In this document: positions 1-42,819 of the stretch, one piece after another
Numbering within the stretch: position 1 is the first letter of the stretch
Layout of the letters: every line of letters begins with the position of its first letter
The notes under the pieces: generated by a model
The model's input: only the letters and a program-made list of their open reading frames with translations
What the model was told of the DNA's origin: nothing
Databases searched by the model: none
Virus record (IMG/VR): IMGVR_UViG_3300021373_002226
Location: 1-42,819 of that record
Length of the DNA: 42,819 nucleotides
From: a virus
Direction: 5' to 3' (one strand)
Program-made: the position numbers and the translations under genes

Positions 1-820
1 TGTAGTGACCTTCTTCCATGTCCTTACCTTCCATATGATAACCTTCTTCATAATGTCCCTCTTCCATGTCCATTTCTTTCATCATTTCAGCGATGTCAGA
101 ATCTTCATCAAGATCGATTTCGTAAATGGTTTCACCCATTCCACCACAATCTCCTTCGGCACAATACTCTTTTTCGTTCATCATTTCTTCCAATTCATCC
201 ATAGATTCTTTAATGTAATACTCTGCTCCAGTTTCGTTATCTGTTAAATGAATACCGTCTTCATCTTTCACTACTTCTACTTCATCATCGTCAGAGAGTT
301 TTTTGAATACTTTAACAACTTCGTCATCAGGCGCACCTGTTAAGTCTATTACATCTTCTCCTCCCATGTCCATATCCATAGGTAATTCTAAATCCATCTC
401 AACGTCATCCATTTCTTCTTCACCTTCTCCAGCATCTAAGTCTAGTTCAGTATCCAAATCAAGTTCAACGTCATCAACTTCATCTTCATCAGAATCGACA
501 TCTAAATCTAAATCCATATCTTCCATGTCTATCATGTCTTCCACTTCATCTTCATCTTCATCAACATCTAAGTCAACTACTTCCTCTTTTTCATCATCAG
601 ACCCTTCAATAGCATCGTCATCCATTTGTTCAGAAACTTCTTCAGCTTCTTCTTCTTTGACTTCTTCGTCTTTCTCTTTTAAAGACGACTCAACGATACT
701 TTCAAATTCCTTGGACATATGTGCCGCAAGCATTTCTTTCGTGTTGGCTTTTAAGGCATCTTCTAAAGACTTTGCTTCTAGTAAAGCCTCTTCGATGATT
801 GATTTCTTTTTTTCAGCCAT
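1..820 (-). CDS. Prohead scaffold/core protein, gp22-like (partial, runs off left edge)
   Basis: An open frame of 273 codons starts at ATG 820 and has no stop before the window edge, so the C-terminus is missing. The N-terminus (MAEKKKSIIEEALLEAKSLE) is a charged helix; residues about 55-165 are extremely acidic with few aromatic residues; near the edge there is a short repeated element of the form MEEGHYEEGYHMEG. Several (I/L)-x-E sites are present, as expected for a core protein digested by the prohead protease. It lies directly after the protease gene, the T4 order 21-22-23, so a scaffold role is inferred from position and composition rather than from sequence recognition. The next gene to the left should be the major capsid protein. 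It has its own late-type promoter and a hairpin in the leader. Confidence 0.75.
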   Translation of the reverse strand, partial: MAEKKKSIIEEALLEAKSLEDALKANTKEMLAAHMSKEFESIVESSLKEKDEEVKEEEAEEVSEQMDDDAIEGSDDEKEEVVDLDVDEDEDEVEDMIDMEDMDLDLDVDSDEDEVDDVELDLDTELDLDAGEGEEEMDDVEMDLELPMDMDMGGEDVIDLTGAPDDEVVKVFKKLSDDDEVEVVKDEDGIHLTDNETGAEYYIKESMDELEEMMNEKEYCAEGDCGGMGETIYEIDLDEDSDIAEMMKEMDMEEGHYEEGYHMEGKDMEEGHY

Positions 821-855
821 TTTAATTTTATTTTTTTTAAAATATTATTATTATT

Positions 856-873
856 AACGCATTACTATGCGTT
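856..873 (-). promoter_or_regulatory. Hairpin at predicted 5' end of scaffold mRNA
   Basis: Perfect 7-bp inverted repeat AACGCAT/ATGCGTT with a 4-nt loop. It starts about 7 nt downstream of the late-type promoter element, so it would form the extreme 5' end of the scaffold transcript. There is no following T-run in the promoter-proximal position, so an mRNA-stabilising 5' stem-loop is more likely than a terminator. Confidence 0.5.
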
Positions 874-879
874 TAATTA

Positions 880-886
880 ATAAATA
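880..886 (-). promoter_or_regulatory. Late-type promoter TATTTAT for scaffold gene
   Basis: Element GCATATTTATTAATTAAA on the minus strand, in the untranslated gap between protease stop and scaffold start. It lies 59 nt before the ATG, the longest leader of this class, and that leader holds the hairpin. Confidence 0.5.
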
Positions 887-916
887 TGCAATAAATCTAA
901 AAAGTGTGTTTTTTTA

Positions 917-1606
917 TTAATCTAATAGAAAATTGTTTAAACCATCTTTCAAAATACTATCTTCTTTTTTAGTATTTGATTCTGACATTTGTTGTTCTCT
1001 AGAAGGTTCATCACTATATATCCAAGATCCTGGTGTTGATGGTGAAGTAACAATATCCCAACAAATTAATTCGAAGTCATCTTGTACTATATTTTTACCA
1101 CCTTCTTTTTCTAAAGATCCTACACCTCTAGACGATACACCAATCTTTAAACCTTTTCTTAAATAATTCGCTACTCTATCACCTTCACAAGATATGATTC
1201 CTTGATTTACAAATCCTGGTGACATAATAATTTCTAATTTACCCATAAGTACATTACCTTCCCACCATAAGTCTACCACATTATGTGAAATTCTACTTAC
1301 TGCAACAATAGACGATTCAGGATGATCCGCTTCACCTAACGCTCTCTTCTCTTTAATAAGTTTAAGGTAATTTTCCGCTTCTCTTCTAAGTAATGCTTCA
1401 GGATATACTCTTTCGTTTCTATTTTCCACCCCATATTTCTGCATAACCGCATAAACTATTAAAGGTTCCTCTATAATAGGTTCACCTTTTGATAGTTTTG
1501 TCATCTCACTAATAAAGTGTCGGTTATCTTTTGGAGAAATATATCCTGCATCATATTCGATAAGGATACCTTTCTTTTTAATTTCGTTCTTCTTTAATAT
1601 TTCCAT
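917..1606 (-). CDS. 21: Prohead core protease, T4 gp21-like
   Basis: 229 residues, close to the 212 of T4 gp21. The serine protease motifs of this family are visible: ADHPE with the catalytic His at about residue 95 and GVSSRGVG with the catalytic Ser at about 158-159. T4 gp21 digests scaffold and internal proteins inside the prohead after (I/L)-x-E. Gene order terminase, portal, core proteins, protease, scaffold matches T4. The protein's own C-terminus is hydrophilic (SREQQMSESNTKKED) and may be removed by self-processing. This enzyme is the predicted processor of the N-terminal tags found on many other proteins of the window. Confidence 0.92.
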   Translation of the reverse strand: MEILKKNEIKKKGILIEYDAGYISPKDNRHFISEMTKLSKGEPIIEEPLIVYAVMQKYGVENRNERVYPEALLRREAENYLKLIKEKRALGEADHPESSIVAVSRISHNVVDLWWEGNVLMGKLEIIMSPGFVNQGIISCEGDRVANYLRKGLKIGVSSRGVGSLEKEGGKNIVQDDFELICWDIVTSPSTPGSWIYSDEPSREQQMSESNTKKEDSILKDGLNNFLLD

Positions 1607-1626
1607 AATAATGATATACTTTAATT

Positions 1627-1633
1627 ATAAATA
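1627..1633 (-). promoter_or_regulatory. Late-type promoter TATTTAT for protease gene
   Basis: Minus-strand TATATTTATAATTAA, 20 nt before the protease ATG, located in the short gap after gene 1653-2090. Confidence 0.5.
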
Positions 1634-1652
1634 TATCACTATGTTAAAAAAA

Positions 1653-2090
1653 TTACTTTTTAGTTCTATAGAAAGTAAAAATAGAATTGTTTTCCAAACA
1701 GTCGGTTACAACATCTTTAATAATCTGTTTAGTGTTATCTACAATTCTTGGTTTGTTTAAAGGAAGATACTTCTTTTGGTATAGTGTTATCTCACAACTC
1801 ATAAAACTTCTTTTCTCAATAGATAAACCTGAAGTTCTCATATCTAGATCTACCATATACTTATGGTTGTGAAATAAATCTTTGTTTAAAGAGTTGTTTA
1901 GTTTTTGTTTTATTTTTTTTCTTACGTTACGTAAATAGTAATCGTAATTTAAGTTTTCATCTAATTCACTTAGTTGTCCCCACGCACATAAGTTGATGTA
2001 TAGACTTTTAGATTCTTTGTTATTAACTGTCCCAATTTTAGTTTTGTAGTTGTCTAATAAATCTAATTTGATTTCTTTTCCTAATTTCAT
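1653..2090 (-). CDS. Hypothetical protein in head cluster
   Basis: 145 residues, basic, with no tag and no motif I recognise. It contains a tract RNVRKKIKQKLNNSLNKDLF and a C-terminal stretch rich in Ile, Asn and Phe. It sits between the core-type genes and the protease but appears to be its own transcription unit: a terminator-like hairpin (2179-2213) and a perfect sigma70-type promoter (2139-2167) separate it from the upstream gene. This suggests expression at a different time from the head genes. Function unknown. Confidence 0.7.
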   Translation of the reverse strand: MKLGKEIKLDLLDNYKTKIGTVNNKESKSLYINLCAWGQLSELDENLNYDYYLRNVRKKIKQKLNNSLNKDLFHNHKYMVDLDMRTSGLSIEKRSFMSCEITLYQKKYLPLNKPRIVDNTKQIIKDVVTDCLENNSIFTFYRTKK

Positions 2091-2138
2091 TAATCATTTC
2101 TTTCATTTTTTTGTTATTTTTAAAGTTTGTATATTACA

Positions 2139-2167
2139 ATTATAATGATTGTGACGCGAAATGTCAA
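2139..2167 (-). promoter_or_regulatory. sigma70-type promoter TTGACA-N17-TATAAT
   Basis: On the minus strand TTGACA (2167-2162) and TATAAT (2144-2139) are separated by exactly 17 nt, matching the general bacterial consensus at all 12 positions. It precedes gene 1653-2090. This differs from both other promoter classes seen here. The -35 box overlaps an inverted repeat ATGTC/GACAT that could be an operator. Confidence 0.4.
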
Positions 2168-2178
2168 ATTTTAGACAT

Positions 2179-2213
2179 GAAAAAACCCACTATAGTAGCG
2201 AACTTTAGTGGGT
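2179..2213 (-). terminator. Rho-independent terminator after gene 2267-2539
   Basis: Minus-strand stem ACCCACTA/TAGTGGGT (8 bp, 13-nt loop) followed immediately by a run of six T. It closes the transcript of the upstream head genes. Confidence 0.8.
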
Positions 2214-2266
2214 AATATATTGTCCGTAGACAATAACGGTCCTAATCCGTTTTTTTAAGAGTATAT

Positions 2267-2539
2267 TTATTTACAAAATGAGTCAACAAAATTTGACCAC
2301 CCTGCAGGTAACTTATCTGAGAACAATTCTTTTAATTGACTCTTATCAATTTTACCATCTTTCATTGCATTATTTATGTCAGTAAAATTTCTAAATTTAA
2401 TTTCATTACCTTTAGCGTCAGTGTAAGATACTGTCATATCAAAATCATCACCAGTACTTTCATTTAATGTTCTCTTAACAATTTTTCGTAAGTCTGATTC
2501 TGTAAGATTTACGATTTTTCCATTTTTTTTAATTTTCAT
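2267..2539 (-). CDS. Small tagged protein (N-terminal capsid-targeting-like tag)
   Basis: 90 residues. The first 27 residues are a basic tag, MKIKKNGKIVN then LTESDLRKIVKRTLNE, ending in L-N-E, the gp21-type cleavage signature. The tag is almost identical to that of the protein at 34291-34638 (26 of 28 residues), although the mature parts are unrelated and 11 of the 28 codons differ synonymously. The mature part (about 63 residues, e.g. DGKIDKSQLKELFSDKLPAG) is not recognised. It lies between core-type and protease genes and ends at a clear terminator. I infer packaging into the prohead and tag removal. Confidence 0.8.
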   Translation of the reverse strand: MKIKKNGKIVNLTESDLRKIVKRTLNESTGDDFDMTVSYTDAKGNEIKFRNFTDINNAMKDGKIDKSQLKELFSDKLPAGWSNFVDSFCK

Positions 2540-2571
2540 TTTTCTTTTTTTTCCTATTATTATTATTATTA

Positions 2572-3339
2572 TTATATAGATTCATTTAAATCATAAATCT
2601 TACCTATATCCGTTTTAAAATTTTCTAAACTAAAATTAGTATTCAATAACTTATCTTTAACTTTTAAAAGTTTACCTTTCAAATCCAAATCAGAAGACTC
2701 ATTTAATTTATTATCGATAGCATCAATACACTCTCTTTTTAGTTTATTAAATATTTCTTCTTTATCTTCATTACTACCATTAAGAACTGTCTTAATAATT
2801 TCTTTTTCTGATTCTGAAATATTAGAATATCTAGAGTTAAATTTATTAACCGCCAATTTTGTTAATACGCTAGGTGGTAAATCAACACTTTCTGTAACAA
2901 CCTCTTCAGTAGTAACTTCTTTTTCTAACATAGGATTAACAATAAAATTAATTGTTTCATTAATCTTCTTAATATTAGAAGGTGTTTTTTTTGTATTAAC
3001 TAAATATGTTATCTTATTATAAAATTCTTGATTTTCTTTTACAATTTCATTACCTTTAAGAATTTTAAGAAAAAATTCATTTCCTTTATTAATGTGTTCT
3101 TCGTTTAAACCTTTTAACAAATAAATATTTTCTTTAACAAAATCTATAGCCTCAGTTTTATCATCAAATTTAGTGTTTTGTAAATTACTATAAATTAGAT
3201 ACTGATTCTTTAGTGTTTCGTTTTCTTTGATTGTTTTTAAAAACTTAGAAAATAGTTTTTTACCCTTAATGTCTTTTTTAATTGTAGACTCAATAACTAA
3301 ATTTTTAAAGGTATCTTTTATATTACCAAAATTACTCAT
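2572..3339 (-). CDS. Putative prohead core protein
   Basis: 255 residues, almost entirely helical and highly charged (Lys/Glu/Asn-rich). It sits where T4 has the small core genes 67 and 68, between portal and protease, but I see no sequence I can assign to them. It holds several potential gp21 sites, e.g. VVTESVD, KLNESSD and the C-terminal YDLNESI, which would fit a core component degraded during maturation. A late-type promoter precedes it. The stop lies in an (ATT)n run. Confidence 0.6.
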   Translation of the reverse strand: MSNFGNIKDTFKNLVIESTIKKDIKGKKLFSKFLKTIKENETLKNQYLIYSNLQNTKFDDKTEAIDFVKENIYLLKGLNEEHINKGNEFFLKILKGNEIVKENQEFYNKITYLVNTKKTPSNIKKINETINFIVNPMLEKEVTTEEVVTESVDLPPSVLTKLAVNKFNSRYSNISESEKEIIKTVLNGSNEDKEEIFNKLKRECIDAIDNKLNESSDLDLKGKLLKVKDKLLNTNFSLENFKTDIGKIYDLNESI

Positions 3340-3353
3340 GTTCTTTTTTATTA

Positions 3354-3360
3354 ATAAATA
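3354..3360 (-). promoter_or_regulatory. Late-type promoter TATTTAT for core-type gene
   Basis: Minus-strand AATATTTATTAATAAA, 14 nt before the ATG at 3339. Confidence 0.5.
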
Positions 3361-3381
3361 TTCTGAATTTATAAAAAAGAT

Positions 3382-4548
3382 CTATTTTGTTAAATTATCA
3401 ATTTCTTTTGTGATATCACTAATCTTAGAATTTAGTATTTCCGTATCTTTTTCTACGTCATCTAAGTTAAATACCTTTTCATCTTTATCTAAACTTTCCA
3501 TTAGTCTATTTAAATACATACCTTGATATTTTTTAACCTTTTCTTCGTATTTTCTCTTTTCTTGTTCTAATAAAAGATTTTCTTTTTTATCTTTAGTAGA
3601 TTCTACTGCCGTTTCTGTTTCTGCTGCAGATGCTTCACCACCAGCTAAACTATCTGCTGCAGATTCTAAACCACCTGACTCACCACCGAACCCTGCCATT
3701 TCACCGCCAGTATCTCCACCACCTTCTTCACCACCTTCTGCTGGTGCTGCACCTGTCAATGCGGAGAAATCACCGTAAAGTTTATCAACTCTATCAAAGA
3801 TACCTGTTTTCTTAATTACGTTTGCAGTTTGTTCCATTTCTGCTGCTGCCGCTTTTTCTAATCTTTGTTGTTCTAAATCATTTCTAATATCTTCTTCTGA
3901 CATACCTAAGATTTCTTTTCTAGCTCTCGTCATAGACATTGAACCAAAACCGTTACCAGCATCAGATACCGCATCTTTATATAGTGTAACTTTTAATTGA
4001 GTTTGTTCTATCTTTAACATTTCAGCTTGTGTTGAAGGGTTGTTAAGAGTTAAAGTAAAGTTTTCTAATTCATCTTCTAATCCTAAAATATATAAGTGAA
4101 TTATCGCAATCTTATTTAACTCTTGTAACATTGCTTGTTGAATTCTATTAACAGTTCTAGCAAATCTAATATCTTGTAATGCCAAATTTTTACCTTCACC
4201 ATTCACCTCTTCAAAACCTAAAAATGGTTTTGGTACTCTAAGTGCAGTAAATAACTTTTTTTGTAGATACTGTATATCCGCAATCTCCGATAGGTTAGTT
4301 GCACCTGGTAATGTTTCTATGGGTGATGGTGCACTCGCATCCCTAACTGGAATAAAATAGTCCTGATCTTGTGCCATTTGATTATACCTAGTATCTATCT
4401 GTCCTGTGTTTTGATCGATTACAGGACTCCTTTTAAAATTATCAGCAATTTTATTTACATAAGATGGTACATCTTGTTCGTCAATATTACCTACAAATAT
4501 TTTAAATATTCTTCTCTCTGGTGCTCTTGTTACCCTATATATTAGCAT
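3382..4548 (-). CDS. 20: Portal protein, C-terminal part (frame-split gp20-like)
   Basis: 388 residues starting MLIYRVTRAPERRIF, the well-conserved T4 gp20 core motif (YR-SRAPERR). The middle (YLQKKLFTALRVPKPFLGFE) also fits T4-type portals. Residues about 265-300 are a Gly/Ala/Glu-rich linker, followed by a coiled-coil-like tail, making the protein longer than T4 gp20. The start overlaps the stop of the N-terminal part (ATGCTAA), so reinitiation is possible, but conserved portals are continuous here, and adding one base would join the frames exactly. Either a sequencing/assembly indel or a real split gene. Confidence 0.85.
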   Translation of the reverse strand: MLIYRVTRAPERRIFKIFVGNIDEQDVPSYVNKIADNFKRSPVIDQNTGQIDTRYNQMAQDQDYFIPVRDASAPSPIETLPGATNLSEIADIQYLQKKLFTALRVPKPFLGFEEVNGEGKNLALQDIRFARTVNRIQQAMLQELNKIAIIHLYILGLEDELENFTLTLNNPSTQAEMLKIEQTQLKVTLYKDAVSDAGNGFGSMSMTRARKEILGMSEEDIRNDLEQQRLEKAAAAEMEQTANVIKKTGIFDRVDKLYGDFSALTGAAPAEGGEEGGGDTGGEMAGFGGESGGLESAADSLAGGEASAAETETAVESTKDKKENLLLEQEKRKYEEKVKKYQGMYLNRLMESLDKDEKVFNLDDVEKDTEILNSKISDITKEIDNLTK

Positions 4549-5303
4549 TGCGTCTCAGAAAGTAATAATTGTTTCCATATCCTTCTAGCTTTTTCTAACA
4601 TAGATGTACCATATGGAAGTCTTCTATCATCACCTAATAATCTAAAATGTGCAACTTGCCAAGCATTAAATTCAATATCCCTTTGTCCCCATATAAACTT
4701 AACTGGATTAAATTTATCTGTATCAGCATTCATAGAGTTTTCACCAAAACCAGAGTTTTCTTTTCTACTAATTTCTATGTTTGGTAATTGTTTTACACTT
4801 GTCACACCATCGTCACTATCAATACTTAGATATAAAAAGTCATCACCATATTTACAAACATTTCTAGTCCACATTGGTAATGATGTGTGAATATCTAATC
4901 TATTAAAAAATAAATCATCTAATATTCTTCTAACCCTTCTACTTTCAGAAAAAATATTAATCACTTTATTATCTGGATTTAGTGTAGTAGACTCTTCCAT
5001 CATAATATCTAAAGCTGCCGCAATTTCTGGAAAAAATTCCATACCTTCAAAATCTGCATATGAAGCTAATCTAGTAGTTTCATAATATATGGAGTGTTGA
5101 TATATTTCATTATCTACTTTCTGCCATTGATTTGCGAGGTATGCATCTTGTTGTCTTTTTAACTTTTCATAGTCGTACTCTTCTTTAGACTTAGTTTTTA
5201 AAAGTTCTTTATCGTTTATAGAATACCTAGATTTACTTTGTTGACGATTAACGTCAGGTCCAAATAAATCATTTAATTGTTGAAATACTGTTTTTCTTGC
5301 CAT
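4542..5303 (-). CDS. 20: Portal protein, N-terminal part (frame-split gp20-like)
   Basis: 253 residues. It has the T4-type portal N-domain features: YADFEGMEFFPEIAAALDI, LPMWTRNVCKYGDDFLYL and YGTSMLEKARRIWKQLLL. It ends prematurely in SETQC; a conserved portal would continue SEDAMLIYRV, which is restored if one G is inserted after GAG at about 4556. Together the two parts would make about 640 residues. The portal is the dodecameric ring at the packaging vertex through which the terminase (next gene upstream) pumps DNA. Confidence 0.88.
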   Translation of the reverse strand: MARKTVFQQLNDLFGPDVNRQQSKSRYSINDKELLKTKSKEEYDYEKLKRQQDAYLANQWQKVDNEIYQHSIYYETTRLASYADFEGMEFFPEIAAALDIMMEESTTLNPDNKVINIFSESRRVRRILDDLFFNRLDIHTSLPMWTRNVCKYGDDFLYLSIDSDDGVTSVKQLPNIEISRKENSGFGENSMNADTDKFNPVKFIWGQRDIEFNAWQVAHFRLLGDDRRLPYGTSMLEKARRIWKQLLLSETQC

Positions 5304-5333
5304 TTTCTTTTAATATACTTTGTTACTATTATA

Positions 5334-5340
5334 ATAAATA
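5334..5340 (-). promoter_or_regulatory. Late-type promoter TATTTAT for portal gene
   Basis: Minus-strand TATATATTTATTATAA, 30 nt before the portal ATG at 5303. Confidence 0.45.
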
Positions 5341-5357
5341 TATAGAAAAACTAAATA

Positions 5358-7163
5358 CTATTTAATTCCAAACAACCAATTATAATCACCATTATCATTA
5401 TTACTATTATTTGATTGTTTTGGATTATATGTTGGGGTATTAGTGTAGAAAGGATTTATGTGTTTTTCTTCACTAAACATAGTGTCTCTTTGTTTATTTG
5501 TTGTATTTACCCAACTATCTAACATAGCTTTAGTTTGTTTCTCAACATGTTCTAATTTCTTAAAGGAAGTTTGTATTATAAATATTGCCATCGCATATGC
5601 CATAATTATATCATCATGATAACCTTCCATATGATCAGCCCTACCACCTTTATAAACAAAAGTTCTAAGTTCAGATATCATCCTTTGTGAACGTATAATG
5701 GTTTTATTTTCTCTAATATGTTCTTCTAATTCAGATACCATCTGTAAACGAGTGTTCCCAACATTAAATCCTGGTACTTTATCACCTTGTTTATATGCAG
5801 TTTTTGCGTATTTCTCAGATAATTTTCTACTTTTAGGGTCATCATAATGTAGATGTTTATAGTCCATTTCCAAAAGTTTTAAGACTGTTGCAACACCCAT
5901 ACCACCTGTAATATCTACTATAGTATATGCATTATACATATTACCATACTTATATACCATCTCTGCTAACATATCAGGAGGTAATTTATATTTAAACTCC
6001 GCAACTTGTTCTAAATTCTCAAAATCTAATATCACAATAGTGGAACTATCTTTACCATCCCCTCTACTGACATCAACCCCCATTATGTATTTATGTCCCA
6101 CTTCAGGTTTTTTCCAAATCCACATACTCTTTTCAATCTCAGAAGCAAATTCAGGATCTTTTACGAAATTTTCTTCGTGATATGTTACATACTCATCATC
6201 GACAACATTACCCCCTGAACCAATAAATGATACATCAAGCTCTTGTGCGATTTTTTTAGGGTCACCCATATCTGCAGCCATCTCTTCATACCAAGGGGAT
6301 AAAGGTTTCCAACCATCCTTTATCATTACTTCATAATATTCGATTGTAGATTCATCAGTTTCATATATATTATCCATATATTCCCATCTTAACTTAGTCC
6401 TATCTACCGTATCACATATTATTTCTTCTTTTTCCTCATCTTCACCCCTAACCCAATAAAGTCCTCTATTATACCTAACATCGTGATACCATTTCATTTC
6501 TACTAAGTTGAAGTTATTATCACCTGTTTTAGACTTATCATAGGTTTTATAGTATAGAGGATCCATACCATTTGGTGTAGATATTAATGCAATCTTACCA
6601 CCAGTACCTAACGATGCCAATGCTGCACCAAATACCTCAGAACCGTTGTCAATAAAGGCTGCTTCATCCATAACTAAAAATGTTGGCGTAAAACCCCTTA
6701 ATGCGTCTTTAGATGTTGCAAGTGCTCTAATCTCACAACCATTAGATTTTAATTTAAGGTGTCCCTTTGAGTTTATCTCTAAATAATCACTACCTTCATT
6801 TAAACCCCAAACCCAATAAGGTATCTGATCTAAAAAGTCTTTAACTTTTTTTAAGAATTCTTGTGCTAGTGTCTGTTTGTTCGCCAGTATCAACACTTTA
6901 CTAGGGTTATCGGGGTCACCAAATGCAGATTTGACTGCAATATAAGCGGCAGTAGTAGTAGACACACCTGCCTGTCGAGGTTTGGTAACTAAATTACGAT
7001 TGAACTCTTCATAGGATTTAATTACTTCTTTTTGTTTATAAAACAATTTAAAAGGTACCATACCTTCTTGTGTTAAATCAAATGTCTTTAAAAACGTTTC
7101 AATACCATAAATAGGATCTCCCAAACAACGAGCAAATATTTTCAATTGTTCCGCTCTATCCAT
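5358..7163 (-). CDS. 17: Terminase large subunit, T4 gp17-like
   Basis: 601 residues, the usual length. ATPase domain: Walker A variant TKPRQAGVST (about 60-69), Walker B FLVMDEAAF (D166, E167) and coupling motif LISTPNG (194-199). Nuclease domain, RNase H fold: MGVDVSRGDG with Asp about 364, IVDITGG with Asp about 417, and YHDDIIMAYAM with Asp about 517-518. This is the DNA-packaging motor that cuts concatemers and translocates DNA through the portal encoded next. No N-terminal tag is present, which serves as a negative control for the tag hypothesis. Confidence 0.96.
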   Translation of the reverse strand: MDRAEQLKIFARCLGDPIYGIETFLKTFDLTQEGMVPFKLFYKQKEVIKSYEEFNRNLVTKPRQAGVSTTTAAYIAVKSAFGDPDNPSKVLILANKQTLAQEFLKKVKDFLDQIPYWVWGLNEGSDYLEINSKGHLKLKSNGCEIRALATSKDALRGFTPTFLVMDEAAFIDNGSEVFGAALASLGTGGKIALISTPNGMDPLYYKTYDKSKTGDNNFNLVEMKWYHDVRYNRGLYWVRGEDEEKEEIICDTVDRTKLRWEYMDNIYETDESTIEYYEVMIKDGWKPLSPWYEEMAADMGDPKKIAQELDVSFIGSGGNVVDDEYVTYHEENFVKDPEFASEIEKSMWIWKKPEVGHKYIMGVDVSRGDGKDSSTIVILDFENLEQVAEFKYKLPPDMLAEMVYKYGNMYNAYTIVDITGGMGVATVLKLLEMDYKHLHYDDPKSRKLSEKYAKTAYKQGDKVPGFNVGNTRLQMVSELEEHIRENKTIIRSQRMISELRTFVYKGGRADHMEGYHDDIIMAYAMAIFIIQTSFKKLEHVEKQTKAMLDSWVNTTNKQRDTMFSEEKHINPFYTNTPTYNPKQSNNSNNDNGDYNWLFGIK

Positions 7164-7176
7164 AACTCTTTTTTAT

Positions 7177-7183
7177 ATAAATA
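7177..7183 (-). promoter_or_regulatory. Late-type promoter TATTTAT for terminase gene
   Basis: Minus-strand CATATTTATATAAAA, 13 nt before the ATG at 7163 and just after the stop of gene 7195-8052. Confidence 0.5.
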
Positions 7184-7194
7184 TGATTAAATGG

Positions 7195-8052
7195 TTAAAA
7201 TGCAACTAAATTACCTTCTTCGAAAGCATTATAGTTAGGACCTAATTTATATGTAACATTACTACCACCACCTATCTTTTGTATAATACCAGCAACGTTT
7301 GCGGCACTCCAAAACTGAGAAAATTGTCCTGGCGAATCCTGACTACCAATGTAATTTAAAAACCCTCTCTTTGTTTTTTTAGGGGTGTCATTCATATAGT
7401 TTACTAAATCTCTAATCATAGTATCATCCTTCCTTTTAAAAGTATAACCACCTCTCATTTTTTCAAATAAAACAATCCCATTTTTTTCTGCAAAATCTTT
7501 AACTGTGCGAGAAAGATTTTCTACATCATTTGTATAATTCATACTTTTTTTAATATTAGATGCAATTCTAATTGCTTCTCTAGGTTCATAATTATCAAAT
7601 AAGTAAGATACTACGTCATCAACCATACCACCCATAATTTCTTTTAAAATTTTAGATTCAACACCCCTAATCTCAAACCTATCTACTATTAACTTTTGTA
7701 ACTTACTTAAAGAATTATATTTTTCTAATGGATTTTTATCACTACCAACTATCTCTTCTGTTTCTTCTTCTATAAAGATGTCTAATATTGGGATTAAACG
7801 GGTATCAATCCTTTGTATGTGATACCCTCTTAATCTAGGTAAAATAGTATTTTCAAACCAATCACGTATTTTCTTACTATGTTTAAACATACGTTCATCA
7901 AAACCAAATTCTTTAAAATATACATCTAACGCACTCATAGGGTTTAAAAGTTCAACCCTTTCGAAAAACTTATTAAGAAAACGTTCTTCTTTAGGGTGTA
8001 AATTATCCTCTACTATTCTACTTAATTGACTCTCTGTTAGTTTAATCTTCAT
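7195..8052 (-). CDS. Tagged protein with possible winged-helix C-terminus
   Basis: 285 residues. The N-terminus MKIKLTESQLSRIVEDN is a tag with possible cleavage after I-V-E. The body is helical. The C-terminal 60 residues (GFLNYIGSQDSPGQFSQFW, then SAANVAGIIQKIGG and VTYKLGPNYNAF) read like a compact helix-turn-helix/winged-helix domain with a beta hairpin, so DNA binding is possible but inferred. One nucleotide separates the start from the stop of the upstream gene, indicating an operon. The closest named role I can give is virion-packaged protein. Confidence 0.75.
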   Translation of the reverse strand: MKIKLTESQLSRIVEDNLHPKEERFLNKFFERVELLNPMSALDVYFKEFGFDERMFKHSKKIRDWFENTILPRLRGYHIQRIDTRLIPILDIFIEEETEEIVGSDKNPLEKYNSLSKLQKLIVDRFEIRGVESKILKEIMGGMVDDVVSYLFDNYEPREAIRIASNIKKSMNYTNDVENLSRTVKDFAEKNGIVLFEKMRGGYTFKRKDDTMIRDLVNYMNDTPKKTKRGFLNYIGSQDSPGQFSQFWSAANVAGIIQKIGGGSNVTYKLGPNYNAFEEGNLVAF

Positions 8053-8053
8053 A

Positions 8054-9154
8054 TCATAAATTACCTAATACGTTATCATTAAAATATTCTTCTACTTTTA
8101 TGTGGTTGGGATAAAAATAACCCATATCTGGAGTTCGTAACATTTCACCCTCACAATCTAATAATACTTCTATGACATTTAAAAAGTAATATTCATTATC
8201 TTGAGGAAATTCTCCTTGACACTCTAAATAGTTAATGTTGTATTCCATAAATTTATCCGTCACATCAAATTTAAGTATATGTTTATCAGAACCACCTTCT
8301 TTTTTTGATTTTACCATATCCCATTCAGGTTTAGAACCAATAACTGAAATTACTTCTTTCATCATATCCCCATGTAATTCGCTTTCTGCTGCAGATTCAT
8401 ACGCCCACCTATATAAGTTTTTCAATTCTAAGGCTAAATTACCAAACATACTTTCATTTTCAATTAACTCACCCAACAAATCATTATCTAATAACATATC
8501 TTCCCTTAACCCATCTCCATATGGGTCGTCTTCGTCATATCTTCCAGGAACACCATCAAACTGCCTACCAATAAAATTATTTTCTATAATATATTCTTTT
8601 ATGTGTTGTAAAGATTTTTCGTCTAGATTATCCCACACATCACTATCAAAATCTACATCAAACCAACCATATATATCTGGATCTCCTGACAAAACTCTTT
8701 CTGCGGTATCCCTATCATCGTCATGAAATAATATAGATAATTCCTCATAATTATCACAGATTAAATATATTTTATTCCCTTCTATTTGAATATCCCCATA
8801 AACAGATTTAGGTACTTTACGTTTATTTTCTTTTGATGGTTGTATGATAAACGTATCTAATGTAAAATATTTATCTATCCACCCTGTACCATTTAAAATT
8901 TTATAAGGGTCACTAACATTATTTCTTAAAAGGTTATCTTCTTCGTAACCAGCGTAATCAAAAGGGTCTTCACCTAAAACATTGGTGAAAAAATTAAACA
9001 CCCCAAACATAATCTCTTCATGTGAATAACTATCTGAACCTAATAACTCATCTACCTCAGATATATAATCGGGTATACTATATCCGTCATCATATTTTTT
9101 AAACAACTTACTTAATATCTTATTAAATAGTTTTAACTCTTGTGGTTCTAACAT
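8054..9154 (-). CDS. Acidic hypothetical protein, family A
   Basis: Start placed at ATG 9154 (MLEPQELKLF) because a late-type promoter lies 14 nt before it and the extra 15 upstream codons would be read from promoter DNA. 366 residues, strongly acidic with many Asp and Tyr. The segment LFHDDDRDTAERVLS and later DEKSLQHIKEYIIEN resembles FFCDDRDYGIRDMVR and DKENLGIMKEHYLKN in the protein at 30879-31838, suggesting distant paralogues. The N-terminal helix is basic but has no clear (I/L)-x-E end. Function unknown; acidic composition could fit DNA mimicry, but that is speculation. Confidence 0.75.
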   Translation of the reverse strand: MLEPQELKLFNKILSKLFKKYDDGYSIPDYISEVDELLGSDSYSHEEIMFGVFNFFTNVLGEDPFDYAGYEEDNLLRNNVSDPYKILNGTGWIDKYFTLDTFIIQPSKENKRKVPKSVYGDIQIEGNKIYLICDNYEELSILFHDDDRDTAERVLSGDPDIYGWFDVDFDSDVWDNLDEKSLQHIKEYIIENNFIGRQFDGVPGRYDEDDPYGDGLREDMLLDNDLLGELIENESMFGNLALELKNLYRWAYESAAESELHGDMMKEVISVIGSKPEWDMVKSKKEGGSDKHILKFDVTDKFMEYNINYLECQGEFPQDNEYYFLNVIEVLLDCEGEMLRTPDMGYFYPNHIKVEEYFNDNVLGNL

Positions 9155-9168
9155 TATTTGTTTTATTA

Positions 9169-9175
9169 ATAAATA
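9169..9175 (-). promoter_or_regulatory. Late-type promoter TATTTAT
   Basis: Minus-strand CAATATTTATTAATAAAA, 14 nt before the chosen ATG at 9154; it decides that start over the one at 9199. Confidence 0.5.
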
Positions 9176-9182
9176 TTGATTT

Positions 9183-9213
9183 AAAATAAAAAATCCCACC
9201 TATTGATGGGATT
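9183..9213 (-). terminator. Rho-independent terminator
   Basis: Minus-strand stem AATCCCA/TGGGATT (7 bp, 8-nt loop) followed by TTTTTTATTTT. It closes the long operon that starts near 14948 and ends with gene 9236-10666. Confidence 0.75.
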
Positions 9214-9235
9214 GGTTATATATTAAAAATTAATC

Positions 9236-10666
9236 TTATATATACTTATGAAGTTTTTCTACAGTTTCAAAATCACCATTGTCTAACGCATCATCAATTA
9301 AATCTTGTATTTCTCTAGGTGACATCTCAGAATAGTCTACTTCTTTAGGTTCAGACACTATAGGTTCTTCTTTAGGTTCATCACCTAAATTGTCTAATAT
9401 ATCATCCATATCATCATATCCAGTATCACCTAAAATATCATCTAAACCTTCTGATGGTTCATCTTCATGAATATCTTTTAGGGTTTGGATAACTTCTTTA
9501 CATTTTTGACTACCACTTAAAATTTCTTTCATAAATTCGTGAAATTGTTTCGCTGGTAACTTAGTTAATTCTTGAAATAACCATTGTTTCATATCGTAAT
9601 TATCACTACCTACACAATCTAAGAATTTTTCCCACATGCCTGGACCTAATCTCATTCCCCAAATCTCACCTTCTACTGTGTCTGCCTTTTTAATTACTTC
9701 CGCCTGTTCTTCAAAGTCTAAGTGTCCATCTGCCCAATTGATTGCAGATAATTCTAATGTCCCTTTGATTAATTCGTGTACTAACAATGGAAATATCCAC
9801 GCTTTTGCAACTACAACAGGAATTTCATCATCTTCTTCGATATCTACTTTTTCCATTTCTTCTTCTTCATCCTCATCTTCTGGCGCCTCAGCTTTTCTCC
9901 ATTCTATCTTCTCTACACCACCAGTTTGTCCACCCATTGCACTATCAGGTATAATCCAATATTGGAAATCTGCAAGTGACATAAGTTTACCATATAATCC
10001 CATAAGTCTAGGGTCGATAGAATCTAATTCATCTGCAACCATATGGAAAATATAGTGTCCTTTTTTAGAAGCTCCTTGCATCAAAGCGTTTATAACTCTC
10101 CTTTTGTCAACTTCCATTTCTAACTCTTCCATTCTTTGTGCACTTTTTGGTGATTTAGGAACATTAAAGTCAGAATCATAATCATCATCTTCTTCTTCTT
10201 CTTCATCATCCCCAAAACCTAAATCAGTACCTGGAGGTGAAAGGGTTGCCTCTAACATTTGATCTGGAATATCAAACTCTTCTGATACAATATCTATCGC
10301 TAATTGTTCTAACGCATCTTTATGTCTTGTTTCTATTTGACTTACTTCACTCATTATCTGAAACATTTGTTGCATCATCATAGGGCTTATGTTTTGTATC
10401 CCATGATATCTTTTTACTTTATTAATGATTTCTTTAAATCTTTTACTAGCCATTTTTTCAGAATAATTTTGTAAATCAGAACCCACAGGCATAGACTTAC
10501 TTTTACCAAAAATATGTTCACCACTTTTAAGTTTACCTTCTATATCTGGATTCATTCTTTCGGGATGTTCTGGATCATATTCAATTGCTTCTACAATCCT
10601 ATTAATTCTTAATTTCTCACTAAGAACTCTTTTTGTAACTTCACTTATAATATTTTTTCTTTTCAT
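9236..10666 (-). CDS. Tagged acidic virion-type protein
   Basis: 476 residues. The tag is MKRKNIISEVTKRVLSE, ending L-S-E. Residues about 150-165 and 265-285 are Asp/Glu runs; between them is a folded part with HYIFHMVADELDSID and FQYWIIPDSAMGG, then an IFPLLVHELIKGTLELSAIN segment. LVHELIKG places a His-Glu pair in a helix, but no full HExxH motif is present. It is the last gene of an operon with 10685-14597, before a terminator. Large size and acidic low-complexity segments suggest an abundant internal or structural protein; exact role unknown. Confidence 0.75.
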   Translation of the reverse strand: MKRKNIISEVTKRVLSEKLRINRIVEAIEYDPEHPERMNPDIEGKLKSGEHIFGKSKSMPVGSDLQNYSEKMASKRFKEIINKVKRYHGIQNISPMMMQQMFQIMSEVSQIETRHKDALEQLAIDIVSEEFDIPDQMLEATLSPPGTDLGFGDDEEEEEDDDYDSDFNVPKSPKSAQRMEELEMEVDKRRVINALMQGASKKGHYIFHMVADELDSIDPRLMGLYGKLMSLADFQYWIIPDSAMGGQTGGVEKIEWRKAEAPEDEDEEEEMEKVDIEEDDEIPVVVAKAWIFPLLVHELIKGTLELSAINWADGHLDFEEQAEVIKKADTVEGEIWGMRLGPGMWEKFLDCVGSDNYDMKQWLFQELTKLPAKQFHEFMKEILSGSQKCKEVIQTLKDIHEDEPSEGLDDILGDTGYDDMDDILDNLGDEPKEEPIVSEPKEVDYSEMSPREIQDLIDDALDNGDFETVEKLHKYI

Positions 10667-10684
10667 TTTAATATTTTTTTTATA

Positions 10685-11473
10685 TTACCAATCATAAACT
10701 ACTGATGTCCACATACGGAAAGCTTCATTGGCTAATTTTTCAAACACTCTCTGTACGTTTCTAGTTTCGTGGTCACCATTAGTTCTATCAATTCTTTTTA
10801 ATGCTGCTCTGATTAATACATCTCTAACTGCTTGTTTTTTCTCTAGTAAATAGTTAATGATTTCTATTTTTTCTTCTAATGAATCTAATTCACTTTGATA
10901 TAAACCAATGTCTTCCCCTTCGTTTTCTATATCATACTCTAATTCTTCTTTTTGTTGTTCTAAAGACTCTAAATCCATGCTTTGTCCGTATAACCATCTA
11001 TGTAGATCTTTTTTAGTCCAATTAAGTATTGGGGCTGCACCAAACATGTTAATGAGTCCACTTTCCCTAAGTTTTTCTAACCAACCTACAATTACACTAA
11101 ATTCCCTTCTATCTAATTCTGGTACAATATATAATTTTTTACCTCTAGACTCATTCATTGTTTTCTTAGTATTTACGTATTCTATTAACTCACCTTTTTT
11201 CATTTTAGGATTAATAGATTCTTTTCTTCTATGTGGTTTCTTTATAGAACCTTCATAACCTATAGATGCGGTACAAACTGCATATGGGTTATAATCTTCT
11301 CCCCTTTCTTTATTTTGTTTTTTTACATCTTTAACGCAACGTTCCCACTTTTTTTTATGGATTGGGCTTTCTTTTTCCTTTTTGGACTCGTTTATATTAA
11401 AATAATATTTACTTTGTTTTTTATTTAAAAAATTCTCAGTCATTATTTTTTTTAATATGTCCTTTTTTTTCAT
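10685..11473 (-). CDS. Tagged protein with coiled coil
   Basis: 262 residues. The N-terminus MKKKDILKKIMTEN is a tag-like helix ending in M-T-E, a weaker variant. Residues about 38-75 contain KKWERCVKDVKKQNK and NPYAVCTASIGYEG, a small two-Cys segment, then a REFSVIVGWLEKL part and a strong coiled coil (about 165-215). The first base of its ATG is the last base of the upstream stop codon (TAATG), so translation is probably coupled to 11473-12012. Unknown function, probable virion component. Confidence 0.75.
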   Translation of the reverse strand: MKKKDILKKIMTENFLNKKQSKYYFNINESKKEKESPIHKKKWERCVKDVKKQNKERGEDYNPYAVCTASIGYEGSIKKPHRRKESINPKMKKGELIEYVNTKKTMNESRGKKLYIVPELDRREFSVIVGWLEKLRESGLINMFGAAPILNWTKKDLHRWLYGQSMDLESLEQQKEELEYDIENEGEDIGLYQSELDSLEEKIEIINYLLEKKQAVRDVLIRAALKRIDRTNGDHETRNVQRVFEKLANEAFRMWTSVVYDW

Positions 11474-12012
11474 TATCTTTTATTTAAGAATTTTTTAAAT
11501 AAGTCTTTTGTTGATTCGTTTTTAGTTGTTACTGTCATCCCACCATCTTTATCTAGTGTGACAGACCCATCAACAGATATACCTACACCTTCTTGTTCTG
11601 CTCTTTTTACTTCATCTGGTGTATATTTGGTTTGTTTAACAGTTGTTTCTTCCGCCTCACCAATATAGGAACCATCTTCGTCATATTGGTTACTAACATC
11701 TATTGGTTCTGGATAGTCTCTGTAGTCAGGTTGTACTGGTGCATTTCTCATATAAATCTCAGGATATTGTTTCGCCATTCTTTTTAAGATTGCGTCTGGA
11801 TTTTTTCTCATATATCTAATAACCGCAGGATCCATATCGTCACCATACTTACCAAATACCCCCTCAATACCTTTTTCTCTAGGTGTTGGTTTAAAATCTC
11901 TTTTACTATAAGTGTCTCTCATCTCATAGTCTTCATCTAAATAATTTTCCATCAACTTACGTCTAGTTGCTCTTTTAATTTCTGATTCGTAAATTTTTAT
12001 TTTCTTTCCCAT
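11473..12012 (-). CDS. Tagged small protein
   Basis: 179 residues. The tag MGKKIKIYESEIKRATRRKL ends in L-M-E. The body is rich in Tyr, Asp and Pro and looks partly disordered (PVQPDYRDYPEPIDVSNQYD), with a C-terminal DGSVTLDKDGGMTVTTKNES beta segment. Four nucleotides after the upstream gene. No recognised domain. Confidence 0.75.
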   Translation of the reverse strand: MGKKIKIYESEIKRATRRKLMENYLDEDYEMRDTYSKRDFKPTPREKGIEGVFGKYGDDMDPAVIRYMRKNPDAILKRMAKQYPEIYMRNAPVQPDYRDYPEPIDVSNQYDEDGSYIGEAEETTVKQTKYTPDEVKRAEQEGVGISVDGSVTLDKDGGMTVTTKNESTKDLFKKFLNKR

Positions 12013-12015
12013 AAC

Positions 12016-12414
12016 TTATGTGTTTATTGTTTCTTTTTCATACATTATTACCATATCTTTTTCATAAAGTTTATCTTCTACCGAAGAAATTTTTTCACCA
12101 AATGAAAAATATAATCTTTTATCTGGATACTCATCATATCCTTCCATATTTTCCCAAGCCATTGCAACGATACCATCAACTGCGTCCCACATTGCAAATG
12201 AGTCAGATTCTTGTACTAAATCTAATTTTAAATCAGTATTTAGTGTACCTGACTTTTTTATAAATTTTCCTTCTGGTGGTTCTGGGTTACCCGATGATGG
12301 ATAAGAGTCCCACCCTTCTCCGTCTATGTCTTTTAATATATCCGAAAAGAGGAACTCATAAATGTAATTCCCCTTCCAGTTTTGTCCTATTTTATTTATA
12401 TAGACTAAGTTCAT
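12016..12414 (-). CDS. Conserved-looking phage protein, untagged
   Basis: 132 residues, a compact mixed fold with IGQNWKGNYIYEFLFSD and DIDGEGWDSYP near the N-terminus and SDSFAMWDAVDGIVAMAWEN in the middle. Start and stop overlap both neighbours by a base or so, so it is translated within the operon 14597-9236. I do not recognise a characterised family. No tag. Confidence 0.75.
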   Translation of the reverse strand: MNLVYINKIGQNWKGNYIYEFLFSDILKDIDGEGWDSYPSSGNPEPPEGKFIKKSGTLNTDLKLDLVQESDSFAMWDAVDGIVAMAWENMEGYDEYPDKRLYFSFGEKISSVEDKLYEKDMVIMYEKETINT

Positions 12415-14597
12415 TATCTAAACATACCTCTTCTTCTGTAAGATGGACGAGGTTTTTCACTTCTGTCCATTCTTGTGTCTGCCTTAGGTCTTGGATCAAC
12501 TTTAGGTCTTTTAATAGTTCTCCACTTATCTCCTTTACCTGGCTTAGTTGTAGGTTCTTTAATTCCTGGTTCTTTAACTGGTGCTTCAGAGTTTCTTAAA
12601 AAATCAATATCTAATTCGATAAAATCTTCTCCTTTATCAGAATTCATTGAAAAGTCTAATTCACCATCATCGTTGTTATCCATATCTAAACGATTAGGAA
12701 TACCATCGAAGTCTCTATCTAAATCACCTGTAGCGTCTAAGTATCCTTGTCCTGTCGCAATTGCGTCCATAACACCCATTTCTTCTTCATCTATATTACG
12801 TCTTCTATCTTTTCTACCTTTACGTAACATTTTGAAGTCTTCCGCATCTACCTTACCATTTTTGTTTCTATCTAATTTGTGTTGTTTACCGACAAGTTTT
12901 TCATTCATTATATCTTCTTCATCCATAATGTACGCCTCTTTATCATAATGTGGGTATTTTTTATGTGTCGCCTTAGATCCCATATGGTGTTCGTTTGGTC
13001 CACATTCCATACACATTCCTTCAGTTAATCTACTACCACATTGTTCACAAAGTTCTCTTCTTTCTTTTAAAACTCTTTTAAGTGATTTTTTTGTAGTATT
13101 TCTTAAAAAAGATTCCATTAATTGTTTTTTAGAAAAAACTCTACCTTCGTTTTTTTCTTCTTTATCTTTTTTACATTTGATTTTTACATCACCACACTTA
13201 CATTCACCTTCAGATTTTAAATCTGACATATTATCGTCTGTCAATATAATACATTCTTTACCACTTTTGGCACCTTGTTTTAATAAGTCTTCTGCTTTAG
13301 CGTCTTTCGCACCTGGATAAATTAAACATTTATCACCACAGGTACAAATACCTTCTTCCTCTAACATTTTAAGTTGTTCTTTTTTAACTTTAACAACTTC
13401 TTTATCGTCATCTTCTTTGTCCTCACCTTCAGATAATTCCTCACCACCTTCTTCTGGTGTTTCTTCAGTAGTTTCCTCAGCGTCTAAATCCATATCTACT
13501 TCTTCGTCGCCACCTTCCATATCGAAATCATCCATACCTTCTTCGTCTTCATCACCACTCTCTATTTTTTCGATAATATCTTCTTTATCTTCTTCATCCA
13601 TTTCATCTAAATGCATTGCCGATATAATTGAGTTGATTACATATTTTTCTAAATCCAAATCAGCTTCATCCATATCCCTTAACATCTGTCCGATTTTACC
13701 AGTGTATTTTTGAATCTTTTTAGTGTCTCCGTCTTCATCACCTTCTTCATCTTCCATACTTTCATCTCCGAACTCATCTCCACCTTCTTCAGTTTCTTCA
13801 TCAAACTCAACATCTGCAATATCACCACCCATTTCTACATCAACTTCATCCTCTACAGGTTCTTCTGATTTAGGTGCATCAACTTTAAGAACTTTCTTTT
13901 GTTCTTCTAAGTCTGAATCTGCGTCAGAAATAATTTCTTTTTCCTCATTTTTTTCTTCGTCTTCATCTTCATGTAGTCTAAACTCCGGTTCATATACCCT
14001 TAAGGTAGTGGTCACACAGTTAATTACACGACCAGTCCCAACAGGTAAGTCTTGCAAATAGTCAGACAATTCATTAAAATCTACATACTCATTAATTTTC
14101 TTTTCTATTTCCGTAGTCAACACCTTTTCTATTTTTAGGTTTCTAATTGCACATTTTTTTGTTTTACTTAGTGAATCATCTTCTTCCATAACAAACCCAA
14201 ATCCTGCACCACCACCAAAAGCGACACCATCAGATTCAAAAATGTTTGTGTTAGAGTCAATACCATATGACTCATTCAACATATCAAACTTCATATTCAA
14301 ATGTTTAATTGCTTCTGCATATGACTTATATCTTTCATCATATTTGTTTTGTAGTCCTCCGATATAACTAAAGTCTTCTGCTAAGAATTGTCCAGAAGTT
14401 TTATTTGAAGTTTTAATGAAGTAATCATGATTTTCTCTAATGACACCATAAACAATACCATTAGGTCCTTTTTTGACTAATTCTAATTCTGAAAATGATT
14501 TACTTTCAGTTAAAGTATTCATTCTATCCATAAGTCCCAACATCCTATTTAGTTTGTCTTGACCTTTTAATGATTTTGGATTAATATTTTTTCTCAT
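12414..14597 (-). CDS. Large modular acidic protein with zinc-ribbon and EF-hand-like motifs
   Basis: 727 residues. The N-terminus includes RMLGLMDRMNTLTES, an amphipathic helix ending in L-T-E, then a folded domain (ELVKKGPNGIVYGVIRENHD). Residues about 210-400 are almost wholly acidic. There follow Cys clusters ICTCGDKC (about 417) and CKCGDVKIKC (about 466), a zinc-ribbon-like CEQCG-11-CMECG pattern (about 516-535), an EF-hand-like loop DRNKNGKVDAEDF (about 573), a second Asp-rich loop DRDFDGIPNRLDMDNNDDG (about 622) and a basic Pro/Arg-rich tail. Calcium or zinc binding is inferred from motifs. Most likely a virion protein; role unknown. Confidence 0.75.
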   Translation of the reverse strand: MRKNINPKSLKGQDKLNRMLGLMDRMNTLTESKSFSELELVKKGPNGIVYGVIRENHDYFIKTSNKTSGQFLAEDFSYIGGLQNKYDERYKSYAEAIKHLNMKFDMLNESYGIDSNTNIFESDGVAFGGGAGFGFVMEEDDSLSKTKKCAIRNLKIEKVLTTEIEKKINEYVDFNELSDYLQDLPVGTGRVINCVTTTLRVYEPEFRLHEDEDEEKNEEKEIISDADSDLEEQKKVLKVDAPKSEEPVEDEVDVEMGGDIADVEFDEETEEGGDEFGDESMEDEEGDEDGDTKKIQKYTGKIGQMLRDMDEADLDLEKYVINSIISAMHLDEMDEEDKEDIIEKIESGDEDEEGMDDFDMEGGDEEVDMDLDAEETTEETPEEGGEELSEGEDKEDDDKEVVKVKKEQLKMLEEEGICTCGDKCLIYPGAKDAKAEDLLKQGAKSGKECIILTDDNMSDLKSEGECKCGDVKIKCKKDKEEKNEGRVFSKKQLMESFLRNTTKKSLKRVLKERRELCEQCGSRLTEGMCMECGPNEHHMGSKATHKKYPHYDKEAYIMDEEDIMNEKLVGKQHKLDRNKNGKVDAEDFKMLRKGRKDRRRNIDEEEMGVMDAIATGQGYLDATGDLDRDFDGIPNRLDMDNNDDGELDFSMNSDKGEDFIELDIDFLRNSEAPVKEPGIKEPTTKPGKGDKWRTIKRPKVDPRPKADTRMDRSEKPRPSYRRRGMFR

Positions 14598-14618
14598 TTT
14601 TTTTATATTTATTTCGTT

Positions 14619-14948
14619 TTATCCGTTAGTTGGTAAACCTGTTTTAATGTTTACAAATTGATATTGTTCAGTACCACCAGTAGAACTTATTAAGCCAGTA
14701 GGTACATTTAATGCTGGATCTTTAGGATTCCCTAATAACATTAAATTACTATTTGGTGTTGTTGTGTTACCGTTAATTCGTAGTGGGATAACTTGACCAT
14801 CCCATTCATTAGGTGGTGTATATGTGGTACCATTAATCGTAAATGGTGCACCTGTATTGTCTATTATTATAAATGCAGAATATACGTTATTTACGAAATC
14901 CGCATCTGTACTTAATTCCATTAACCTAAAATTCCCTAATGTTTCCAT
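14619..14948 (-). CDS. Small beta-rich protein, probable virion decoration
   Basis: 109 residues, neutral, beta-rich, with many Thr, Asn, Gly and Pro (FTINGTTYTPPNEWDGQVIP). No tag and no signal peptide. First gene of the operon leading to 9236, with a late-type promoter 16 nt upstream. Composition suggests a capsid decoration or tail accessory protein; inferred only. Confidence 0.65.
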   Translation of the reverse strand: METLGNFRLMELSTDADFVNNVYSAFIIIDNTGAPFTINGTTYTPPNEWDGQVIPLRINGNTTTPNSNLMLLGNPKDPALNVPTGLISSTGGTEQYQFVNIKTGLPTNG

Positions 14949-14964
14949 AATTATATTTTATTAA

Positions 14965-14971
14965 ATAAATA
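14965..14971 (-). promoter_or_regulatory. Late-type promoter TATTTAT for operon 14948-9236
   Basis: Minus-strand CAATATTTATTTAATAAA, 16 nt before the ATG at 14948. Confidence 0.5.
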
Positions 14972-15002
14972 TTGCATTTTTTATAAAAAAACACAAATTA
15001 AA

Positions 15003-15800
15003 TTATAATATATTCTTAAGTCTTATTTTGGATTCATCTAAAGTAAGTGATTTATCATATGCCTTAGTTTCTATCTCACTTAATTTATCTAAATACATAG
15101 TTCTCCTCAATACCTTAAACGCAATATTTTCAAAGGAATACTCACCTTCTCTATCTAAACCATTCTGTCTCATTTTCTTAATTTTTTCTTTAAGATTTTT
15201 AATCATTCTTATGGTTTTATCATAGTCTTCGTGTTTGTACATATAATATATGTCATGTATTGCGTCAATTATATTGTTCACCTTTTGTCCTACTTTTTTA
15301 GAATCTATTTCTTTTTTAGTGATATCTGGTTTAACAACCCATCCATCCCACATAATTGAATATACTCCACTGGATACGTGAGGTTCCTCAGTATCTTGCA
15401 TATATAACTCCACATCATAACCTTTTATTGTTATGTCGTGTTTTTCATTCCATAAGTTCTTTTTGGAGTTGAAGTATTCTTTTACTAATTCTTCGTTTTC
15501 GTCTACATCACTAAAATTAACTAGTATATGTAAATCTACATCTGAGAATTTAGACCAATTAAAATTGGCTAAACTACCTGTTAGTATGATATCATCGATA
15601 TCTACCCAACCTACATTTAAAGTTTCAAAGAAATCATCTGCAATCATAAGAAGTCTTCTCCTTACGTCTTCATGCATGTGTTGTTCTTTATCGAATATTT
15701 TTGGGTTAAGTGTTGACTGAACTTCAAAAGAAGATAAGTCAATATCTTCCTTTTGTATTATATCACTAACTTCTTGTTCTGAGATTCTTTTTATATCCAT
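15003..15800 (-). CDS. Nucleotidyltransferase-fold protein
   Basis: 265 residues. The Pol-beta-type nucleotidyltransferase motif is clear: LTGSLANFNWSKFSDVDLHI (G-S, then D-x-D), followed by a third acidic position in GYDVELYMQDTEEPH. The N-terminal 40 residues (MDIKRISEQEVSDIIQKEDI) and C-terminal helices flank it. Members of this superfamily transfer nucleotides to RNA, proteins or small molecules; the substrate cannot be read here. It has its own late-type promoter, only 4 nt from the ATG. Confidence 0.8.
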   Translation of the reverse strand: MDIKRISEQEVSDIIQKEDIDLSSFEVQSTLNPKIFDKEQHMHEDVRRRLLMIADDFFETLNVGWVDIDDIILTGSLANFNWSKFSDVDLHILVNFSDVDENEELVKEYFNSKKNLWNEKHDITIKGYDVELYMQDTEEPHVSSGVYSIMWDGWVVKPDITKKEIDSKKVGQKVNNIIDAIHDIYYMYKHEDYDKTIRMIKNLKEKIKKMRQNGLDREGEYSFENIAFKVLRRTMYLDKLSEIETKAYDKSLTLDESKIRLKNIL

Positions 15801-15804
15801 AATA

Positions 15805-15811
15805 ATAAATA
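15805..15811 (-). promoter_or_regulatory. Late-type promoter TATTTAT, leaderless spacing
   Basis: Minus-strand CATATTTATTATTATGG: the element ends 4 nt before the ATG at 15800. Confidence 0.5.
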
Positions 15812-15862
15812 TGTTTCTTTATGGATAAATATCATAAAAAATAGAAATGGGCGTATTACTAT

Positions 15863-16225
15863 TTAATCGTTAAGTAACTTTTTTTCTTCTTTATCTATTT
15901 TATCGTGTAGGACATTCATCTCCCTACACATATGGTCAATTAATTTGTCGGACCTAGAATCAATCCTTTTATCAACCTTACTTATGTAATCATACAACTT
16001 TTCATATTTATTGTCGTATATGTTGTGTATATCTTCTACACTTCTATCTATTAACCTATAGTTGTCTTCTATTCTTTCTTCTATTTTACGTTGGATGTTC
16101 ATTAAATGTATAACATCGACCTTACCTTCCAATTTACCGAATATATTAATAATACTCAGTACTAGTGCACATACACTTATTGTAGACAAGACCGTTACTA
16201 AAACTACTGCTGATTCGTATCCCAT
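15863..16225 (-). CDS. Small membrane protein with coiled coil
   Basis: 120 residues. A single membrane segment (about residues 7-29, VLVTVLSTISVCALVLSII) is followed by a long charged helix likely to form a coiled coil (KIEERIEDNYRLIDRSVEDI). The topology, one N-terminal anchor and a cytoplasmic or periplasmic rod, would fit a spanin-like or phage membrane-scaffold protein, but nothing specific is recognised. Confidence 0.65.
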   Translation of the reverse strand: MGYESAVVLVTVLSTISVCALVLSIINIFGKLEGKVDVIHLMNIQRKIEERIEDNYRLIDRSVEDIHNIYDNKYEKLYDYISKVDKRIDSRSDKLIDHMCREMNVLHDKIDKEEKKLLND

Positions 16226-16271
16226 AACTTTATTTTTTTTTGTTTATTATTATTAATCGAAACGCCCGTTT

Positions 16272-16466
16272 CTATTTATTTACTATTGTGATAATTTCGT
16301 ATCTCCACCCACTATCTGAATTTGTGTTTAGTATTTCACATAACTTAGAAGCTTGTTCAAATTTATTGGTTTCAAAAACCACACCTGTTGAGTCTAATAA
16401 AATTACGTGTTGGGGCTTACCACTATTAACCATAATCTTTTTTATTTGATAAGAGGGTTTTTTCAT
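16272..16466 (-). CDS. Small hypothetical protein
   Basis: 64 residues, MKKPSYQIKKIMVNSGKPQH and a beta-alpha-like core. It overlaps the stop of gene 16463-16759 by 4 nt (ATGA), supporting it as a real, translationally coupled gene in the operon starting at 16986. Its stop lies beside a GAAACG/CGTTTC inverted repeat. Function unknown. Confidence 0.6.
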   Translation of the reverse strand: MKKPSYQIKKIMVNSGKPQHVILLDSTGVVFETNKFEQASKLCEILNTNSDSGWRYEIITIVNK

Positions 16467-16759
16467 AACGTATTTTTTATTTTTTCTATTTGTTCAACTA
16501 AAGGTAATACATCTACCAGTTCTTTTGATTGTGAATAAGAATATTTTTTTATTATACTATGTAATAATTTTCCTTGACTTTCACCCCTTTCAAATTTTGT
16601 GTAATCTGTAAAGGTGACACCTTCATAAACATATTGTCTCCCAGAATTAAAAATTAATGCCAATTTTTTTTGGTTGACAATGTACTTAGAACCTAAAATA
16701 TTAGATGAGTCATAAAGACATTCTATAGATCCGTTTTCTTCGTGTTTTATTAAAACCAT
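16463..16759 (-). CDS. KTSC-domain protein
   Basis: 98 residues. The central part matches the KTSC pattern by eye: YDSSNILGSKYIV, LALIFNSGRQYVYEGV, and a Ser/Gly-Lys-x-x-x-x-x-I-K-x-x-Y ending (GKLLHSIIKKYSYSQ). The family is a small phage/bacterial fold of unknown biochemical role, sometimes attached to lysyl-tRNA synthetases. Middle gene of a three-gene operon. Confidence 0.75.
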   Translation of the reverse strand: MVLIKHEENGSIECLYDSSNILGSKYIVNQKKLALIFNSGRQYVYEGVTFTDYTKFERGESQGKLLHSIIKKYSYSQSKELVDVLPLVEQIEKIKNTL

Positions 16760-16761
16760 AA

Positions 16762-16986
16762 TTAATCTTTTAAAAGTTTATATGAATGTATATTTTTAAG
16801 TTCGTAAACATCCCCTTTTATTTCGGAGGGATCGCTAATTGAAACTCTTTTTTCTTCGGTTATTAACACATAATTACCTGTTATAACCATAGCAGAATCT
16901 TCATATTCTACTCTATCTGTAGGTTTACCTTCTTCGTCTTTAAGAAGTATCACTATTTTTCTGAATGTCGGTGCACTTGGTATCAT
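16762..16986 (-). CDS. Small hypothetical protein, first gene of a host-promoter operon
   Basis: 74 residues; beta-rich (FRKIVILLKDEEGKPTDRVE). Its ATG lies only 4 nt after the -7 box of a host-type promoter, so the message is probably leaderless. Two nucleotides separate it from the KTSC gene. No recognised family. Confidence 0.65.
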   Translation of the reverse strand: MIPSAPTFRKIVILLKDEEGKPTDRVEYEDSAMVITGNYVLITEEKRVSISDPSEIKGDVYELKNIHSYKLLKD

Positions 16987-16990
16987 ATCA

Positions 16991-17022
16991 CAAATATAAT
17001 AAAAAAATATTATTATATCAAA
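16991..17022 (-). promoter_or_regulatory. Host-type promoter TTTG-N20-TATATTTG
   Basis: Minus strand: TTTG at 17022-17019 and TATATTTG at 16998-16991, 20-nt spacer, matching the Bacteroidota -33/-7 consensus. Drives 16986-16272. Confidence 0.7.
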
Positions 17023-17046
17023 TTAAATATGTAATAATTTATAAAT

Positions 17047-17616
17047 TTATTTTTTAACATATGGTTTAGACATTAATATTACTTCTATTAGTTTATCTTT
17101 TGGATATATTTTTTCTAATATTTTATGTCTATGGTTTCCGTCATTACAAATATAAGATTTTTTATATTTATAAACTTTTATATGCCCAACCTCAAACTTA
17201 TTTGGTTTGTACCCGTTAGTTAATAAACTATTATATAAACCACCCCAATTATAATTAATCATTTCATAATCGGTATTATATGTTACATAAACAATATAAG
17301 GGTACAATATAATTGTTATTAATGCCATTACTATAAAAACAAACCTTTTAATGATTATGTTATCAACATCATAAGCTAAAGGATTTAAAAAGTCTACATT
17401 AGTTTTTTTATAAAAAAAATAAAATGTGTTATTAGGTAATAAAATTGTTAAAGGTAAACCGACTAATGAAAAAATAGTTAAAAATAAAACTGATAAGGCA
17501 TATTTTTTAAATGACTTTTTCATGTCGATAGTATCCCCTACTTTTGTTAATTTATAGTGACTAAATCTATTAAATATTGAACTTACAGGTACTTGTATAA
17601 TACTTTTATTTTCCAT
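17047..17616 (-). CDS. Membrane protein with ParB-like motif
   Basis: 189 residues. The N-terminus (IIQVPVSSIFNRFSHYKL) and the C-terminal part (KKSYICNDGNHRHKILEKIY, then KDKLIEVILM) resemble the halves of a ParB/Srx-type fold, whose motif includes D-G-N/H-H-R. Between them lie two hydrophobic segments (about residues 40-62 and 88-112). A ParB-like fold interrupted by a membrane hairpin is unusual. Nucleoside-triphosphate or DNA binding cannot be shown. Host-type -7 box TATATTTG ends 5 nt before the ATG. Confidence 0.65.
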   Translation of the reverse strand: MENKSIIQVPVSSIFNRFSHYKLTKVGDTIDMKKSFKKYALSVLFLTIFSLVGLPLTILLPNNTFYFFYKKTNVDFLNPLAYDVDNIIIKRFVFIVMALITIILYPYIVYVTYNTDYEMINYNWGGLYNSLLTNGYKPNKFEVGHIKVYKYKKSYICNDGNHRHKILEKIYPKDKLIEVILMSKPYVKK

Positions 17617-17621
17617 ATTTA

Positions 17622-17629
17622 CAAATATA
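17622..17629 (-). promoter_or_regulatory. Host-type -7 element TATATTTG
   Basis: Minus strand, 5 nt before ATG 17616. No good TTTG at -33; a TCTTTAC sits there instead, inside the terminator stem region, so promoter strength is uncertain. Confidence 0.4.
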
Positions 17630-17667
17630 AAAAAAATCCATAACTTGTAAAGATATGGATTTTTTTG
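17630..17667 (-). terminator. Bidirectional rho-independent terminator
   Basis: Stem AATCCATA/TATGGATT (8 bp, 11-nt loop) with T-runs on both strands. Functionally it should end the Hsp20 transcript on the minus strand. Confidence 0.75.
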
Positions 17668-17686
17668 TTAGTAGTAGTAAATAATT

Positions 17687-18145
17687 TTAGTCTATATTTA
17701 CTTTTCTTGTGTAGGACTTTGTTTTTGTGGGTTTTTCTTTTGGTAAGAAAATAGTTGTAATACCATTCTCTGTTTTTGCGTAAATTTCTTCACTAACAAC
17801 ATTGGAAGGTAACTCAAAAGAACGTTCAAATTTATGGTAATGATATTCCTTAGTTATATATCCACCTTTATCAGTTTTATCTACTTCCTTAGAAGCTTTA
17901 AATGTTAAGGTTTCACCTTTAATGTCTACTGATATGTCCTCTTTGGTTAATCCTGGAGTAACTATCTCAAACTTATAAACCCATTCGTCTTCAAAAACAT
18001 TAGTAGGGGGTAAATTATTCTCAAAACCACTTCTTTCTCTATTAAGTGGGGTATACCTTAACCTTAGATTATTATATGTTGGGAAAACATCGTCCCCAAA
18101 AAGACCTTCAAACTCTCTCATTAAATTTAAAAAATTTTTACTCAT
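17687..18145 (-). CDS. Small heat-shock protein, Hsp20 family
   Basis: 152 residues, the usual size. Alpha-crystallin domain about residues 45-140: WVYKFEIVTPGLTKEDISVD, IKGETLTFKASKE, FERSFELPSNV and AKTENGITTIFLPK. The C-terminal tail TRKVNID could replace the usual I-x-I anchor. Hsp20 is an ATP-independent holdase; phage copies are thought to help fold virion proteins. It is two genes from a ClpC-type unfoldase, suggesting a proteostasis module. Monocistronic, with a terminator behind it. Confidence 0.93.
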   Translation of the reverse strand: MSKNFLNLMREFEGLFGDDVFPTYNNLRLRYTPLNRERSGFENNLPPTNVFEDEWVYKFEIVTPGLTKEDISVDIKGETLTFKASKEVDKTDKGGYITKEYHYHKFERSFELPSNVVSEEIYAKTENGITTIFLPKEKPTKTKSYTRKVNID

Positions 18146-18222
18146 TTTTGTTTTTTTTTTGATATTATTATTTAAACCACATTAGTCAAATAGCATACCA
18201 TTAGATAAAATATGACAAAATG

Positions 18223-19146
18223 TCAGGGGTTGTTAATGTGTTTACCTTTAATTTTGTAATAATTGACATCTATACCCTTTTCATCTAACATATTTTTAGG
18301 GATAAATGTCTCACCAGTATCTAAATAGTGGTTCATTCTTTTTCTACCAAAGTTAATATTAAACTCCACTAAGTCTATACCTATAAACTTTCTATTGTTT
18401 TTAAGTGATGCCACACCCGTAGTGGAAGAACCCGCAAACGGATCTAAAACAATGTCATTTTCATCACAACCTATTTTTACAAACCACTCTGCTAGTTCAA
18501 CACTAAAAGGTGCTGGATGTAAAATACCTGGATTTGTTTCTGAAGCCGCAATAACCACATTATGTGGTAATGAACCTTTAGAATTTAACTCTCTCATTTG
18601 TGAATCATATACACCATCTCTAGAATTAATTGTAGTTACTGGTTTTTCAAAACGTTTTTTAGTTACTTCAGAGTGTTCTGTTCTACAATTATCTGCCCTA
18701 AATTTTGGTTTGTTTGAATTGGAAAAATGGAAGACGTACTCATATCTGTCTATCGCCCTATATTTACAGTTTGTTGGTATGGCGTTTTTCTTAAACCATA
18801 TATAAGGTTTCGCAACCATATGCCAACCTTGTTTTCTCATCTTATACTTTAATTCATCAATAACTGGATGAACTACACCCTTATCAATTTTATCGTTTAT
18901 ATTAAGGAAGAAACTACCATTAGGTTTTAAAACTTTAAGAAATAATTCAGTAAATTCTAAAAACCAATCTGCGTAATCGTCAACGTGAATAGAACCTATT
19001 TCACCGTCATCATTACCACTATAATTTTTTCTCATTGAGAAGTAGGGTGGTGATGTAAATATCATATCCACTTTTTCATTTCTCGCAATCATATCTTTTA
19101 GTACGATTTTTGTATCACCTAATTGTAATTTGTATTGACTTTCCAT
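18223..19146 (-). CDS. Site-specific DNA methyltransferase (N6-adenine or N4-cytosine)
   Basis: 307 residues. Catalytic motif TSPPY (31-35) precedes the SAM-binding motif DPFAGSSTTG (235-244), the order of beta-class amino-methyltransferases. The short target-recognition region between them has IWFKKNAIPTN and YEYVFHFS. It modifies adenine N6 or cytosine N4; which one and the recognition site cannot be read. No restriction partner is nearby, so it is most likely an orphan enzyme protecting phage DNA or altering expression. A near-perfect host-type promoter is present, consistent with early expression. Confidence 0.92.
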   Translation of the reverse strand: MESQYKLQLGDTKIVLKDMIARNEKVDMIFTSPPYFSMRKNYSGNDDGEIGSIHVDDYADWFLEFTELFLKVLKPNGSFFLNINDKIDKGVVHPVIDELKYKMRKQGWHMVAKPYIWFKKNAIPTNCKYRAIDRYEYVFHFSNSNKPKFRADNCRTEHSEVTKKRFEKPVTTINSRDGVYDSQMRELNSKGSLPHNVVIAASETNPGILHPAPFSVELAEWFVKIGCDENDIVLDPFAGSSTTGVASLKNNRKFIGIDLVEFNINFGRKRMNHYLDTGETFIPKNMLDEKGIDVNYYKIKGKHINNP

Positions 19147-19168
19147 AATATTATAACTAACTTTGAAA

Positions 19169-19200
19169 CAAAGATAATGATATTTATATAAAAAAACAAA
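19169..19200 (-). promoter_or_regulatory. Host-type promoter TTTG-N20-TATCTTTG for methyltransferase
   Basis: Minus strand: TTTG at 19200-19197, TATCTTTG at 19176-19169, spacer 20 nt. It overlaps the oppositely directed late-type element at 19181-19187. Confidence 0.7.
19181..19187 (+). promoter_or_regulatory. Late-type promoter TATTTAT for ClpC-like gene
   Basis: Plus-strand GATATTTATATAAAAAAAC, 19 nt before ATG 19207; nearly the same context as the terminase promoter. It lies inside the spacer of the divergent methyltransferase promoter. Confidence 0.45.
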
Positions 19201-19206
19201 TTTATT

Positions 19207-21666
19207 ATGAGAAATGTGTTACCAAAAGTGAAGAGAATCATAAATATGTCGTTAAAACAAGCGAAGTATTATGGTGATGATGTAGTTAGAATAGAACATA
19301 TTATAATATCATTAATTAACGATTATAATAATAACGCAATTAAAACGTTATTAAAAATGGGTGTTGATGTGGATAAACTACATAAGAAAATTGAGAAAAA
19401 ACTTATGACAGAAAAAGATGATTTTGTTGATGTTAAAACTAACTCTAAAGATATCCCATTAGACGATGTTACAGAAAACATATTAAAAGGTGCGGAAAAA
19501 GAATGTGACACTTTAAAAAATAATTATTTAGATACCCAACACATATTATTAGCATCTATAAAAGTTAAAAGTGAAATGAGTACCATTTTTAAAACTATGA
19601 AAGTTAGTTATAAGAAATGTAAGAGTAATATAGTCAGTTCTATTGAACCTGCAGAAACTGAAGGTGAGGGTAGTAGTTATAAAAAGAAAAAAATCAAAAG
19701 TAAGAATACTGAAACTCCCATACTGGATAATTTTTCCATAGACGTAACTAAAAGAGCGTCAGAAGGTAAAATTGATCCTGTAATTGGTAGAGATGACTCT
19801 ATTAGAAGAGTTGCACAGATATTGGCGAGAAAGAAAAAGAATAATCCTGTTATTATTGGTGATCCAGGTGTTGGTAAAACTACAATAGTAGAAGGGTTGG
19901 CACTTAAAATAGTGCAAGGTGAAGCACCTAGAACGTTATTAGATAAAAGAATTGTTTCTTTAGATTTAACCTCTTTAGTTGCGGGTACTAAGTATAGGGG
20001 ACAATTTGAAGAAAGAATTAAAGGTGTAGTTGATGAACTTATGGAGGTAGATAACGTAATATTATTTATAGATGAAGTTCACAATGTAGTTGGTGCTGGT
20101 AATAGTAGTGGTTCTATGGACGCTGCGAATGTATTAAAACCCGCTTTAGCGAGAGGTGATTTACAATTAATTGGTGCAACTACTTTAGATGAGTTTAGAG
20201 AACACATTGAAAAGGATGGTGCACTAACAAGAAGATTCCAACAAGTAATTATTGAACCACCTTCTGTTGAAGACACCATTAAGATTTTGAATAAAATAAA
20301 AGATTCATATGAGTCATACCATAAAGTAGACTATCCACAAGAAACCATTGAACAATGTGTTAAAATGGCAGACAGATACATTACTGATAGAGAATTTCCT
20401 GATAAGGCAATTGATATTATGGATGAGGTAGGTTCTAAAAGTCAAATTAATATTAAACCACCTAAATCTATTAGTAAATTAGAAGGTGACATCTTAAAGA
20501 TAAAAGAAAAAAAGGGTGAGGTAGTTAAAAAACAAAAATACGAAGAAGCTGCGAGACTTAGAGATGAAGAAAGAATCGTAAATGAAAAATTAGATATTGA
20601 GAAAGATAAATGGTTAGAAAGTTTATCTAAAGATAGAACACTAATAACTACTGAAGATGTTAATGAAGTTGTTGCATCTATGACAGGTATACCATTAAAG
20701 AGAATTAGTGGTGATCAGGGTAAGAGAATGTTAGATATGGAAAAAGATATGGAAAAAACCATAATCGGACAAGAAATGGCGTTGGAAAAGATTGCCAAAT
20801 CTATTAGAAGAAATAGAGTAGGTATAAGAAACCCAAAGAAACCTATTGGTTCATTTATGTTCTTAGGTCCCACAGGTGTTGGTAAAACACATATTGCGAA
20901 GAAATTGGCGGAGTTTATGTTCGGTGATGAAGATTCTCTTATTAGAATGGATATGTCAGAATTTCAAGAAAAACATTCTATATCCAGATTAATTGGTTCT
21001 CCTCCAGGTTATGTTGGACATGAAGAAGGTGGACAACTAACTGAAAAGGTAAGAAGAAAACCTTACTCTATTGTATTGTTTGATGAAATAGAGAAAGCCA
21101 ACAAAGACATTTACAATACACTATTACAGATGTTAGATGATGGACAATTAACCGATAGTGCGGGTAGAAAGGTAAACTTTAAAAACTGTATGGTAATTAT
21201 GACATCTAATGTTGGCGTTAAGAAACTAAGTGATTTTGGGACTGGTGTAGGTTTTGGTACAAAATCTAAAATGGAAAGAGAAGATGAGATAAAAGAAAGT
21301 TTATTAACTGATGAACTTAAAAAACAATTCCCACCAGAATTCTTAAATAGATTAGATGACGTTATTATATTCAAATCACTAACCAAAGAACAGATAGGTA
21401 AGATAGTTGAGTTAGAAATTAATAAATTAGTTAGTAGAGTTTCTGAAATAGGTTATACATTACAAATCAATAAAACCGCTAAAGATCATTTAGTGGAAGT
21501 TGGTTATGATGAAGAGTATGGTGCAAGACCTTTAAATAGGGCAATACAAAAACATATTGAGGATCCTGTTTCTGAAGAAATTCTAAGTGGTAGGGTAGAA
21601 GAAGGACAAACAATAAAAGTTAGTTATTCTAAGTCAAAAGAGGAAATTGTAATAAAAATCTCTTAA
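19207..21666 (+). CDS. clpC-like: ClpC-type AAA+ protein unfoldase
   Basis: 819 residues. Clp N-domain about 1-145; AAA+ domain 1 with Walker A GDPGVGKT (218-225) and Walker B LFIDEVHN; a short UVR-type middle domain (about 443-470, KYEEAARLRDEERIVNEKL) as in ClpC rather than the long ClpB M-domain; AAA+ domain 2 with GPTGVGKT (554-561), LFDEIEK and a C-terminal D2-small domain (YGARPLNRAIQKHIED). A V-G-F loop (about 681-683) aligns with the ClpP-binding loop of ClpC, so it may feed proteins to host ClpP. No ClpP gene is seen in the window. Plus strand, late-type promoter, no tag. Confidence 0.93.
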   Translation: MRNVLPKVKRIINMSLKQAKYYGDDVVRIEHIIISLINDYNNNAIKTLLKMGVDVDKLHKKIEKKLMTEKDDFVDVKTNSKDIPLDDVTENILKGAEKECDTLKNNYLDTQHILLASIKVKSEMSTIFKTMKVSYKKCKSNIVSSIEPAETEGEGSSYKKKKIKSKNTETPILDNFSIDVTKRASEGKIDPVIGRDDSIRRVAQILARKKKNNPVIIGDPGVGKTTIVEGLALKIVQGEAPRTLLDKRIVSLDLTSLVAGTKYRGQFEERIKGVVDELMEVDNVILFIDEVHNVVGAGNSSGSMDAANVLKPALARGDLQLIGATTLDEFREHIEKDGALTRRFQQVIIEPPSVEDTIKILNKIKDSYESYHKVDYPQETIEQCVKMADRYITDREFPDKAIDIMDEVGSKSQINIKPPKSISKLEGDILKIKEKKGEVVKKQKYEEAARLRDEERIVNEKLDIEKDKWLESLSKDRTLITTEDVNEVVASMTGIPLKRISGDQGKRMLDMEKDMEKTIIGQEMALEKIAKSIRRNRVGIRNPKKPIGSFMFLGPTGVGKTHIAKKLAEFMFGDEDSLIRMDMSEFQEKHSISRLIGSPPGYVGHEEGGQLTEKVRRKPYSIVLFDEIEKANKDIYNTLLQMLDDGQLTDSAGRKVNFKNCMVIMTSNVGVKKLSDFGTGVGFGTKSKMEREDEIKESLLTDELKKQFPPEFLNRLDDVIIFKSLTKEQIGKIVELEINKLVSRVSEIGYTLQINKTAKDHLVEVGYDEEYGARPLNRAIQKHIEDPVSEEILSGRVEEGQTIKVSYSKSKEEIVIKIS

Positions 21667-21670
21667 AAAT

Positions 21671-21701
21671 TTTGTAGATTAAAAACTTATTCTTATATTT
21701 G
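21671..21701 (+). promoter_or_regulatory. Host-type promoter TTTG-N19-TATATTTG
   Basis: TTTG 21671-21674 and TATATTTG 21694-21701. Part of a longer similarity with the promoters at 32254 and 34679 (TTTGxxAGxTTAAxA...). Drives the secreted DUF2927-like gene. Confidence 0.75.
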
Positions 21702-21720
21702 TAATATAAAATCAAACAAT

Positions 21721-22329
21721 ATGAAAAATTTAATCACATTATTATTAGTATTAGTATCTGTTAGTAGTTATTCACAAACTGAAGTAGTAAAGGAATATTA
21801 TTATGAGATTTGTAGTAAAACTGAGTGGAGTGGTGAACTTACACCTACAAAATATAAAAAAGACATTAAGATCTTAGTTGGTGGCGATAAAAATGAAATT
21901 TTAATTTCTGAATTAAATAAAATTGTTTCTGAACTGAATGTACTAATTGAATCTATAAATATTAGTGTTACTGAAGATAGAAATGATTATAATATATTAG
22001 TTTATTTTGGTTCACCAAATAATTATATGGGATATATAAAAGACTTTAGTGACTCTGAAATATTGAAAACTAACTGGGGGTTGTTCGCATTGTACCCTTC
22101 AAGTTATGATAAAAGTGAAATTTTATTTTCAGAAGTTTTTATTAATACTATAAATACTAGAAATGTTAAACAACAAAAACATCTACTAAGGGAAGAACTA
22201 ACTCAGTCAATTGGGTTTCCCAATGATAGTTATAGATACGAAAAAAGTATTTTCCAACAGAAATGGACTGAGGTTACAGAATATTCTGAAATAGATAAAG
22301 AGATAATAAAAATGCACTATAATCTATAG
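21721..22329 (+). CDS. Secreted DUF2927-like protein
   Basis: 202 residues. Signal peptide KNLITLLLVLVSVSSYSQ, with likely cleavage before Gln 19, typical of Bacteroidota. The mature part ends in LLREELTQSIGFPNDS followed by YEKSIFQQKW, which fits the DUF2927 pattern (a metallopeptidase-like family of unknown activity). It should be exported to the periplasm or outside, unusual for a phage protein in the middle of virion genes. Host-type promoter in front and a perfect hairpin terminator at its stop make it an independent unit, a good candidate for an envelope-modifying accessory gene. Confidence 0.75.
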   Translation: MKNLITLLLVLVSVSSYSQTEVVKEYYYEICSKTEWSGELTPTKYKKDIKILVGGDKNEILISELNKIVSELNVLIESINISVTEDRNDYNILVYFGSPNNYMGYIKDFSDSEILKTNWGLFALYPSSYDKSEILFSEVFINTINTRNVKQQKHLLREELTQSIGFPNDSYRYEKSIFQQKWTEVTEYSEIDKEIIKMHYNL

Positions 22330-22335
22330 TGCATT
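22311..22335 (+). terminator. Perfect 11-bp hairpin overlapping the stop codon
   Basis: AATGCACTATA/TATAGTGCATT with a 3-nt loop, including the TAG stop of the preceding gene, followed by TTATTAACTT. The T-run is poor, but position and stem strength fit termination or protection of the 3' end. Confidence 0.6.
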
Positions 22336-22370
22336 TATTAACTTATTTACTATATAAACTTTAATAAAGT

Positions 22371-22514
22371 TTATCTTCTACGTCTTCTATTATTTGGTTT
22401 TCTTGATTCAGAGATTTGATTTCTTTTTTCTCTTTTTACTTCGTTAACGATTCTTTCAATCAACGATACCATTTCTGATTCTGTAAGTCTAATTGTTTTT
22501 TTACCTTTTTTCAT
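22371..22514 (-). CDS. Small Arg-rich tagged protein (47 residues)
   Basis: The tag KKTIRLTESEMVSLIERIVN is followed by E, V-N-E being a variant of the cleavage signature; L-I-E also occurs. The mature part would be a short, strongly basic peptide ending NNRRRRR, which could bind packaged DNA. It follows the LRR gene on the minus strand by 25 nt and has an ATG at 22514. Support comes from the tag match and the operon position. Confidence 0.7.
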   Translation of the reverse strand: MKKGKKTIRLTESEMVSLIERIVNEVKREKRNQISESRKPNNRRRRR

Positions 22515-22539
22515 TTTTATATAATTTATTTTTATATTA

Positions 22540-24186
22540 TTATCTTGATGTGATTAACGAACCTAAACTACCACCGATTAAGTCTTGATACTCTTTTTTG
22601 TTTTTTGGTGGTAACGCTTCTATTCTATCATCGTCAATTGCTAATCTAATAAAGTCATCCAAGTCCAATAGTTTTTCAACTACATCCACATTAATTTTAC
22701 TAATAGGGTTACCTTTTAGATTTATTGAGAATAAGTTTGGTAACTTTTCATACCCTTTTGGGGGTGCTTCTGTGATGTCATTATTTTGAAATGACAACAT
22801 AGTTAGTGGTGCAGTCATAGGTAGTTTATCTATCGAAGGCATCTCAGTTATATTTGAACCTTCTGCCAATATCGCATCTAAATTAGTAAACTTAGTTAGG
22901 TCAGGTATAGTACCTATATTCATACCACTAAAGTCTAATCTATCTGTAGTTTCTGGATCTAAGAAGTCTGTTACTACAACACCATCAGTATTTTCCATTA
23001 ACCACTTTAAGTATTTGTTTTGTTGTAATGGTACATTTTGTTCACCAGCTAATTTTCTAATATTCGCCACACCCTCTTCGAATGCTTCAGGACTAATATG
23101 ATCGGAAGCTTTACCACCCACCATATTTAAGTATTTAACGTATGAGCTATCCATAAGTCCTTTACCACCTCTAGCGTCCATTTCTACCAACGCACCCAAT
23201 TCATCTTTAAGAAAATTATTAAGTCCTGGAAACCTTTTTAATATTTCTTGTAACCTACCATTACGCTCAATAGAACTATTGTTTTTATCGTGCCATTGAT
23301 TGGATTCGAAATGGATTTGTAATGGGAATACCCCACCTTCATCATCACCATCAAAAAGTTTCTTAGGCATTACTACGTAATAATCGGATAATGAACCATC
23401 AGGTTTCTTTCTTTGTCTATAAGAATCAAAATAACTATTACCTTCTCTTCTTGTACACCAAGAAGCTAACGGACCTAGTGGTTCACAACTAGATTCTATA
23501 GTCTGTGGCATATATACTAATACATCATTATCCCTATAAGCCAATTTAGCTTCACCTAAATCAATATACTTTTTAAGTTTTTTCCAAAGTTTACTTTCAC
23601 CATCATCATCATCATCATCGTCATCACCCATTCCAACAAAAGGACTAACTACAGAATATAATTGTGCTAAAGTACTATATTGGTTAATGTCTGTAACATT
23701 TTGTGGTGCGTTTGGTCTATTAGGTGCACTTCTTTTAAATACCTTTTTATTTTTTACTTTATCGAATACTTCTAAGAATTCATTTGCTTCGGGTAAATCT
23801 TCAGACAAAAATCTAATTGCTTGTTCGATTTCACCTTCTTTAATATGTGTCATAAACACTTTTATCATCCACTGAACATATTGTTTATTACTTGATGGGT
23901 CAGCATCTACTATATCTTCAAATATTAAATCAGTTAACTTAATAGATTGTTTATTCTTTTTAGTTACGATATACGCAATATCTATACCCTCATGATTTTC
24001 AATAGGTTCAACTTTAAACTTTTTAGGTTTCATCCCACCAGGTTCTCTCTCACCATCTTTTTCATCTTCACCCTCAACTGATTGATCTAATATTTTAGGA
24101 TCAATAACATTTTGGTTTTTTAAAAAGGTTACTCTATCCTCTTTCAATAATATTTTGTATTGATTTTCAGAAATAATGTATTTCAT
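22540..24186 (-). CDS. Tagged leucine-rich-repeat protein
   Basis: 548 residues. Tag MKYIISENQYKILLKE (L-K-E). Acidic linker about 190-200 (a run of Asp). A middle domain around residue 235-300 has SWCTRREGNSYFDSY, DYYVVMPKKLFDGDDEGG and FPLQIHFESNQWHDKNN, a pattern I know from phage proteins without assigned function. The C-terminal part (about 405-520) has leucine-rich repeats: TIPDLTKFTNLDAIL, LTMLSFQNNDITEAP, LPNLFSINLKGNPISKI. LRRs bind proteins, so a packaged, injected effector is possible but unproven. Late-type promoter 17 nt upstream. Confidence 0.8.
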   Translation of the reverse strand: MKYIISENQYKILLKEDRVTFLKNQNVIDPKILDQSVEGEDEKDGEREPGGMKPKKFKVEPIENHEGIDIAYIVTKKNKQSIKLTDLIFEDIVDADPSSNKQYVQWMIKVFMTHIKEGEIEQAIRFLSEDLPEANEFLEVFDKVKNKKVFKRSAPNRPNAPQNVTDINQYSTLAQLYSVVSPFVGMGDDDDDDDDGESKLWKKLKKYIDLGEAKLAYRDNDVLVYMPQTIESSCEPLGPLASWCTRREGNSYFDSYRQRKKPDGSLSDYYVVMPKKLFDGDDEGGVFPLQIHFESNQWHDKNNSSIERNGRLQEILKRFPGLNNFLKDELGALVEMDARGGKGLMDSSYVKYLNMVGGKASDHISPEAFEEGVANIRKLAGEQNVPLQQNKYLKWLMENTDGVVVTDFLDPETTDRLDFSGMNIGTIPDLTKFTNLDAILAEGSNITEMPSIDKLPMTAPLTMLSFQNNDITEAPPKGYEKLPNLFSINLKGNPISKINVDVVEKLLDLDDFIRLAIDDDRIEALPPKNKKEYQDLIGGSLGSLITSR

Positions 24187-24203
24187 AATTTAGTTTTTAT
24201 TAT

Positions 24204-24210
24204 ATAAATA
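24204..24210 (-). promoter_or_regulatory. Late-type promoter TATTTAT for LRR gene
   Basis: Minus-strand GATATATTTATATAATAAA, 17 nt before ATG 24186. Confidence 0.5.
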
Positions 24211-24236
24211 TATCGTTTTTATTAAAAATTAAATAG

Positions 24237-25049
24237 TTATTTTCTTTTAACTGGTTTTTTAGCCCAACGAGTATCCGTATCCCTACCGAACTCATGAATT
24301 AATCCTAATTCGTGTGAAACCCAACTATCGTTACCAACACCCCAAGATGGTATTATTACTGATGGGTTATAATAATGCGTTGCACCATTAGTGTTATCCG
24401 AAAAGTTTGCACCTGACAATAATAATTTCGCATATTTTATTGCAGTTTCCCAAGAGTCATCCTCATATGACCTTTCTTTACACAAAACAGTATTTATCCC
24501 CACCCCTTTATAATCATTCCATCCAGAAAATTGTGAAGATTCTAATACGACATCCACTGGTGTCATATTACGTATATAAACTCTATTTGCAATTATATTA
24601 GATATAGCTTTAATTTCTTTTTCTTTATCTCTAGACATTTCCATAGTTAATGTAATCGCCAATATTTTTTCATCTTCTGTTAATTCTTCTGGCGATTCAA
24701 ATCCTAACTTTGTCAATAACTTACGACCAATATTAACAGGACATTCAAATTCTTTCTTACCATTAGTGTAATACATACCAATTGCCTTAGCAGTAGTAGG
24801 ACCAAAAGATTTATCTGCGGTAAAATTATTATCTATTACCCATTTTTTAGTTTTTGGGTTTTTATTTAACTCTTCTATTAATCTTTTTTGTACTAAATAA
24901 AGTGGACTTTTATCACCATCTTGATTTTCATAACATTTAACCATTTTATTACAATACCATATATCATTAAAAGTTACATTACTTTTTGTATATTTATTTT
25001 CGTTTAAAATTATCCTTTCTAGCTGGTTTTCCGTTATAATAATTTTCAT
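24237..25049 (-). CDS. Tagged cell-wall hydrolase, SleB-like
   Basis: Start set at ATG 25049 (270 residues) rather than 25133, because MKIIITENQLERIILNE is a tag ending L-N-E and a late promoter ends 4 nt upstream. Residues about 48-92 resemble a small peptidoglycan-binding fold (LYLVQKRLIEELN, then SFGPTTAKAI). Residues about 125-260 match the SleB/Hydrolase_2 pattern: ITLTMEMSRDKEKEIKAISN with a likely catalytic Glu, ANRVYIR, SSQFSGWND and GATHYYNP, then HELGLIHEFG. It cleaves peptidoglycan. Either endolysin or entry lysin; the tag favours virion packaging. Confidence 0.85.
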   Translation of the reverse strand: MKIIITENQLERIILNENKYTKSNVTFNDIWYCNKMVKCYENQDGDKSPLYLVQKRLIEELNKNPKTKKWVIDNNFTADKSFGPTTAKAIGMYYTNGKKEFECPVNIGRKLLTKLGFESPEELTEDEKILAITLTMEMSRDKEKEIKAISNIIANRVYIRNMTPVDVVLESSQFSGWNDYKGVGINTVLCKERSYEDDSWETAIKYAKLLLSGANFSDNTNGATHYYNPSVIIPSWGVGNDSWVSHELGLIHEFGRDTDTRWAKKPVKRK

Positions 25050-25053
25050 ATTT

Positions 25054-25060
25054 ATAAATA
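25054..25060 (-). promoter_or_regulatory. Late-type promoter TATTTAT, leaderless spacing, overlapping HNH start
   Basis: Minus-strand CATATATTTATAAATATG: element ends 4 nt before ATG 25049. The divergent HNH gene starts at 25062, so both starts share about 13 nt. Confidence 0.5.
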
Positions 25061-25061
25061 T

Positions 25062-25499
25062 ATGGGAATTCCAATAAAAAACAATAAAAATAGACGTAAA
25101 AATGGTAAAAATACCGCTAAAAGTAGTCTGCATAAGAGAAAAACGGATAAAATTAGGTACTCAATTCGTAAAATTACAAAAAAATACCCAAAAATCAAAC
25201 AAAAAATCAAAAATATTAAGGATTTAGACAAAAAGTTGTATTATGCGATGGTTTGGGAGGTTACAGAACAACAACCTTTATATATTTTGGAAAATTCTGA
25301 CAAAAGAGGGTGGAAAAACCACCATTTAGACCATATTTACCCCATTTCTATGGGTTATAAAGAAAAAATCCCACCAGAAAAGGTAGGAAATATCAAAAAT
25401 CTAAGATTTATTCACTATACAGAGAATTTAGATAAAGGTTCTAAGATAACAAATGAGTCTAGGAATGCATTAAGGAGGATTAAACGTTTAAAAAAATAA
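25062..25499 (+). CDS. Free-standing HNH endonuclease-like protein
   Basis: 145 residues, very basic N-terminus (about 70 residues rich in Lys/Asn). The C-terminal half carries an HNH pattern: HHLDHIYPISMGYKEKIPPE, then VGNIKNLRFIHYTENLDKGS, i.e. His-Asp-His ... Asn ... Asn-x-x-Lys. Such genes are often homing endonucleases in T4-like phages. It is wedged between two minus-strand tagged genes: its ATG abuts the lysin promoter and its last 12 nt overlap the end of gene 25488-26351, as expected for an inserted selfish element. No promoter of either class lies in front. Confidence 0.8.
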   Translation: MGIPIKNNKNRRKNGKNTAKSSLHKRKTDKIRYSIRKITKKYPKIKQKIKNIKDLDKKLYYAMVWEVTEQQPLYILENSDKRGWKNHHLDHIYPISMGYKEKIPPEKVGNIKNLRFIHYTENLDKGSKITNESRNALRRIKRLKK

Positions 25500-26351
25500 C
25501 CCTTTATCTATTACATAGAACATATTACTATTTTGACTATCAGGTACACCGAAAACATTTAATTGTTTTATTGATTTACCTTTATAGGTTTTAATCATTT
25601 CATAGAAATCGTTATGATCCAAATTTTCTTTATACCATTCACATAAATCATCTCTATCCCAACCTAAAGAATCTATTGGGTAGTGCCAATATGTATAAAA
25701 ATAACTTTTTTCACTATCCAAACTATCAAAAGAAACTCCCCACTCCTCTTGAAATTCCTCATCTTCCATTTTTTCTTCTACATCTGGTAGAATATCCCTC
25801 CAAAGACGCTCTTTAGTATTTTGATACCAATGATCCGCCTTATTCTCTAAATATACGTCCCAAAAATACCTAAAAAAATCGTCATTACATCTTATATCAT
25901 TCACTTTACCATATACATAATCCCATAAGTCAGAATCGGTGTGAACCACATCAACTTTCATATCGTCACCACCATGACTTAAAATAAACTCTATAAAATA
26001 TTTAATTGCTTCTGGCCTACGAATACCCATCTCAGATAACAACATATTATAATATTTTAATTTACCTATTTCCTCAATATACGTTTTATCGGTAGATAAT
26101 GCAATTCTTAATGCATTAGATAAATCATCTAATTTATCGTTTTTAAGGTATCCATACAATTTGTCTAAGAATTTTTCGTAGTTTTCACCTAATACGTTGT
26201 TAGCTAACTTACCATCATCATTTCTAAGATCAGTGAGTTGCTTATATCTTAAATTATAACTTCTTTTTAATATAGTATTAGCGAGTTTTTTTTGTATCTC
26301 TTTAGATACCTCTTCTTTTAATATATTTCTTATAGACTCACTTAGTTTCAT
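25488..26351 (-). CDS. Tagged acidic hypothetical protein
   Basis: 287 residues. Tag MKLSESIRNILKE (L-K-E). The middle has many Trp, Tyr, Asp and Glu (RLWRDILPDVEEKMEDEEFQ, YWHYPIDSLGWDRDDLCEWY), similar in flavour to the acidic proteins at 8054 and 30879. No catalytic motif seen. Its ATG lies 1 nt after the final stop of the broken ORF at 26353-26547. Confidence 0.75.
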   Translation of the reverse strand: MKLSESIRNILKEEVSKEIQKKLANTILKRSYNLRYKQLTDLRNDDGKLANNVLGENYEKFLDKLYGYLKNDKLDDLSNALRIALSTDKTYIEEIGKLKYYNMLLSEMGIRRPEAIKYFIEFILSHGGDDMKVDVVHTDSDLWDYVYGKVNDIRCNDDFFRYFWDVYLENKADHWYQNTKERLWRDILPDVEEKMEDEEFQEEWGVSFDSLDSEKSYFYTYWHYPIDSLGWDRDDLCEWYKENLDHNDFYEMIKTYKGKSIKQLNVFGVPDSQNSNMFYVIDKGLFF

Positions 26352-26352
26352 T

Positions 26353-26547
26353 CTACGAATTCATTAGAGACATTGCCTTTCTAACTAACTCATCCTTTTG
26401 TTGTTCAAGTAACTTTTACTTACCTTTTTGTACTTCATTTAATTCCATACCAGCAGATTCTGATTTAATGTCTGCAATTTGACCGTCTAACTTATCGTGA
26501 CTTAACAATAAAGAATGGTATAATTGTGCTTTTTGTTCGTTATTCAT
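26353..26547 (-). pseudogene. Small ORF interrupted by an in-frame TAA
   Basis: From ATG 26547 a 64-codon frame runs to TAG 26355-26353 with one internal TAA at 26418-26416. Both halves look coding: NNEQKAQLYHSLLLSHDK at the start, then after the stop KLLEQQKDELVRKAMSLMNS. One C-to-T change (CAA to TAA) would explain it. It lies tightly packed against the next gene, the same architecture as intact neighbours. Alternatives are a sequencing error or a functional 43-residue product. Confidence 0.55.
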
Positions 26548-26570
26548 AATTTTATTTTTTAAAAACGTTA

Positions 26571-27083
26571 TTAATTCATGTTTAACCTACTTCGGTATCT
26601 ACCATGAACTGATTGAAACATCAATGACATTTTTTCTATCATATCTTCAATACTTTCTATTTGACTTAAAACTGATTTAATCAGTTCCGTTTTAGTCATA
26701 TCATAAGACATACCTATTTTATCCGAATAAAGTAGTCTTAAATAATTTTGTATTCTTTTTAGGGATAACTTATACTCAGTAACTAAATCTTTAAAATCTG
26801 CATCTAAATAAATCTCACCCTTTAACCTATCTATCATATCCACATCCAGATCTATTTTCATAGTTAGGTTGGATATGAAATTAGTTACCATTTCTTTATT
26901 TTCTAATTTACCTTTCGCAGCCATTTCTACAAAAGATTGTAATACTTCAACTGTGGAAGCTAATGTTTGCAATAAAGGCGCCTGTATACTCTGTGCATGT
27001 TTATTCATGATATCTCTATCATCATACCCACCCACCTCGTTGAGTACTTTATTTAGTTGGGATTCTGTTATCCTTATTTTCAT
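26571..27083 (-). CDS. Tagged helical protein
   Basis: 170 residues. Tag MKIRITESQLNKVLNE (L-N-E), then GGYDDRDIMNKHAQ and a helical body (VLQSFVEMAAKGKLENKEMV, SQIESIEDMIEKMSLMF). No known motif. Late-type promoter 14 nt upstream. Confidence 0.75.
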   Translation of the reverse strand: MKIRITESQLNKVLNEVGGYDDRDIMNKHAQSIQAPLLQTLASTVEVLQSFVEMAAKGKLENKEMVTNFISNLTMKIDLDVDMIDRLKGEIYLDADFKDLVTEYKLSLKRIQNYLRLLYSDKIGMSYDMTKTELIKSVLSQIESIEDMIEKMSLMFQSVHGRYRSRLNMN

Positions 27084-27097
27084 CTTAATATTTAATA

Positions 27098-27104
27098 ATA
27101 AATA
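27098..27104 (-). promoter_or_regulatory. Late-type promoter TATTTAT
   Basis: Minus-strand GTTATATTTATTATTAAA, 14 nt before ATG 27083. Confidence 0.5.
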
Positions 27105-27129
27105 TAACAGAACTAATAAAAACTAAACT

Positions 27130-27318
27130 TTATTGATTGTTTGAGTTTTCTTTTACTTCTACCTCTTCTATTTCCATTTGACGATCCCTTATTTTTTCCA
27201 TTTCTTTCATAAACTCTTCTTGAAACATTTTTTGTGCTCGTCTTTGTTCACCTTTAATTCTTTCAGTTCTCGCCCTAGATTTTTGTTTTTGATTTTTTCT
27301 ATGTTTACTTTTTGGCAT
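27130..27318 (-). CDS. Small basic/acidic coiled-coil protein
   Basis: 62 residues: a basic half (PKSKHRKNQKQKSRARTERI) followed by an acidic helix (EFMKEMEKIRDRQMEIEEVE). Untagged. Its charge pattern suggests nucleic-acid binding. Supported by coding-like composition and lack of an alternative gene here, not by homology. Confidence 0.55.
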   Translation of the reverse strand: MPKSKHRKNQKQKSRARTERIKGEQRRAQKMFQEEFMKEMEKIRDRQMEIEEVEVKENSNNQ

Positions 27319-27369
27319 AATATATATTTTTTATATGTTAATAATAATGAAATTTTACAATAATGTCAA

Positions 27370-27376
27370 TATTTAT
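27370..27376 (+). promoter_or_regulatory. Late-type promoter TATTTAT, leaderless spacing
   Basis: Plus-strand CAATATTTATTAATATG: element ends 4 nt before ATG 27381. It decides this start over the one at 27363, which lies upstream of the element. Confidence 0.5.
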
Positions 27377-27380
27377 TAAT

Positions 27381-27818
27381 ATGAAACTTTATGATTTAAT
27401 AAATGAAGAAAAATATACTTTTAACGAAAAAGGTGATTTATATAATAAAGAAGGGTTGTTAATCGAATTAATAGATGAAAACAATTCTGTGGTAGGTAGG
27501 ACTACTCTATATTCACCTTATTTCGGTGGTGTCATAGATAATGAGTATTATGATTTATATAATAATAATGAAAATTTAAATACTGATAACTCATTATATC
27601 TTTTTGATTTATTTGTAGAACCTAATAATAGAAATAAAGGGTGTGCGGGTAAAATAATAGATAAATGTAAAAATATAGTTAAAGATAATAATCATCAGTA
27701 CCTTTGTTTAATTAGTGATATATCTAATTTACCAGCTAAAAGTTTATACGAAAAACATAGTTTTAATGTTGATTATGAAGATGATAAAAAAATATTTTAT
27801 ACTCACAAAATAAGATGA
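27381..27818 (+). CDS. GNAT acetyltransferase with packaging-type tag
   Basis: 145 residues from ATG 27381. GNAT motif A is visible: LYLFDLFVEPNNRNKGC then AGKIIDKCKNI (the R/Q-x-x-G-x-G/A acetyl-CoA loop), followed by NLPAKSLYEKHSF. The N-terminus MKLYDLINEE ends in I-N-E and resembles the start of T4 internal proteins (MK-Y----I-E, from memory). It is the only plus-strand gene with both a tag and a late promoter. If packaged, it could acetylate host proteins on injection. Overlaps the DUF192 gene by 4 nt. Confidence 0.8.
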   Translation: MKLYDLINEEKYTFNEKGDLYNKEGLLIELIDENNSVVGRTTLYSPYFGGVIDNEYYDLYNNNENLNTDNSLYLFDLFVEPNNRNKGCAGKIIDKCKNIVKDNNHQYLCLISDISNLPAKSLYEKHSFNVDYEDDKKIFYTHKIR

Positions 27819-28216
27819 AATTATTAGATTTAGTTTTAAAAGATGTTTCTGTACCATTTAAAAAATCTTGTGAATTAACAATAACTAATTGTAATGGAAA
27901 AGAAGTTGTTGTTAATTGTGAGATACCATCTACCGATGAAGAGAAAATGACTGGTTTAATGTTTAGAGATAGTCTATGTGATAATTGTGGTATGTTCTAC
28001 GATTACGTTGATGGTGGTTTTTGGATGAAGAATGTTAATTTCCCAATTGAAATGGTTTTCATTAACGGTGATGAAATTGTGGACATTCAAAAAGCGTTAC
28101 CACACGATGAAACCTCTATTAAACCATCTGTAGAATCTGATGGTAACTTAGAAGTTAACGAAGGTTTTTGTGAATCTAATAATATATCTGTAGGAAACAA
28201 AATTTACATATCGTAA
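27815..28216 (+). CDS. DUF192-family protein
   Basis: 133 residues. Typical DUF192 core: EEKMTGLMFRDSLCDNCGMF, then GGFWMKNVNFPIEMVFINGD and EIVDIQKALP. The function of the family is unknown. A phage copy translationally coupled (ATGA) to an acetyltransferase is uncommon. The 3' end overlaps the convergent metalloprotease gene by 13 nt. Confidence 0.85.
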   Translation: MKLLDLVLKDVSVPFKKSCELTITNCNGKEVVVNCEIPSTDEEKMTGLMFRDSLCDNCGMFYDYVDGGFWMKNVNFPIEMVFINGDEIVDIQKALPHDETSIKPSVESDGNLEVNEGFCESNNISVGNKIYIS

Positions 28217-29244
28217 ATCTTTGGATTAATTTTTCCAAATCTTCTGACTAATACACCCGCTTTAGCGTTCGCCTCATCTTCCCAAGGAGAACCATCTTCA
28301 CCCTCTTCTGGATTACCCCTTAAATCTCCTCTCAAATTTTGTTGATGATGAATCATTTCGTGTGCGATGGATCTTATGATATCTGCGTCCGCCCTATCTT
28401 TCGTTAAAACGTTTATTTCGTTGTCTAACATATCATAGTTCGCAAGTGTCTCAATATCGTCACCATTACTTGTTAAATTGACTCTAAAGTCATCATCTAA
28501 AGATAGTTCTTTCTTACCAAACTCAATAAAATCATCAATAACTGACTCATTAATTTTTTTTATACTTTTTTGTGCAGTAGATGTGTAGTTTGATAATAGA
28601 CCTAATTCACTTATTCTTTGTGGTAATTTATACATAAAAGATTCCACTATACATTCTATTAAGCCACTATCTTCTATACCATAGTCTTTCTTAATAACTC
28701 TCATAATTTCAATCCTATTACCTTGTCCAGAACAACCACCTATTGTGTAAGTCTCATTTACGTAATTATATTCTAACCCACAACCAAAATTACAATGTTT
28801 CATTCTGACTAAAATATCTTTGTTTGGTAAAACCCATTCCCCACTATCACCTAAATTTTCATCGAATTCAATTTTACCCTTTTCTGTTTGATAATGTAAC
28901 CAATCATATACTACCTCCATTGAAAATTCATCCCAATCATAGAGATCATCAGGATTGTCCATTTTATAGTAATATCCTTCATCGTATGGATCTTCTTTAT
29001 CGTAATCATAACCCCAACCCAATTCATTAATAATTTCGTTATTAGACCTTATATCGTCTAATTCTTCGTCTAATGCGTAAATATCATACAATTCACCTAA
29101 AGTACCAAAAGTATAAGGTCTATTATCATCCTCAACTTCTTTAATATATACATCAGATAAAAGTCTATTCACAACTTTATCACAGAATTTTTTATCAACT
29201 CCCTCTAACTCCTCTTTTATTATTTTCCTAATTAATCTTTTCAT
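28204..29244 (-). CDS. Tagged zinc metalloprotease-like protein
   Basis: 346 residues. Tag MKRLIRKIIKE (I-K-E). The central 200 residues are acidic and Tyr-rich (EEELDDIRSNNEIINE-like). Near the C-terminus, IRSIAHEMIHHQQNLRGDL holds HExxH (HEMIH, about 295-299), and 22 residues on WEDEANAKAG provides a candidate third zinc ligand Glu (about 322-324), as in gluzincins. A protease packaged in the head and delivered to the host, or one acting inside the prohead, are both possible. First gene after a cluster of tagged genes from 30855. Confidence 0.8.
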   Translation of the reverse strand: MKRLIRKIIKEELEGVDKKFCDKVVNRLLSDVYIKEVEDDNRPYTFGTLGELYDIYALDEELDDIRSNNEIINELGWGYDYDKEDPYDEGYYYKMDNPDDLYDWDEFSMEVVYDWLHYQTEKGKIEFDENLGDSGEWVLPNKDILVRMKHCNFGCGLEYNYVNETYTIGGCSGQGNRIEIMRVIKKDYGIEDSGLIECIVESFMYKLPQRISELGLLSNYTSTAQKSIKKINESVIDDFIEFGKKELSLDDDFRVNLTSNGDDIETLANYDMLDNEINVLTKDRADADIIRSIAHEMIHHQQNLRGDLRGNPEEGEDGSPWEDEANAKAGVLVRRFGKINPKIYDM

Positions 29245-29262
29245 TTAATTAATTTTATAGTA

Positions 29263-29496
29263 CTATTCACTAAATAAGTACTCAGTATTTCTAAATACCT
29301 CTTCAAGTATCTCAGTTAAATCATCATAGTTAAGTGTACCATCAAAACCCATTCTATCTGCATAATCTAATGTACTTATCATTTCAGATGTAATGGTGTT
29401 AATTAATTCATTCTTTACTAGTTCTTTACCATCGAAATAATGTTCATTAAGTGATATCTTTTCCTCTTTTAATATTTTTTTGATTCTATTTTTCAT
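29263..29496 (-). CDS. Small tagged protein
   Basis: 77 residues. Tag MKNRIKKILKE (L-K-E), then an acidic helical body (LNEHYFDGKELVKNELINTI, DDLTEILEEVFRNTEYL). Tandem with a gene having a near-identical tag (29497-29790). Function unknown. Confidence 0.7.
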   Translation of the reverse strand: MKNRIKKILKEEKISLNEHYFDGKELVKNELINTITSEMISTLDYADRMGFDGTLNYDDLTEILEEVFRNTEYLFSE

Positions 29497-29790
29497 TTAA
29501 CTATATTTTTTTATAATTTCGTTTATTTTATTAATTATGTTCATACTTTCATCTCTTTCTTCCCACACTTTATCATTACCACTCTGTATTGACATTCTTA
29601 ACTTTTCTAAGTCTCTTATCATATCTTCATTGTTAGTTTGATATGCGAATTGTATTGCAGACTCTATATATCTAAGTCCCTCTGCGAAACTATCTGCCGC
29701 CTTATGTAGTAAATCAATACTAATCTCAGTAATATCTTTAGTTTCTGTTTTAAACTCTTCTTTTAATATATTCTTTATTAATCGTTTCAT
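29497..29790 (-). CDS. Small tagged protein
   Basis: 97 residues. Tag MKRLIKNILKE (L-K-E), sharing its form with 28204-29244 and 29263-29496, as if the tag itself had been duplicated. The rest is a helical bundle (DLLHKAADSFAEGLRYIESA). It overlaps the upstream gene by 4 nt. Confidence 0.7.
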   Translation of the reverse strand: MKRLIKNILKEEFKTETKDITEISIDLLHKAADSFAEGLRYIESAIQFAYQTNNEDMIRDLEKLRMSIQSGNDKVWEERDESMNIINKINEIIKKYS

Positions 29791-30233
29791 TCTTGTCCCT
29801 TTTCAATAACTTCAAACTCATCTTCACCAACTATTAAGTTTAAACCCCTACCATTGTCCCAATCAACAACTAATTGATCCTCACCAAACATTTGGATTGA
29901 GTTTACTTCTTTAACTGTTCCCGTTACCCCAGATTCTATTGGGTTGGGGTCGTTATTCATTTTAATAAGTCTTATTCTATCACCAGGTAAAGCTAATTTA
30001 CCATTACCGTAATTATCTCTAATCCAATTTTTTAATAGATAATAATAAATATCAGTACGTTCATCTATACCATACCTTAAAATTTCTGGTGAAATGTATT
30101 TAATCGACAAACTAATTACATCATCATATAAATCATAAGATTTTGTGGGTTGTGTTACCCTATTAAATCTTTTATTTAACCTATTTAATATTTTACTTAT
30201 ACCTTTTTCCATATTAGATTGGATTGTATTCAC
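29787..30233 (-). CDS. DUF4314-like protein
   Basis: 148 residues. The C-terminal half, LPGDRIRLIKMNNDPNPIES then GVTGTVKEVN and LVVDWDNGRGLNLIVGEDEF, matches the small beta-barrel DUF4314 pattern. The N-terminal half is a basic helix (KGISKILNRLNKRFNRVTQ) with no (I/L)-x-E end. It overlaps the upstream gene by 20 nt, so the start could be the later Met (residue 8). Confidence 0.75.
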   Translation of the reverse strand: MNTIQSNMEKGISKILNRLNKRFNRVTQPTKSYDLYDDVISLSIKYISPEILRYGIDERTDIYYYLLKNWIRDNYGNGKLALPGDRIRLIKMNNDPNPIESGVTGTVKEVNSIQMFGEDQLVVDWDNGRGLNLIVGEDEFEVIEKGQE

Positions 30234-30855
30234 CCATTTTAAATGGTTCTAAAATAGGGTTAATGGCGTGTAATGAATAACTACCATCTGGACGATATTC
30301 AGCATACACGAACTCCGCACCTACCACTTTATTAGCCCCATCTGAGGTATGAAAGAAATCAGAAATAAAAGGATTATATTTAATTTCTTCAGATACATCT
30401 TTTAGTGTTACGGGATCATTAGGTAATTCTTGTACTACACCACCTACACCTACAACTTGTGAACGTTTTGACATCTCACCAGCGTCTTTGGTAGTTCTCA
30501 TAATTTTGTGATAACCAGGACTTATATCGAAATTTATATCACCACCCAATAATAAATCATTTGTATAACCTATGATACCAGGAGTACTATCTTTTCTACC
30601 TCTTCTATTTCTACCATAAACACCAAACGCACCATTCTTATTGTGCATTATATTATGTCTGTTTGTGTGGAACCAAACCTCTTTCCCTATCAACTCTGGT
30701 GAGTCACCTTCTAAATAACCATGTTGTGCTTTTGGTGCAACAACAGGATCACTCATATCTGGATAGTAAGGTGGAGTTTCATTTATTAAATGTCCCCTCA
30801 TCTCCATTAGAAGATTAACCTTTTTTATATTGTTACTTTTATCTTTTGTTCTCAT
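30214..30855 (-). CDS. Hypothetical protein with tag-like N-terminus
   Basis: 213 residues. A basic helix with VNLLMEMRGHLINET (I-N-E) could be a longer tag. The remainder is mixed alpha/beta with no known motif (ELIGKEVWFHTNRHNIMHNK, KVVGAEFVYAEYRPDGS). Late-type promoter 5 nt upstream; first gene of the operon reaching 28204. Confidence 0.7.
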   Translation of the reverse strand: MRTKDKSNNIKKVNLLMEMRGHLINETPPYYPDMSDPVVAPKAQHGYLEGDSPELIGKEVWFHTNRHNIMHNKNGAFGVYGRNRRGRKDSTPGIIGYTNDLLLGGDINFDISPGYHKIMRTTKDAGEMSKRSQVVGVGGVVQELPNDPVTLKDVSEEIKYNPFISDFFHTSDGANKVVGAEFVYAEYRPDGSYSLHAINPILEPFKMGEYNPI

Positions 30856-30860
30856 ATTTT

Positions 30861-30867
30861 ATAAATA
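30861..30867 (-). promoter_or_regulatory. Late-type promoter TATTTAT, near-leaderless
   Basis: Minus-strand GTATATTTATAAAATATG, 5 nt before ATG 30855. Confidence 0.5.
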
Positions 30868-30878
30868 TACAAAATTAT

Positions 30879-31838
30879 TTAATAATGATCTATCCTATCC
30901 AATAATATCTCATTAAAATACTTCCAATCAATATCACCCGCACCACCATATCTAAAATGTTTATAGGTGTTTATTGATATACAATCTTCTGGTAAGAAAG
31001 AGTTGTATTCCATTCCCCACCCTTCTCTTTCGTCCTCCAGTATACCATCTAAAATTTCTAAAAATGTTGGGTATCCATGTGTTAATTCTGCGTTCAGTTG
31101 TGATTTAAATCTTTCTGATGATGCAATATCACCTAATTCTACTTGTCCTACGTATTCTAAACCAAATCCTTTAACACCTCCTTCATCTGTTTGATTTTGT
31201 AAACCCCCATCAAAATTGGATAAATAATCTGTTATACCTTCTTCGAAGTCTGAGTGTAATGCATCTATGTCCGCACTATGTTGAGCGTCCCCTAATGCAC
31301 AACCAATATAATCACCAAACTCTTCTTCAACAAATTCTTTAAAATCTTCTTCAGAAGGTTCACCCTCTAAATTCTTTAAATAATGTTCCTTCATTATACC
31401 TAAATTCTCTTTATCTATTTTATCAAAATAGTGATCGTCATAATCATAACAATCGTAATGTGCACCATAATCATAATCAAAACTAAAATATTTTCTAACC
31501 ATATCTCGAATACCATAATCTCTATCATCACAAAAGAAAGATGACATTTCCGAAGGGAAAAAACTAATTTTTATATATGAATTGGGTCTATCTTTATGTT
31601 CAGTTAAATATTTATAGATTATATTACTTTCTAGGTCCGTAGTTTGAATATTTTTATCATCAAGCTTTAAATTCTGTAAAAAATCAAAAATAAAATTAGG
31701 GTTAGATTCTATATGTTTATCAAAAATTCTGAATATCTTTTGATATACCTTTTCAGGGAACATTTGTTTTTCGAAGATTGTTTTATCATCTTCATTATCT
31801 TCATCATATTCCCTTAATATTTTTCTAATTAAGTCCAT
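30879..31838 (-). CDS. Tagged acidic protein, family A
   Basis: 319 residues. Tag MDLIRKILRE (L-R-E). Very acidic and aromatic (FSFDYDYGAHYDCYDYDDHY, then FDKIDKENLGIMKEH). Resembles the protein at 8054-9154 at two separated segments, suggesting a family. Function unknown. Late-type promoter 18 nt upstream, next to the divergent host-type promoter of gene 31899. Confidence 0.75.
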   Translation of the reverse strand: MDLIRKILREYDEDNEDDKTIFEKQMFPEKVYQKIFRIFDKHIESNPNFIFDFLQNLKLDDKNIQTTDLESNIIYKYLTEHKDRPNSYIKISFFPSEMSSFFCDDRDYGIRDMVRKYFSFDYDYGAHYDCYDYDDHYFDKIDKENLGIMKEHYLKNLEGEPSEEDFKEFVEEEFGDYIGCALGDAQHSADIDALHSDFEEGITDYLSNFDGGLQNQTDEGGVKGFGLEYVGQVELGDIASSERFKSQLNAELTHGYPTFLEILDGILEDEREGWGMEYNSFLPEDCISINTYKHFRYGGAGDIDWKYFNEILLDRIDHY

Positions 31839-31856
31839 TAACTAAACATTTATTTA

Positions 31857-31863
31857 ATAAATA
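31857..31863 (-). promoter_or_regulatory. Late-type promoter TATTTAT
   Basis: Minus-strand CCAATATTTATTAAATAAA, 18 nt before ATG 31838; abuts the -33 region of the divergent host-type promoter. Confidence 0.5.
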
Positions 31864-31894
31864 TTGGTTTTTAATATAAAAATTTATATATTTG
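31863..31894 (+). promoter_or_regulatory. Host-type promoter ATTG-N20-TATATTTG
   Basis: TATATTTG at 31887-31894 with ATTGG 20 nt upstream. The ATG of the next gene follows after 4 nt. The string TATATTTGTGATATGA is identical to that in front of gene 16762-16986. Confidence 0.6.
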
Positions 31895-31898
31895 TGAT

Positions 31899-32171
31899 AT
31901 GAGAAGAAAAAAAGTAAAAAGTCAAACAATTAAAAGTGATACTCCGAAAAAAAGAGAAAATATTATAGAAAAGAAAAGTCCTATAACTACATTACCTAAC
32001 AATTATAAATTAAAGTGGGATAAGGTTAAAGGTGTTAATGGTAAAATAGTAAGATTTAAAGAAGGTGATGGTGAGGAAAGAACCAAATTTTTAAACAAAA
32101 AAAATTACCGTCAAATGTTTGTTGGTGTTGACGGTAATGATTTATATTTTTATTACGAAATTTTAGGTTAA
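31899..32171 (+). CDS. Small basic hypothetical protein
   Basis: 90 residues. Lys-rich N-terminus (KKVKSQTIKSDTPKKRENII) and a C-terminal beta-rich domain (IVRFKEGDGEERTKFLNKKN, MFVGVDGNDLYFYYEILG). Untagged. Probably leaderless from a host-type promoter, suggesting early expression. Function unknown. Confidence 0.7.
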   Translation: MRRKKVKSQTIKSDTPKKRENIIEKKSPITTLPNNYKLKWDKVKGVNGKIVRFKEGDGEERTKFLNKKNYRQMFVGVDGNDLYFYYEILG

Positions 32172-32253
32172 ATTTGTTGATCGGGATACCACTCATATTC
32201 GTCTTCCATATCTTATTTATATATTAAATATAATTAATTTTTAAAAAATTTAA

Positions 32254-32285
32254 TTTGGTAGATTAAAATATTTTTCGTATATTTG
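32254..32285 (+). promoter_or_regulatory. Host-type promoter TTTG-N20-TATATTTG
   Basis: TTTG 32254-32257 and TATATTTG 32278-32285. It shares TTTGGTAGATTAAAA with the promoter at 21671. Drives the SprT-like gene. Confidence 0.75.
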
Positions 32286-32305
32286 TATAACAAAATTAAA
32301 CAATT

Positions 32306-32833
32306 ATGAGTTTCAAATCAATTAAAGACGTTGAGTCACACGCAAAACAGTTAATGGAAACAGAGTATCGAGTGGAAGTCAATGGGAAGGTTCACAGGTT
32401 GGCGCCCAATAAATTAGGATACAAATTTAAATTCGATAACGCTAAGAGACGTTTTGGGTTATGTTCTTATAGAAGAAAAGTGATAAGTCTATCAAAACCA
32501 CTCGCCACTAATAACCTAGATAACTTCTTTCAGATTAATGATACCATACTACATGAGATAGCACACGCACTTTCTTATAAGATACATGGTAGTAGAGGTA
32601 GTGGTCATTGTAAGCGATGGGTTCATGTTGCAAAGTCTATTGGTTGTAATGGTATTAGATGTTATGATAGTAGTCAGGTTAAAAGTATAGAACATAAGTA
32701 TACTTTAGTCTGTGATACATGCGGTGGTGAGAATCCAAGGTATAGAAGACCTAGACAGGATTATTCATGTGCTAAGTGTGAACCTAATAAGTTTGATGAG
32801 AGATACCTATTAAGAGTAGTACAAAACTTTTAA
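32306..32833 (+). CDS. SprT-like zinc metalloprotease
   Basis: 175 residues. HEIAH (83-87) with a further His at about 101 in GSGHCKRWVHVAK, and a C-terminal zinc ribbon CDTCG/CAKCE (Cys 136, 139, 155, 158): the full SprT arrangement. Family members (Spartan, SprT) cleave DNA-bound proteins and DNA-protein crosslinks. Untagged, host-type promoter, so probably acts early in the cell, e.g. clearing proteins from phage DNA. Confidence 0.88.
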   Translation: MSFKSIKDVESHAKQLMETEYRVEVNGKVHRLAPNKLGYKFKFDNAKRRFGLCSYRRKVISLSKPLATNNLDNFFQINDTILHEIAHALSYKIHGSRGSGHCKRWVHVAKSIGCNGIRCYDSSQVKSIEHKYTLVCDTCGGENPRYRRPRQDYSCAKCEPNKFDERYLLRVVQNF

Positions 32834-32847
32834 GGTGGTTACCCTTA

Positions 32848-32854
32848 TATTTAT
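32848..32854 (+). promoter_or_regulatory. Late-type promoter TATTTAT, leaderless spacing
   Basis: Plus-strand TTATATTTATTTATATGGG, 4 nt before ATG 32859. It partly lies in an imperfect ACCC/GGGT hairpin after the SprT-like gene. Confidence 0.4.
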
Positions 32855-32858
32855 TTAT

Positions 32859-32951
32859 ATGGGTTATTATATTATTTTGGGAGTTATTTCAGTGGTGTTT
32901 TTATATATGATGTCACTAATAGATGATGAAATAAATAAAAAAGATAAATGA
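32859..32951 (+). CDS. 30-residue membrane peptide
   Basis: MGYYIILGVISVVFLYMMS followed by a charged tail LIDDEINKKDK: one membrane segment and a cytoplasmic tail. Late-type element at leaderless spacing, and the TGA stop overlaps the next ATG (ATGA). Both support a real gene. A holin-like or regulatory membrane role is possible, not shown. Confidence 0.55.
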   Translation: MGYYIILGVISVVFLYMMSLIDDEINKKDK

Positions 32952-33148
32952 AAAATTGTATAGAGTGTCCTTGGGTTATAAGGAACAAAAATAATGACAC
33001 AATTATTAACCATTCTAAAAAATGGGGTAAGAAACATAATTGTCATATGAAGATAAAGGGTACAAATAAAAAACTTTGGGAGGATAGCCCAAAGTTTCAA
33101 TGTGTAGGTAATAAAAAATTAATATCTTCCACTAATATAAACAAATAA
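32948..33148 (+). CDS. Small Cys-rich protein with CxxCPW motif
   Basis: 66 residues. It starts MKNCIECPWVIRNKNND and has a second HNCHMKIKG cluster, then a Cys near the end (FQCVGNK), a probable zinc-binding mini-fold like the small CxxCPW proteins of phages (DUF6283-like). Coupled to the membrane peptide. Its end overlaps the convergent gene 33119-33358 by 30 nt. Confidence 0.65.
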   Translation: MKNCIECPWVIRNKNNDTIINHSKKWGKKHNCHMKIKGTNKKLWEDSPKFQCVGNKKLISSTNINK

Positions 33149-33358
33149 CACTTCTGGTATTCTAACACACTGTGACATATTACCATTACTATCTGTACAA
33201 CCAATTACCTCTAAACTCCTAACAATATTTTTAATATCTCTGTTTGCGTTTCTTGTGATATTCTCTATATATTGTTTTGAATATAATTTATCTGAATCGT
33301 AATAAGATTCCTTTAAAATGGTTTTATATTGTTTTTCATTTATAATAATTTTCATCAT
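33119..33358 (-). CDS. Small tagged protein
   Basis: 79 residues. Tag MMKIIINEKQYKTILKE (L-K-E). The start is ATG 33358 or the adjacent ATG 33355; the sequence ATGATG overlaps the upstream TGA, so translation is coupled. The mature part has two Cys (EVIGCTDSNGNMSQCVRIPE), a motif echoed in the protein encoded upstream (GCTDGNGNRLCSVIPEPI). Unknown function. Confidence 0.7.
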   Translation of the reverse strand: MMKIIINEKQYKTILKESYYDSDKLYSKQYIENITRNANRDIKNIVRSLEVIGCTDSNGNMSQCVRIPEVLFVYISGRY

Positions 33359-34245
33359 TTTTTCCTTTCACAACATTCCACACATTTCCTCATTTGACGA
33401 AATGGTGCGGGTCCACCACTTACGGACACACATTTACCTTTTGATGGGTCATAATAATAACCCATTACTGCAGTAGTCATTCTTCCAAATGGAATTGGTT
33501 CTGGTATTACACTACACAAACGGTTTCCATTTCCATCTGTACAACCCTCTTTTGGGTTAGGTGTATCAGGTAAATCTACATCATTTAACCCCAGACACCC
33601 CCTAAAACCTGTAAAGTCAACTTTTCCTGATGGTAATAACCCTTTATCGGTAAGAATATATTTATAAACACAAGATTTTAATGTTTCACATTTAACTTTA
33701 TTTAATGGGTTATAAACACCAATATCATCAAAATCTATCTCTTTACTTTTTATAGGAGATTTTCTTTTTGGGAATGGTTCATCAGAAGACAATTTTTTAC
33801 ATTGACATTGTTTAATACATAATTTATTATAAGCTTCTAAAGTTTCTTTACGTGTTGCTGATCCTGGTTTAAGTACTTCACACATTTTATTTAAAGTATC
33901 GTAACCAACTACACCATCCACACTTAACTTATACTTCCTTTGAAATTCTATAACCGCATTTTTAGTGTGTTTCCTATATTTTCCGTCACAACCTTGATAT
34001 AGGTCACCACACTCCAAACCAATACCACCACCTTGATATTTTGGGTTAAATCCATTCACCGCTAAAAGGTGTTGTATATATTTAACCACATCACCATTAG
34101 AACCCGATTTTGCTAGTTTTCTTTTACAGTGAATATCACAAGGGACATCACCTACTTGTATTGATCCACCTTCATAGGATTCAGATATTACTCTTTTTAC
34201 AATTCTTTGTAAATCTGATTCTTTTAATTTAATTACTTTTTTCAT
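33355..34245 (-). CDS. Tagged peptidoglycan-binding protein
   Basis: 296 residues. Tag MKKVIKLKESDLQRIVKRVI then S-E (I-S-E). Residues about 45-125 form a peptidoglycan-binding type-1 domain: DVVKYIQHLLAVNGFNPKY, then TKNAVIEFQRKYKLSVDGVV and GYDTLNKMC. The C-terminal part is Cys-rich (GCTDGNGNRLC, KCVECCERKK), probably disulphide or metal bonded, with no catalytic motif seen. It would bind cell wall, fitting the lysin group nearby. Confidence 0.78.
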   Translation of the reverse strand: MKKVIKLKESDLQRIVKRVISESYEGGSIQVGDVPCDIHCKRKLAKSGSNGDVVKYIQHLLAVNGFNPKYQGGGIGLECGDLYQGCDGKYRKHTKNAVIEFQRKYKLSVDGVVGYDTLNKMCEVLKPGSATRKETLEAYNKLCIKQCQCKKLSSDEPFPKRKSPIKSKEIDFDDIGVYNPLNKVKCETLKSCVYKYILTDKGLLPSGKVDFTGFRGCLGLNDVDLPDTPNPKEGCTDGNGNRLCSVIPEPIPFGRMTTAVMGYYYDPSKGKCVSVSGGPAPFRQMRKCVECCERKK

Positions 34246-34290
34246 AAATTTTTATTTATTTTTTCATTTATATTTTACAAAACGGATTAC

Positions 34291-34638
34291 TTAATTTTTA
34301 ATCCCTGGAATATTTCTGTCATTGGGACATATATATTGACCCCCATTTGAACTCTCTACCCAGTCCACTCTCGAAGCCGCAAATCCGTTTTGGTTCCATG
34401 TTTCACCACCAAACTTAAAATTAGTAACATATTCTTTACCATCCTTACAACCTTCAAAACTATCGCTCCCATATCTTTCTTTACACATTGTACTATAATA
34501 TTTATCATAGTTAAAATCACCATCCTTACAAAATTGTTTTTCTAAAACGTTTGTAGATTCATTTAATACTCGTTTAACGATTTTTCTTAAATCACTTTCG
34601 GTTAGATTAACAACTTTTCCGTTTTTTTTAATTTTCAT
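34291..34638 (-). CDS. Small tagged protein
   Basis: 115 residues. The tag (KIKKNGKVVNLTESDLRKI then VKRVLNE) is the near-twin of that at 2267-2539, 32 kb away. The mature part has four Cys (FCKDGDFNYDKYYSTMCKER, GCKDGKEY, YICPNDRN) and no recognised family. Late-type promoter 15 nt upstream. Confidence 0.75.
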   Translation of the reverse strand: MKIKKNGKVVNLTESDLRKIVKRVLNESTNVLEKQFCKDGDFNYDKYYSTMCKERYGSDSFEGCKDGKEYVTNFKFGGETWNQNGFAASRVDWVESSNGGQYICPNDRNIPGIKN

Positions 34639-34653
34639 ACGTATTATTTTAAT

Positions 34654-34660
34654 ATAAATA
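34654..34660 (-). promoter_or_regulatory. Late-type promoter TATTTAT
   Basis: Minus-strand AATATATTTATATTAAAA, 15 nt before ATG 34638, divergent to the host-type promoter at 34679. Confidence 0.5.
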
Positions 34661-34678
34661 TATTAATTTTACTAAAAA

Positions 34679-34710
34679 TTTGGAAGTTTAATATATTTGC
34701 CGTATATTTG
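34679..34710 (+). promoter_or_regulatory. Host-type promoter TTTG-N20-TATATTTG
   Basis: TTTG 34679-34682, TATATTTG 34703-34710; followed 20 nt later by the ATG of the secreted glycosidase-like gene. Confidence 0.75.
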
Positions 34711-34730
34711 TTATATAAAAATAAACAGTT

Positions 34731-35423
34731 ATGAAAATTTTAAATTATTTATTAATCATTTTACTATCAATTATGTCTCCCGATATTGTGGACGACAATC
34801 ACGATTCAAAAAAAGTTAAAGTTTTAGATTTAAATGGGTATCATATTATAACCATTAAAAAAAATAAAATGGATTTTTCCGTTTCTGAGGGAGTCGGAAA
34901 AGATTTTGATTTTTATGTGAACTCAAACTTCTTTACTGCAGAGAGAAAACCTACTTGTGGTGTTGTAATAGACGGTAAAACAAAAAATAGACAAATTAGT
35001 GGTGGTGGTTCATTTATTGTCAAAAATAATAAACCTAACATTGTTTTTAACAAAGTTTCTAATGTAGAATATTTGTCACAAACACACGTATGGGTTATTA
35101 AAAACAAAAACATTAACGATAGAATGTTAAATATGAATCACGCTAAGAAAAAAGTATGTCGTTTACTTATTGGTAAAAACAAAAATGGTGAAATAACAAT
35201 AGTCCACTCAAATAAGGGTAACAAAATTACTATGAGGGAATTAACTAACTTCGCCTTAAATAATGGTGTGATAGATGCTTTCATACTCGATAGCGGACCT
35301 TCTGTAGAAGTATTTGTTAAAGATGGTAGTTATGTCTATGATTTTAAATCTGTAAATGATAGACAAAAAAGTATAGTAGGAATACCTAAACCAGTTATAT
35401 ATATAACAGGTAATTTTAAATAA
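34731..35423 (+). CDS. Secreted phosphodiester-glycosidase-like protein (NAGPA/DUF2233)
   Basis: 230 residues. N-terminal hydrophobic segment (ILNYLLIILLSIMSPDIV) acts as signal peptide or anchor. The NAGPA-type core shows FYVNSNFFTAERKPTCGVVI, SGGGSFIVKNNKP, CRLLIGKNKNGEI and DAFILDSGPSVEVFV, where the family usually has LDGG-S. The fold hydrolyses phosphodiester or sugar linkages; in bacteria it acts on cell-wall or exopolysaccharide sugars. Exported from the cell under a host-type promoter, like the DUF2927-like gene: possible surface modification. Confidence 0.8.
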   Translation: MKILNYLLIILLSIMSPDIVDDNHDSKKVKVLDLNGYHIITIKKNKMDFSVSEGVGKDFDFYVNSNFFTAERKPTCGVVIDGKTKNRQISGGGSFIVKNNKPNIVFNKVSNVEYLSQTHVWVIKNKNINDRMLNMNHAKKKVCRLLIGKNKNGEITIVHSNKGNKITMRELTNFALNNGVIDAFILDSGPSVEVFVKDGSYVYDFKSVNDRQKSIVGIPKPVIYITGNFK

Positions 35424-35425
35424 AA

Positions 35426-36970
35426 TTATCCATATCCGAAACCACCTGACATTTTGGGTGTTTTTGGATATTTTTTCTTTTTTTCTGGAGATAATTTATT
35501 ATACATTATATTATATAGTATTTCTTCTTCTGACTTTTGAAATTTAGGTTCTAATGTGTCAGGTGATTTCACACTATAATTCAATGCGAAAGGTAAACAT
35601 TGGGTTTTATTTTCATATGTTTTTTGTACTTCCTCAACATAACCAATAGAAGTCTTACCTTTGTGTTCTAAATATGGGAAATAACCCACAATCCATTGAT
35701 CTTGATAAACTGTAAGTATACCCACATCTTTAGGGTTTCCTTTATCATATGGGCGATATGTTTTTTTATTACATGGTGCAGCAAAATTTTCATTATTAGT
35801 TTTACAATATTTTTGTATTTTTTCTGGTCCCATATTATGTGCTAAAATTGCTAAATCTAAAGAAACATTACCTGAACCATCTATTGTAAACATTTTAGTC
35901 TTACCTTCTGCCCTTCTTTTATCATCTACACGTTTTTTAGTTATTGGATTAACTGAAGGTGTAGTACCTACACCCCTACTAATACTTAATTTATAATCTT
36001 TCCATATTCTATACATTATACCAAGTATTTGTTTACCCCAATTAAATGAATAATTATATTCTCCTACTACTTTATCTAAACCATATTTGTACCAAGTATT
36101 TTTAGTAAATTGTCCGACACCTAAACTTTGTCCACTATATTTTTTAGGTAATAAAGACCCCATACCCATACCCCTAATAAGTTCAGCGTAATCATCTCTG
36201 TCTGTAGTAGTCTTACCCATTTTAGTTTCTCTTTGTGTTGTACCTATAGCATATCTCATAATAGTTAAAAGAGTTTCATCGTTAGACATCCCCATACTTT
36301 TTTTAACCTTATCTCTATTTTCCCATATAATCCACAGTGCAATTGATAGTGGAGGGTTATCACCTAAACAACTAAAATTATTTATAACTTCTTTAGTTAA
36401 TTTTGACATATTCGCACTAGGACCATAAAAATCGCCAAAAAGTCCATCTCGTTTACCACCAAAGATGTCTAATAAAAATTTTTCTGCATCAACATCAGTC
36501 CTTAGACCACCGACCCCATACTGATCTAAAATATCTTTTTCTTTTTTAGTAAAACTTATCGCATTTTCAACCTCTTTTGGTATTTGTTTATCCCAATTCT
36601 TATAATCTATATCTTTTCCTTTGGTATTTTTATAACCGACTTTTTTAATTATATCGGATAATACTTTCGCCATTTTAGGTCCAAAAATTTTACCTGTTTT
36701 ACTACCTAAATCATAACCCTCTTTAGTTAATTTATCGTATAACTTACCAACGGTATCAACATTTCTATCTTCATTAATACCATAATAATATCTAACAAAT
36801 GCCTTCGCACTATGATCTCTAAAATCACCATCAATATCACTTTCATTAGGTAACCAACCATCTACAAATAAAAACTTCTGTATCTGATATGCATTTGCTT
36901 CAGGATAGGTTTCTTCAGTTAATATACCAATAATTTTTTTTAATTGTTGTTCTTTAATAATAATTTTCAT
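35426..36970 (-). CDS. Tagged lytic transglycosylase-like protein
   Basis: Start at ATG 36970 (514 residues), because MKIIIKEQQLKKIIGILTE is a tag ending L-T-E; the ATG at 37000 would add ten residues inside the upstream gene. Residues about 235-390 fit a lysozyme-like/SLT fold: TTQRETKMG with a catalytic Glu (about 248), SLGVGQFTKNTWYKYG and LAILAHNMGPEKI. About residues 25-110 look like a divergent repeat for wall binding (FGPKMAKVLSDII). Cuts glycan strands. Third lysin of the cassette 39190-35426. Confidence 0.8.
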   Translation of the reverse strand: MKIIIKEQQLKKIIGILTEETYPEANAYQIQKFLFVDGWLPNESDIDGDFRDHSAKAFVRYYYGINEDRNVDTVGKLYDKLTKEGYDLGSKTGKIFGPKMAKVLSDIIKKVGYKNTKGKDIDYKNWDKQIPKEVENAISFTKKEKDILDQYGVGGLRTDVDAEKFLLDIFGGKRDGLFGDFYGPSANMSKLTKEVINNFSCLGDNPPLSIALWIIWENRDKVKKSMGMSNDETLLTIMRYAIGTTQRETKMGKTTTDRDDYAELIRGMGMGSLLPKKYSGQSLGVGQFTKNTWYKYGLDKVVGEYNYSFNWGKQILGIMYRIWKDYKLSISRGVGTTPSVNPITKKRVDDKRRAEGKTKMFTIDGSGNVSLDLAILAHNMGPEKIQKYCKTNNENFAAPCNKKTYRPYDKGNPKDVGILTVYQDQWIVGYFPYLEHKGKTSIGYVEEVQKTYENKTQCLPFALNYSVKSPDTLEPKFQKSEEEILYNIMYNKLSPEKKKKYPKTPKMSGGFGYG

Positions 36971-36974
36971 AATA

Positions 36975-38288
36975 CTAACCAACTTTTTTAGTCCAAGCAA
37001 TTCTTAAATTATCTGCGGGTTCACTAATAACATTACCACCTATATTGTGAAATACAATAGGTTTACCATATTTTGTTGCCCCAACTATACCTAAGTGAGT
37101 ATTCATACCCCATCCAGTACCATTTTTTATGGTATTACCAGGTTGTCTATTCCCTTCAGTTCCTGTAAACCATTTATCACCAGCCTGAAAAAATGCTTCT
37201 TGATGGTGTTTTGAGGGGTAATAAAATATACCTACAACATCATCCATATCTATATTTTTTACTGTACCCTTTGCGGGCACTAAACTATCTACTAAATCTC
37301 TTACTTTAGTATTAAAACTACCATTTTCTTTAGCACCTTCACCTGATTTGTCTATTTTCTGATATAATTCGATAATTTTATCTATTTTGTCTTTTGGGAG
37401 ATTTTTAAACGCTGAGTATGAGGTTGGTCCAATTTTAGAATCATAATCATGCGCTAACCAAGCACTACCTGTTGCATCAAACTGATTACTAAAATTATTT
37501 ACGAATTGGGCACATTGTAAAGTTCCTGGGTTAGCAATTATACCATCTACTTTTTTCGTACTATTAATTTTATCAGTTTTAATTTTGTTTTGATATCTTG
37601 GATTCATATTTGTAGATAGTACTAATCCTGTACCACCTCCACCTTTTAATTTATTCCATTTAGGATTTTTTAATTTATAATATTCAAAAACTCTGATTCT
37701 ATCACCATTTTTATATTTTAACACTTGATTTAAAGTATTTAAAACATAACTATTTTTATAAGAAGTAGTTTCAGAAGGTGGGTCTAGTTTATGTTTTTTA
37801 GCAGTATTCGGTAGATTATCGTTTACCCATTTTCTAAATTCATCACCCTGTTCTTTATTACTAAATGGTGTTTTAGTTAATTTTTCACTATAAACTCTCC
37901 ACCCCTCTTCTTTTTTAGGTGGTATAGGTTTTGTTTCATCATCCTGTTCTTTTCCTTCTCCCGCAGAATTTAAATACTTAATTGTTTTTTCACCTGCTTG
38001 TCCGTCCCATTCCATGTAATTGTTTGGGAAAGCTAATTTTTGTACTTTTTTAACTGCAGCTTTAGTTTTACTACCATAAGAACCATCTACACCATCACTA
38101 TTAGGTCCACTACTACCTAAACCATAACCAAGTTCCTTTAACCTTCTTTGTAATTTTTTTACATCATCACCCTCAGAACCAACCACTAAAACTCTTTTAG
38201 GGGGGTAAGTTAAAATAATTACTTCATTTAATATTCTCTGATTAGCTTCTTTTATTAAATGTCTCTTTTGTTTTTCTATTCTACCCAT
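36975..38288 (-). CDS. Tagged CHAP/NlpC-like peptidoglycan amidase with PG-binding domain
   Basis: 437 residues. Tag MGRIEKQKRHLIKEANQRIL then N-E (L-N-E), of the same subtype as 39220-39519. Residues about 33-107 are a peptidoglycan-binding type-1 domain (SEGDDVKKLQRRLKELGYGL). In the C-terminal half, NPGTLQCAQFVNNF (Cys about 259) and NTHLGIVGATKYGKPIVFHN (His about 398 and 414) make a papain-like Cys-His arrangement. Predicted amidase/endopeptidase of the wall. Confidence 0.75.
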   Translation of the reverse strand: MGRIEKQKRHLIKEANQRILNEVIILTYPPKRVLVVGSEGDDVKKLQRRLKELGYGLGSSGPNSDGVDGSYGSKTKAAVKKVQKLAFPNNYMEWDGQAGEKTIKYLNSAGEGKEQDDETKPIPPKKEEGWRVYSEKLTKTPFSNKEQGDEFRKWVNDNLPNTAKKHKLDPPSETTSYKNSYVLNTLNQVLKYKNGDRIRVFEYYKLKNPKWNKLKGGGGTGLVLSTNMNPRYQNKIKTDKINSTKKVDGIIANPGTLQCAQFVNNFSNQFDATGSAWLAHDYDSKIGPTSYSAFKNLPKDKIDKIIELYQKIDKSGEGAKENGSFNTKVRDLVDSLVPAKGTVKNIDMDDVVGIFYYPSKHHQEAFFQAGDKWFTGTEGNRQPGNTIKNGTGWGMNTHLGIVGATKYGKPIVFHNIGGNVISEPADNLRIAWTKKVG

Positions 38289-38299
38289 AATTTTTAATT

Positions 38300-39190
38300 T
38301 TAAATGTATTCATATAATGATGTAGATGTTTGTATACCAACTATACCATCAACCGTTAGATTTTCGTCTCTTTGAAATTCTTCTACTGCTTTCTTAGTCA
38401 TAAACCCAAATATACCATCAACCCCATCTTCGGCATCTTCAAAACTACCTAAATCATAATTTAAGTTACGTAATATCCTTTGTATTTCTAAAACACCTTC
38501 ACCATTACTACCTACAGAAATTAATTCTCTATTATCCCCATTTTCTATAATATCTTCTATAGTTAAATTATTTTTACTAACAACACCATCAACCTTTTCT
38601 ACGACATCTTCTTTGTCTATAATAAATATTTTATCTCCTTTTAGTGAAGAATTTAAATAAGGCCAAGGATCGATACTACCTTTACGATAATCTTTTTTGT
38701 AAACTGAAAAATGTAAGTGTGGGTGAGTACCTTTAGCGTTCCCAGTATCACCAACAGTACCTATAAACATTCCTTTATATACCTCATCACCTATATCTAA
38801 ATCATTACGAACACTATCTAAATGTGCGTAATAATAATTTTTACCATCATCACCTAATATATTTATAGTGTTACCACCAATACGGTTATTTCTAATATTA
38901 CTTATTTTTGAAACAACACCGTTTACACAAGAAACTAAAGGTGTTCCTTTTGGTGCGAAAATATCTATACCTAAATGACCACCTCTAGATTTGTGAGCTG
39001 CATCTCCTCCACCGTAGTCTGAATTGTGTATTGAATCGTATCTGTCTAATACTTTAGGTGTCACATTAGATCCCAAACCTTGCGAATCATAACCAACATT
39101 AAAATTATCATTCCCAATGGGAAAAATAAAGTTAGACTCGTTTATCCTATAAATTTTTTTTAGTTGGTTTTCTGTTATTATAATTTTCAA
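38300..39190 (-). CDS. Tagged M23 peptidase with PG-binding domain (TTG start)
   Basis: 296 residues. Start codon is TTG at 39190, forced by the tag KIIITENQLKKIYRINES (I-N-E); no ATG fits. M23/LytM zinc motifs: GHLGIDIFAP (His 72, Asp 76) and HPHLHFS (156-162), with YYAHLDS between. C-terminal residues about 226-294 are a peptidoglycan-binding domain (GVLEIQRILRNLNYDLG, AVEEFQRDENLTVDG). Cleaves peptide cross-links. First lysin of the cassette. Confidence 0.9.
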   Translation of the reverse strand: MKIIITENQLKKIYRINESNFIFPIGNDNFNVGYDSQGLGSNVTPKVLDRYDSIHNSDYGGGDAAHKSRGGHLGIDIFAPKGTPLVSCVNGVVSKISNIRNNRIGGNTINILGDDGKNYYYAHLDSVRNDLDIGDEVYKGMFIGTVGDTGNAKGTHPHLHFSVYKKDYRKGSIDPWPYLNSSLKGDKIFIIDKEDVVEKVDGVVSKNNLTIEDIIENGDNRELISVGSNGEGVLEIQRILRNLNYDLGSFEDAEDGVDGIFGFMTKKAVEEFQRDENLTVDGIVGIQTSTSLYEYI

Positions 39191-39219
39191 TTTACTTATT
39201 TTTTATTAATTTATTTTTA

Positions 39220-39519
39220 TTAAATATCTAATCTATTGAGGTTTCCATCATTATCAGTATCTTCATAATCAGAACCATCTCTTTTAGTATTCATCCAGTC
39301 AGAAAATAAATCGCTATATTCATTTGTGGATAACTGGTTAATTAAATCCTCGCCCATATGACTTTCAAACTCTTCCATCCACATAGGTGATAAATCACCA
39401 TATCCGAATTTAAATTTCATATCTTCTAAAACTTTATCTATATCTACCACACTTTCACCTAACAGTTTTTTATTAGACTCTTCCATCATCAACCTTTTTA
39501 ATTTAGATATTCTTCCCAT
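39220..39519 (-). CDS. Small tagged protein
   Basis: 99 residues. Tag MGRISKLKRLMMEESNKKLL then G-E (L-G-E), the same MGRI-K-KR subtype as the CHAP-type lysin downstream. The mature part is acidic and ends in DYEDTDNDGNLNRLDI, an Asp-rich loop similar to the one in 12414-14597. Heads the lysin operon. Confidence 0.7.
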   Translation of the reverse strand: MGRISKLKRLMMEESNKKLLGESVVDIDKVLEDMKFKFGYGDLSPMWMEEFESHMGEDLINQLSTNEYSDLFSDWMNTKRDGSDYEDTDNDGNLNRLDI

Positions 39520-39535
39520 AATATTTCTTTTTACT

Positions 39536-39542
39536 ATAAATA
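39536..39542 (-). promoter_or_regulatory. Late-type promoter TATTTAT for lysin operon
   Basis: Minus-strand GATATATTTATAGTAAAAA, 16 nt before ATG 39519. Confidence 0.5.
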
Positions 39543-39565
39543 TATCACAATTATAAAAACTTAAA

Positions 39566-39572
39566 TATTTAT
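39566..39572 (+). promoter_or_regulatory. Late-type promoter TATTTAT
   Basis: Plus-strand AAATATTTATAATTTAG, 7 nt before ATG 39580. Confidence 0.5.
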
Positions 39573-39579
39573 AATTTAG

Positions 39580-40458
39580 ATGGCAAAAAAGTTTATTTCA
39601 TATAATGGTAGAATCGTTAGTGATAATCTTAGTTTAAAACTATTAGGTCAAGATGTTTCACCATCAGATTGGACACCAACAAATGTTAATACGGTTGCAT
39701 GGATTGATGCTAGTGATACTGGTAGTTATACCACCGCAGGCTCGACATTAACATCTGTAACAGATAAGGCTGGAACTTATACAATGAATATTGGTAATAC
39801 CCCAACAGTTGTTAGTGGAGGACTTAATAGTTTAAATGTATTTGATTTTGATGGAAATGGTGAATATCTACAAAGTTCTACATATTCGAATCAAACTAGT
39901 TCAGGTAATCATTGGGCTATAGGCGTATTTTTAGCAGACTTTGTTAATGCAGATAAAGAGAGTTTTTGGTCTTATGAAACAAATCAATCACCTAAAAGGG
40001 ATTACGCAATATCTTCAGCGGGTGGTGGTTCAAACTCTTGGCCAGGTGAATTAGATTTAGATGCATTATCATCTAATAGGATTAGTTCTACAATCGGTAA
40101 TTTACAAGACTGGAATCTTCAAAGTGTTTCAATAGATAGTTGGGTAATTGTTTCTTGTTGGTTTAATAAAACGGGTAATCAAATAGGAAATAGGGTTAAT
40201 GGTAACAACGCATACACACCTGTTAATGATTATGATAATTCTATTAGTCCAAATCAAGAATTAAGATTAATGAGAAATAGAGCGTCACAAGAACTGGATG
40301 GTAGATTAGCAGAATTCTTCGCAGTAGCAGATGTTACAGGTACTGGAGGGACAGATTTAACAGATTTAGAAAAGGCGGAAGGTTACTTAGCTTGGAAGTG
40401 GGGATTAGAAGGTAATTTACCAATTTCACATCCATATAAAAATTCACCACCAACATAG
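39580..40458 (+). CDS. LamG/concanavalin-like virion surface protein
   Basis: 292 residues, beta-rich, high Ser/Thr/Asn/Gly. A short N-terminal anchor (KKFISYNGRIVSDNLSLKLL) is followed by a jelly-roll type domain (VNTVAWIDASDTGSYTTAGS, FDFDGNGEYLQSSTYS) ending in the phage-typical EKAEGYLAWKWGL and HPYKNSPP. Such domains occur on fibres and decoration proteins and bind carbohydrate. No tag. Late-type promoter, so a virion surface or host-recognition role is likely. Confidence 0.75.
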   Translation: MAKKFISYNGRIVSDNLSLKLLGQDVSPSDWTPTNVNTVAWIDASDTGSYTTAGSTLTSVTDKAGTYTMNIGNTPTVVSGGLNSLNVFDFDGNGEYLQSSTYSNQTSSGNHWAIGVFLADFVNADKESFWSYETNQSPKRDYAISSAGGGSNSWPGELDLDALSSNRISSTIGNLQDWNLQSVSIDSWVIVSCWFNKTGNQIGNRVNGNNAYTPVNDYDNSISPNQELRLMRNRASQELDGRLAEFFAVADVTGTGGTDLTDLEKAEGYLAWKWGLEGNLPISHPYKNSPPT

Positions 40459-40472
40459 ACTTATTTTATATT

Positions 40473-40733
40473 ATGTTAATACAGATAGGAGTTGACGACA
40501 TTTTAAAGGATTATAGAAGTCCATACAAATTAAATCTAATAAAGTCTTTATCTATAGACTATGCGACAAATTCTATTCATGGTTGGTTAGACGACAAAGA
40601 GGTAATTATTTTCAGTTTTAAAGATTATGGGTTTATAAACGATAATAGATATAATACTTATGATATTACCAGTGATGTCGATGGTATATTAATAAAAATT
40701 AAATCAACTAATTATTCAGGTAGGTTGGGATAG
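40473..40733 (+). CDS. Small hypothetical protein
   Basis: 86 residues, 14 nt after the LamG-like gene, so probably co-transcribed. Beta-rich (SIDYATNSIHGWLDDKEVII). Ends convergently with gene 40712-41257, overlapping by 22 nt. Not recognised. Confidence 0.6.
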   Translation: MLIQIGVDDILKDYRSPYKLNLIKSLSIDYATNSIHGWLDDKEVIIFSFKDYGFINDNRYNTYDITSDVDGILIKIKSTNYSGRLG

Positions 40734-41257
40734 ATTTCAAAAACTTGATACCCACATGATTTATAAATGAGTGGAACTTTTCTTTGTAAAAACTCATAAA
40801 AGATGGTTTTAATTTCATTTTCTACTTCCCAACCCCAGTCACTATTATTAATAAGATTAACATTTACATCATAAGTTTGTCCATCAATATCCACCAAACC
40901 ACCAGGAAGTACATCAATATAAATTCTTAAAGGAATATCTAATAAAAATTGACTATTTTTTATATTATCAACCACCCAATCTGGATCTAAACCACTATAA
41001 TTACCATATTCTTTAGAATACATATCTATAACTTGTGTTTCAGTAATCTCAAATTGAAAATCGTAAGTACCACTCGCAGGAATATCCAAAGTGTTGTAAA
41101 CATTACCTAATAGAGTTTTATCAATTAAAGACTTTTCGTACTCCATCAGTTGTAGATATTCTTCTTTTCCGATACCATAGATTCTTTCAATATCATATCT
41201 ATCAGATATTGGAAACTTATCTATGTGTTTTATTACTCTTTCTATGTATTTGTTCAT
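40712..41257 (-). CDS. Hypothetical protein
   Basis: 181 residues, mixed alpha/beta (IPASGTYDFQFEITETQVID, PLRIYIDVLPGGLVDIDGQ). The N-terminus is a helix (NKYIERVIKHIDKFPISDRY) without the cleavage signature. It follows tagged gene 41302-41958 by 44 nt. Function unknown. Confidence 0.7.
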   Translation of the reverse strand: MNKYIERVIKHIDKFPISDRYDIERIYGIGKEEYLQLMEYEKSLIDKTLLGNVYNTLDIPASGTYDFQFEITETQVIDMYSKEYGNYSGLDPDWVVDNIKNSQFLLDIPLRIYIDVLPGGLVDIDGQTYDVNVNLINNSDWGWEVENEIKTIFYEFLQRKVPLIYKSCGYQVFEIYPNLPE

Positions 41258-41301
41258 ATTGTTTAAATTTTTTCCAATGTGAAGGTATTAATTTCATACC
41301 T

Positions 41302-41958
41302 TTAAAAAACTGGAAGTTCGTATGATGATGTACCATCGCTAGATTTACTTTTTTTAGTTTTTTCACCATCAGAATAATTATCAAAATCTTTATTGTTGAT
41401 ATTTTGATTAGAATGTTGTGGGTAGTCATTTGGTCTATTATACCTATAAAAAACTTGTTTAAAACTATTTTCCCCGCCATCATATATATAATCGTTTACT
41501 TTTTCTAATTTAAAATTACCATCTTTGTTTAATCCAGCCTTTATGATATTGTTTTTTAATGATTCCACATCGTTTCCTGAATTTCGTGAAGTAGATCTAT
41601 TTATTATATCGTTATTACATCCAGCACCTCTACTAGTGAATCCTAACCACGCATTTCCATCTTCACTCTTATCGATAATTACTTCCCAGTTTACTGTTTG
41701 TTTATTTACATCAACATTAACCTTTGTAACCTTTGGGTTATACCCCAATTCATATAATCGTTTTAACTCATCACCAACAATAACATTCATATTACCAATT
41801 ACTACACCACCAGTAGACTGAAAAGCATGTAATTCATCACAGTTAGAAGCAGTGTACTTATCTCTAATTGAAACGGGGAAAGAAACTTGTTGTTCGGATA
41901 ATAGATTTAAACCCATTAACCTTCTTATGTAATTTGTTTCGTCTATTTTTGTTTTCAT
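41302..41958 (-). CDS. Tagged hypothetical protein
   Basis: 218 residues. Tag MKTKIDETNYIRRLMGLNLL then S-E (L-S-E). The mature part has a beta-rich OmpA-like look: GGVVIGNMNVIVGDELKRLY, NPKVTKVNVDVNKQTVNWEV. Two Cys (SNCDEL, GAGCNND). The C-terminus is hydrophilic. Not assigned. Confidence 0.7.
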   Translation of the reverse strand: MKTKIDETNYIRRLMGLNLLSEQQVSFPVSIRDKYTASNCDELHAFQSTGGVVIGNMNVIVGDELKRLYELGYNPKVTKVNVDVNKQTVNWEVIIDKSEDGNAWLGFTSRGAGCNNDIINRSTSRNSGNDVESLKNNIIKAGLNKDGNFKLEKVNDYIYDGGENSFKQVFYRYNRPNDYPQHSNQNINNKDFDNYSDGEKTKKSKSSDGTSSYELPVF

Positions 41959-41967
41959 TGTTGATGT

Positions 41968-42372
41968 TTAATTAATTTTTTTTATTTCATAGGGTTTAAT
42001 ATTCTCTTTATGGTACCCCTGATGTTCATAGTTTTCCCACTTACCAATGTAAAACTCATATTCATCAATTACATTGTTCTCTGTATAATTAAAGAAATTT
42101 AAAGTCCCAGTTTCTCCTTCTTTAATTTCATTATTTTTACTACTTATTACTTTAATATCGTAAGTAAAGTTTCCTGGTTCATTAATTACCACATCTGATG
42201 TTAATTCTACTGTAAATCCACCCTCATCATATTTAATTTTATCACCCGATTCAAAAAACTCTATTGTTTTTGTGTCTGAGGATTCTTTTATCATCGACTC
42301 TGTAATAACATCACCTTTTTTATATGTAAAAAGATATTTAACCTTGTTTACTTCTTCATTTAAATTTTTCAT
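41968..42372 (-). CDS. Tagged hypothetical protein
   Basis: 134 residues. N-terminus MKNLNEEVNKVKYLFTYKKG then DVITES, a different tag form ending I-T-E (or cut earlier at L-N-E). The mature part is a beta-rich domain (GGFTVELTSDVVINEPGNFT). In a three-gene operon 42723-41302. Confidence 0.65.
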   Translation of the reverse strand: MKNLNEEVNKVKYLFTYKKGDVITESMIKESSDTKTIEFFESGDKIKYDEGGFTVELTSDVVINEPGNFTYDIKVISSKNNEIKEGETGTLNFFNYTENNVIDEYEFYIGKWENYEHQGYHKENIKPYEIKKIN

Positions 42373-42378
42373 AATATT

Positions 42379-42723
42379 TTATTTAAATTTCTTCTTTATT
42401 TCTTCTACTTTTGATATAATTTCATATTTAGGAGTATCGAATAGTTTTTCTTTTTTGAAAACAGTATCACAAACACCATATTGTATCCACCATTTTCTAT
42501 CGTTTTTGTTTTGAATAACTTGTAGAGTTTTAGGTGTGTTATTGTTACAATCTTTTAACCTACTTCTATAATCGTATTGAGTAAAATTTTCTAGTTTTTT
42601 AATTTTAAACCCCATATTAATTAATTTTTTCCCAATGTCATCATCAGAAACTAAAGTCTTATTTTCTTTTAATACTTCTTTAATAATTCTTTTAATATCT
42701 CTATCGGTTAATTTTATCTTCAT
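42379..42723 (-). CDS. Tagged hypothetical protein
   Basis: 114 residues. Tag MKIKLTDRDIKRIIKEVLKE (L-K-E), close in form to 2267 and 34291. The mature part (DDDIGKKLINMGFKIKKLEN, RKWWIQYGVCDTVF) has two Cys and no known motif. First gene of its operon, late-type promoter at leaderless spacing. Confidence 0.72.
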   Translation of the reverse strand: MKIKLTDRDIKRIIKEVLKENKTLVSDDDIGKKLINMGFKIKKLENFTQYDYRSRLKDCNNNTPKTLQVIQNKNDRKWWIQYGVCDTVFKKEKLFDTPKYEIISKVEEIKKKFK

Positions 42724-42727
42724 ATAT

Positions 42728-42734
42728 ATAAATA
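42728..42734 (-). promoter_or_regulatory. Late-type promoter TATTTAT, leaderless spacing
   Basis: Minus-strand TTATATTTATATATATG, 4 nt before ATG 42723. Confidence 0.45.
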
Positions 42735-42819
42735 TAAAAAAATGATTAAAAGTATACTCAATAGGAGGTGTTTGAAACGTTTAAGTTATTGAATAAATTA
42801 TATTTTTTTATTTCTAATA

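Follow-up and report, generated by a model that had tools for sequence, protein, structure and literature searches.

In bacteriophage T4, the internal proteins IPI, IPII and IPIII carry a short N-terminal capsid-targeting sequence (CTS) that is processed by the gp21 protease, which cuts according to the rule L/I-x-E (PMC9026906). Replacement of the glutamate by an aspartate at this position blocks processing but not targeting, and for IPIII the tag has been shown to be sufficient to bring a foreign protein into the head (PMC9026906). T4 has three internal proteins, at least 10 kinds have been described across its relatives, and IPs 1-3 block host restriction enzymes (PMC12373910). In phages of the phiKZ/SPN3US type, many different head and ejection proteins are processed after a glutamate by a gp21-related protease (PMC9026906); in phiKZ the rule is S/A-x-E, and we know of no shared short tag. 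In phage P1, which belongs to a different phage family, a few anti-restriction proteins, DarA/Hdf, are associated with head morphogenesis (PMC12810830). Injected phage proteins are among the first to meet host defences, yet few of them are known outside T4 and a few jumbo phages.

Here, we analyzed a 42,819-nt virus record from IMG/VR (IMGVR_UViG_3300021373_002226), hereafter the window, which encodes a T4-type terminase, a T4-type portal and a gp21-type protease. The original prediction, made from the sequence alone, was that unrelated proteins of the window share an N-terminal basic amphipathic tag ending in (I/L)-x-E, and that the phage packages a large, diverse cargo of proteins with its genome. 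The presence of the tags was confirmed and the proposed interpretation is supported by our sequence analyses, although packaging, cleavage and injection are inferred. Compared with T4, roughly 20-40 genes per genome carry a tag in this group of uncultured T4-like phages, and many tags are longer (16-31 residues) and fall into several families not seen in T4.

N-terminal tags in the window and in related genomes

Translation of the 27 genes listed in the original prediction showed that all of them begin with a short basic tag. At the proposed boundary, 25 of the 27 tags end in strict (I/L)-x-E, while the other two end in M-T-E and V-N-E (Table 1). Of the 27 genes, 26 lie on the minus strand, together with the head genes. 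As stated in the original prediction, the terminase, portal, methyltransferase, Hsp20, SprT-like and ClpC proteins lack the tag. Three gene starts were revised: gene 24237 probably starts at the internal ATG at 25049, gene 27381 is on the plus strand inside a longer ORF that starts at 27363, and gene 38300 starts with TTG. Additionally, one gene that was not listed, located between those of the portal and the protease, has a conserved N-terminal (V/I/L)-x-E/S and probably encodes a head or core protein. In gene 27815, with the start MKLLDLVLKD, the E has been lost.

Table 1. Features of the window. A slash marks the predicted boundary of each tag.
Position	Strand	Feature	Tag end	Gene	Remarks
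917..1606	-	gp21-type prohead protease (Peptidase_S77)			Pfam PF03420, E=5.9e-23; orthologues 82-93% identical in five relatives
2459..2539	-	Class A tag	...LTESDLRKIVKRTLNE/ST	2267-2539
2572..3339	-	Probable head/core protein	MSNFGNIKDTFKNLVIE/S		Orthologues QLIIE/S, SILAE/S, KIILE/S
3382..5303	-	T4-type portal gene, split into two frames at about 4542/4548			Portal_T4 in both halves; intact in relatives G001-G004 and G006
5358..7163	-	T4-type terminase large subunit (untagged)			Pfam Terminase_6N
8008..8052	-	Class A/B tag	MKIKLTESQLSRIVE/D	7195-8052	Orthologues end KIISE/N, KLLSE/D
10616..10666	-	Tag	MKRKNIISEVTKRVLSE/K	9236-10666	Conserved in five relatives
11435..11473	-	Weak tag	MKKKDILKKIMTE/N	10685-11473	M-T-E end, not strict; not conserved in orthologues
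11947..12012	-	Tag	...KRATRRKLME/N	11473-12012
14505..14597	-	Tag	...MDRMNTLTE/S	12414-14597	Orthologues TLNE/S, TINE/S
19207-21666		ClpC-like protein (untagged)			Also encoded in relative G001
22440..22514	-	Class A tag	...LTESEMVSLIERIVNE/V	22371-22514	V-N-E end, internal L-I-E
24139..24186	-	Class B tag	MKYIISENQYKILLKE/D	22540-24186	WCTR motif + LRR protein
24999..25049	-	Class B tag	MKIIITENQLERIILNE/N	24237-25049	Cell wall hydrolase (Hydrolase_2)
26313..26351	-	Class C tag	MKLSESIRNILKE/E	25488-26351
27036..27083	-	Class B tag	MKIRITESQLNKVLNE/V	26571-27083
27381..27407	+	T4-like short tag	MKLYDLINE/E	27381-27818
29212..29244	-	Class C tag	MKRLIRKIIKE/E	28204-29244	HExxH protein
29464..29496	-	Class C tag	MKNRIKKILKE/E	29263-29496
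29758..29790	-	Class C tag	MKRLIKNILKE/E	29497-29790
30778..30855	-	Tag	...NLLMEMRGHLINE/T	30214-30855	Conserved in four relatives
31809..31838	-	Class C tag	MDLIRKILRE/Y	30879-31838
33308..33358	-	Class B tag	MMKIIINEKQYKTILKE/S	33119-33358	Orthologues IINE/S, ILNE/S
34180..34245	-	Class A tag	...ESDLQRIVKRVISE/S	33355-34245	PG_binding_1
34558..34638	-	Class A tag	...LTESDLRKIVKRVLNE/ST	34291-34638
36914..36970	-	Class B tag	...QQLKKIIGILTE/E	35426-36970
38223..38288	-	Class E tag	MGRIEKQKRHLIKEANQRILNE/V	36975-38288	PG_binding_1
39137..39190	-	Class B tag (TTG start)	MKIIITENQLKKIYRINE/S	38300-39190	Peptidase_M23 + PG_binding_1
39454..39519	-	Class E tag	MGRISKLKRLMMEESNKKLLGE/S	39220-39519
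41893..41958	-	Class D tag	MKTKIDETNYIRRLMGLNLLSE/Q	41302-41958
42298..42372	-	Class D-like tag	MKNLNEEVNKVKYLFTYKKGDVITE/S	41968-42372
42664..42723	-	Class A-like tag	MKIKLTDRDIKRIIKEVLKE/N	42379-42723

Relatives of the window identified by their terminase reach 166 kb, while the nearest named phages, Microcystis phage Mel-JY01 and Flavobacterium phage immuto, are only 28-33% identical in terminase. To compare the tags with chance, we used an 8-residue scorer trained only on window tags, which gave an N-terminal hit in 20 of 61 window proteins, against 2.2 expected from the internal rate and 3.3 from shuffled N-termini. An N-terminal excess was also found in five relatives that were not used in the training, with 49 of 237 proteins (7.9 and 9.2 expected, respectively) in the 166-kb relative G001, 31 of 173 (7.1; 6.4) in G003 and 26 of 242 (4.2; 8.9) in G002. 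No excess was observed in phi38:1 (2 against 1.6) and crAss001 (1 against 3.4), two Bacteroidota phages that lack S77. A more conservative, rule-based detector with six tag classes counted 19 of 61 in the window (0.6 in shuffles), 42 in G001 (3.0), 25 in G002 (2.1), 29 in G003 (2.0), 29 in the record G015 (3.0), 24 in the 294-kb relative G014 (3.7) and 0 in both S77-less phages. Hits were biased to the head strand in five of seven genomes. In P-SSM2 and HTVC008M, the window-trained scorer found little (9 against 5.9 and 5 against 3.7, respectively), though P-SSM2 has T4-form starts such as MKSFSQFLTE/T. A tblastn search of the 27-residue tag against named phages gave no hit, probably because the query was too short.

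A smaller set of tags is present in the cultured Flavobacterium phage immuto (Immutovirus), whose terminase is only 28% identical. This phage has S77 and about 8 tagged genes (1.5 in shuffles), for example MKKQILSEQFRRMQKLAGIITE/S.

Conservation at the tag boundary

Using a DNA pattern for TE(S)DLxRIVxRV, we recovered at least 120 stretches in viral contigs. From all loci, class A tags were collected with a pattern that ends at column 12 and were reduced to 195 tags with less than 60% identity over tag plus body; the columns that follow were never constrained by the search. These columns, 13-15, read I/L in 83%, any residue, and E in 89% of the tags, and the information falls from 2.90 bits at the E to 1.09, 0.33, 0.25, 0.22 and 0.07 in the columns that follow. 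In this fixed register, 160 of the 195 tags have strict (I/L)-x-E, and E outnumbers D 174 to 3, against 620 to 640 in the bodies (p=1e-44). The 195 tags are located on 157 unrelated body clusters, 134 of them single. Position P3 is I in 137, L in 25, V in 11 and S or A in 3 of the 195 tags, which does not correspond to the S/A-x-E rule of phiKZ.

Class C (MKxLIKxILKE/E) and class D (RIKxMMGxxxE/) tags, which were collected with other patterns, also tend to end in (I/L)-x-E, and in an alignment of 85 tagged proteins the only near-invariant column is that E. The short form MKLYDLINE/E resembles the T4 tag MKTYQEFIAE/A, while the long classes A, B, D and E do not. As a positive control, the T4-form pattern recovered T4 proteins that appear to be the known substrates (IPs, gp22 and gp24). 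Nevertheless, it also picked the T4 DNA ligase (MILKILNE/I), a false positive; single hits of the short form are therefore weak evidence. The class A pattern gave one hit in 84,980 bacterial and archaeal genomes, in a Tannerellaceae MAG, which is antisense to the genes and so spurious.

The prohead protease and the major capsid protein

The major capsid protein of the clade, encoded outside the window, contains the sequence ALLNE/S. In an alignment of eleven capsid proteins, this E falls on that of T4 FLTE/AEIGG, apparently the gp23 processing site, and the immuto capsid protein has V-S-E at the aligned place.

S77 was identified in all ten of the largest terminase relatives. Of 21 tag-bearing records over 90 kb, 16 have S77, and these are exactly the 16 with a T4 portal, while the five others also show no terminase match. 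The largest exception, of 274 kb, lacks precisely the head module, since its two ends match the genes that flank that module in G014. Taken alone, however, the presence of S77 in tag-bearing records is not significant, as 5 of 11 random large viral contigs also have it.

Tag exchange, tagged proteins and virion data

Orthologous proteins may carry unrelated tags joined at the same boundary. Window gene 33355 has a class A tag, while its orthologue in G002 has an unrelated class E tag, and some orthologues have no tag, as in the comparison of window gene 8054 with G003 71579. Tagged proteins matched only 7 Pfam families (10 hits among 85 proteins), mostly peptidoglycan-active (peptidoglycan-binding, M23 and LysM) or unknown, and they are nearly free of replication and metabolic enzymes. 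In contrast, an equal untagged set matched 86 families, including gp32, portal, Hsp70, ClpB-type proteins and many enzymes.

No virion proteome was found for this clade. Nevertheless, a homologue of window gene 22540, EST35_0205 of Pseudomonas phage PA5oct, has been recorded as a structural protein by ESI-MS/MS. This homologue lacks the tag of the window and has a different, T4-like start, MKLFEVFTLYE/D, and PA5oct has S77. Across PA5oct, our preset patterns were not enriched among the 90 MS-detected proteins (2/90 against 5/415, p=0.61, for the T4-form pattern; 11/90 against 35/415, p=0.31), although PA5oct is distant and its MS list includes tail proteins and metabolic enzymes; EST35_0205 thus remains a single, indirect supporting case. 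Homologues of four other tagged proteins in named phages gave no further MS evidence.

Proposed role of the tags

Based on these results, we propose, with fairly high confidence, that the tags are capsid-targeting sequences of the T4 type, scaled up and diversified into several families. In this model, the basic amphipathic helix docks each precursor onto the prohead core while the head is being built, and the S77 protease then cuts after (I/L)-x-E, leaving the mature protein inside the head to be injected with the DNA. Docking, cutting, packaging and injection are inferred from the tags, their shared end, the protease, the equivalent site in the major capsid protein and the exchange of tags between genes. 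If the tags are import signals, injected proteins, most of them with no known function, can be listed from sequence alone in many uncultured phages, and the tags would offer new, mutually different addresses for loading proteins into phage heads. No paper containing the tag motifs was found among the 5.39 million open papers searched. A broader possibility, which we consider somewhat more likely than not, is that the tags represent a general protein-import code of phage heads, in which several unrelated tag families, possibly with separate docking sites on the core, bring some 20-40 different proteins per phage into the head and are all cut by one protease. Such a code would be widespread in uncultured T4-like and jumbo phages and would mark a large set of unknown injected effectors.

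The tags are strongly amphipathic and basic, with a mean hydrophobic moment of 0.72 against 0.29 in the bodies and a net charge of +3.4; they could act as uncut docking helices for the assembly of the head core, neck or tail, in which a helix end could favor E. This alternative seems unlikely, since it does not explain the presence of E but not D, of I/L two residues before it and the absence of conservation after it in several unrelated tag families with different spacing, nor the same triplet at the processing site of the capsid protein. Basic amphipathic helices may also bind membranes or DNA, and the tags could target proteins to another cell structure during infection and be trimmed later by another protease. 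This is also improbable, as the apparent cutting rule equals that of S77 and of the capsid protein site, and no other protease with that rule was identified here.

The ClpC-like protein encoded in the window and in G001 raises the possibility of a degradation or unfoldase signal that keeps late proteins scarce. We regard this as very unlikely, because such a signal does not explain the (I/L)-x-E boundary or the capsid protein match, and T4 uses the same kind of tag and appears to have no ClpC of its own. Equally doubtful is a DNA-level element, such as a recombination hot spot or a translation leader, with an incidental peptide. Third codon bases are somewhat more alike in tags (0.55) than in bodies (0.43), so the tags share some recent ancestry. 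Nevertheless, amino acids are 63% identical while synonymous bases are near background, and unrelated tag families converge on the same peptide end.

Predicted organization of two tagged proteins

The predicted fold of the gene 22540 product was of low confidence. The product of gene 28204 consists of the tag, a variable middle, a second conserved (I/L/M)-x-E at residue 233 (INE233/S in the window) and a conserved HExxHH domain. Its AlphaFold model has two low-confidence stretches, 1-15 and 217-233, which are the two predicted cut regions. A PDB search by sequence gave nothing, while the C-terminal part of the model weakly resembles small metallopeptidases such as selecase and IrrE, with no match below E=0.001.

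Additional features of the window and of related phages

Coordinates of additional features in the window
Positions	Feature
3382-5303	Portal gene
17687-18145	Hsp20
19207-21666	ClpC-like unfoldase
22540-24186	Protein with conserved motif and leucine-rich repeats
27815-28216	Gene whose tag has lost the E
28204-29244	HExxH protein

In the window, the portal gene is split by a frame change near 4542-4548, while it is intact in all of the relatives read; an assembly error is most likely. The phage-encoded ClpC-like unfoldase and Hsp20, located near the packaging genes, are both untagged.

The HExxH protein has two predicted S77 sites, at E11 and E233, both of which are located in low-confidence stretches of the model, and it may be released as two mature parts. 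In the case of the gene at 27815, the orthologues begin with MKLLDLILE|D or MKLLDIISE|D, while the window copy, MKLLDLVLKD, has lost the E; this natural variant may be targeted but not cut.

T4-like jumbo phages near 290 kb, represented by the genomes G014 (293850 bases) and G015 (274138 bases), carry the same tags plus a further class, ITEEERxRIL...LxE. Additionally, the leucine-rich repeats of the protein at 22540 are preceded by a conserved ESSCxPLGPLASWCTRREGN motif, and a homologue of this protein is a virion protein in PA5oct.

Follow-up and report, generated by a model that had tools for sequence, protein, structure and literature searches.

A ClpC-type unfoldase with a putative ClpP-docking loop in a lineage of large T4-related Bacteroidota phages

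The clpC locus and its product

The window, i.e. the whole stretch of 42,819 nucleotides analysed here (IMG/VR record IMGVR_UViG_3300021373_002226), carries a clpC-type gene that diverges from a DNA methyltransferase gene, with promoter elements on both strands between them (Table 1).

Table 1. Features of the clpC locus and related features in the window
Feature	Position	Strand	Remarks
clpC-type unfoldase gene	19207-21666	+	819 aa, ATG start, intact
N-terminal domain, diverged	19207-19656	+	residues 1-150; 26% identity to Bernardetia ClpC versus 66% in D1
D1 AAA+ module	19723-20265	+	residues 173-353; Walker A G218-K224; Walker B D289 E290
UVR-like core of the short ClpC-type middle domain	20497-20571	+	residues 431-455; modelled coiled coil 420-475
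D2 AAA+ module	20719-21372	+	residues 505-722; GYVG pore loop
VGF tripeptide of the putative ClpP-docking loop	21247-21255	+	V681-G682-F683; from alignment
Late-type element of clpC, ATATTTATA	19180-19188	+	27 nt before ATG; kept in seven relatives
Putative host-type promoter of the methyltransferase, TTTG-N20-TATCTTTG	19169-19200	-	both boxes kept in seven relatives
N6/N4 DNA methyltransferase	18223-19146	-	divergent from clpC
Hsp20 small heat-shock protein	17687-18145	-	neighbour of clpC
DUF2927 protein	21721-22329	+	signal-like N-terminus; behind clpC; own host-type promoter 21671-21701
Terminase large subunit (TerL)	5358-7163	-	tree matches clpC tree; late-type element at -21

Pfam matches in the product follow each other in the order of the ClpC layout: Clp_N (residues 18-64), AAA (216-346), AAA_lid_9, UVR (431-455), AAA_2 (545-718) and ClpB_D2-small (725-805). 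Both AAA+ modules have intact Walker A and Walker B motifs. The Clp_N match covers the first N-terminal repeat, and the predicted model shows two helical repeats. The short UVR-like middle domain described in the initial annotation was recovered by a Pfam UVR match that lies barely above the cut-off (22.0 versus 21.5 bits), by a modelled coiled coil and by its length. Aligned with bacterial ClpC, ClpB and ClpA, it corresponds to the ClpC type of approximately 50-60 residues, whereas the ClpB insert has about 60 residues more and is about twice the size. The predicted model (mean pLDDT 81) contains the expected middle-domain helices, and the solved structures most similar to it are ClpC chains from ClpC/ClpP complexes. 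When solved proteins were ranked against the window protein, ClpC of Staphylococcus aureus (776 bits) and of Bacillus subtilis (approximately 754 bits) outscored every ClpB (approximately 700 bits or less). ClpB identity was rejected because the middle domain is short, the docking loop is present and the protein is placed away from ClpB in the tree (see below). Hence ranking, alignment, tree and model all favour the type originally proposed: the gene product is a ClpC-type two-ring AAA+ unfoldase and not ClpB. The protein belongs to a known family, ClpC, and PHROG 4871 matches it over its whole length (E = 3e-256), the PHROG name 'ATP-dependent protease' being a family label only. With the ClpC proteins of B. 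subtilis and S. aureus, which work as ClpCP, it has in common the N domain, two AAA+ modules, the short UVR-type middle domain, the PhiGF loop and the fold, and it would be expected to form a hexamer. It differs from them in being phage-encoded and in its strongly diverged N domain, to which the adaptors of the host may not bind; in some viral relatives the N domain is missing entirely.

The docking loop reads DFGTGVGFGTK in the window protein and D/E-F-G-x-G-[VI]-G-F in Bacteroidota ClpC, while ClpB has nothing comparable in the alignment. The aligned counterpart of its VGF tripeptide in S. aureus ClpC is the AGF 671-673 loop, which docks into ClpP in the MecA/ClpC/ClpP structure and whose alteration abolishes the interaction (PMC12521514). 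The V-G-F loop pointed out in the initial annotation thus occupies the place through which ClpC contacts ClpP in solved structures of the complex. By homology with these proteins, it would be surface-exposed in a D2 hexamer, as the initial annotation requires. In the predicted monomer, loop residues 680-685 are disordered (pLDDT below 50), as expected of a free, flexible docking loop. A docking tripeptide of the form [VIML]G[FY] was present in 112 of the 115 rows of the viral clade, including relatives without an N domain. Judged from its sequence, the capacity of the window ClpC to dock to ClpP is well supported, and the two proteins would be expected to degrade protein as a hexameric machine.

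Several other window genes were recorded. The portal coding sequence comes as two overlapping frames (3382-4548 and 4542-5303, both on the minus strand), through either a frameshift introduced by sequencing or a genuine split. Genes for a DUF192 protein (27815-28216), a SprT-like protein (32306-32833) and a NAGPA-type protein (34731-35423) lie on the plus strand, the latter two with host-type promoters. At least 20 window proteins share a short basic or amphipathic leader that ends in (I/L)xE (e.g. MKIIITENQLERIILNE and MKRLIKNILKEE); they include the products of the ORFs at 2267-2539, 22540-24186, 24237-25133, 25488-26351, 26571-27083, 28204-29790, 33119-34638, 38300-39190 and 42379-42723. 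These leaders resemble the capsid-targeting leaders that the T4 gp21 protease cleaves; a homologue of this protease is encoded at 917-1606. By this analogy, many of the leader-bearing proteins are possibly internal virion proteins. ClpC has no leader of this type.

Distribution and descent of the viral clpC

Scans of IMG/VR with two relatives yielded 506 and 493 confirmed stretches encoding ClpC relatives (overlapping sets, in which one contig may count more than once; approximately 500 stretches). A T4-like terminase was found on 34 of 46 tested records of contigs with a clpC relative. Among moraphages, large aquatic phages with predicted Bacteroidota hosts, more than 80% of the genomes carry a Clp ATP-binding subunit (PMC12619734). 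These numbers, together with the existing PHROG, contradict the initial view that phages rarely carry a full two-domain ClpC. By description only, moraphages are like the window's lineage: T4-like large phages with predicted Flavobacteriia/Bacteroidota hosts, a core Clp ATPase (VOG02072, occurrence 24; there called ClpA) and, in some, HSP20 (PMC12619734). Chaperones and a Clp protease have also been reported for bS21-encoding Bacteroidetes phages, which are large and come from freshwater; the accessible part of that description gives no ClpC type, docking loop or promoters (PMC9723584). With the nearest sequenced isolates at just 28-33% identity in TerL, the lineage of the window is an uncultured one.

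A tree built from the two motor modules placed the window protein in a viral clade with an SH-aLRT support of 99, which neighbours Bacteroidota ClpC (the bacterial ClpC sample being a thin one from plasmid-collection records) and is far from ClpB. For 29 contigs with both genes, 17 of 26 splits were common to the ClpC and TerL trees, compared with at most 3 after shuffling of labels. The position of clpC is fixed in approximately 110 loci, a number that includes several reads of the same contig: the gene is divergent from a module with g16762, g16463, g15003, g12414 and the terminase. In contrast, only the window's clade and the two loci L139 and L195 have the methyltransferase gene between g16762 and clpC, and among close relatives Hsp20 is found only in L002, L004 and L007 besides the window, being absent from L005, L006, L017 and the 126-kb record. 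The fixed place of clpC and the patchy occurrence of its two neighbours indicate that clpC is an old resident and the neighbours are later insertions. The Hsp20 gene noted earlier as lying close by does exist, but its proximity is not conserved among relatives and hence carries little weight; Hsp20 as a functional operon partner was dropped because of the four records without it.

Among bacterial proteins, those nearest to the window ClpC are Bacteroidota ClpC, which would suit a recent capture from the host without any special role. However, the best bacterial identity is only about 51%, and the viral clade is a deep one whose ClpC diverged together with TerL and holds a fixed genomic place. 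On the strength of the tree placement and the ClpC/TerL co-divergence we rejected recent capture, which is extremely improbable. Rather, vertical inheritance within a lineage of large T4-related Bacteroidota phages accounts for clpC. In one close relative (L003, approximately 8001-8280) the clpC frame is broken early, the first ORF having 92 residues and the rest lying in another frame, due to either sequencing error or decay.

Interleaved promoters between clpC and the methyltransferase gene

The flavobacterial -7 box is TAnnTTTG (PMC9723704), and this box precedes 9 of the 47 window genes, compared with 2.2 expected. The octamer ATATTTAT was found in sense before 16 of the 47 gene starts (2.3 expected; none of 1000 shuffles reached this number). 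Genes preceded by it include those for the prohead protease, portal and terminase, and it is from this association with virion genes that we infer its 'late' class. Across the lineage, the late-type element occurs at TerL in 19 of 21 contigs (TerL loci L227-L247), mostly 20-29 nt before the start and without a host -7 box. The T4 late sequence TATAAATA was not enriched in sense upstream of window genes (4 versus 2.5 expected). The late-type element contains the reverse complement of this T4 sequence and is close to a flavobacterial -7 box whose last G has been exchanged. An assignment of the octamer at 19181-19188 as a T4-type TATAAATA facing the methyltransferase gene was considered and rejected: the T4 sequence is unenriched in sense, ATATTTAT(A) is enriched and TerL carries it.

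On the opposite strand, the putative methyltransferase promoter fits the flavobacterial sigma-A type, with a -7 box TAnnTTTG and a -33 TTTG at a distance of 17-23 nt. Matches of the type TTTG-N20-TATCTTTG number 8 in the window, compared with 3.6 expected. The late-type element of clpC lies within the 20-nt spacer of this promoter, in accordance with the initial annotation, and the minus-strand -33 and -7 boxes as well as the plus-strand ATATTTATA are all kept in seven related loci. Within the clade the spacer occurs in three variants with three variable columns, all outside the late element, which is a weak test of selection. From the overlap of the promoters, it is plausible that early and late firing would be mutually exclusive. 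This exclusion would be specific to the window's small clade, because clpC of most relatives has a host-type promoter where one is recognisable: of 38 distinct clpC upstream regions in clade members outside this branch, 21 contain a host-type TTG-N17-24-TAnnTTTG (3 of them also ATATTTAT) and 17 contain neither, and the late-type element alone was found in none of the 38. On these sequences, the promoter class of clpC appears to have switched in the window's branch from host-type to the late-type element of the lineage. In the window's clade clpC would thus be read from a phage late-type promoter, whereas in many relatives it would be read from a host-type one, and the late-type promoter suggests that the protease would act during virion production. 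A more far-reaching proposal, in which the phage runs its own ClpCP, re-timed from host-type to late-type, and the shared 32 bp form an early/late toggle that separates methylation and phage proteolysis in time, appears doubtful to us.

Two more divergent pairs in the window (31838-31899 and 34638-34731) oppose a late-type element to a host-type promoter; in the former, the -33 region and the late element seem to overlap.

The late-type promoter and the place of clpC beside the terminase module would also suit an unfoldase or disaggregase that aids virion assembly without ClpP, perhaps together with Hsp20, and such a role in assembly has been suggested for Clp ATPases of jumbo phages (PMC7824862). 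The docking tripeptide, however, is conserved across the entire viral clade, the gene lacks the long middle domain of ClpB, and Hsp20 is not conserved. We regard a ClpP-free role as quite improbable.

ClpP partner and target set

All nine related contigs of the clade with a length of at least 200 kb encode a phage ClpP; two of them (G059 and G061) look like one virus, so that they represent eight distinct viruses. The catalytic Ser, His and Asp of ClpP are kept in the 16 aligned phage copies, drawn from the clpC clade and from other huge phages. In the relatives, clpC and clpP are 52-181 kb apart, as calculated from their coordinates. ClpP was not found in the 43-kb window or in the contigs of the closest clade, which are fragments of at most 126 kb. 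From clpC, the window extends approximately 20 kb in each direction, and the longest closest-clade contig approximately 60 kb; as these contigs are shorter than the spacing seen in the relatives, the absence of ClpP says little, and we dropped it as an argument for host docking. Further ClpP copies were observed in huge phages: four of them (W01, W06, G031 and G040) have two or three ClpP genes each, some shortened, and G059 and G061 have a second copy with an in-frame stop.

According to the initial annotation, the VGF loop implies docking to the ClpP of the host and thereby redirected host proteolysis. The loop does fit the signature of Bacteroidota ClpC and might equally fit the ClpP that Bacteroidota hosts own, and the contigs of the closest clade are without a phage ClpP. 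Moreover, there is a precedent for a phage steering host ClpCP in SPO1 Gp53, which hijacks it from the adaptor side, as an adaptor-like protein for host ClpC and not as an unfoldase (PMC6873191). Yet docking to host ClpP does not follow from the loop, because all long relatives encode a ClpP of their own, and the closest-clade contigs are too short to judge. We therefore consider a host partner possible but rather unlikely. Most likely, the window ClpC would feed substrates via its D2 VGF loops into the barrel of a ClpP that is the phage's own and is encoded outside the 43-kb contig.

The N domain has drifted more than the motor. Bernardetia and B. subtilis ClpC, which are equally far apart in D1 (66%), still share 34% identity in the N domain, compared with 26% for the window protein and Bernardetia ClpC. 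In S. aureus, the N domain of ClpC takes adaptors and represses the machine, and ClpC without it has a looser resting state and binds ClpP without an adaptor (PMC12583610). One viral subclade (L008-L021 except L017, i.e. L008-L016 and L018-L021) has lost the N domain while keeping the middle domain and the VGF loop. By analogy with S. aureus ClpC, the drifted N domain of the window protein and the lost one in this subclade would fit altered targets or looser control. In bacterial ClpC, adaptors and substrates are received by the N domain; as that of the window ClpC drifted more than the motor, its target set would probably be the phage's own.

As we infer its partner, timing and substrates, the most likely reading of the window ClpC is a phage-run ClpCP protease produced late in infection. 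The fuller account, a vertically inherited phage ClpC, probably paired with the phage's own ClpP, under a late-type promoter in this clade and with its own target set, seems to us probable, if by no means certain. What this analysis adds to the known family is that long relatives pair their ClpC with a phage ClpP, that clpC co-diverged with the terminase and that its promoter class appears to have changed in one branch. If this account is true, a large group of uncultured Bacteroidota phages owns an entire energy-dependent protease that belongs permanently to the genome instead of being borrowed from the host, and the expression class of this protease changed within the lineage. This would give a handle on the purpose of phage-run proteolysis, early host takeover versus late virion assembly. 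The lineage-wide late-type element may also make the early and late gene sets of these phages predictable from sequence.

Follow-up and report, generated by a model that had tools for sequence, protein, structure and literature searches.

In T4, the prohead protease gp21 cleaves after L/I-x-E, and residues 1-10 of IPIII are enough for head targeting (PMC9026906). The T4 proteins IPI, IPII, IPIII and Alt carry a shared N-terminal propeptide, ending in L/I-x-E and matched to an S77 protease, on otherwise unrelated mature proteins. In phage P1, N-terminal residues of DarB are likewise enough to direct the protein into the head (PMC9024508). For the giant phages SPN3US and phiKZ, the portions of the published account considered here describe the packaging, together with the DNA, of many head proteins whose processing site lies just behind a short motif with E as its last residue (PMC5694885). 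Finally, the internal virion protein gp16 of T7 contains a lytic transglycosylase domain, a wall-cutting activity that travels inside the head and leaves it on infection (PMC8954989). The locus described here resembles each of these systems. The whole stretch of analysed DNA, 42.8 kb from a phage of the T4 superfamily, is called the window, and all genes given with coordinates are on its minus strand.

Results

The window belongs to a bacterial virus that encodes its own S77 prohead protease. The gene at 917..1606 matches the prohead core protein protease of the T4 gp21 type (Pfam PF03420, E 5.9e-23; PHROG head maturation protease, E 2e-39), and its product is the predicted tag-removing enzyme. 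In the same head-gene cluster, 2572..3339 probably encodes a prohead core or scaffold-type protein, as judged from its sequence with several [LIV]xE sites, and its position is kept in five relatives. A Flavobacterium phage is among the closest isolate terminases; together with the signal-peptide style and the A-rich start sites, this only suggests a Bacteroidota host. Only one genome contig matched, a 7-kb piece assigned to a Thermoplasmatales MAG, probably by misbinning.

Many proteins of this phage begin with a short N-terminal stretch (the tag) that ends in hydrophobic-x-E; in the window it is 17-27 residues long and terminates in L/I-x-E. A tag profile was trained on 24 non-orthologous carriers from relatives, with the window excluded. 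At 8 bits or more it matched 94 N-termini; in controls with interior and with shuffled stretches of these proteins, 3 and 2 reached this score. These controls show that the tag is real and exceeds chance, and they rule out a chance or start-codon artefact. Four tag subtypes were distinguished, each on unrelated proteins, and at least 17 of the 58 window genes carry a tag. Confinement to wall enzymes is ruled out as well, as the carriers include many unrelated proteins. Wall proteins are enriched among the carriers (tagged in 20 of 25 cases and 8 of 12 groups, compared with 16% of all genes), although the tag is genome-wide and not special to them.

The sequence-only reading had named four peptidoglycan hydrolases of different chemistry and one wall-binding protein, all starting with this tag. 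The five open reading frames and their tags are present as it described; what did not hold in full was the identity of two of the enzymes, and the tagged wall enzymes are part of a larger, genome-wide set. The SleB-type cell wall hydrolase (24237..25049; predicted tag 24999-25049, MKIIITENQLERIILNE/N, the slash marking the predicted cut; tag profile 24.3 bits) matches PF07486, SleB/Hydrolase_2, with E 5.8e-8 and 33.7 bits (cut-off 27). Its E137, which we take to be the catalytic Glu, is invariant across three homologues. The M23 metallopeptidase (38300..39190, TTG start; tag 39137-39190, LKIIITENQLKKIYRINE/S, 16.9 bits) matches PF01551 with E 1.4e-20 and 73.7 bits (cut-off 28.7), contains the zinc-ligand motifs HLGID and HLHF, and also has a PG_binding_1 domain (E 1.9e-15); cut at the predicted site, it would begin with S-N-F-I. 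These two chemistries are thus established by family models. The peptidoglycan-binding protein (33355..34245; tag 34180-34245, MKKVIKLKESDLQRIVKRVISE/S, ending ...RVISE/S, 40.2 bits) matches PG_binding_1 (Pfam, E 1.7e-11), and no catalytic domain was recognised in it.

The remaining two proteins had been read as CHAP/NlpC-like and SLT-like enzymes, and neither assignment was confirmed by a family model. The first (36975..38288) matched PG_binding_1 only (Pfam, E 4e-10), with no match to PF05257 (CHAP) or PF00877 (NlpC/P60). Its C-terminus is possibly a cysteine hydrolase, as the C/H/N motifs CAQFV..NTHLGIV..FHNIGG were spotted by eye. Its tag (38223-38288, MGRIEKQKRHLIKEANQRILNE/V) scores weakly on the main profile (3.6 bits) and belongs to subtype C, which recurs on unrelated proteins with 61-68% identity. 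The second (35426..36970; tag 36914-36970, MKIIIKEQQLKKIIGILTE/E, a weak 5.1 bits) gave no family match in Pfam, including PF01464 (SLT/GH23), in PHROGs, in NCBIfam or among PDB sequences, and no relatives were found among viral contigs or phages. The order E..GVGQF..AHNMG, read by eye and written as a pattern post hoc, is suggestive of a lytic transglycosylase of the SLT type. AlphaFold2 models made without an alignment had pLDDT values of 33 for this protein and 35 for the PG_binding_1 protein at 36975..38288.

Three of the enzymes were also said to stand in one operon behind a tagged small protein, and this arrangement was borne out: 39220-39519, 38300, 36975 and 35426 are co-directional, with gaps of 29, 11 and 4 nt. 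The small protein that comes first (39220..39519; subtype-C tag 39454-39519, MGRISKLKRLMMEESNKKLLGE/S) has homologues in relatives G001, G003 and G004. Further small tagged proteins are encoded at 34291..34638 (tag 34558-34638, ...RVLNE/S, 37.5 bits) and at 33119..33358, which overlaps the end of 33355-34245 (17.5 bits; conserved in relatives). A tagged LRR protein (22540..24186, MKYIISENQYKILLKE/D; Pfam LRR_4, E 4e-7) flanks the SleB gene and is found in every relative covering the site. Hypothetical tagged proteins are encoded at 26571..27083 (MKIRITESQLNKVLNE/V, 27.7 bits) and at 7195..8052, adjoining the terminase (23.0 bits). Another small tagged protein (2267..2539, ...RTLNE/S, 35.7 bits) adjoins the scaffold gene.

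Inspection of the tag ends points to a common processing site. All five wall proteins have the L/I-x-E ending, with ISE in 33355..34245 and a predicted cut LTE/E in the SLT-like protein. P3 is L or I in 67 of the 73 profile-A carriers with a site. That relatives have the site at all is partly by construction, as the training-tag pattern demanded [LIVMF]xE; this circularity spares the window and the family of 33355..34245, which was found through its mature domain. The tag end matches a conserved site in the capsid protein, ALLNE/ST, located at the place where T4 gp23 is processed and present in four relatives as ALL[NS]E/[SA]T. The family of 33355..34245 is the most instructive: homologues in six relatives have the same mature domain and different tags, three unrelated tags stand ahead of mature domains that are 43-79% identical and are joined to them exactly at E, and the junction E is kept in seven homologues. 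This tag swapping and the 24 non-orthologous carriers place one propeptide class on unrelated mature proteins.

On the best reading of these sequences, the tag is a capsid-targeting propeptide like those of T4, and the phage protease removes it. It might instead be another sorting signal, for example for tail or baseplate assembly, that the prohead protease leaves uncut. Cleavage is so far a prediction, and the Phage_lysozyme2 proteins that occupy the SleB position in some relatives (below) have relatives described as tail lysins in the annotation of other phages, both of which suit such a signal. We judge it improbable nonetheless, as the phage encodes a prohead protease of the T4 type and the tags terminate in the L/I-x-E motif of such an enzyme, a site of this kind is also present in the capsid protein, and the small unassigned proteins beside scaffold and terminase are also tagged. 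For the same protease, tag ends and capsid-like junction, the proposal of the sequence-only reading that the enzymes are packaged in the head is well supported, and we infer it strongly.

Comparison with relatives shows that the SleB gene occupies a slot for wall hydrolases, in which a tagged enzyme is present in the window and in all six relatives covering it. The occupant is SleB in the window, G002 and G006, and Phage_lysozyme2 with SH3 in G001, G003, G004 and G005. Further tagged chemistries occur elsewhere in the relatives: a 1006-residue protein of G001 carries glucosaminidase, VanY and M23 domains, and G002 has a tagged NlpC/P60 protein, so that phage lysozyme, glucosaminidase, VanY and NlpC/P60 add to those of the window. 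In L183, a capsid gene is followed by a tagged SleB gene. The cultured T4-type Flavobacterium phage immuto (GenBank MW353175) has its own set of tags, but no wall enzyme was seen among the tagged proteins there.

These relatives also bear on whether the tagged enzymes are late, redundant or conditional lysis enzymes, with a tag that is incidental or holds them inactive until lysis. M23, SleB and PG-binding domains are frequent in endolysins (PHROG matches of class lysis), and SleB-like proteins of Vequintavirinae have been tied to lysis (PMC7344957). Near-complete relatives, however, own endolysin-type enzymes without a tag (PG-binding + Amidase_2, PG-binding + GH19 and a TM-anchored M23; the first two in G001 and G003), in L185 the tagged SleB gene adjoins an untagged PG-binding enzyme, and the point at which the tag meets the mature domain matches the site in the capsid protein. 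All four window enzymes are tag-initiated, and none has the form of an endolysin, a full-length hydrolase that lacks a propeptide and is encoded next to a holin or membrane-protein gene. The untagged enzymes of the relatives fit the endolysin role better, and we regard a lysis role for the tagged ones as quite unlikely. The same untagged enzymes tell against the earlier suggestion that a virion-borne set digests the wall from within.

Discussion

We propose that short N-terminal propeptides act as capsid-targeting sequences in this phage. The prohead core would draw in the tagged proteins, the S77 protease would cut after E at head maturation, and the mature proteins would stay beside the packaged DNA. 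This cargo would include peptidoglycan-active proteins: SleB, M23 with its PG-binding domain, the PG-binding protein and the two less certain enzymes. At infection the mature enzymes would pass down the tail together with the DNA or before it and, once in the periplasm, open or trim the wall around the entry site. The final lysis of the cell would fall to distinct endolysins that have no tag. Taken as a whole, we consider this explanation somewhat more probable than its opposite.

Its parts differ in strength. The tag, its modularity, the shared cleavage-type site, the protease gene, the SleB and M23 families and the tagged/untagged split in relatives can be read in the DNA itself. Tag cleavage and ejection of the enzymes are inferred; delivery at entry would follow from the behaviour of T4 and P1 internal proteins, and wall cutting at entry is plausible. 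The periplasm as working site is the least certain part. Periplasmic release must be assumed because T4 internal proteins act in the cytoplasm, which is without peptidoglycan. Two of the five wall proteins lack a recognised catalytic family and many other kinds of protein are tagged, and both points count against the explanation.

The packaged enzymes could also work mainly inside the infected cell, in host takeover, in changes to the wall that keep out a second phage or in removal of envelope defences, and make no entry hole. The same tag class on many unrelated proteins, for example the LRR protein, is what mixed effector cargo would show, and the ejected T4 proteins Alt and IPI do their work in the cytoplasm (PMC9026906). 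The wall as target is favoured instead by the PG_binding_1 domains that three of the five wall proteins carry, by the SH3 domain in the lysozyme of the relatives and by the tail-lysin annotation of Phage_lysozyme2 relatives elsewhere. An intracellular role is in our view unlikely, although less so than a role in lysis or another sorting signal.

Beyond action at entry, we advance more tentatively, at slightly under even chances, that in this clade the head serves to carry an exchangeable set of wall-cutting enzymes, loaded by swappable cut tags and co-injected with the genome, separate from tail lysozyme and endolysin. The set would comprise enzymes of amidase or lytic-transglycosylase type, endopeptidase, lysozyme, glucosaminidase and carboxypeptidase. 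In the open-access literature we found no description of the tag strings, of capsid targeting with peptidoglycan enzymes or of a head-packed wall-cutter toolkit in T4-type phages. If true, this would give T4-type phages a third place and time of wall digestion, beyond tail lysozyme and endolysin, and make capsid-targeting propeptides a general enzyme-loading signal. The tag would then offer a simple sequence rule to predict virion-carried, injected proteins of unknown function in these common environmental phages.

The differences from the described systems are as clear as the likenesses. The tag sequences are unlike those of T4 (0 profile matches among 66 ORFs of the scanned part of T4), and the cargo is far larger and includes peptidoglycan-active proteins, of which we found no T4 counterpart reported. 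The SPN3US/phiKZ motif is A/S-x-E, with propeptides of up to ~127 residues, and the portions of that account considered here report no wall enzymes. Sequence and cargo are unrelated to P1 DarB, and the wall enzyme of P1 sits in its tape measure protein. No PHROG or Pfam match of the T7 gp16 type was found; gp16 is part of the core tunnel, whereas the T4-superfamily phage described here has separate enzymes of several chemistries that would be delivered by means of a cut tag.

Genomic setting of the tagged proteins

The window, which is the entire IMG/VR record of 42,819 bases and part of a larger genome, has a cluster of T4-type head and packaging genes on its minus strand. This cluster includes an S77 prohead protease (917-1606, minus; PF03420, E 5.9e-23), a scaffold-type protein, the portal and the terminase large subunit. 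Searches with the terminase found T4-like phages (identity about 27-33%), the closest isolates being phages of Microcystis and Flavobacterium, and 293 related terminases in viral contigs. From this set we took as relatives the long contigs G001 (166 kb), G002 (152 kb), G003 (127 kb), G004 (89 kb), G005 (54 kb) and G006 (49 kb). Most of the window has a conserved gene order. The portal gene (3382-5303, minus) consists of two overlapping ORFs in the window and of one ORF of 632-649 aa in the relatives. Two near-identical contigs, L002 and L003, read through it with a single-base difference from the window, so the split reflects either a recent mutation or a mistake in sequencing or assembly.

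A shared N-terminal tag

The sequence-only reading held that all five wall proteins start with a packaging-type tag, and this is borne out: each opens with a short basic or amphipathic stretch whose last residues are hydrophobic-x-Glu. A tag profile was trained on 24 tags from relatives whose mature parts are mutually non-homologous, with the window excluded. Applied to about 1,250 proteins with a minimum of 8 bits, it picked out 94 N-termini, against 2 hits on shuffled N-termini and 3 on interior stretches. Under a combined rule, the tag is present on at least 17 of the 58 window genes and 37 of the 219 G001 genes (shuffled controls, 0 to 2 per genome); these are low estimates, as the rule overlooks some tags evident by eye. 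There are at least four subtypes, and that of the CHAP-like protein is found on unrelated proteins at 61-68% identity. The [LIVMF]xE site is present in 73 of 77 tags of relatives, partly by construction, because the training pattern already demanded it.

In four relatives the capsid protein shows ALLNE|ST, ALLNE|AT or ALLSE|ST (the bar marks the predicted cut) at what we take to be the place of T4 gp23 processing. Many tags finish in much the same way (RVLNE|S, RTLNE|S, RINE|S). The T4 prohead protease gp21 cleaves after L/I-x-E, and the short propeptides of T4 internal proteins are capsid-targeting sequences, 10 residues of IPIII being enough (PMC9026906). The strongest evidence for reading the tag as such a propeptide comes from the protein at 33355-34245, predicted to be peptidoglycan-binding and with no recognised catalytic domain. 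Its family was gathered via the mature domain; downstream of the predicted cut seven homologues are 43-79% identical, and they retain the Glu at the cut. Three unrelated tags precede this same mature domain: one in the window, G001, G003, G004 and G005, another in G002, and a third in the related contig G015. Because the tags are swapped precisely at the predicted cut, which is otherwise hard to explain, the tag is probably a separate, removable module.

Wall enzymes in the window and its relatives

The proposal of four hydrolases of different chemistry holds for SleB (24237-25049) and for M23 with PG_binding_1 (38300-39190), both Pfam-supported with motifs retained; the CHAP/NlpC-like and SLT-like assignments are without a family match. 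The protein at 36975-38288 has a PG_binding_1 domain and, by eye only, Cys, His and Asn motifs like those of cysteine hydrolases, with no match to the CHAP or NlpC families. That at 35426-36970 gave zero matches across every library searched; its motif order, E..GVGQF..AHNMG, is reminiscent of GH23 enzymes, and this pattern, composed post hoc, is absent from the other 1,439 proteins and from 100 shuffled proteomes. Within the cluster, the opposite (plus) strand encodes an untagged protein (34731-35423) that resembles phosphodiester glycosidases (NAGPA) and whose N-terminus looks like a signal peptide; in G002, a different signal-peptide protein occupies a comparable position.

The interval between the LRR gene and HNH encodes tagged SleB in the window, G002 and G006, and tagged Phage_lysozyme2 with an SH3 domain in G001, G003, G004 and G005; the position retains a tagged wall hydrolase despite the change of enzyme family. 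In G001, a tagged protein of 1006 residues combines glucosaminidase, VanY and M23 domains; in G002, NlpC/P60 and PG_binding_1 occur together in a tagged protein. Tags or tag-like starts also occur on several more SleB relatives, retrieved by active-site motif; in the viral contig L183, the gene after the capsid gene encodes a tagged SleB. In eight other contigs (L167, L168, L169, L172, L173, L179, L186 and L187) SleB relatives lie inside long proteins (437-1057 aa) with an N-terminus NUDIX hydrolase-like by eye only, an unusual fusion. Untagged enzymes look like ordinary lysis enzymes: PG_binding_1 plus Amidase_2 (G001, 35269-36153), PG_binding_1 plus GH19 (G003, 33869-34693) and a membrane-anchored M23 (G002, 84504-85079). 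The start of a short Amidase_2 protein (G001, 26855-27463) is ambiguous. Overall, 20 of 25 proteins with wall domains carry the tag vs 16% of genes; by manually assigned orthologous groups the count is 8 of 12, with a binomial P between about 1e-4 and 3e-3 that varies with the background rate.

Other proteins carry such starts. The product of 15003-15800, with a weak NTP_transf_2 (nucleotidyltransferase-domain) match and the tag-like start ISEQEVSDIIQKE|D, is kept in 5 of 5 long relatives and is a possible injected effector. That of 28204-29244, also kept in relatives, has a subtype-B tag (MKRLIRKIIKEE) and a HEMIH zinc-protease-like motif close to its C-terminus. The cultured Flavobacterium T4-like phage immuto (MW353175) carries a separate set of recurring N-terminal tags (FDLKKFLVENKLT, MKKQILSEQFRRMQ..ITES), for example at 102294-118931, partly within the head gene cluster; head-targeting tags may thus be common in such phages.

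Proposed route and known systems

Most likely, the tagged enzymes would enter the prohead, be cut by the S77 protease, remain with the DNA and, on infection, exit via the tail. We infer both packaging and cleavage from sequence; the site of action is less certain. The periplasm at entry is favoured, because T7 gp16 is a known case of a wall enzyme that is carried in the head and serves entry (PMC8954989), and because other phages have Phage_lysozyme2 relatives with a tail lysin annotation. A role in host takeover or in exclusion of other phages is a less probable alternative, raised by the fact that the cytoplasm is where T4 internal proteins work. We found no account in the open-access literature of several separate wall enzymes being tag-loaded in a T4-type phage. 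Head-targeting tags that are cut have precedents in T4, P1 and giant phages, and T7 carries a wall enzyme in its head.
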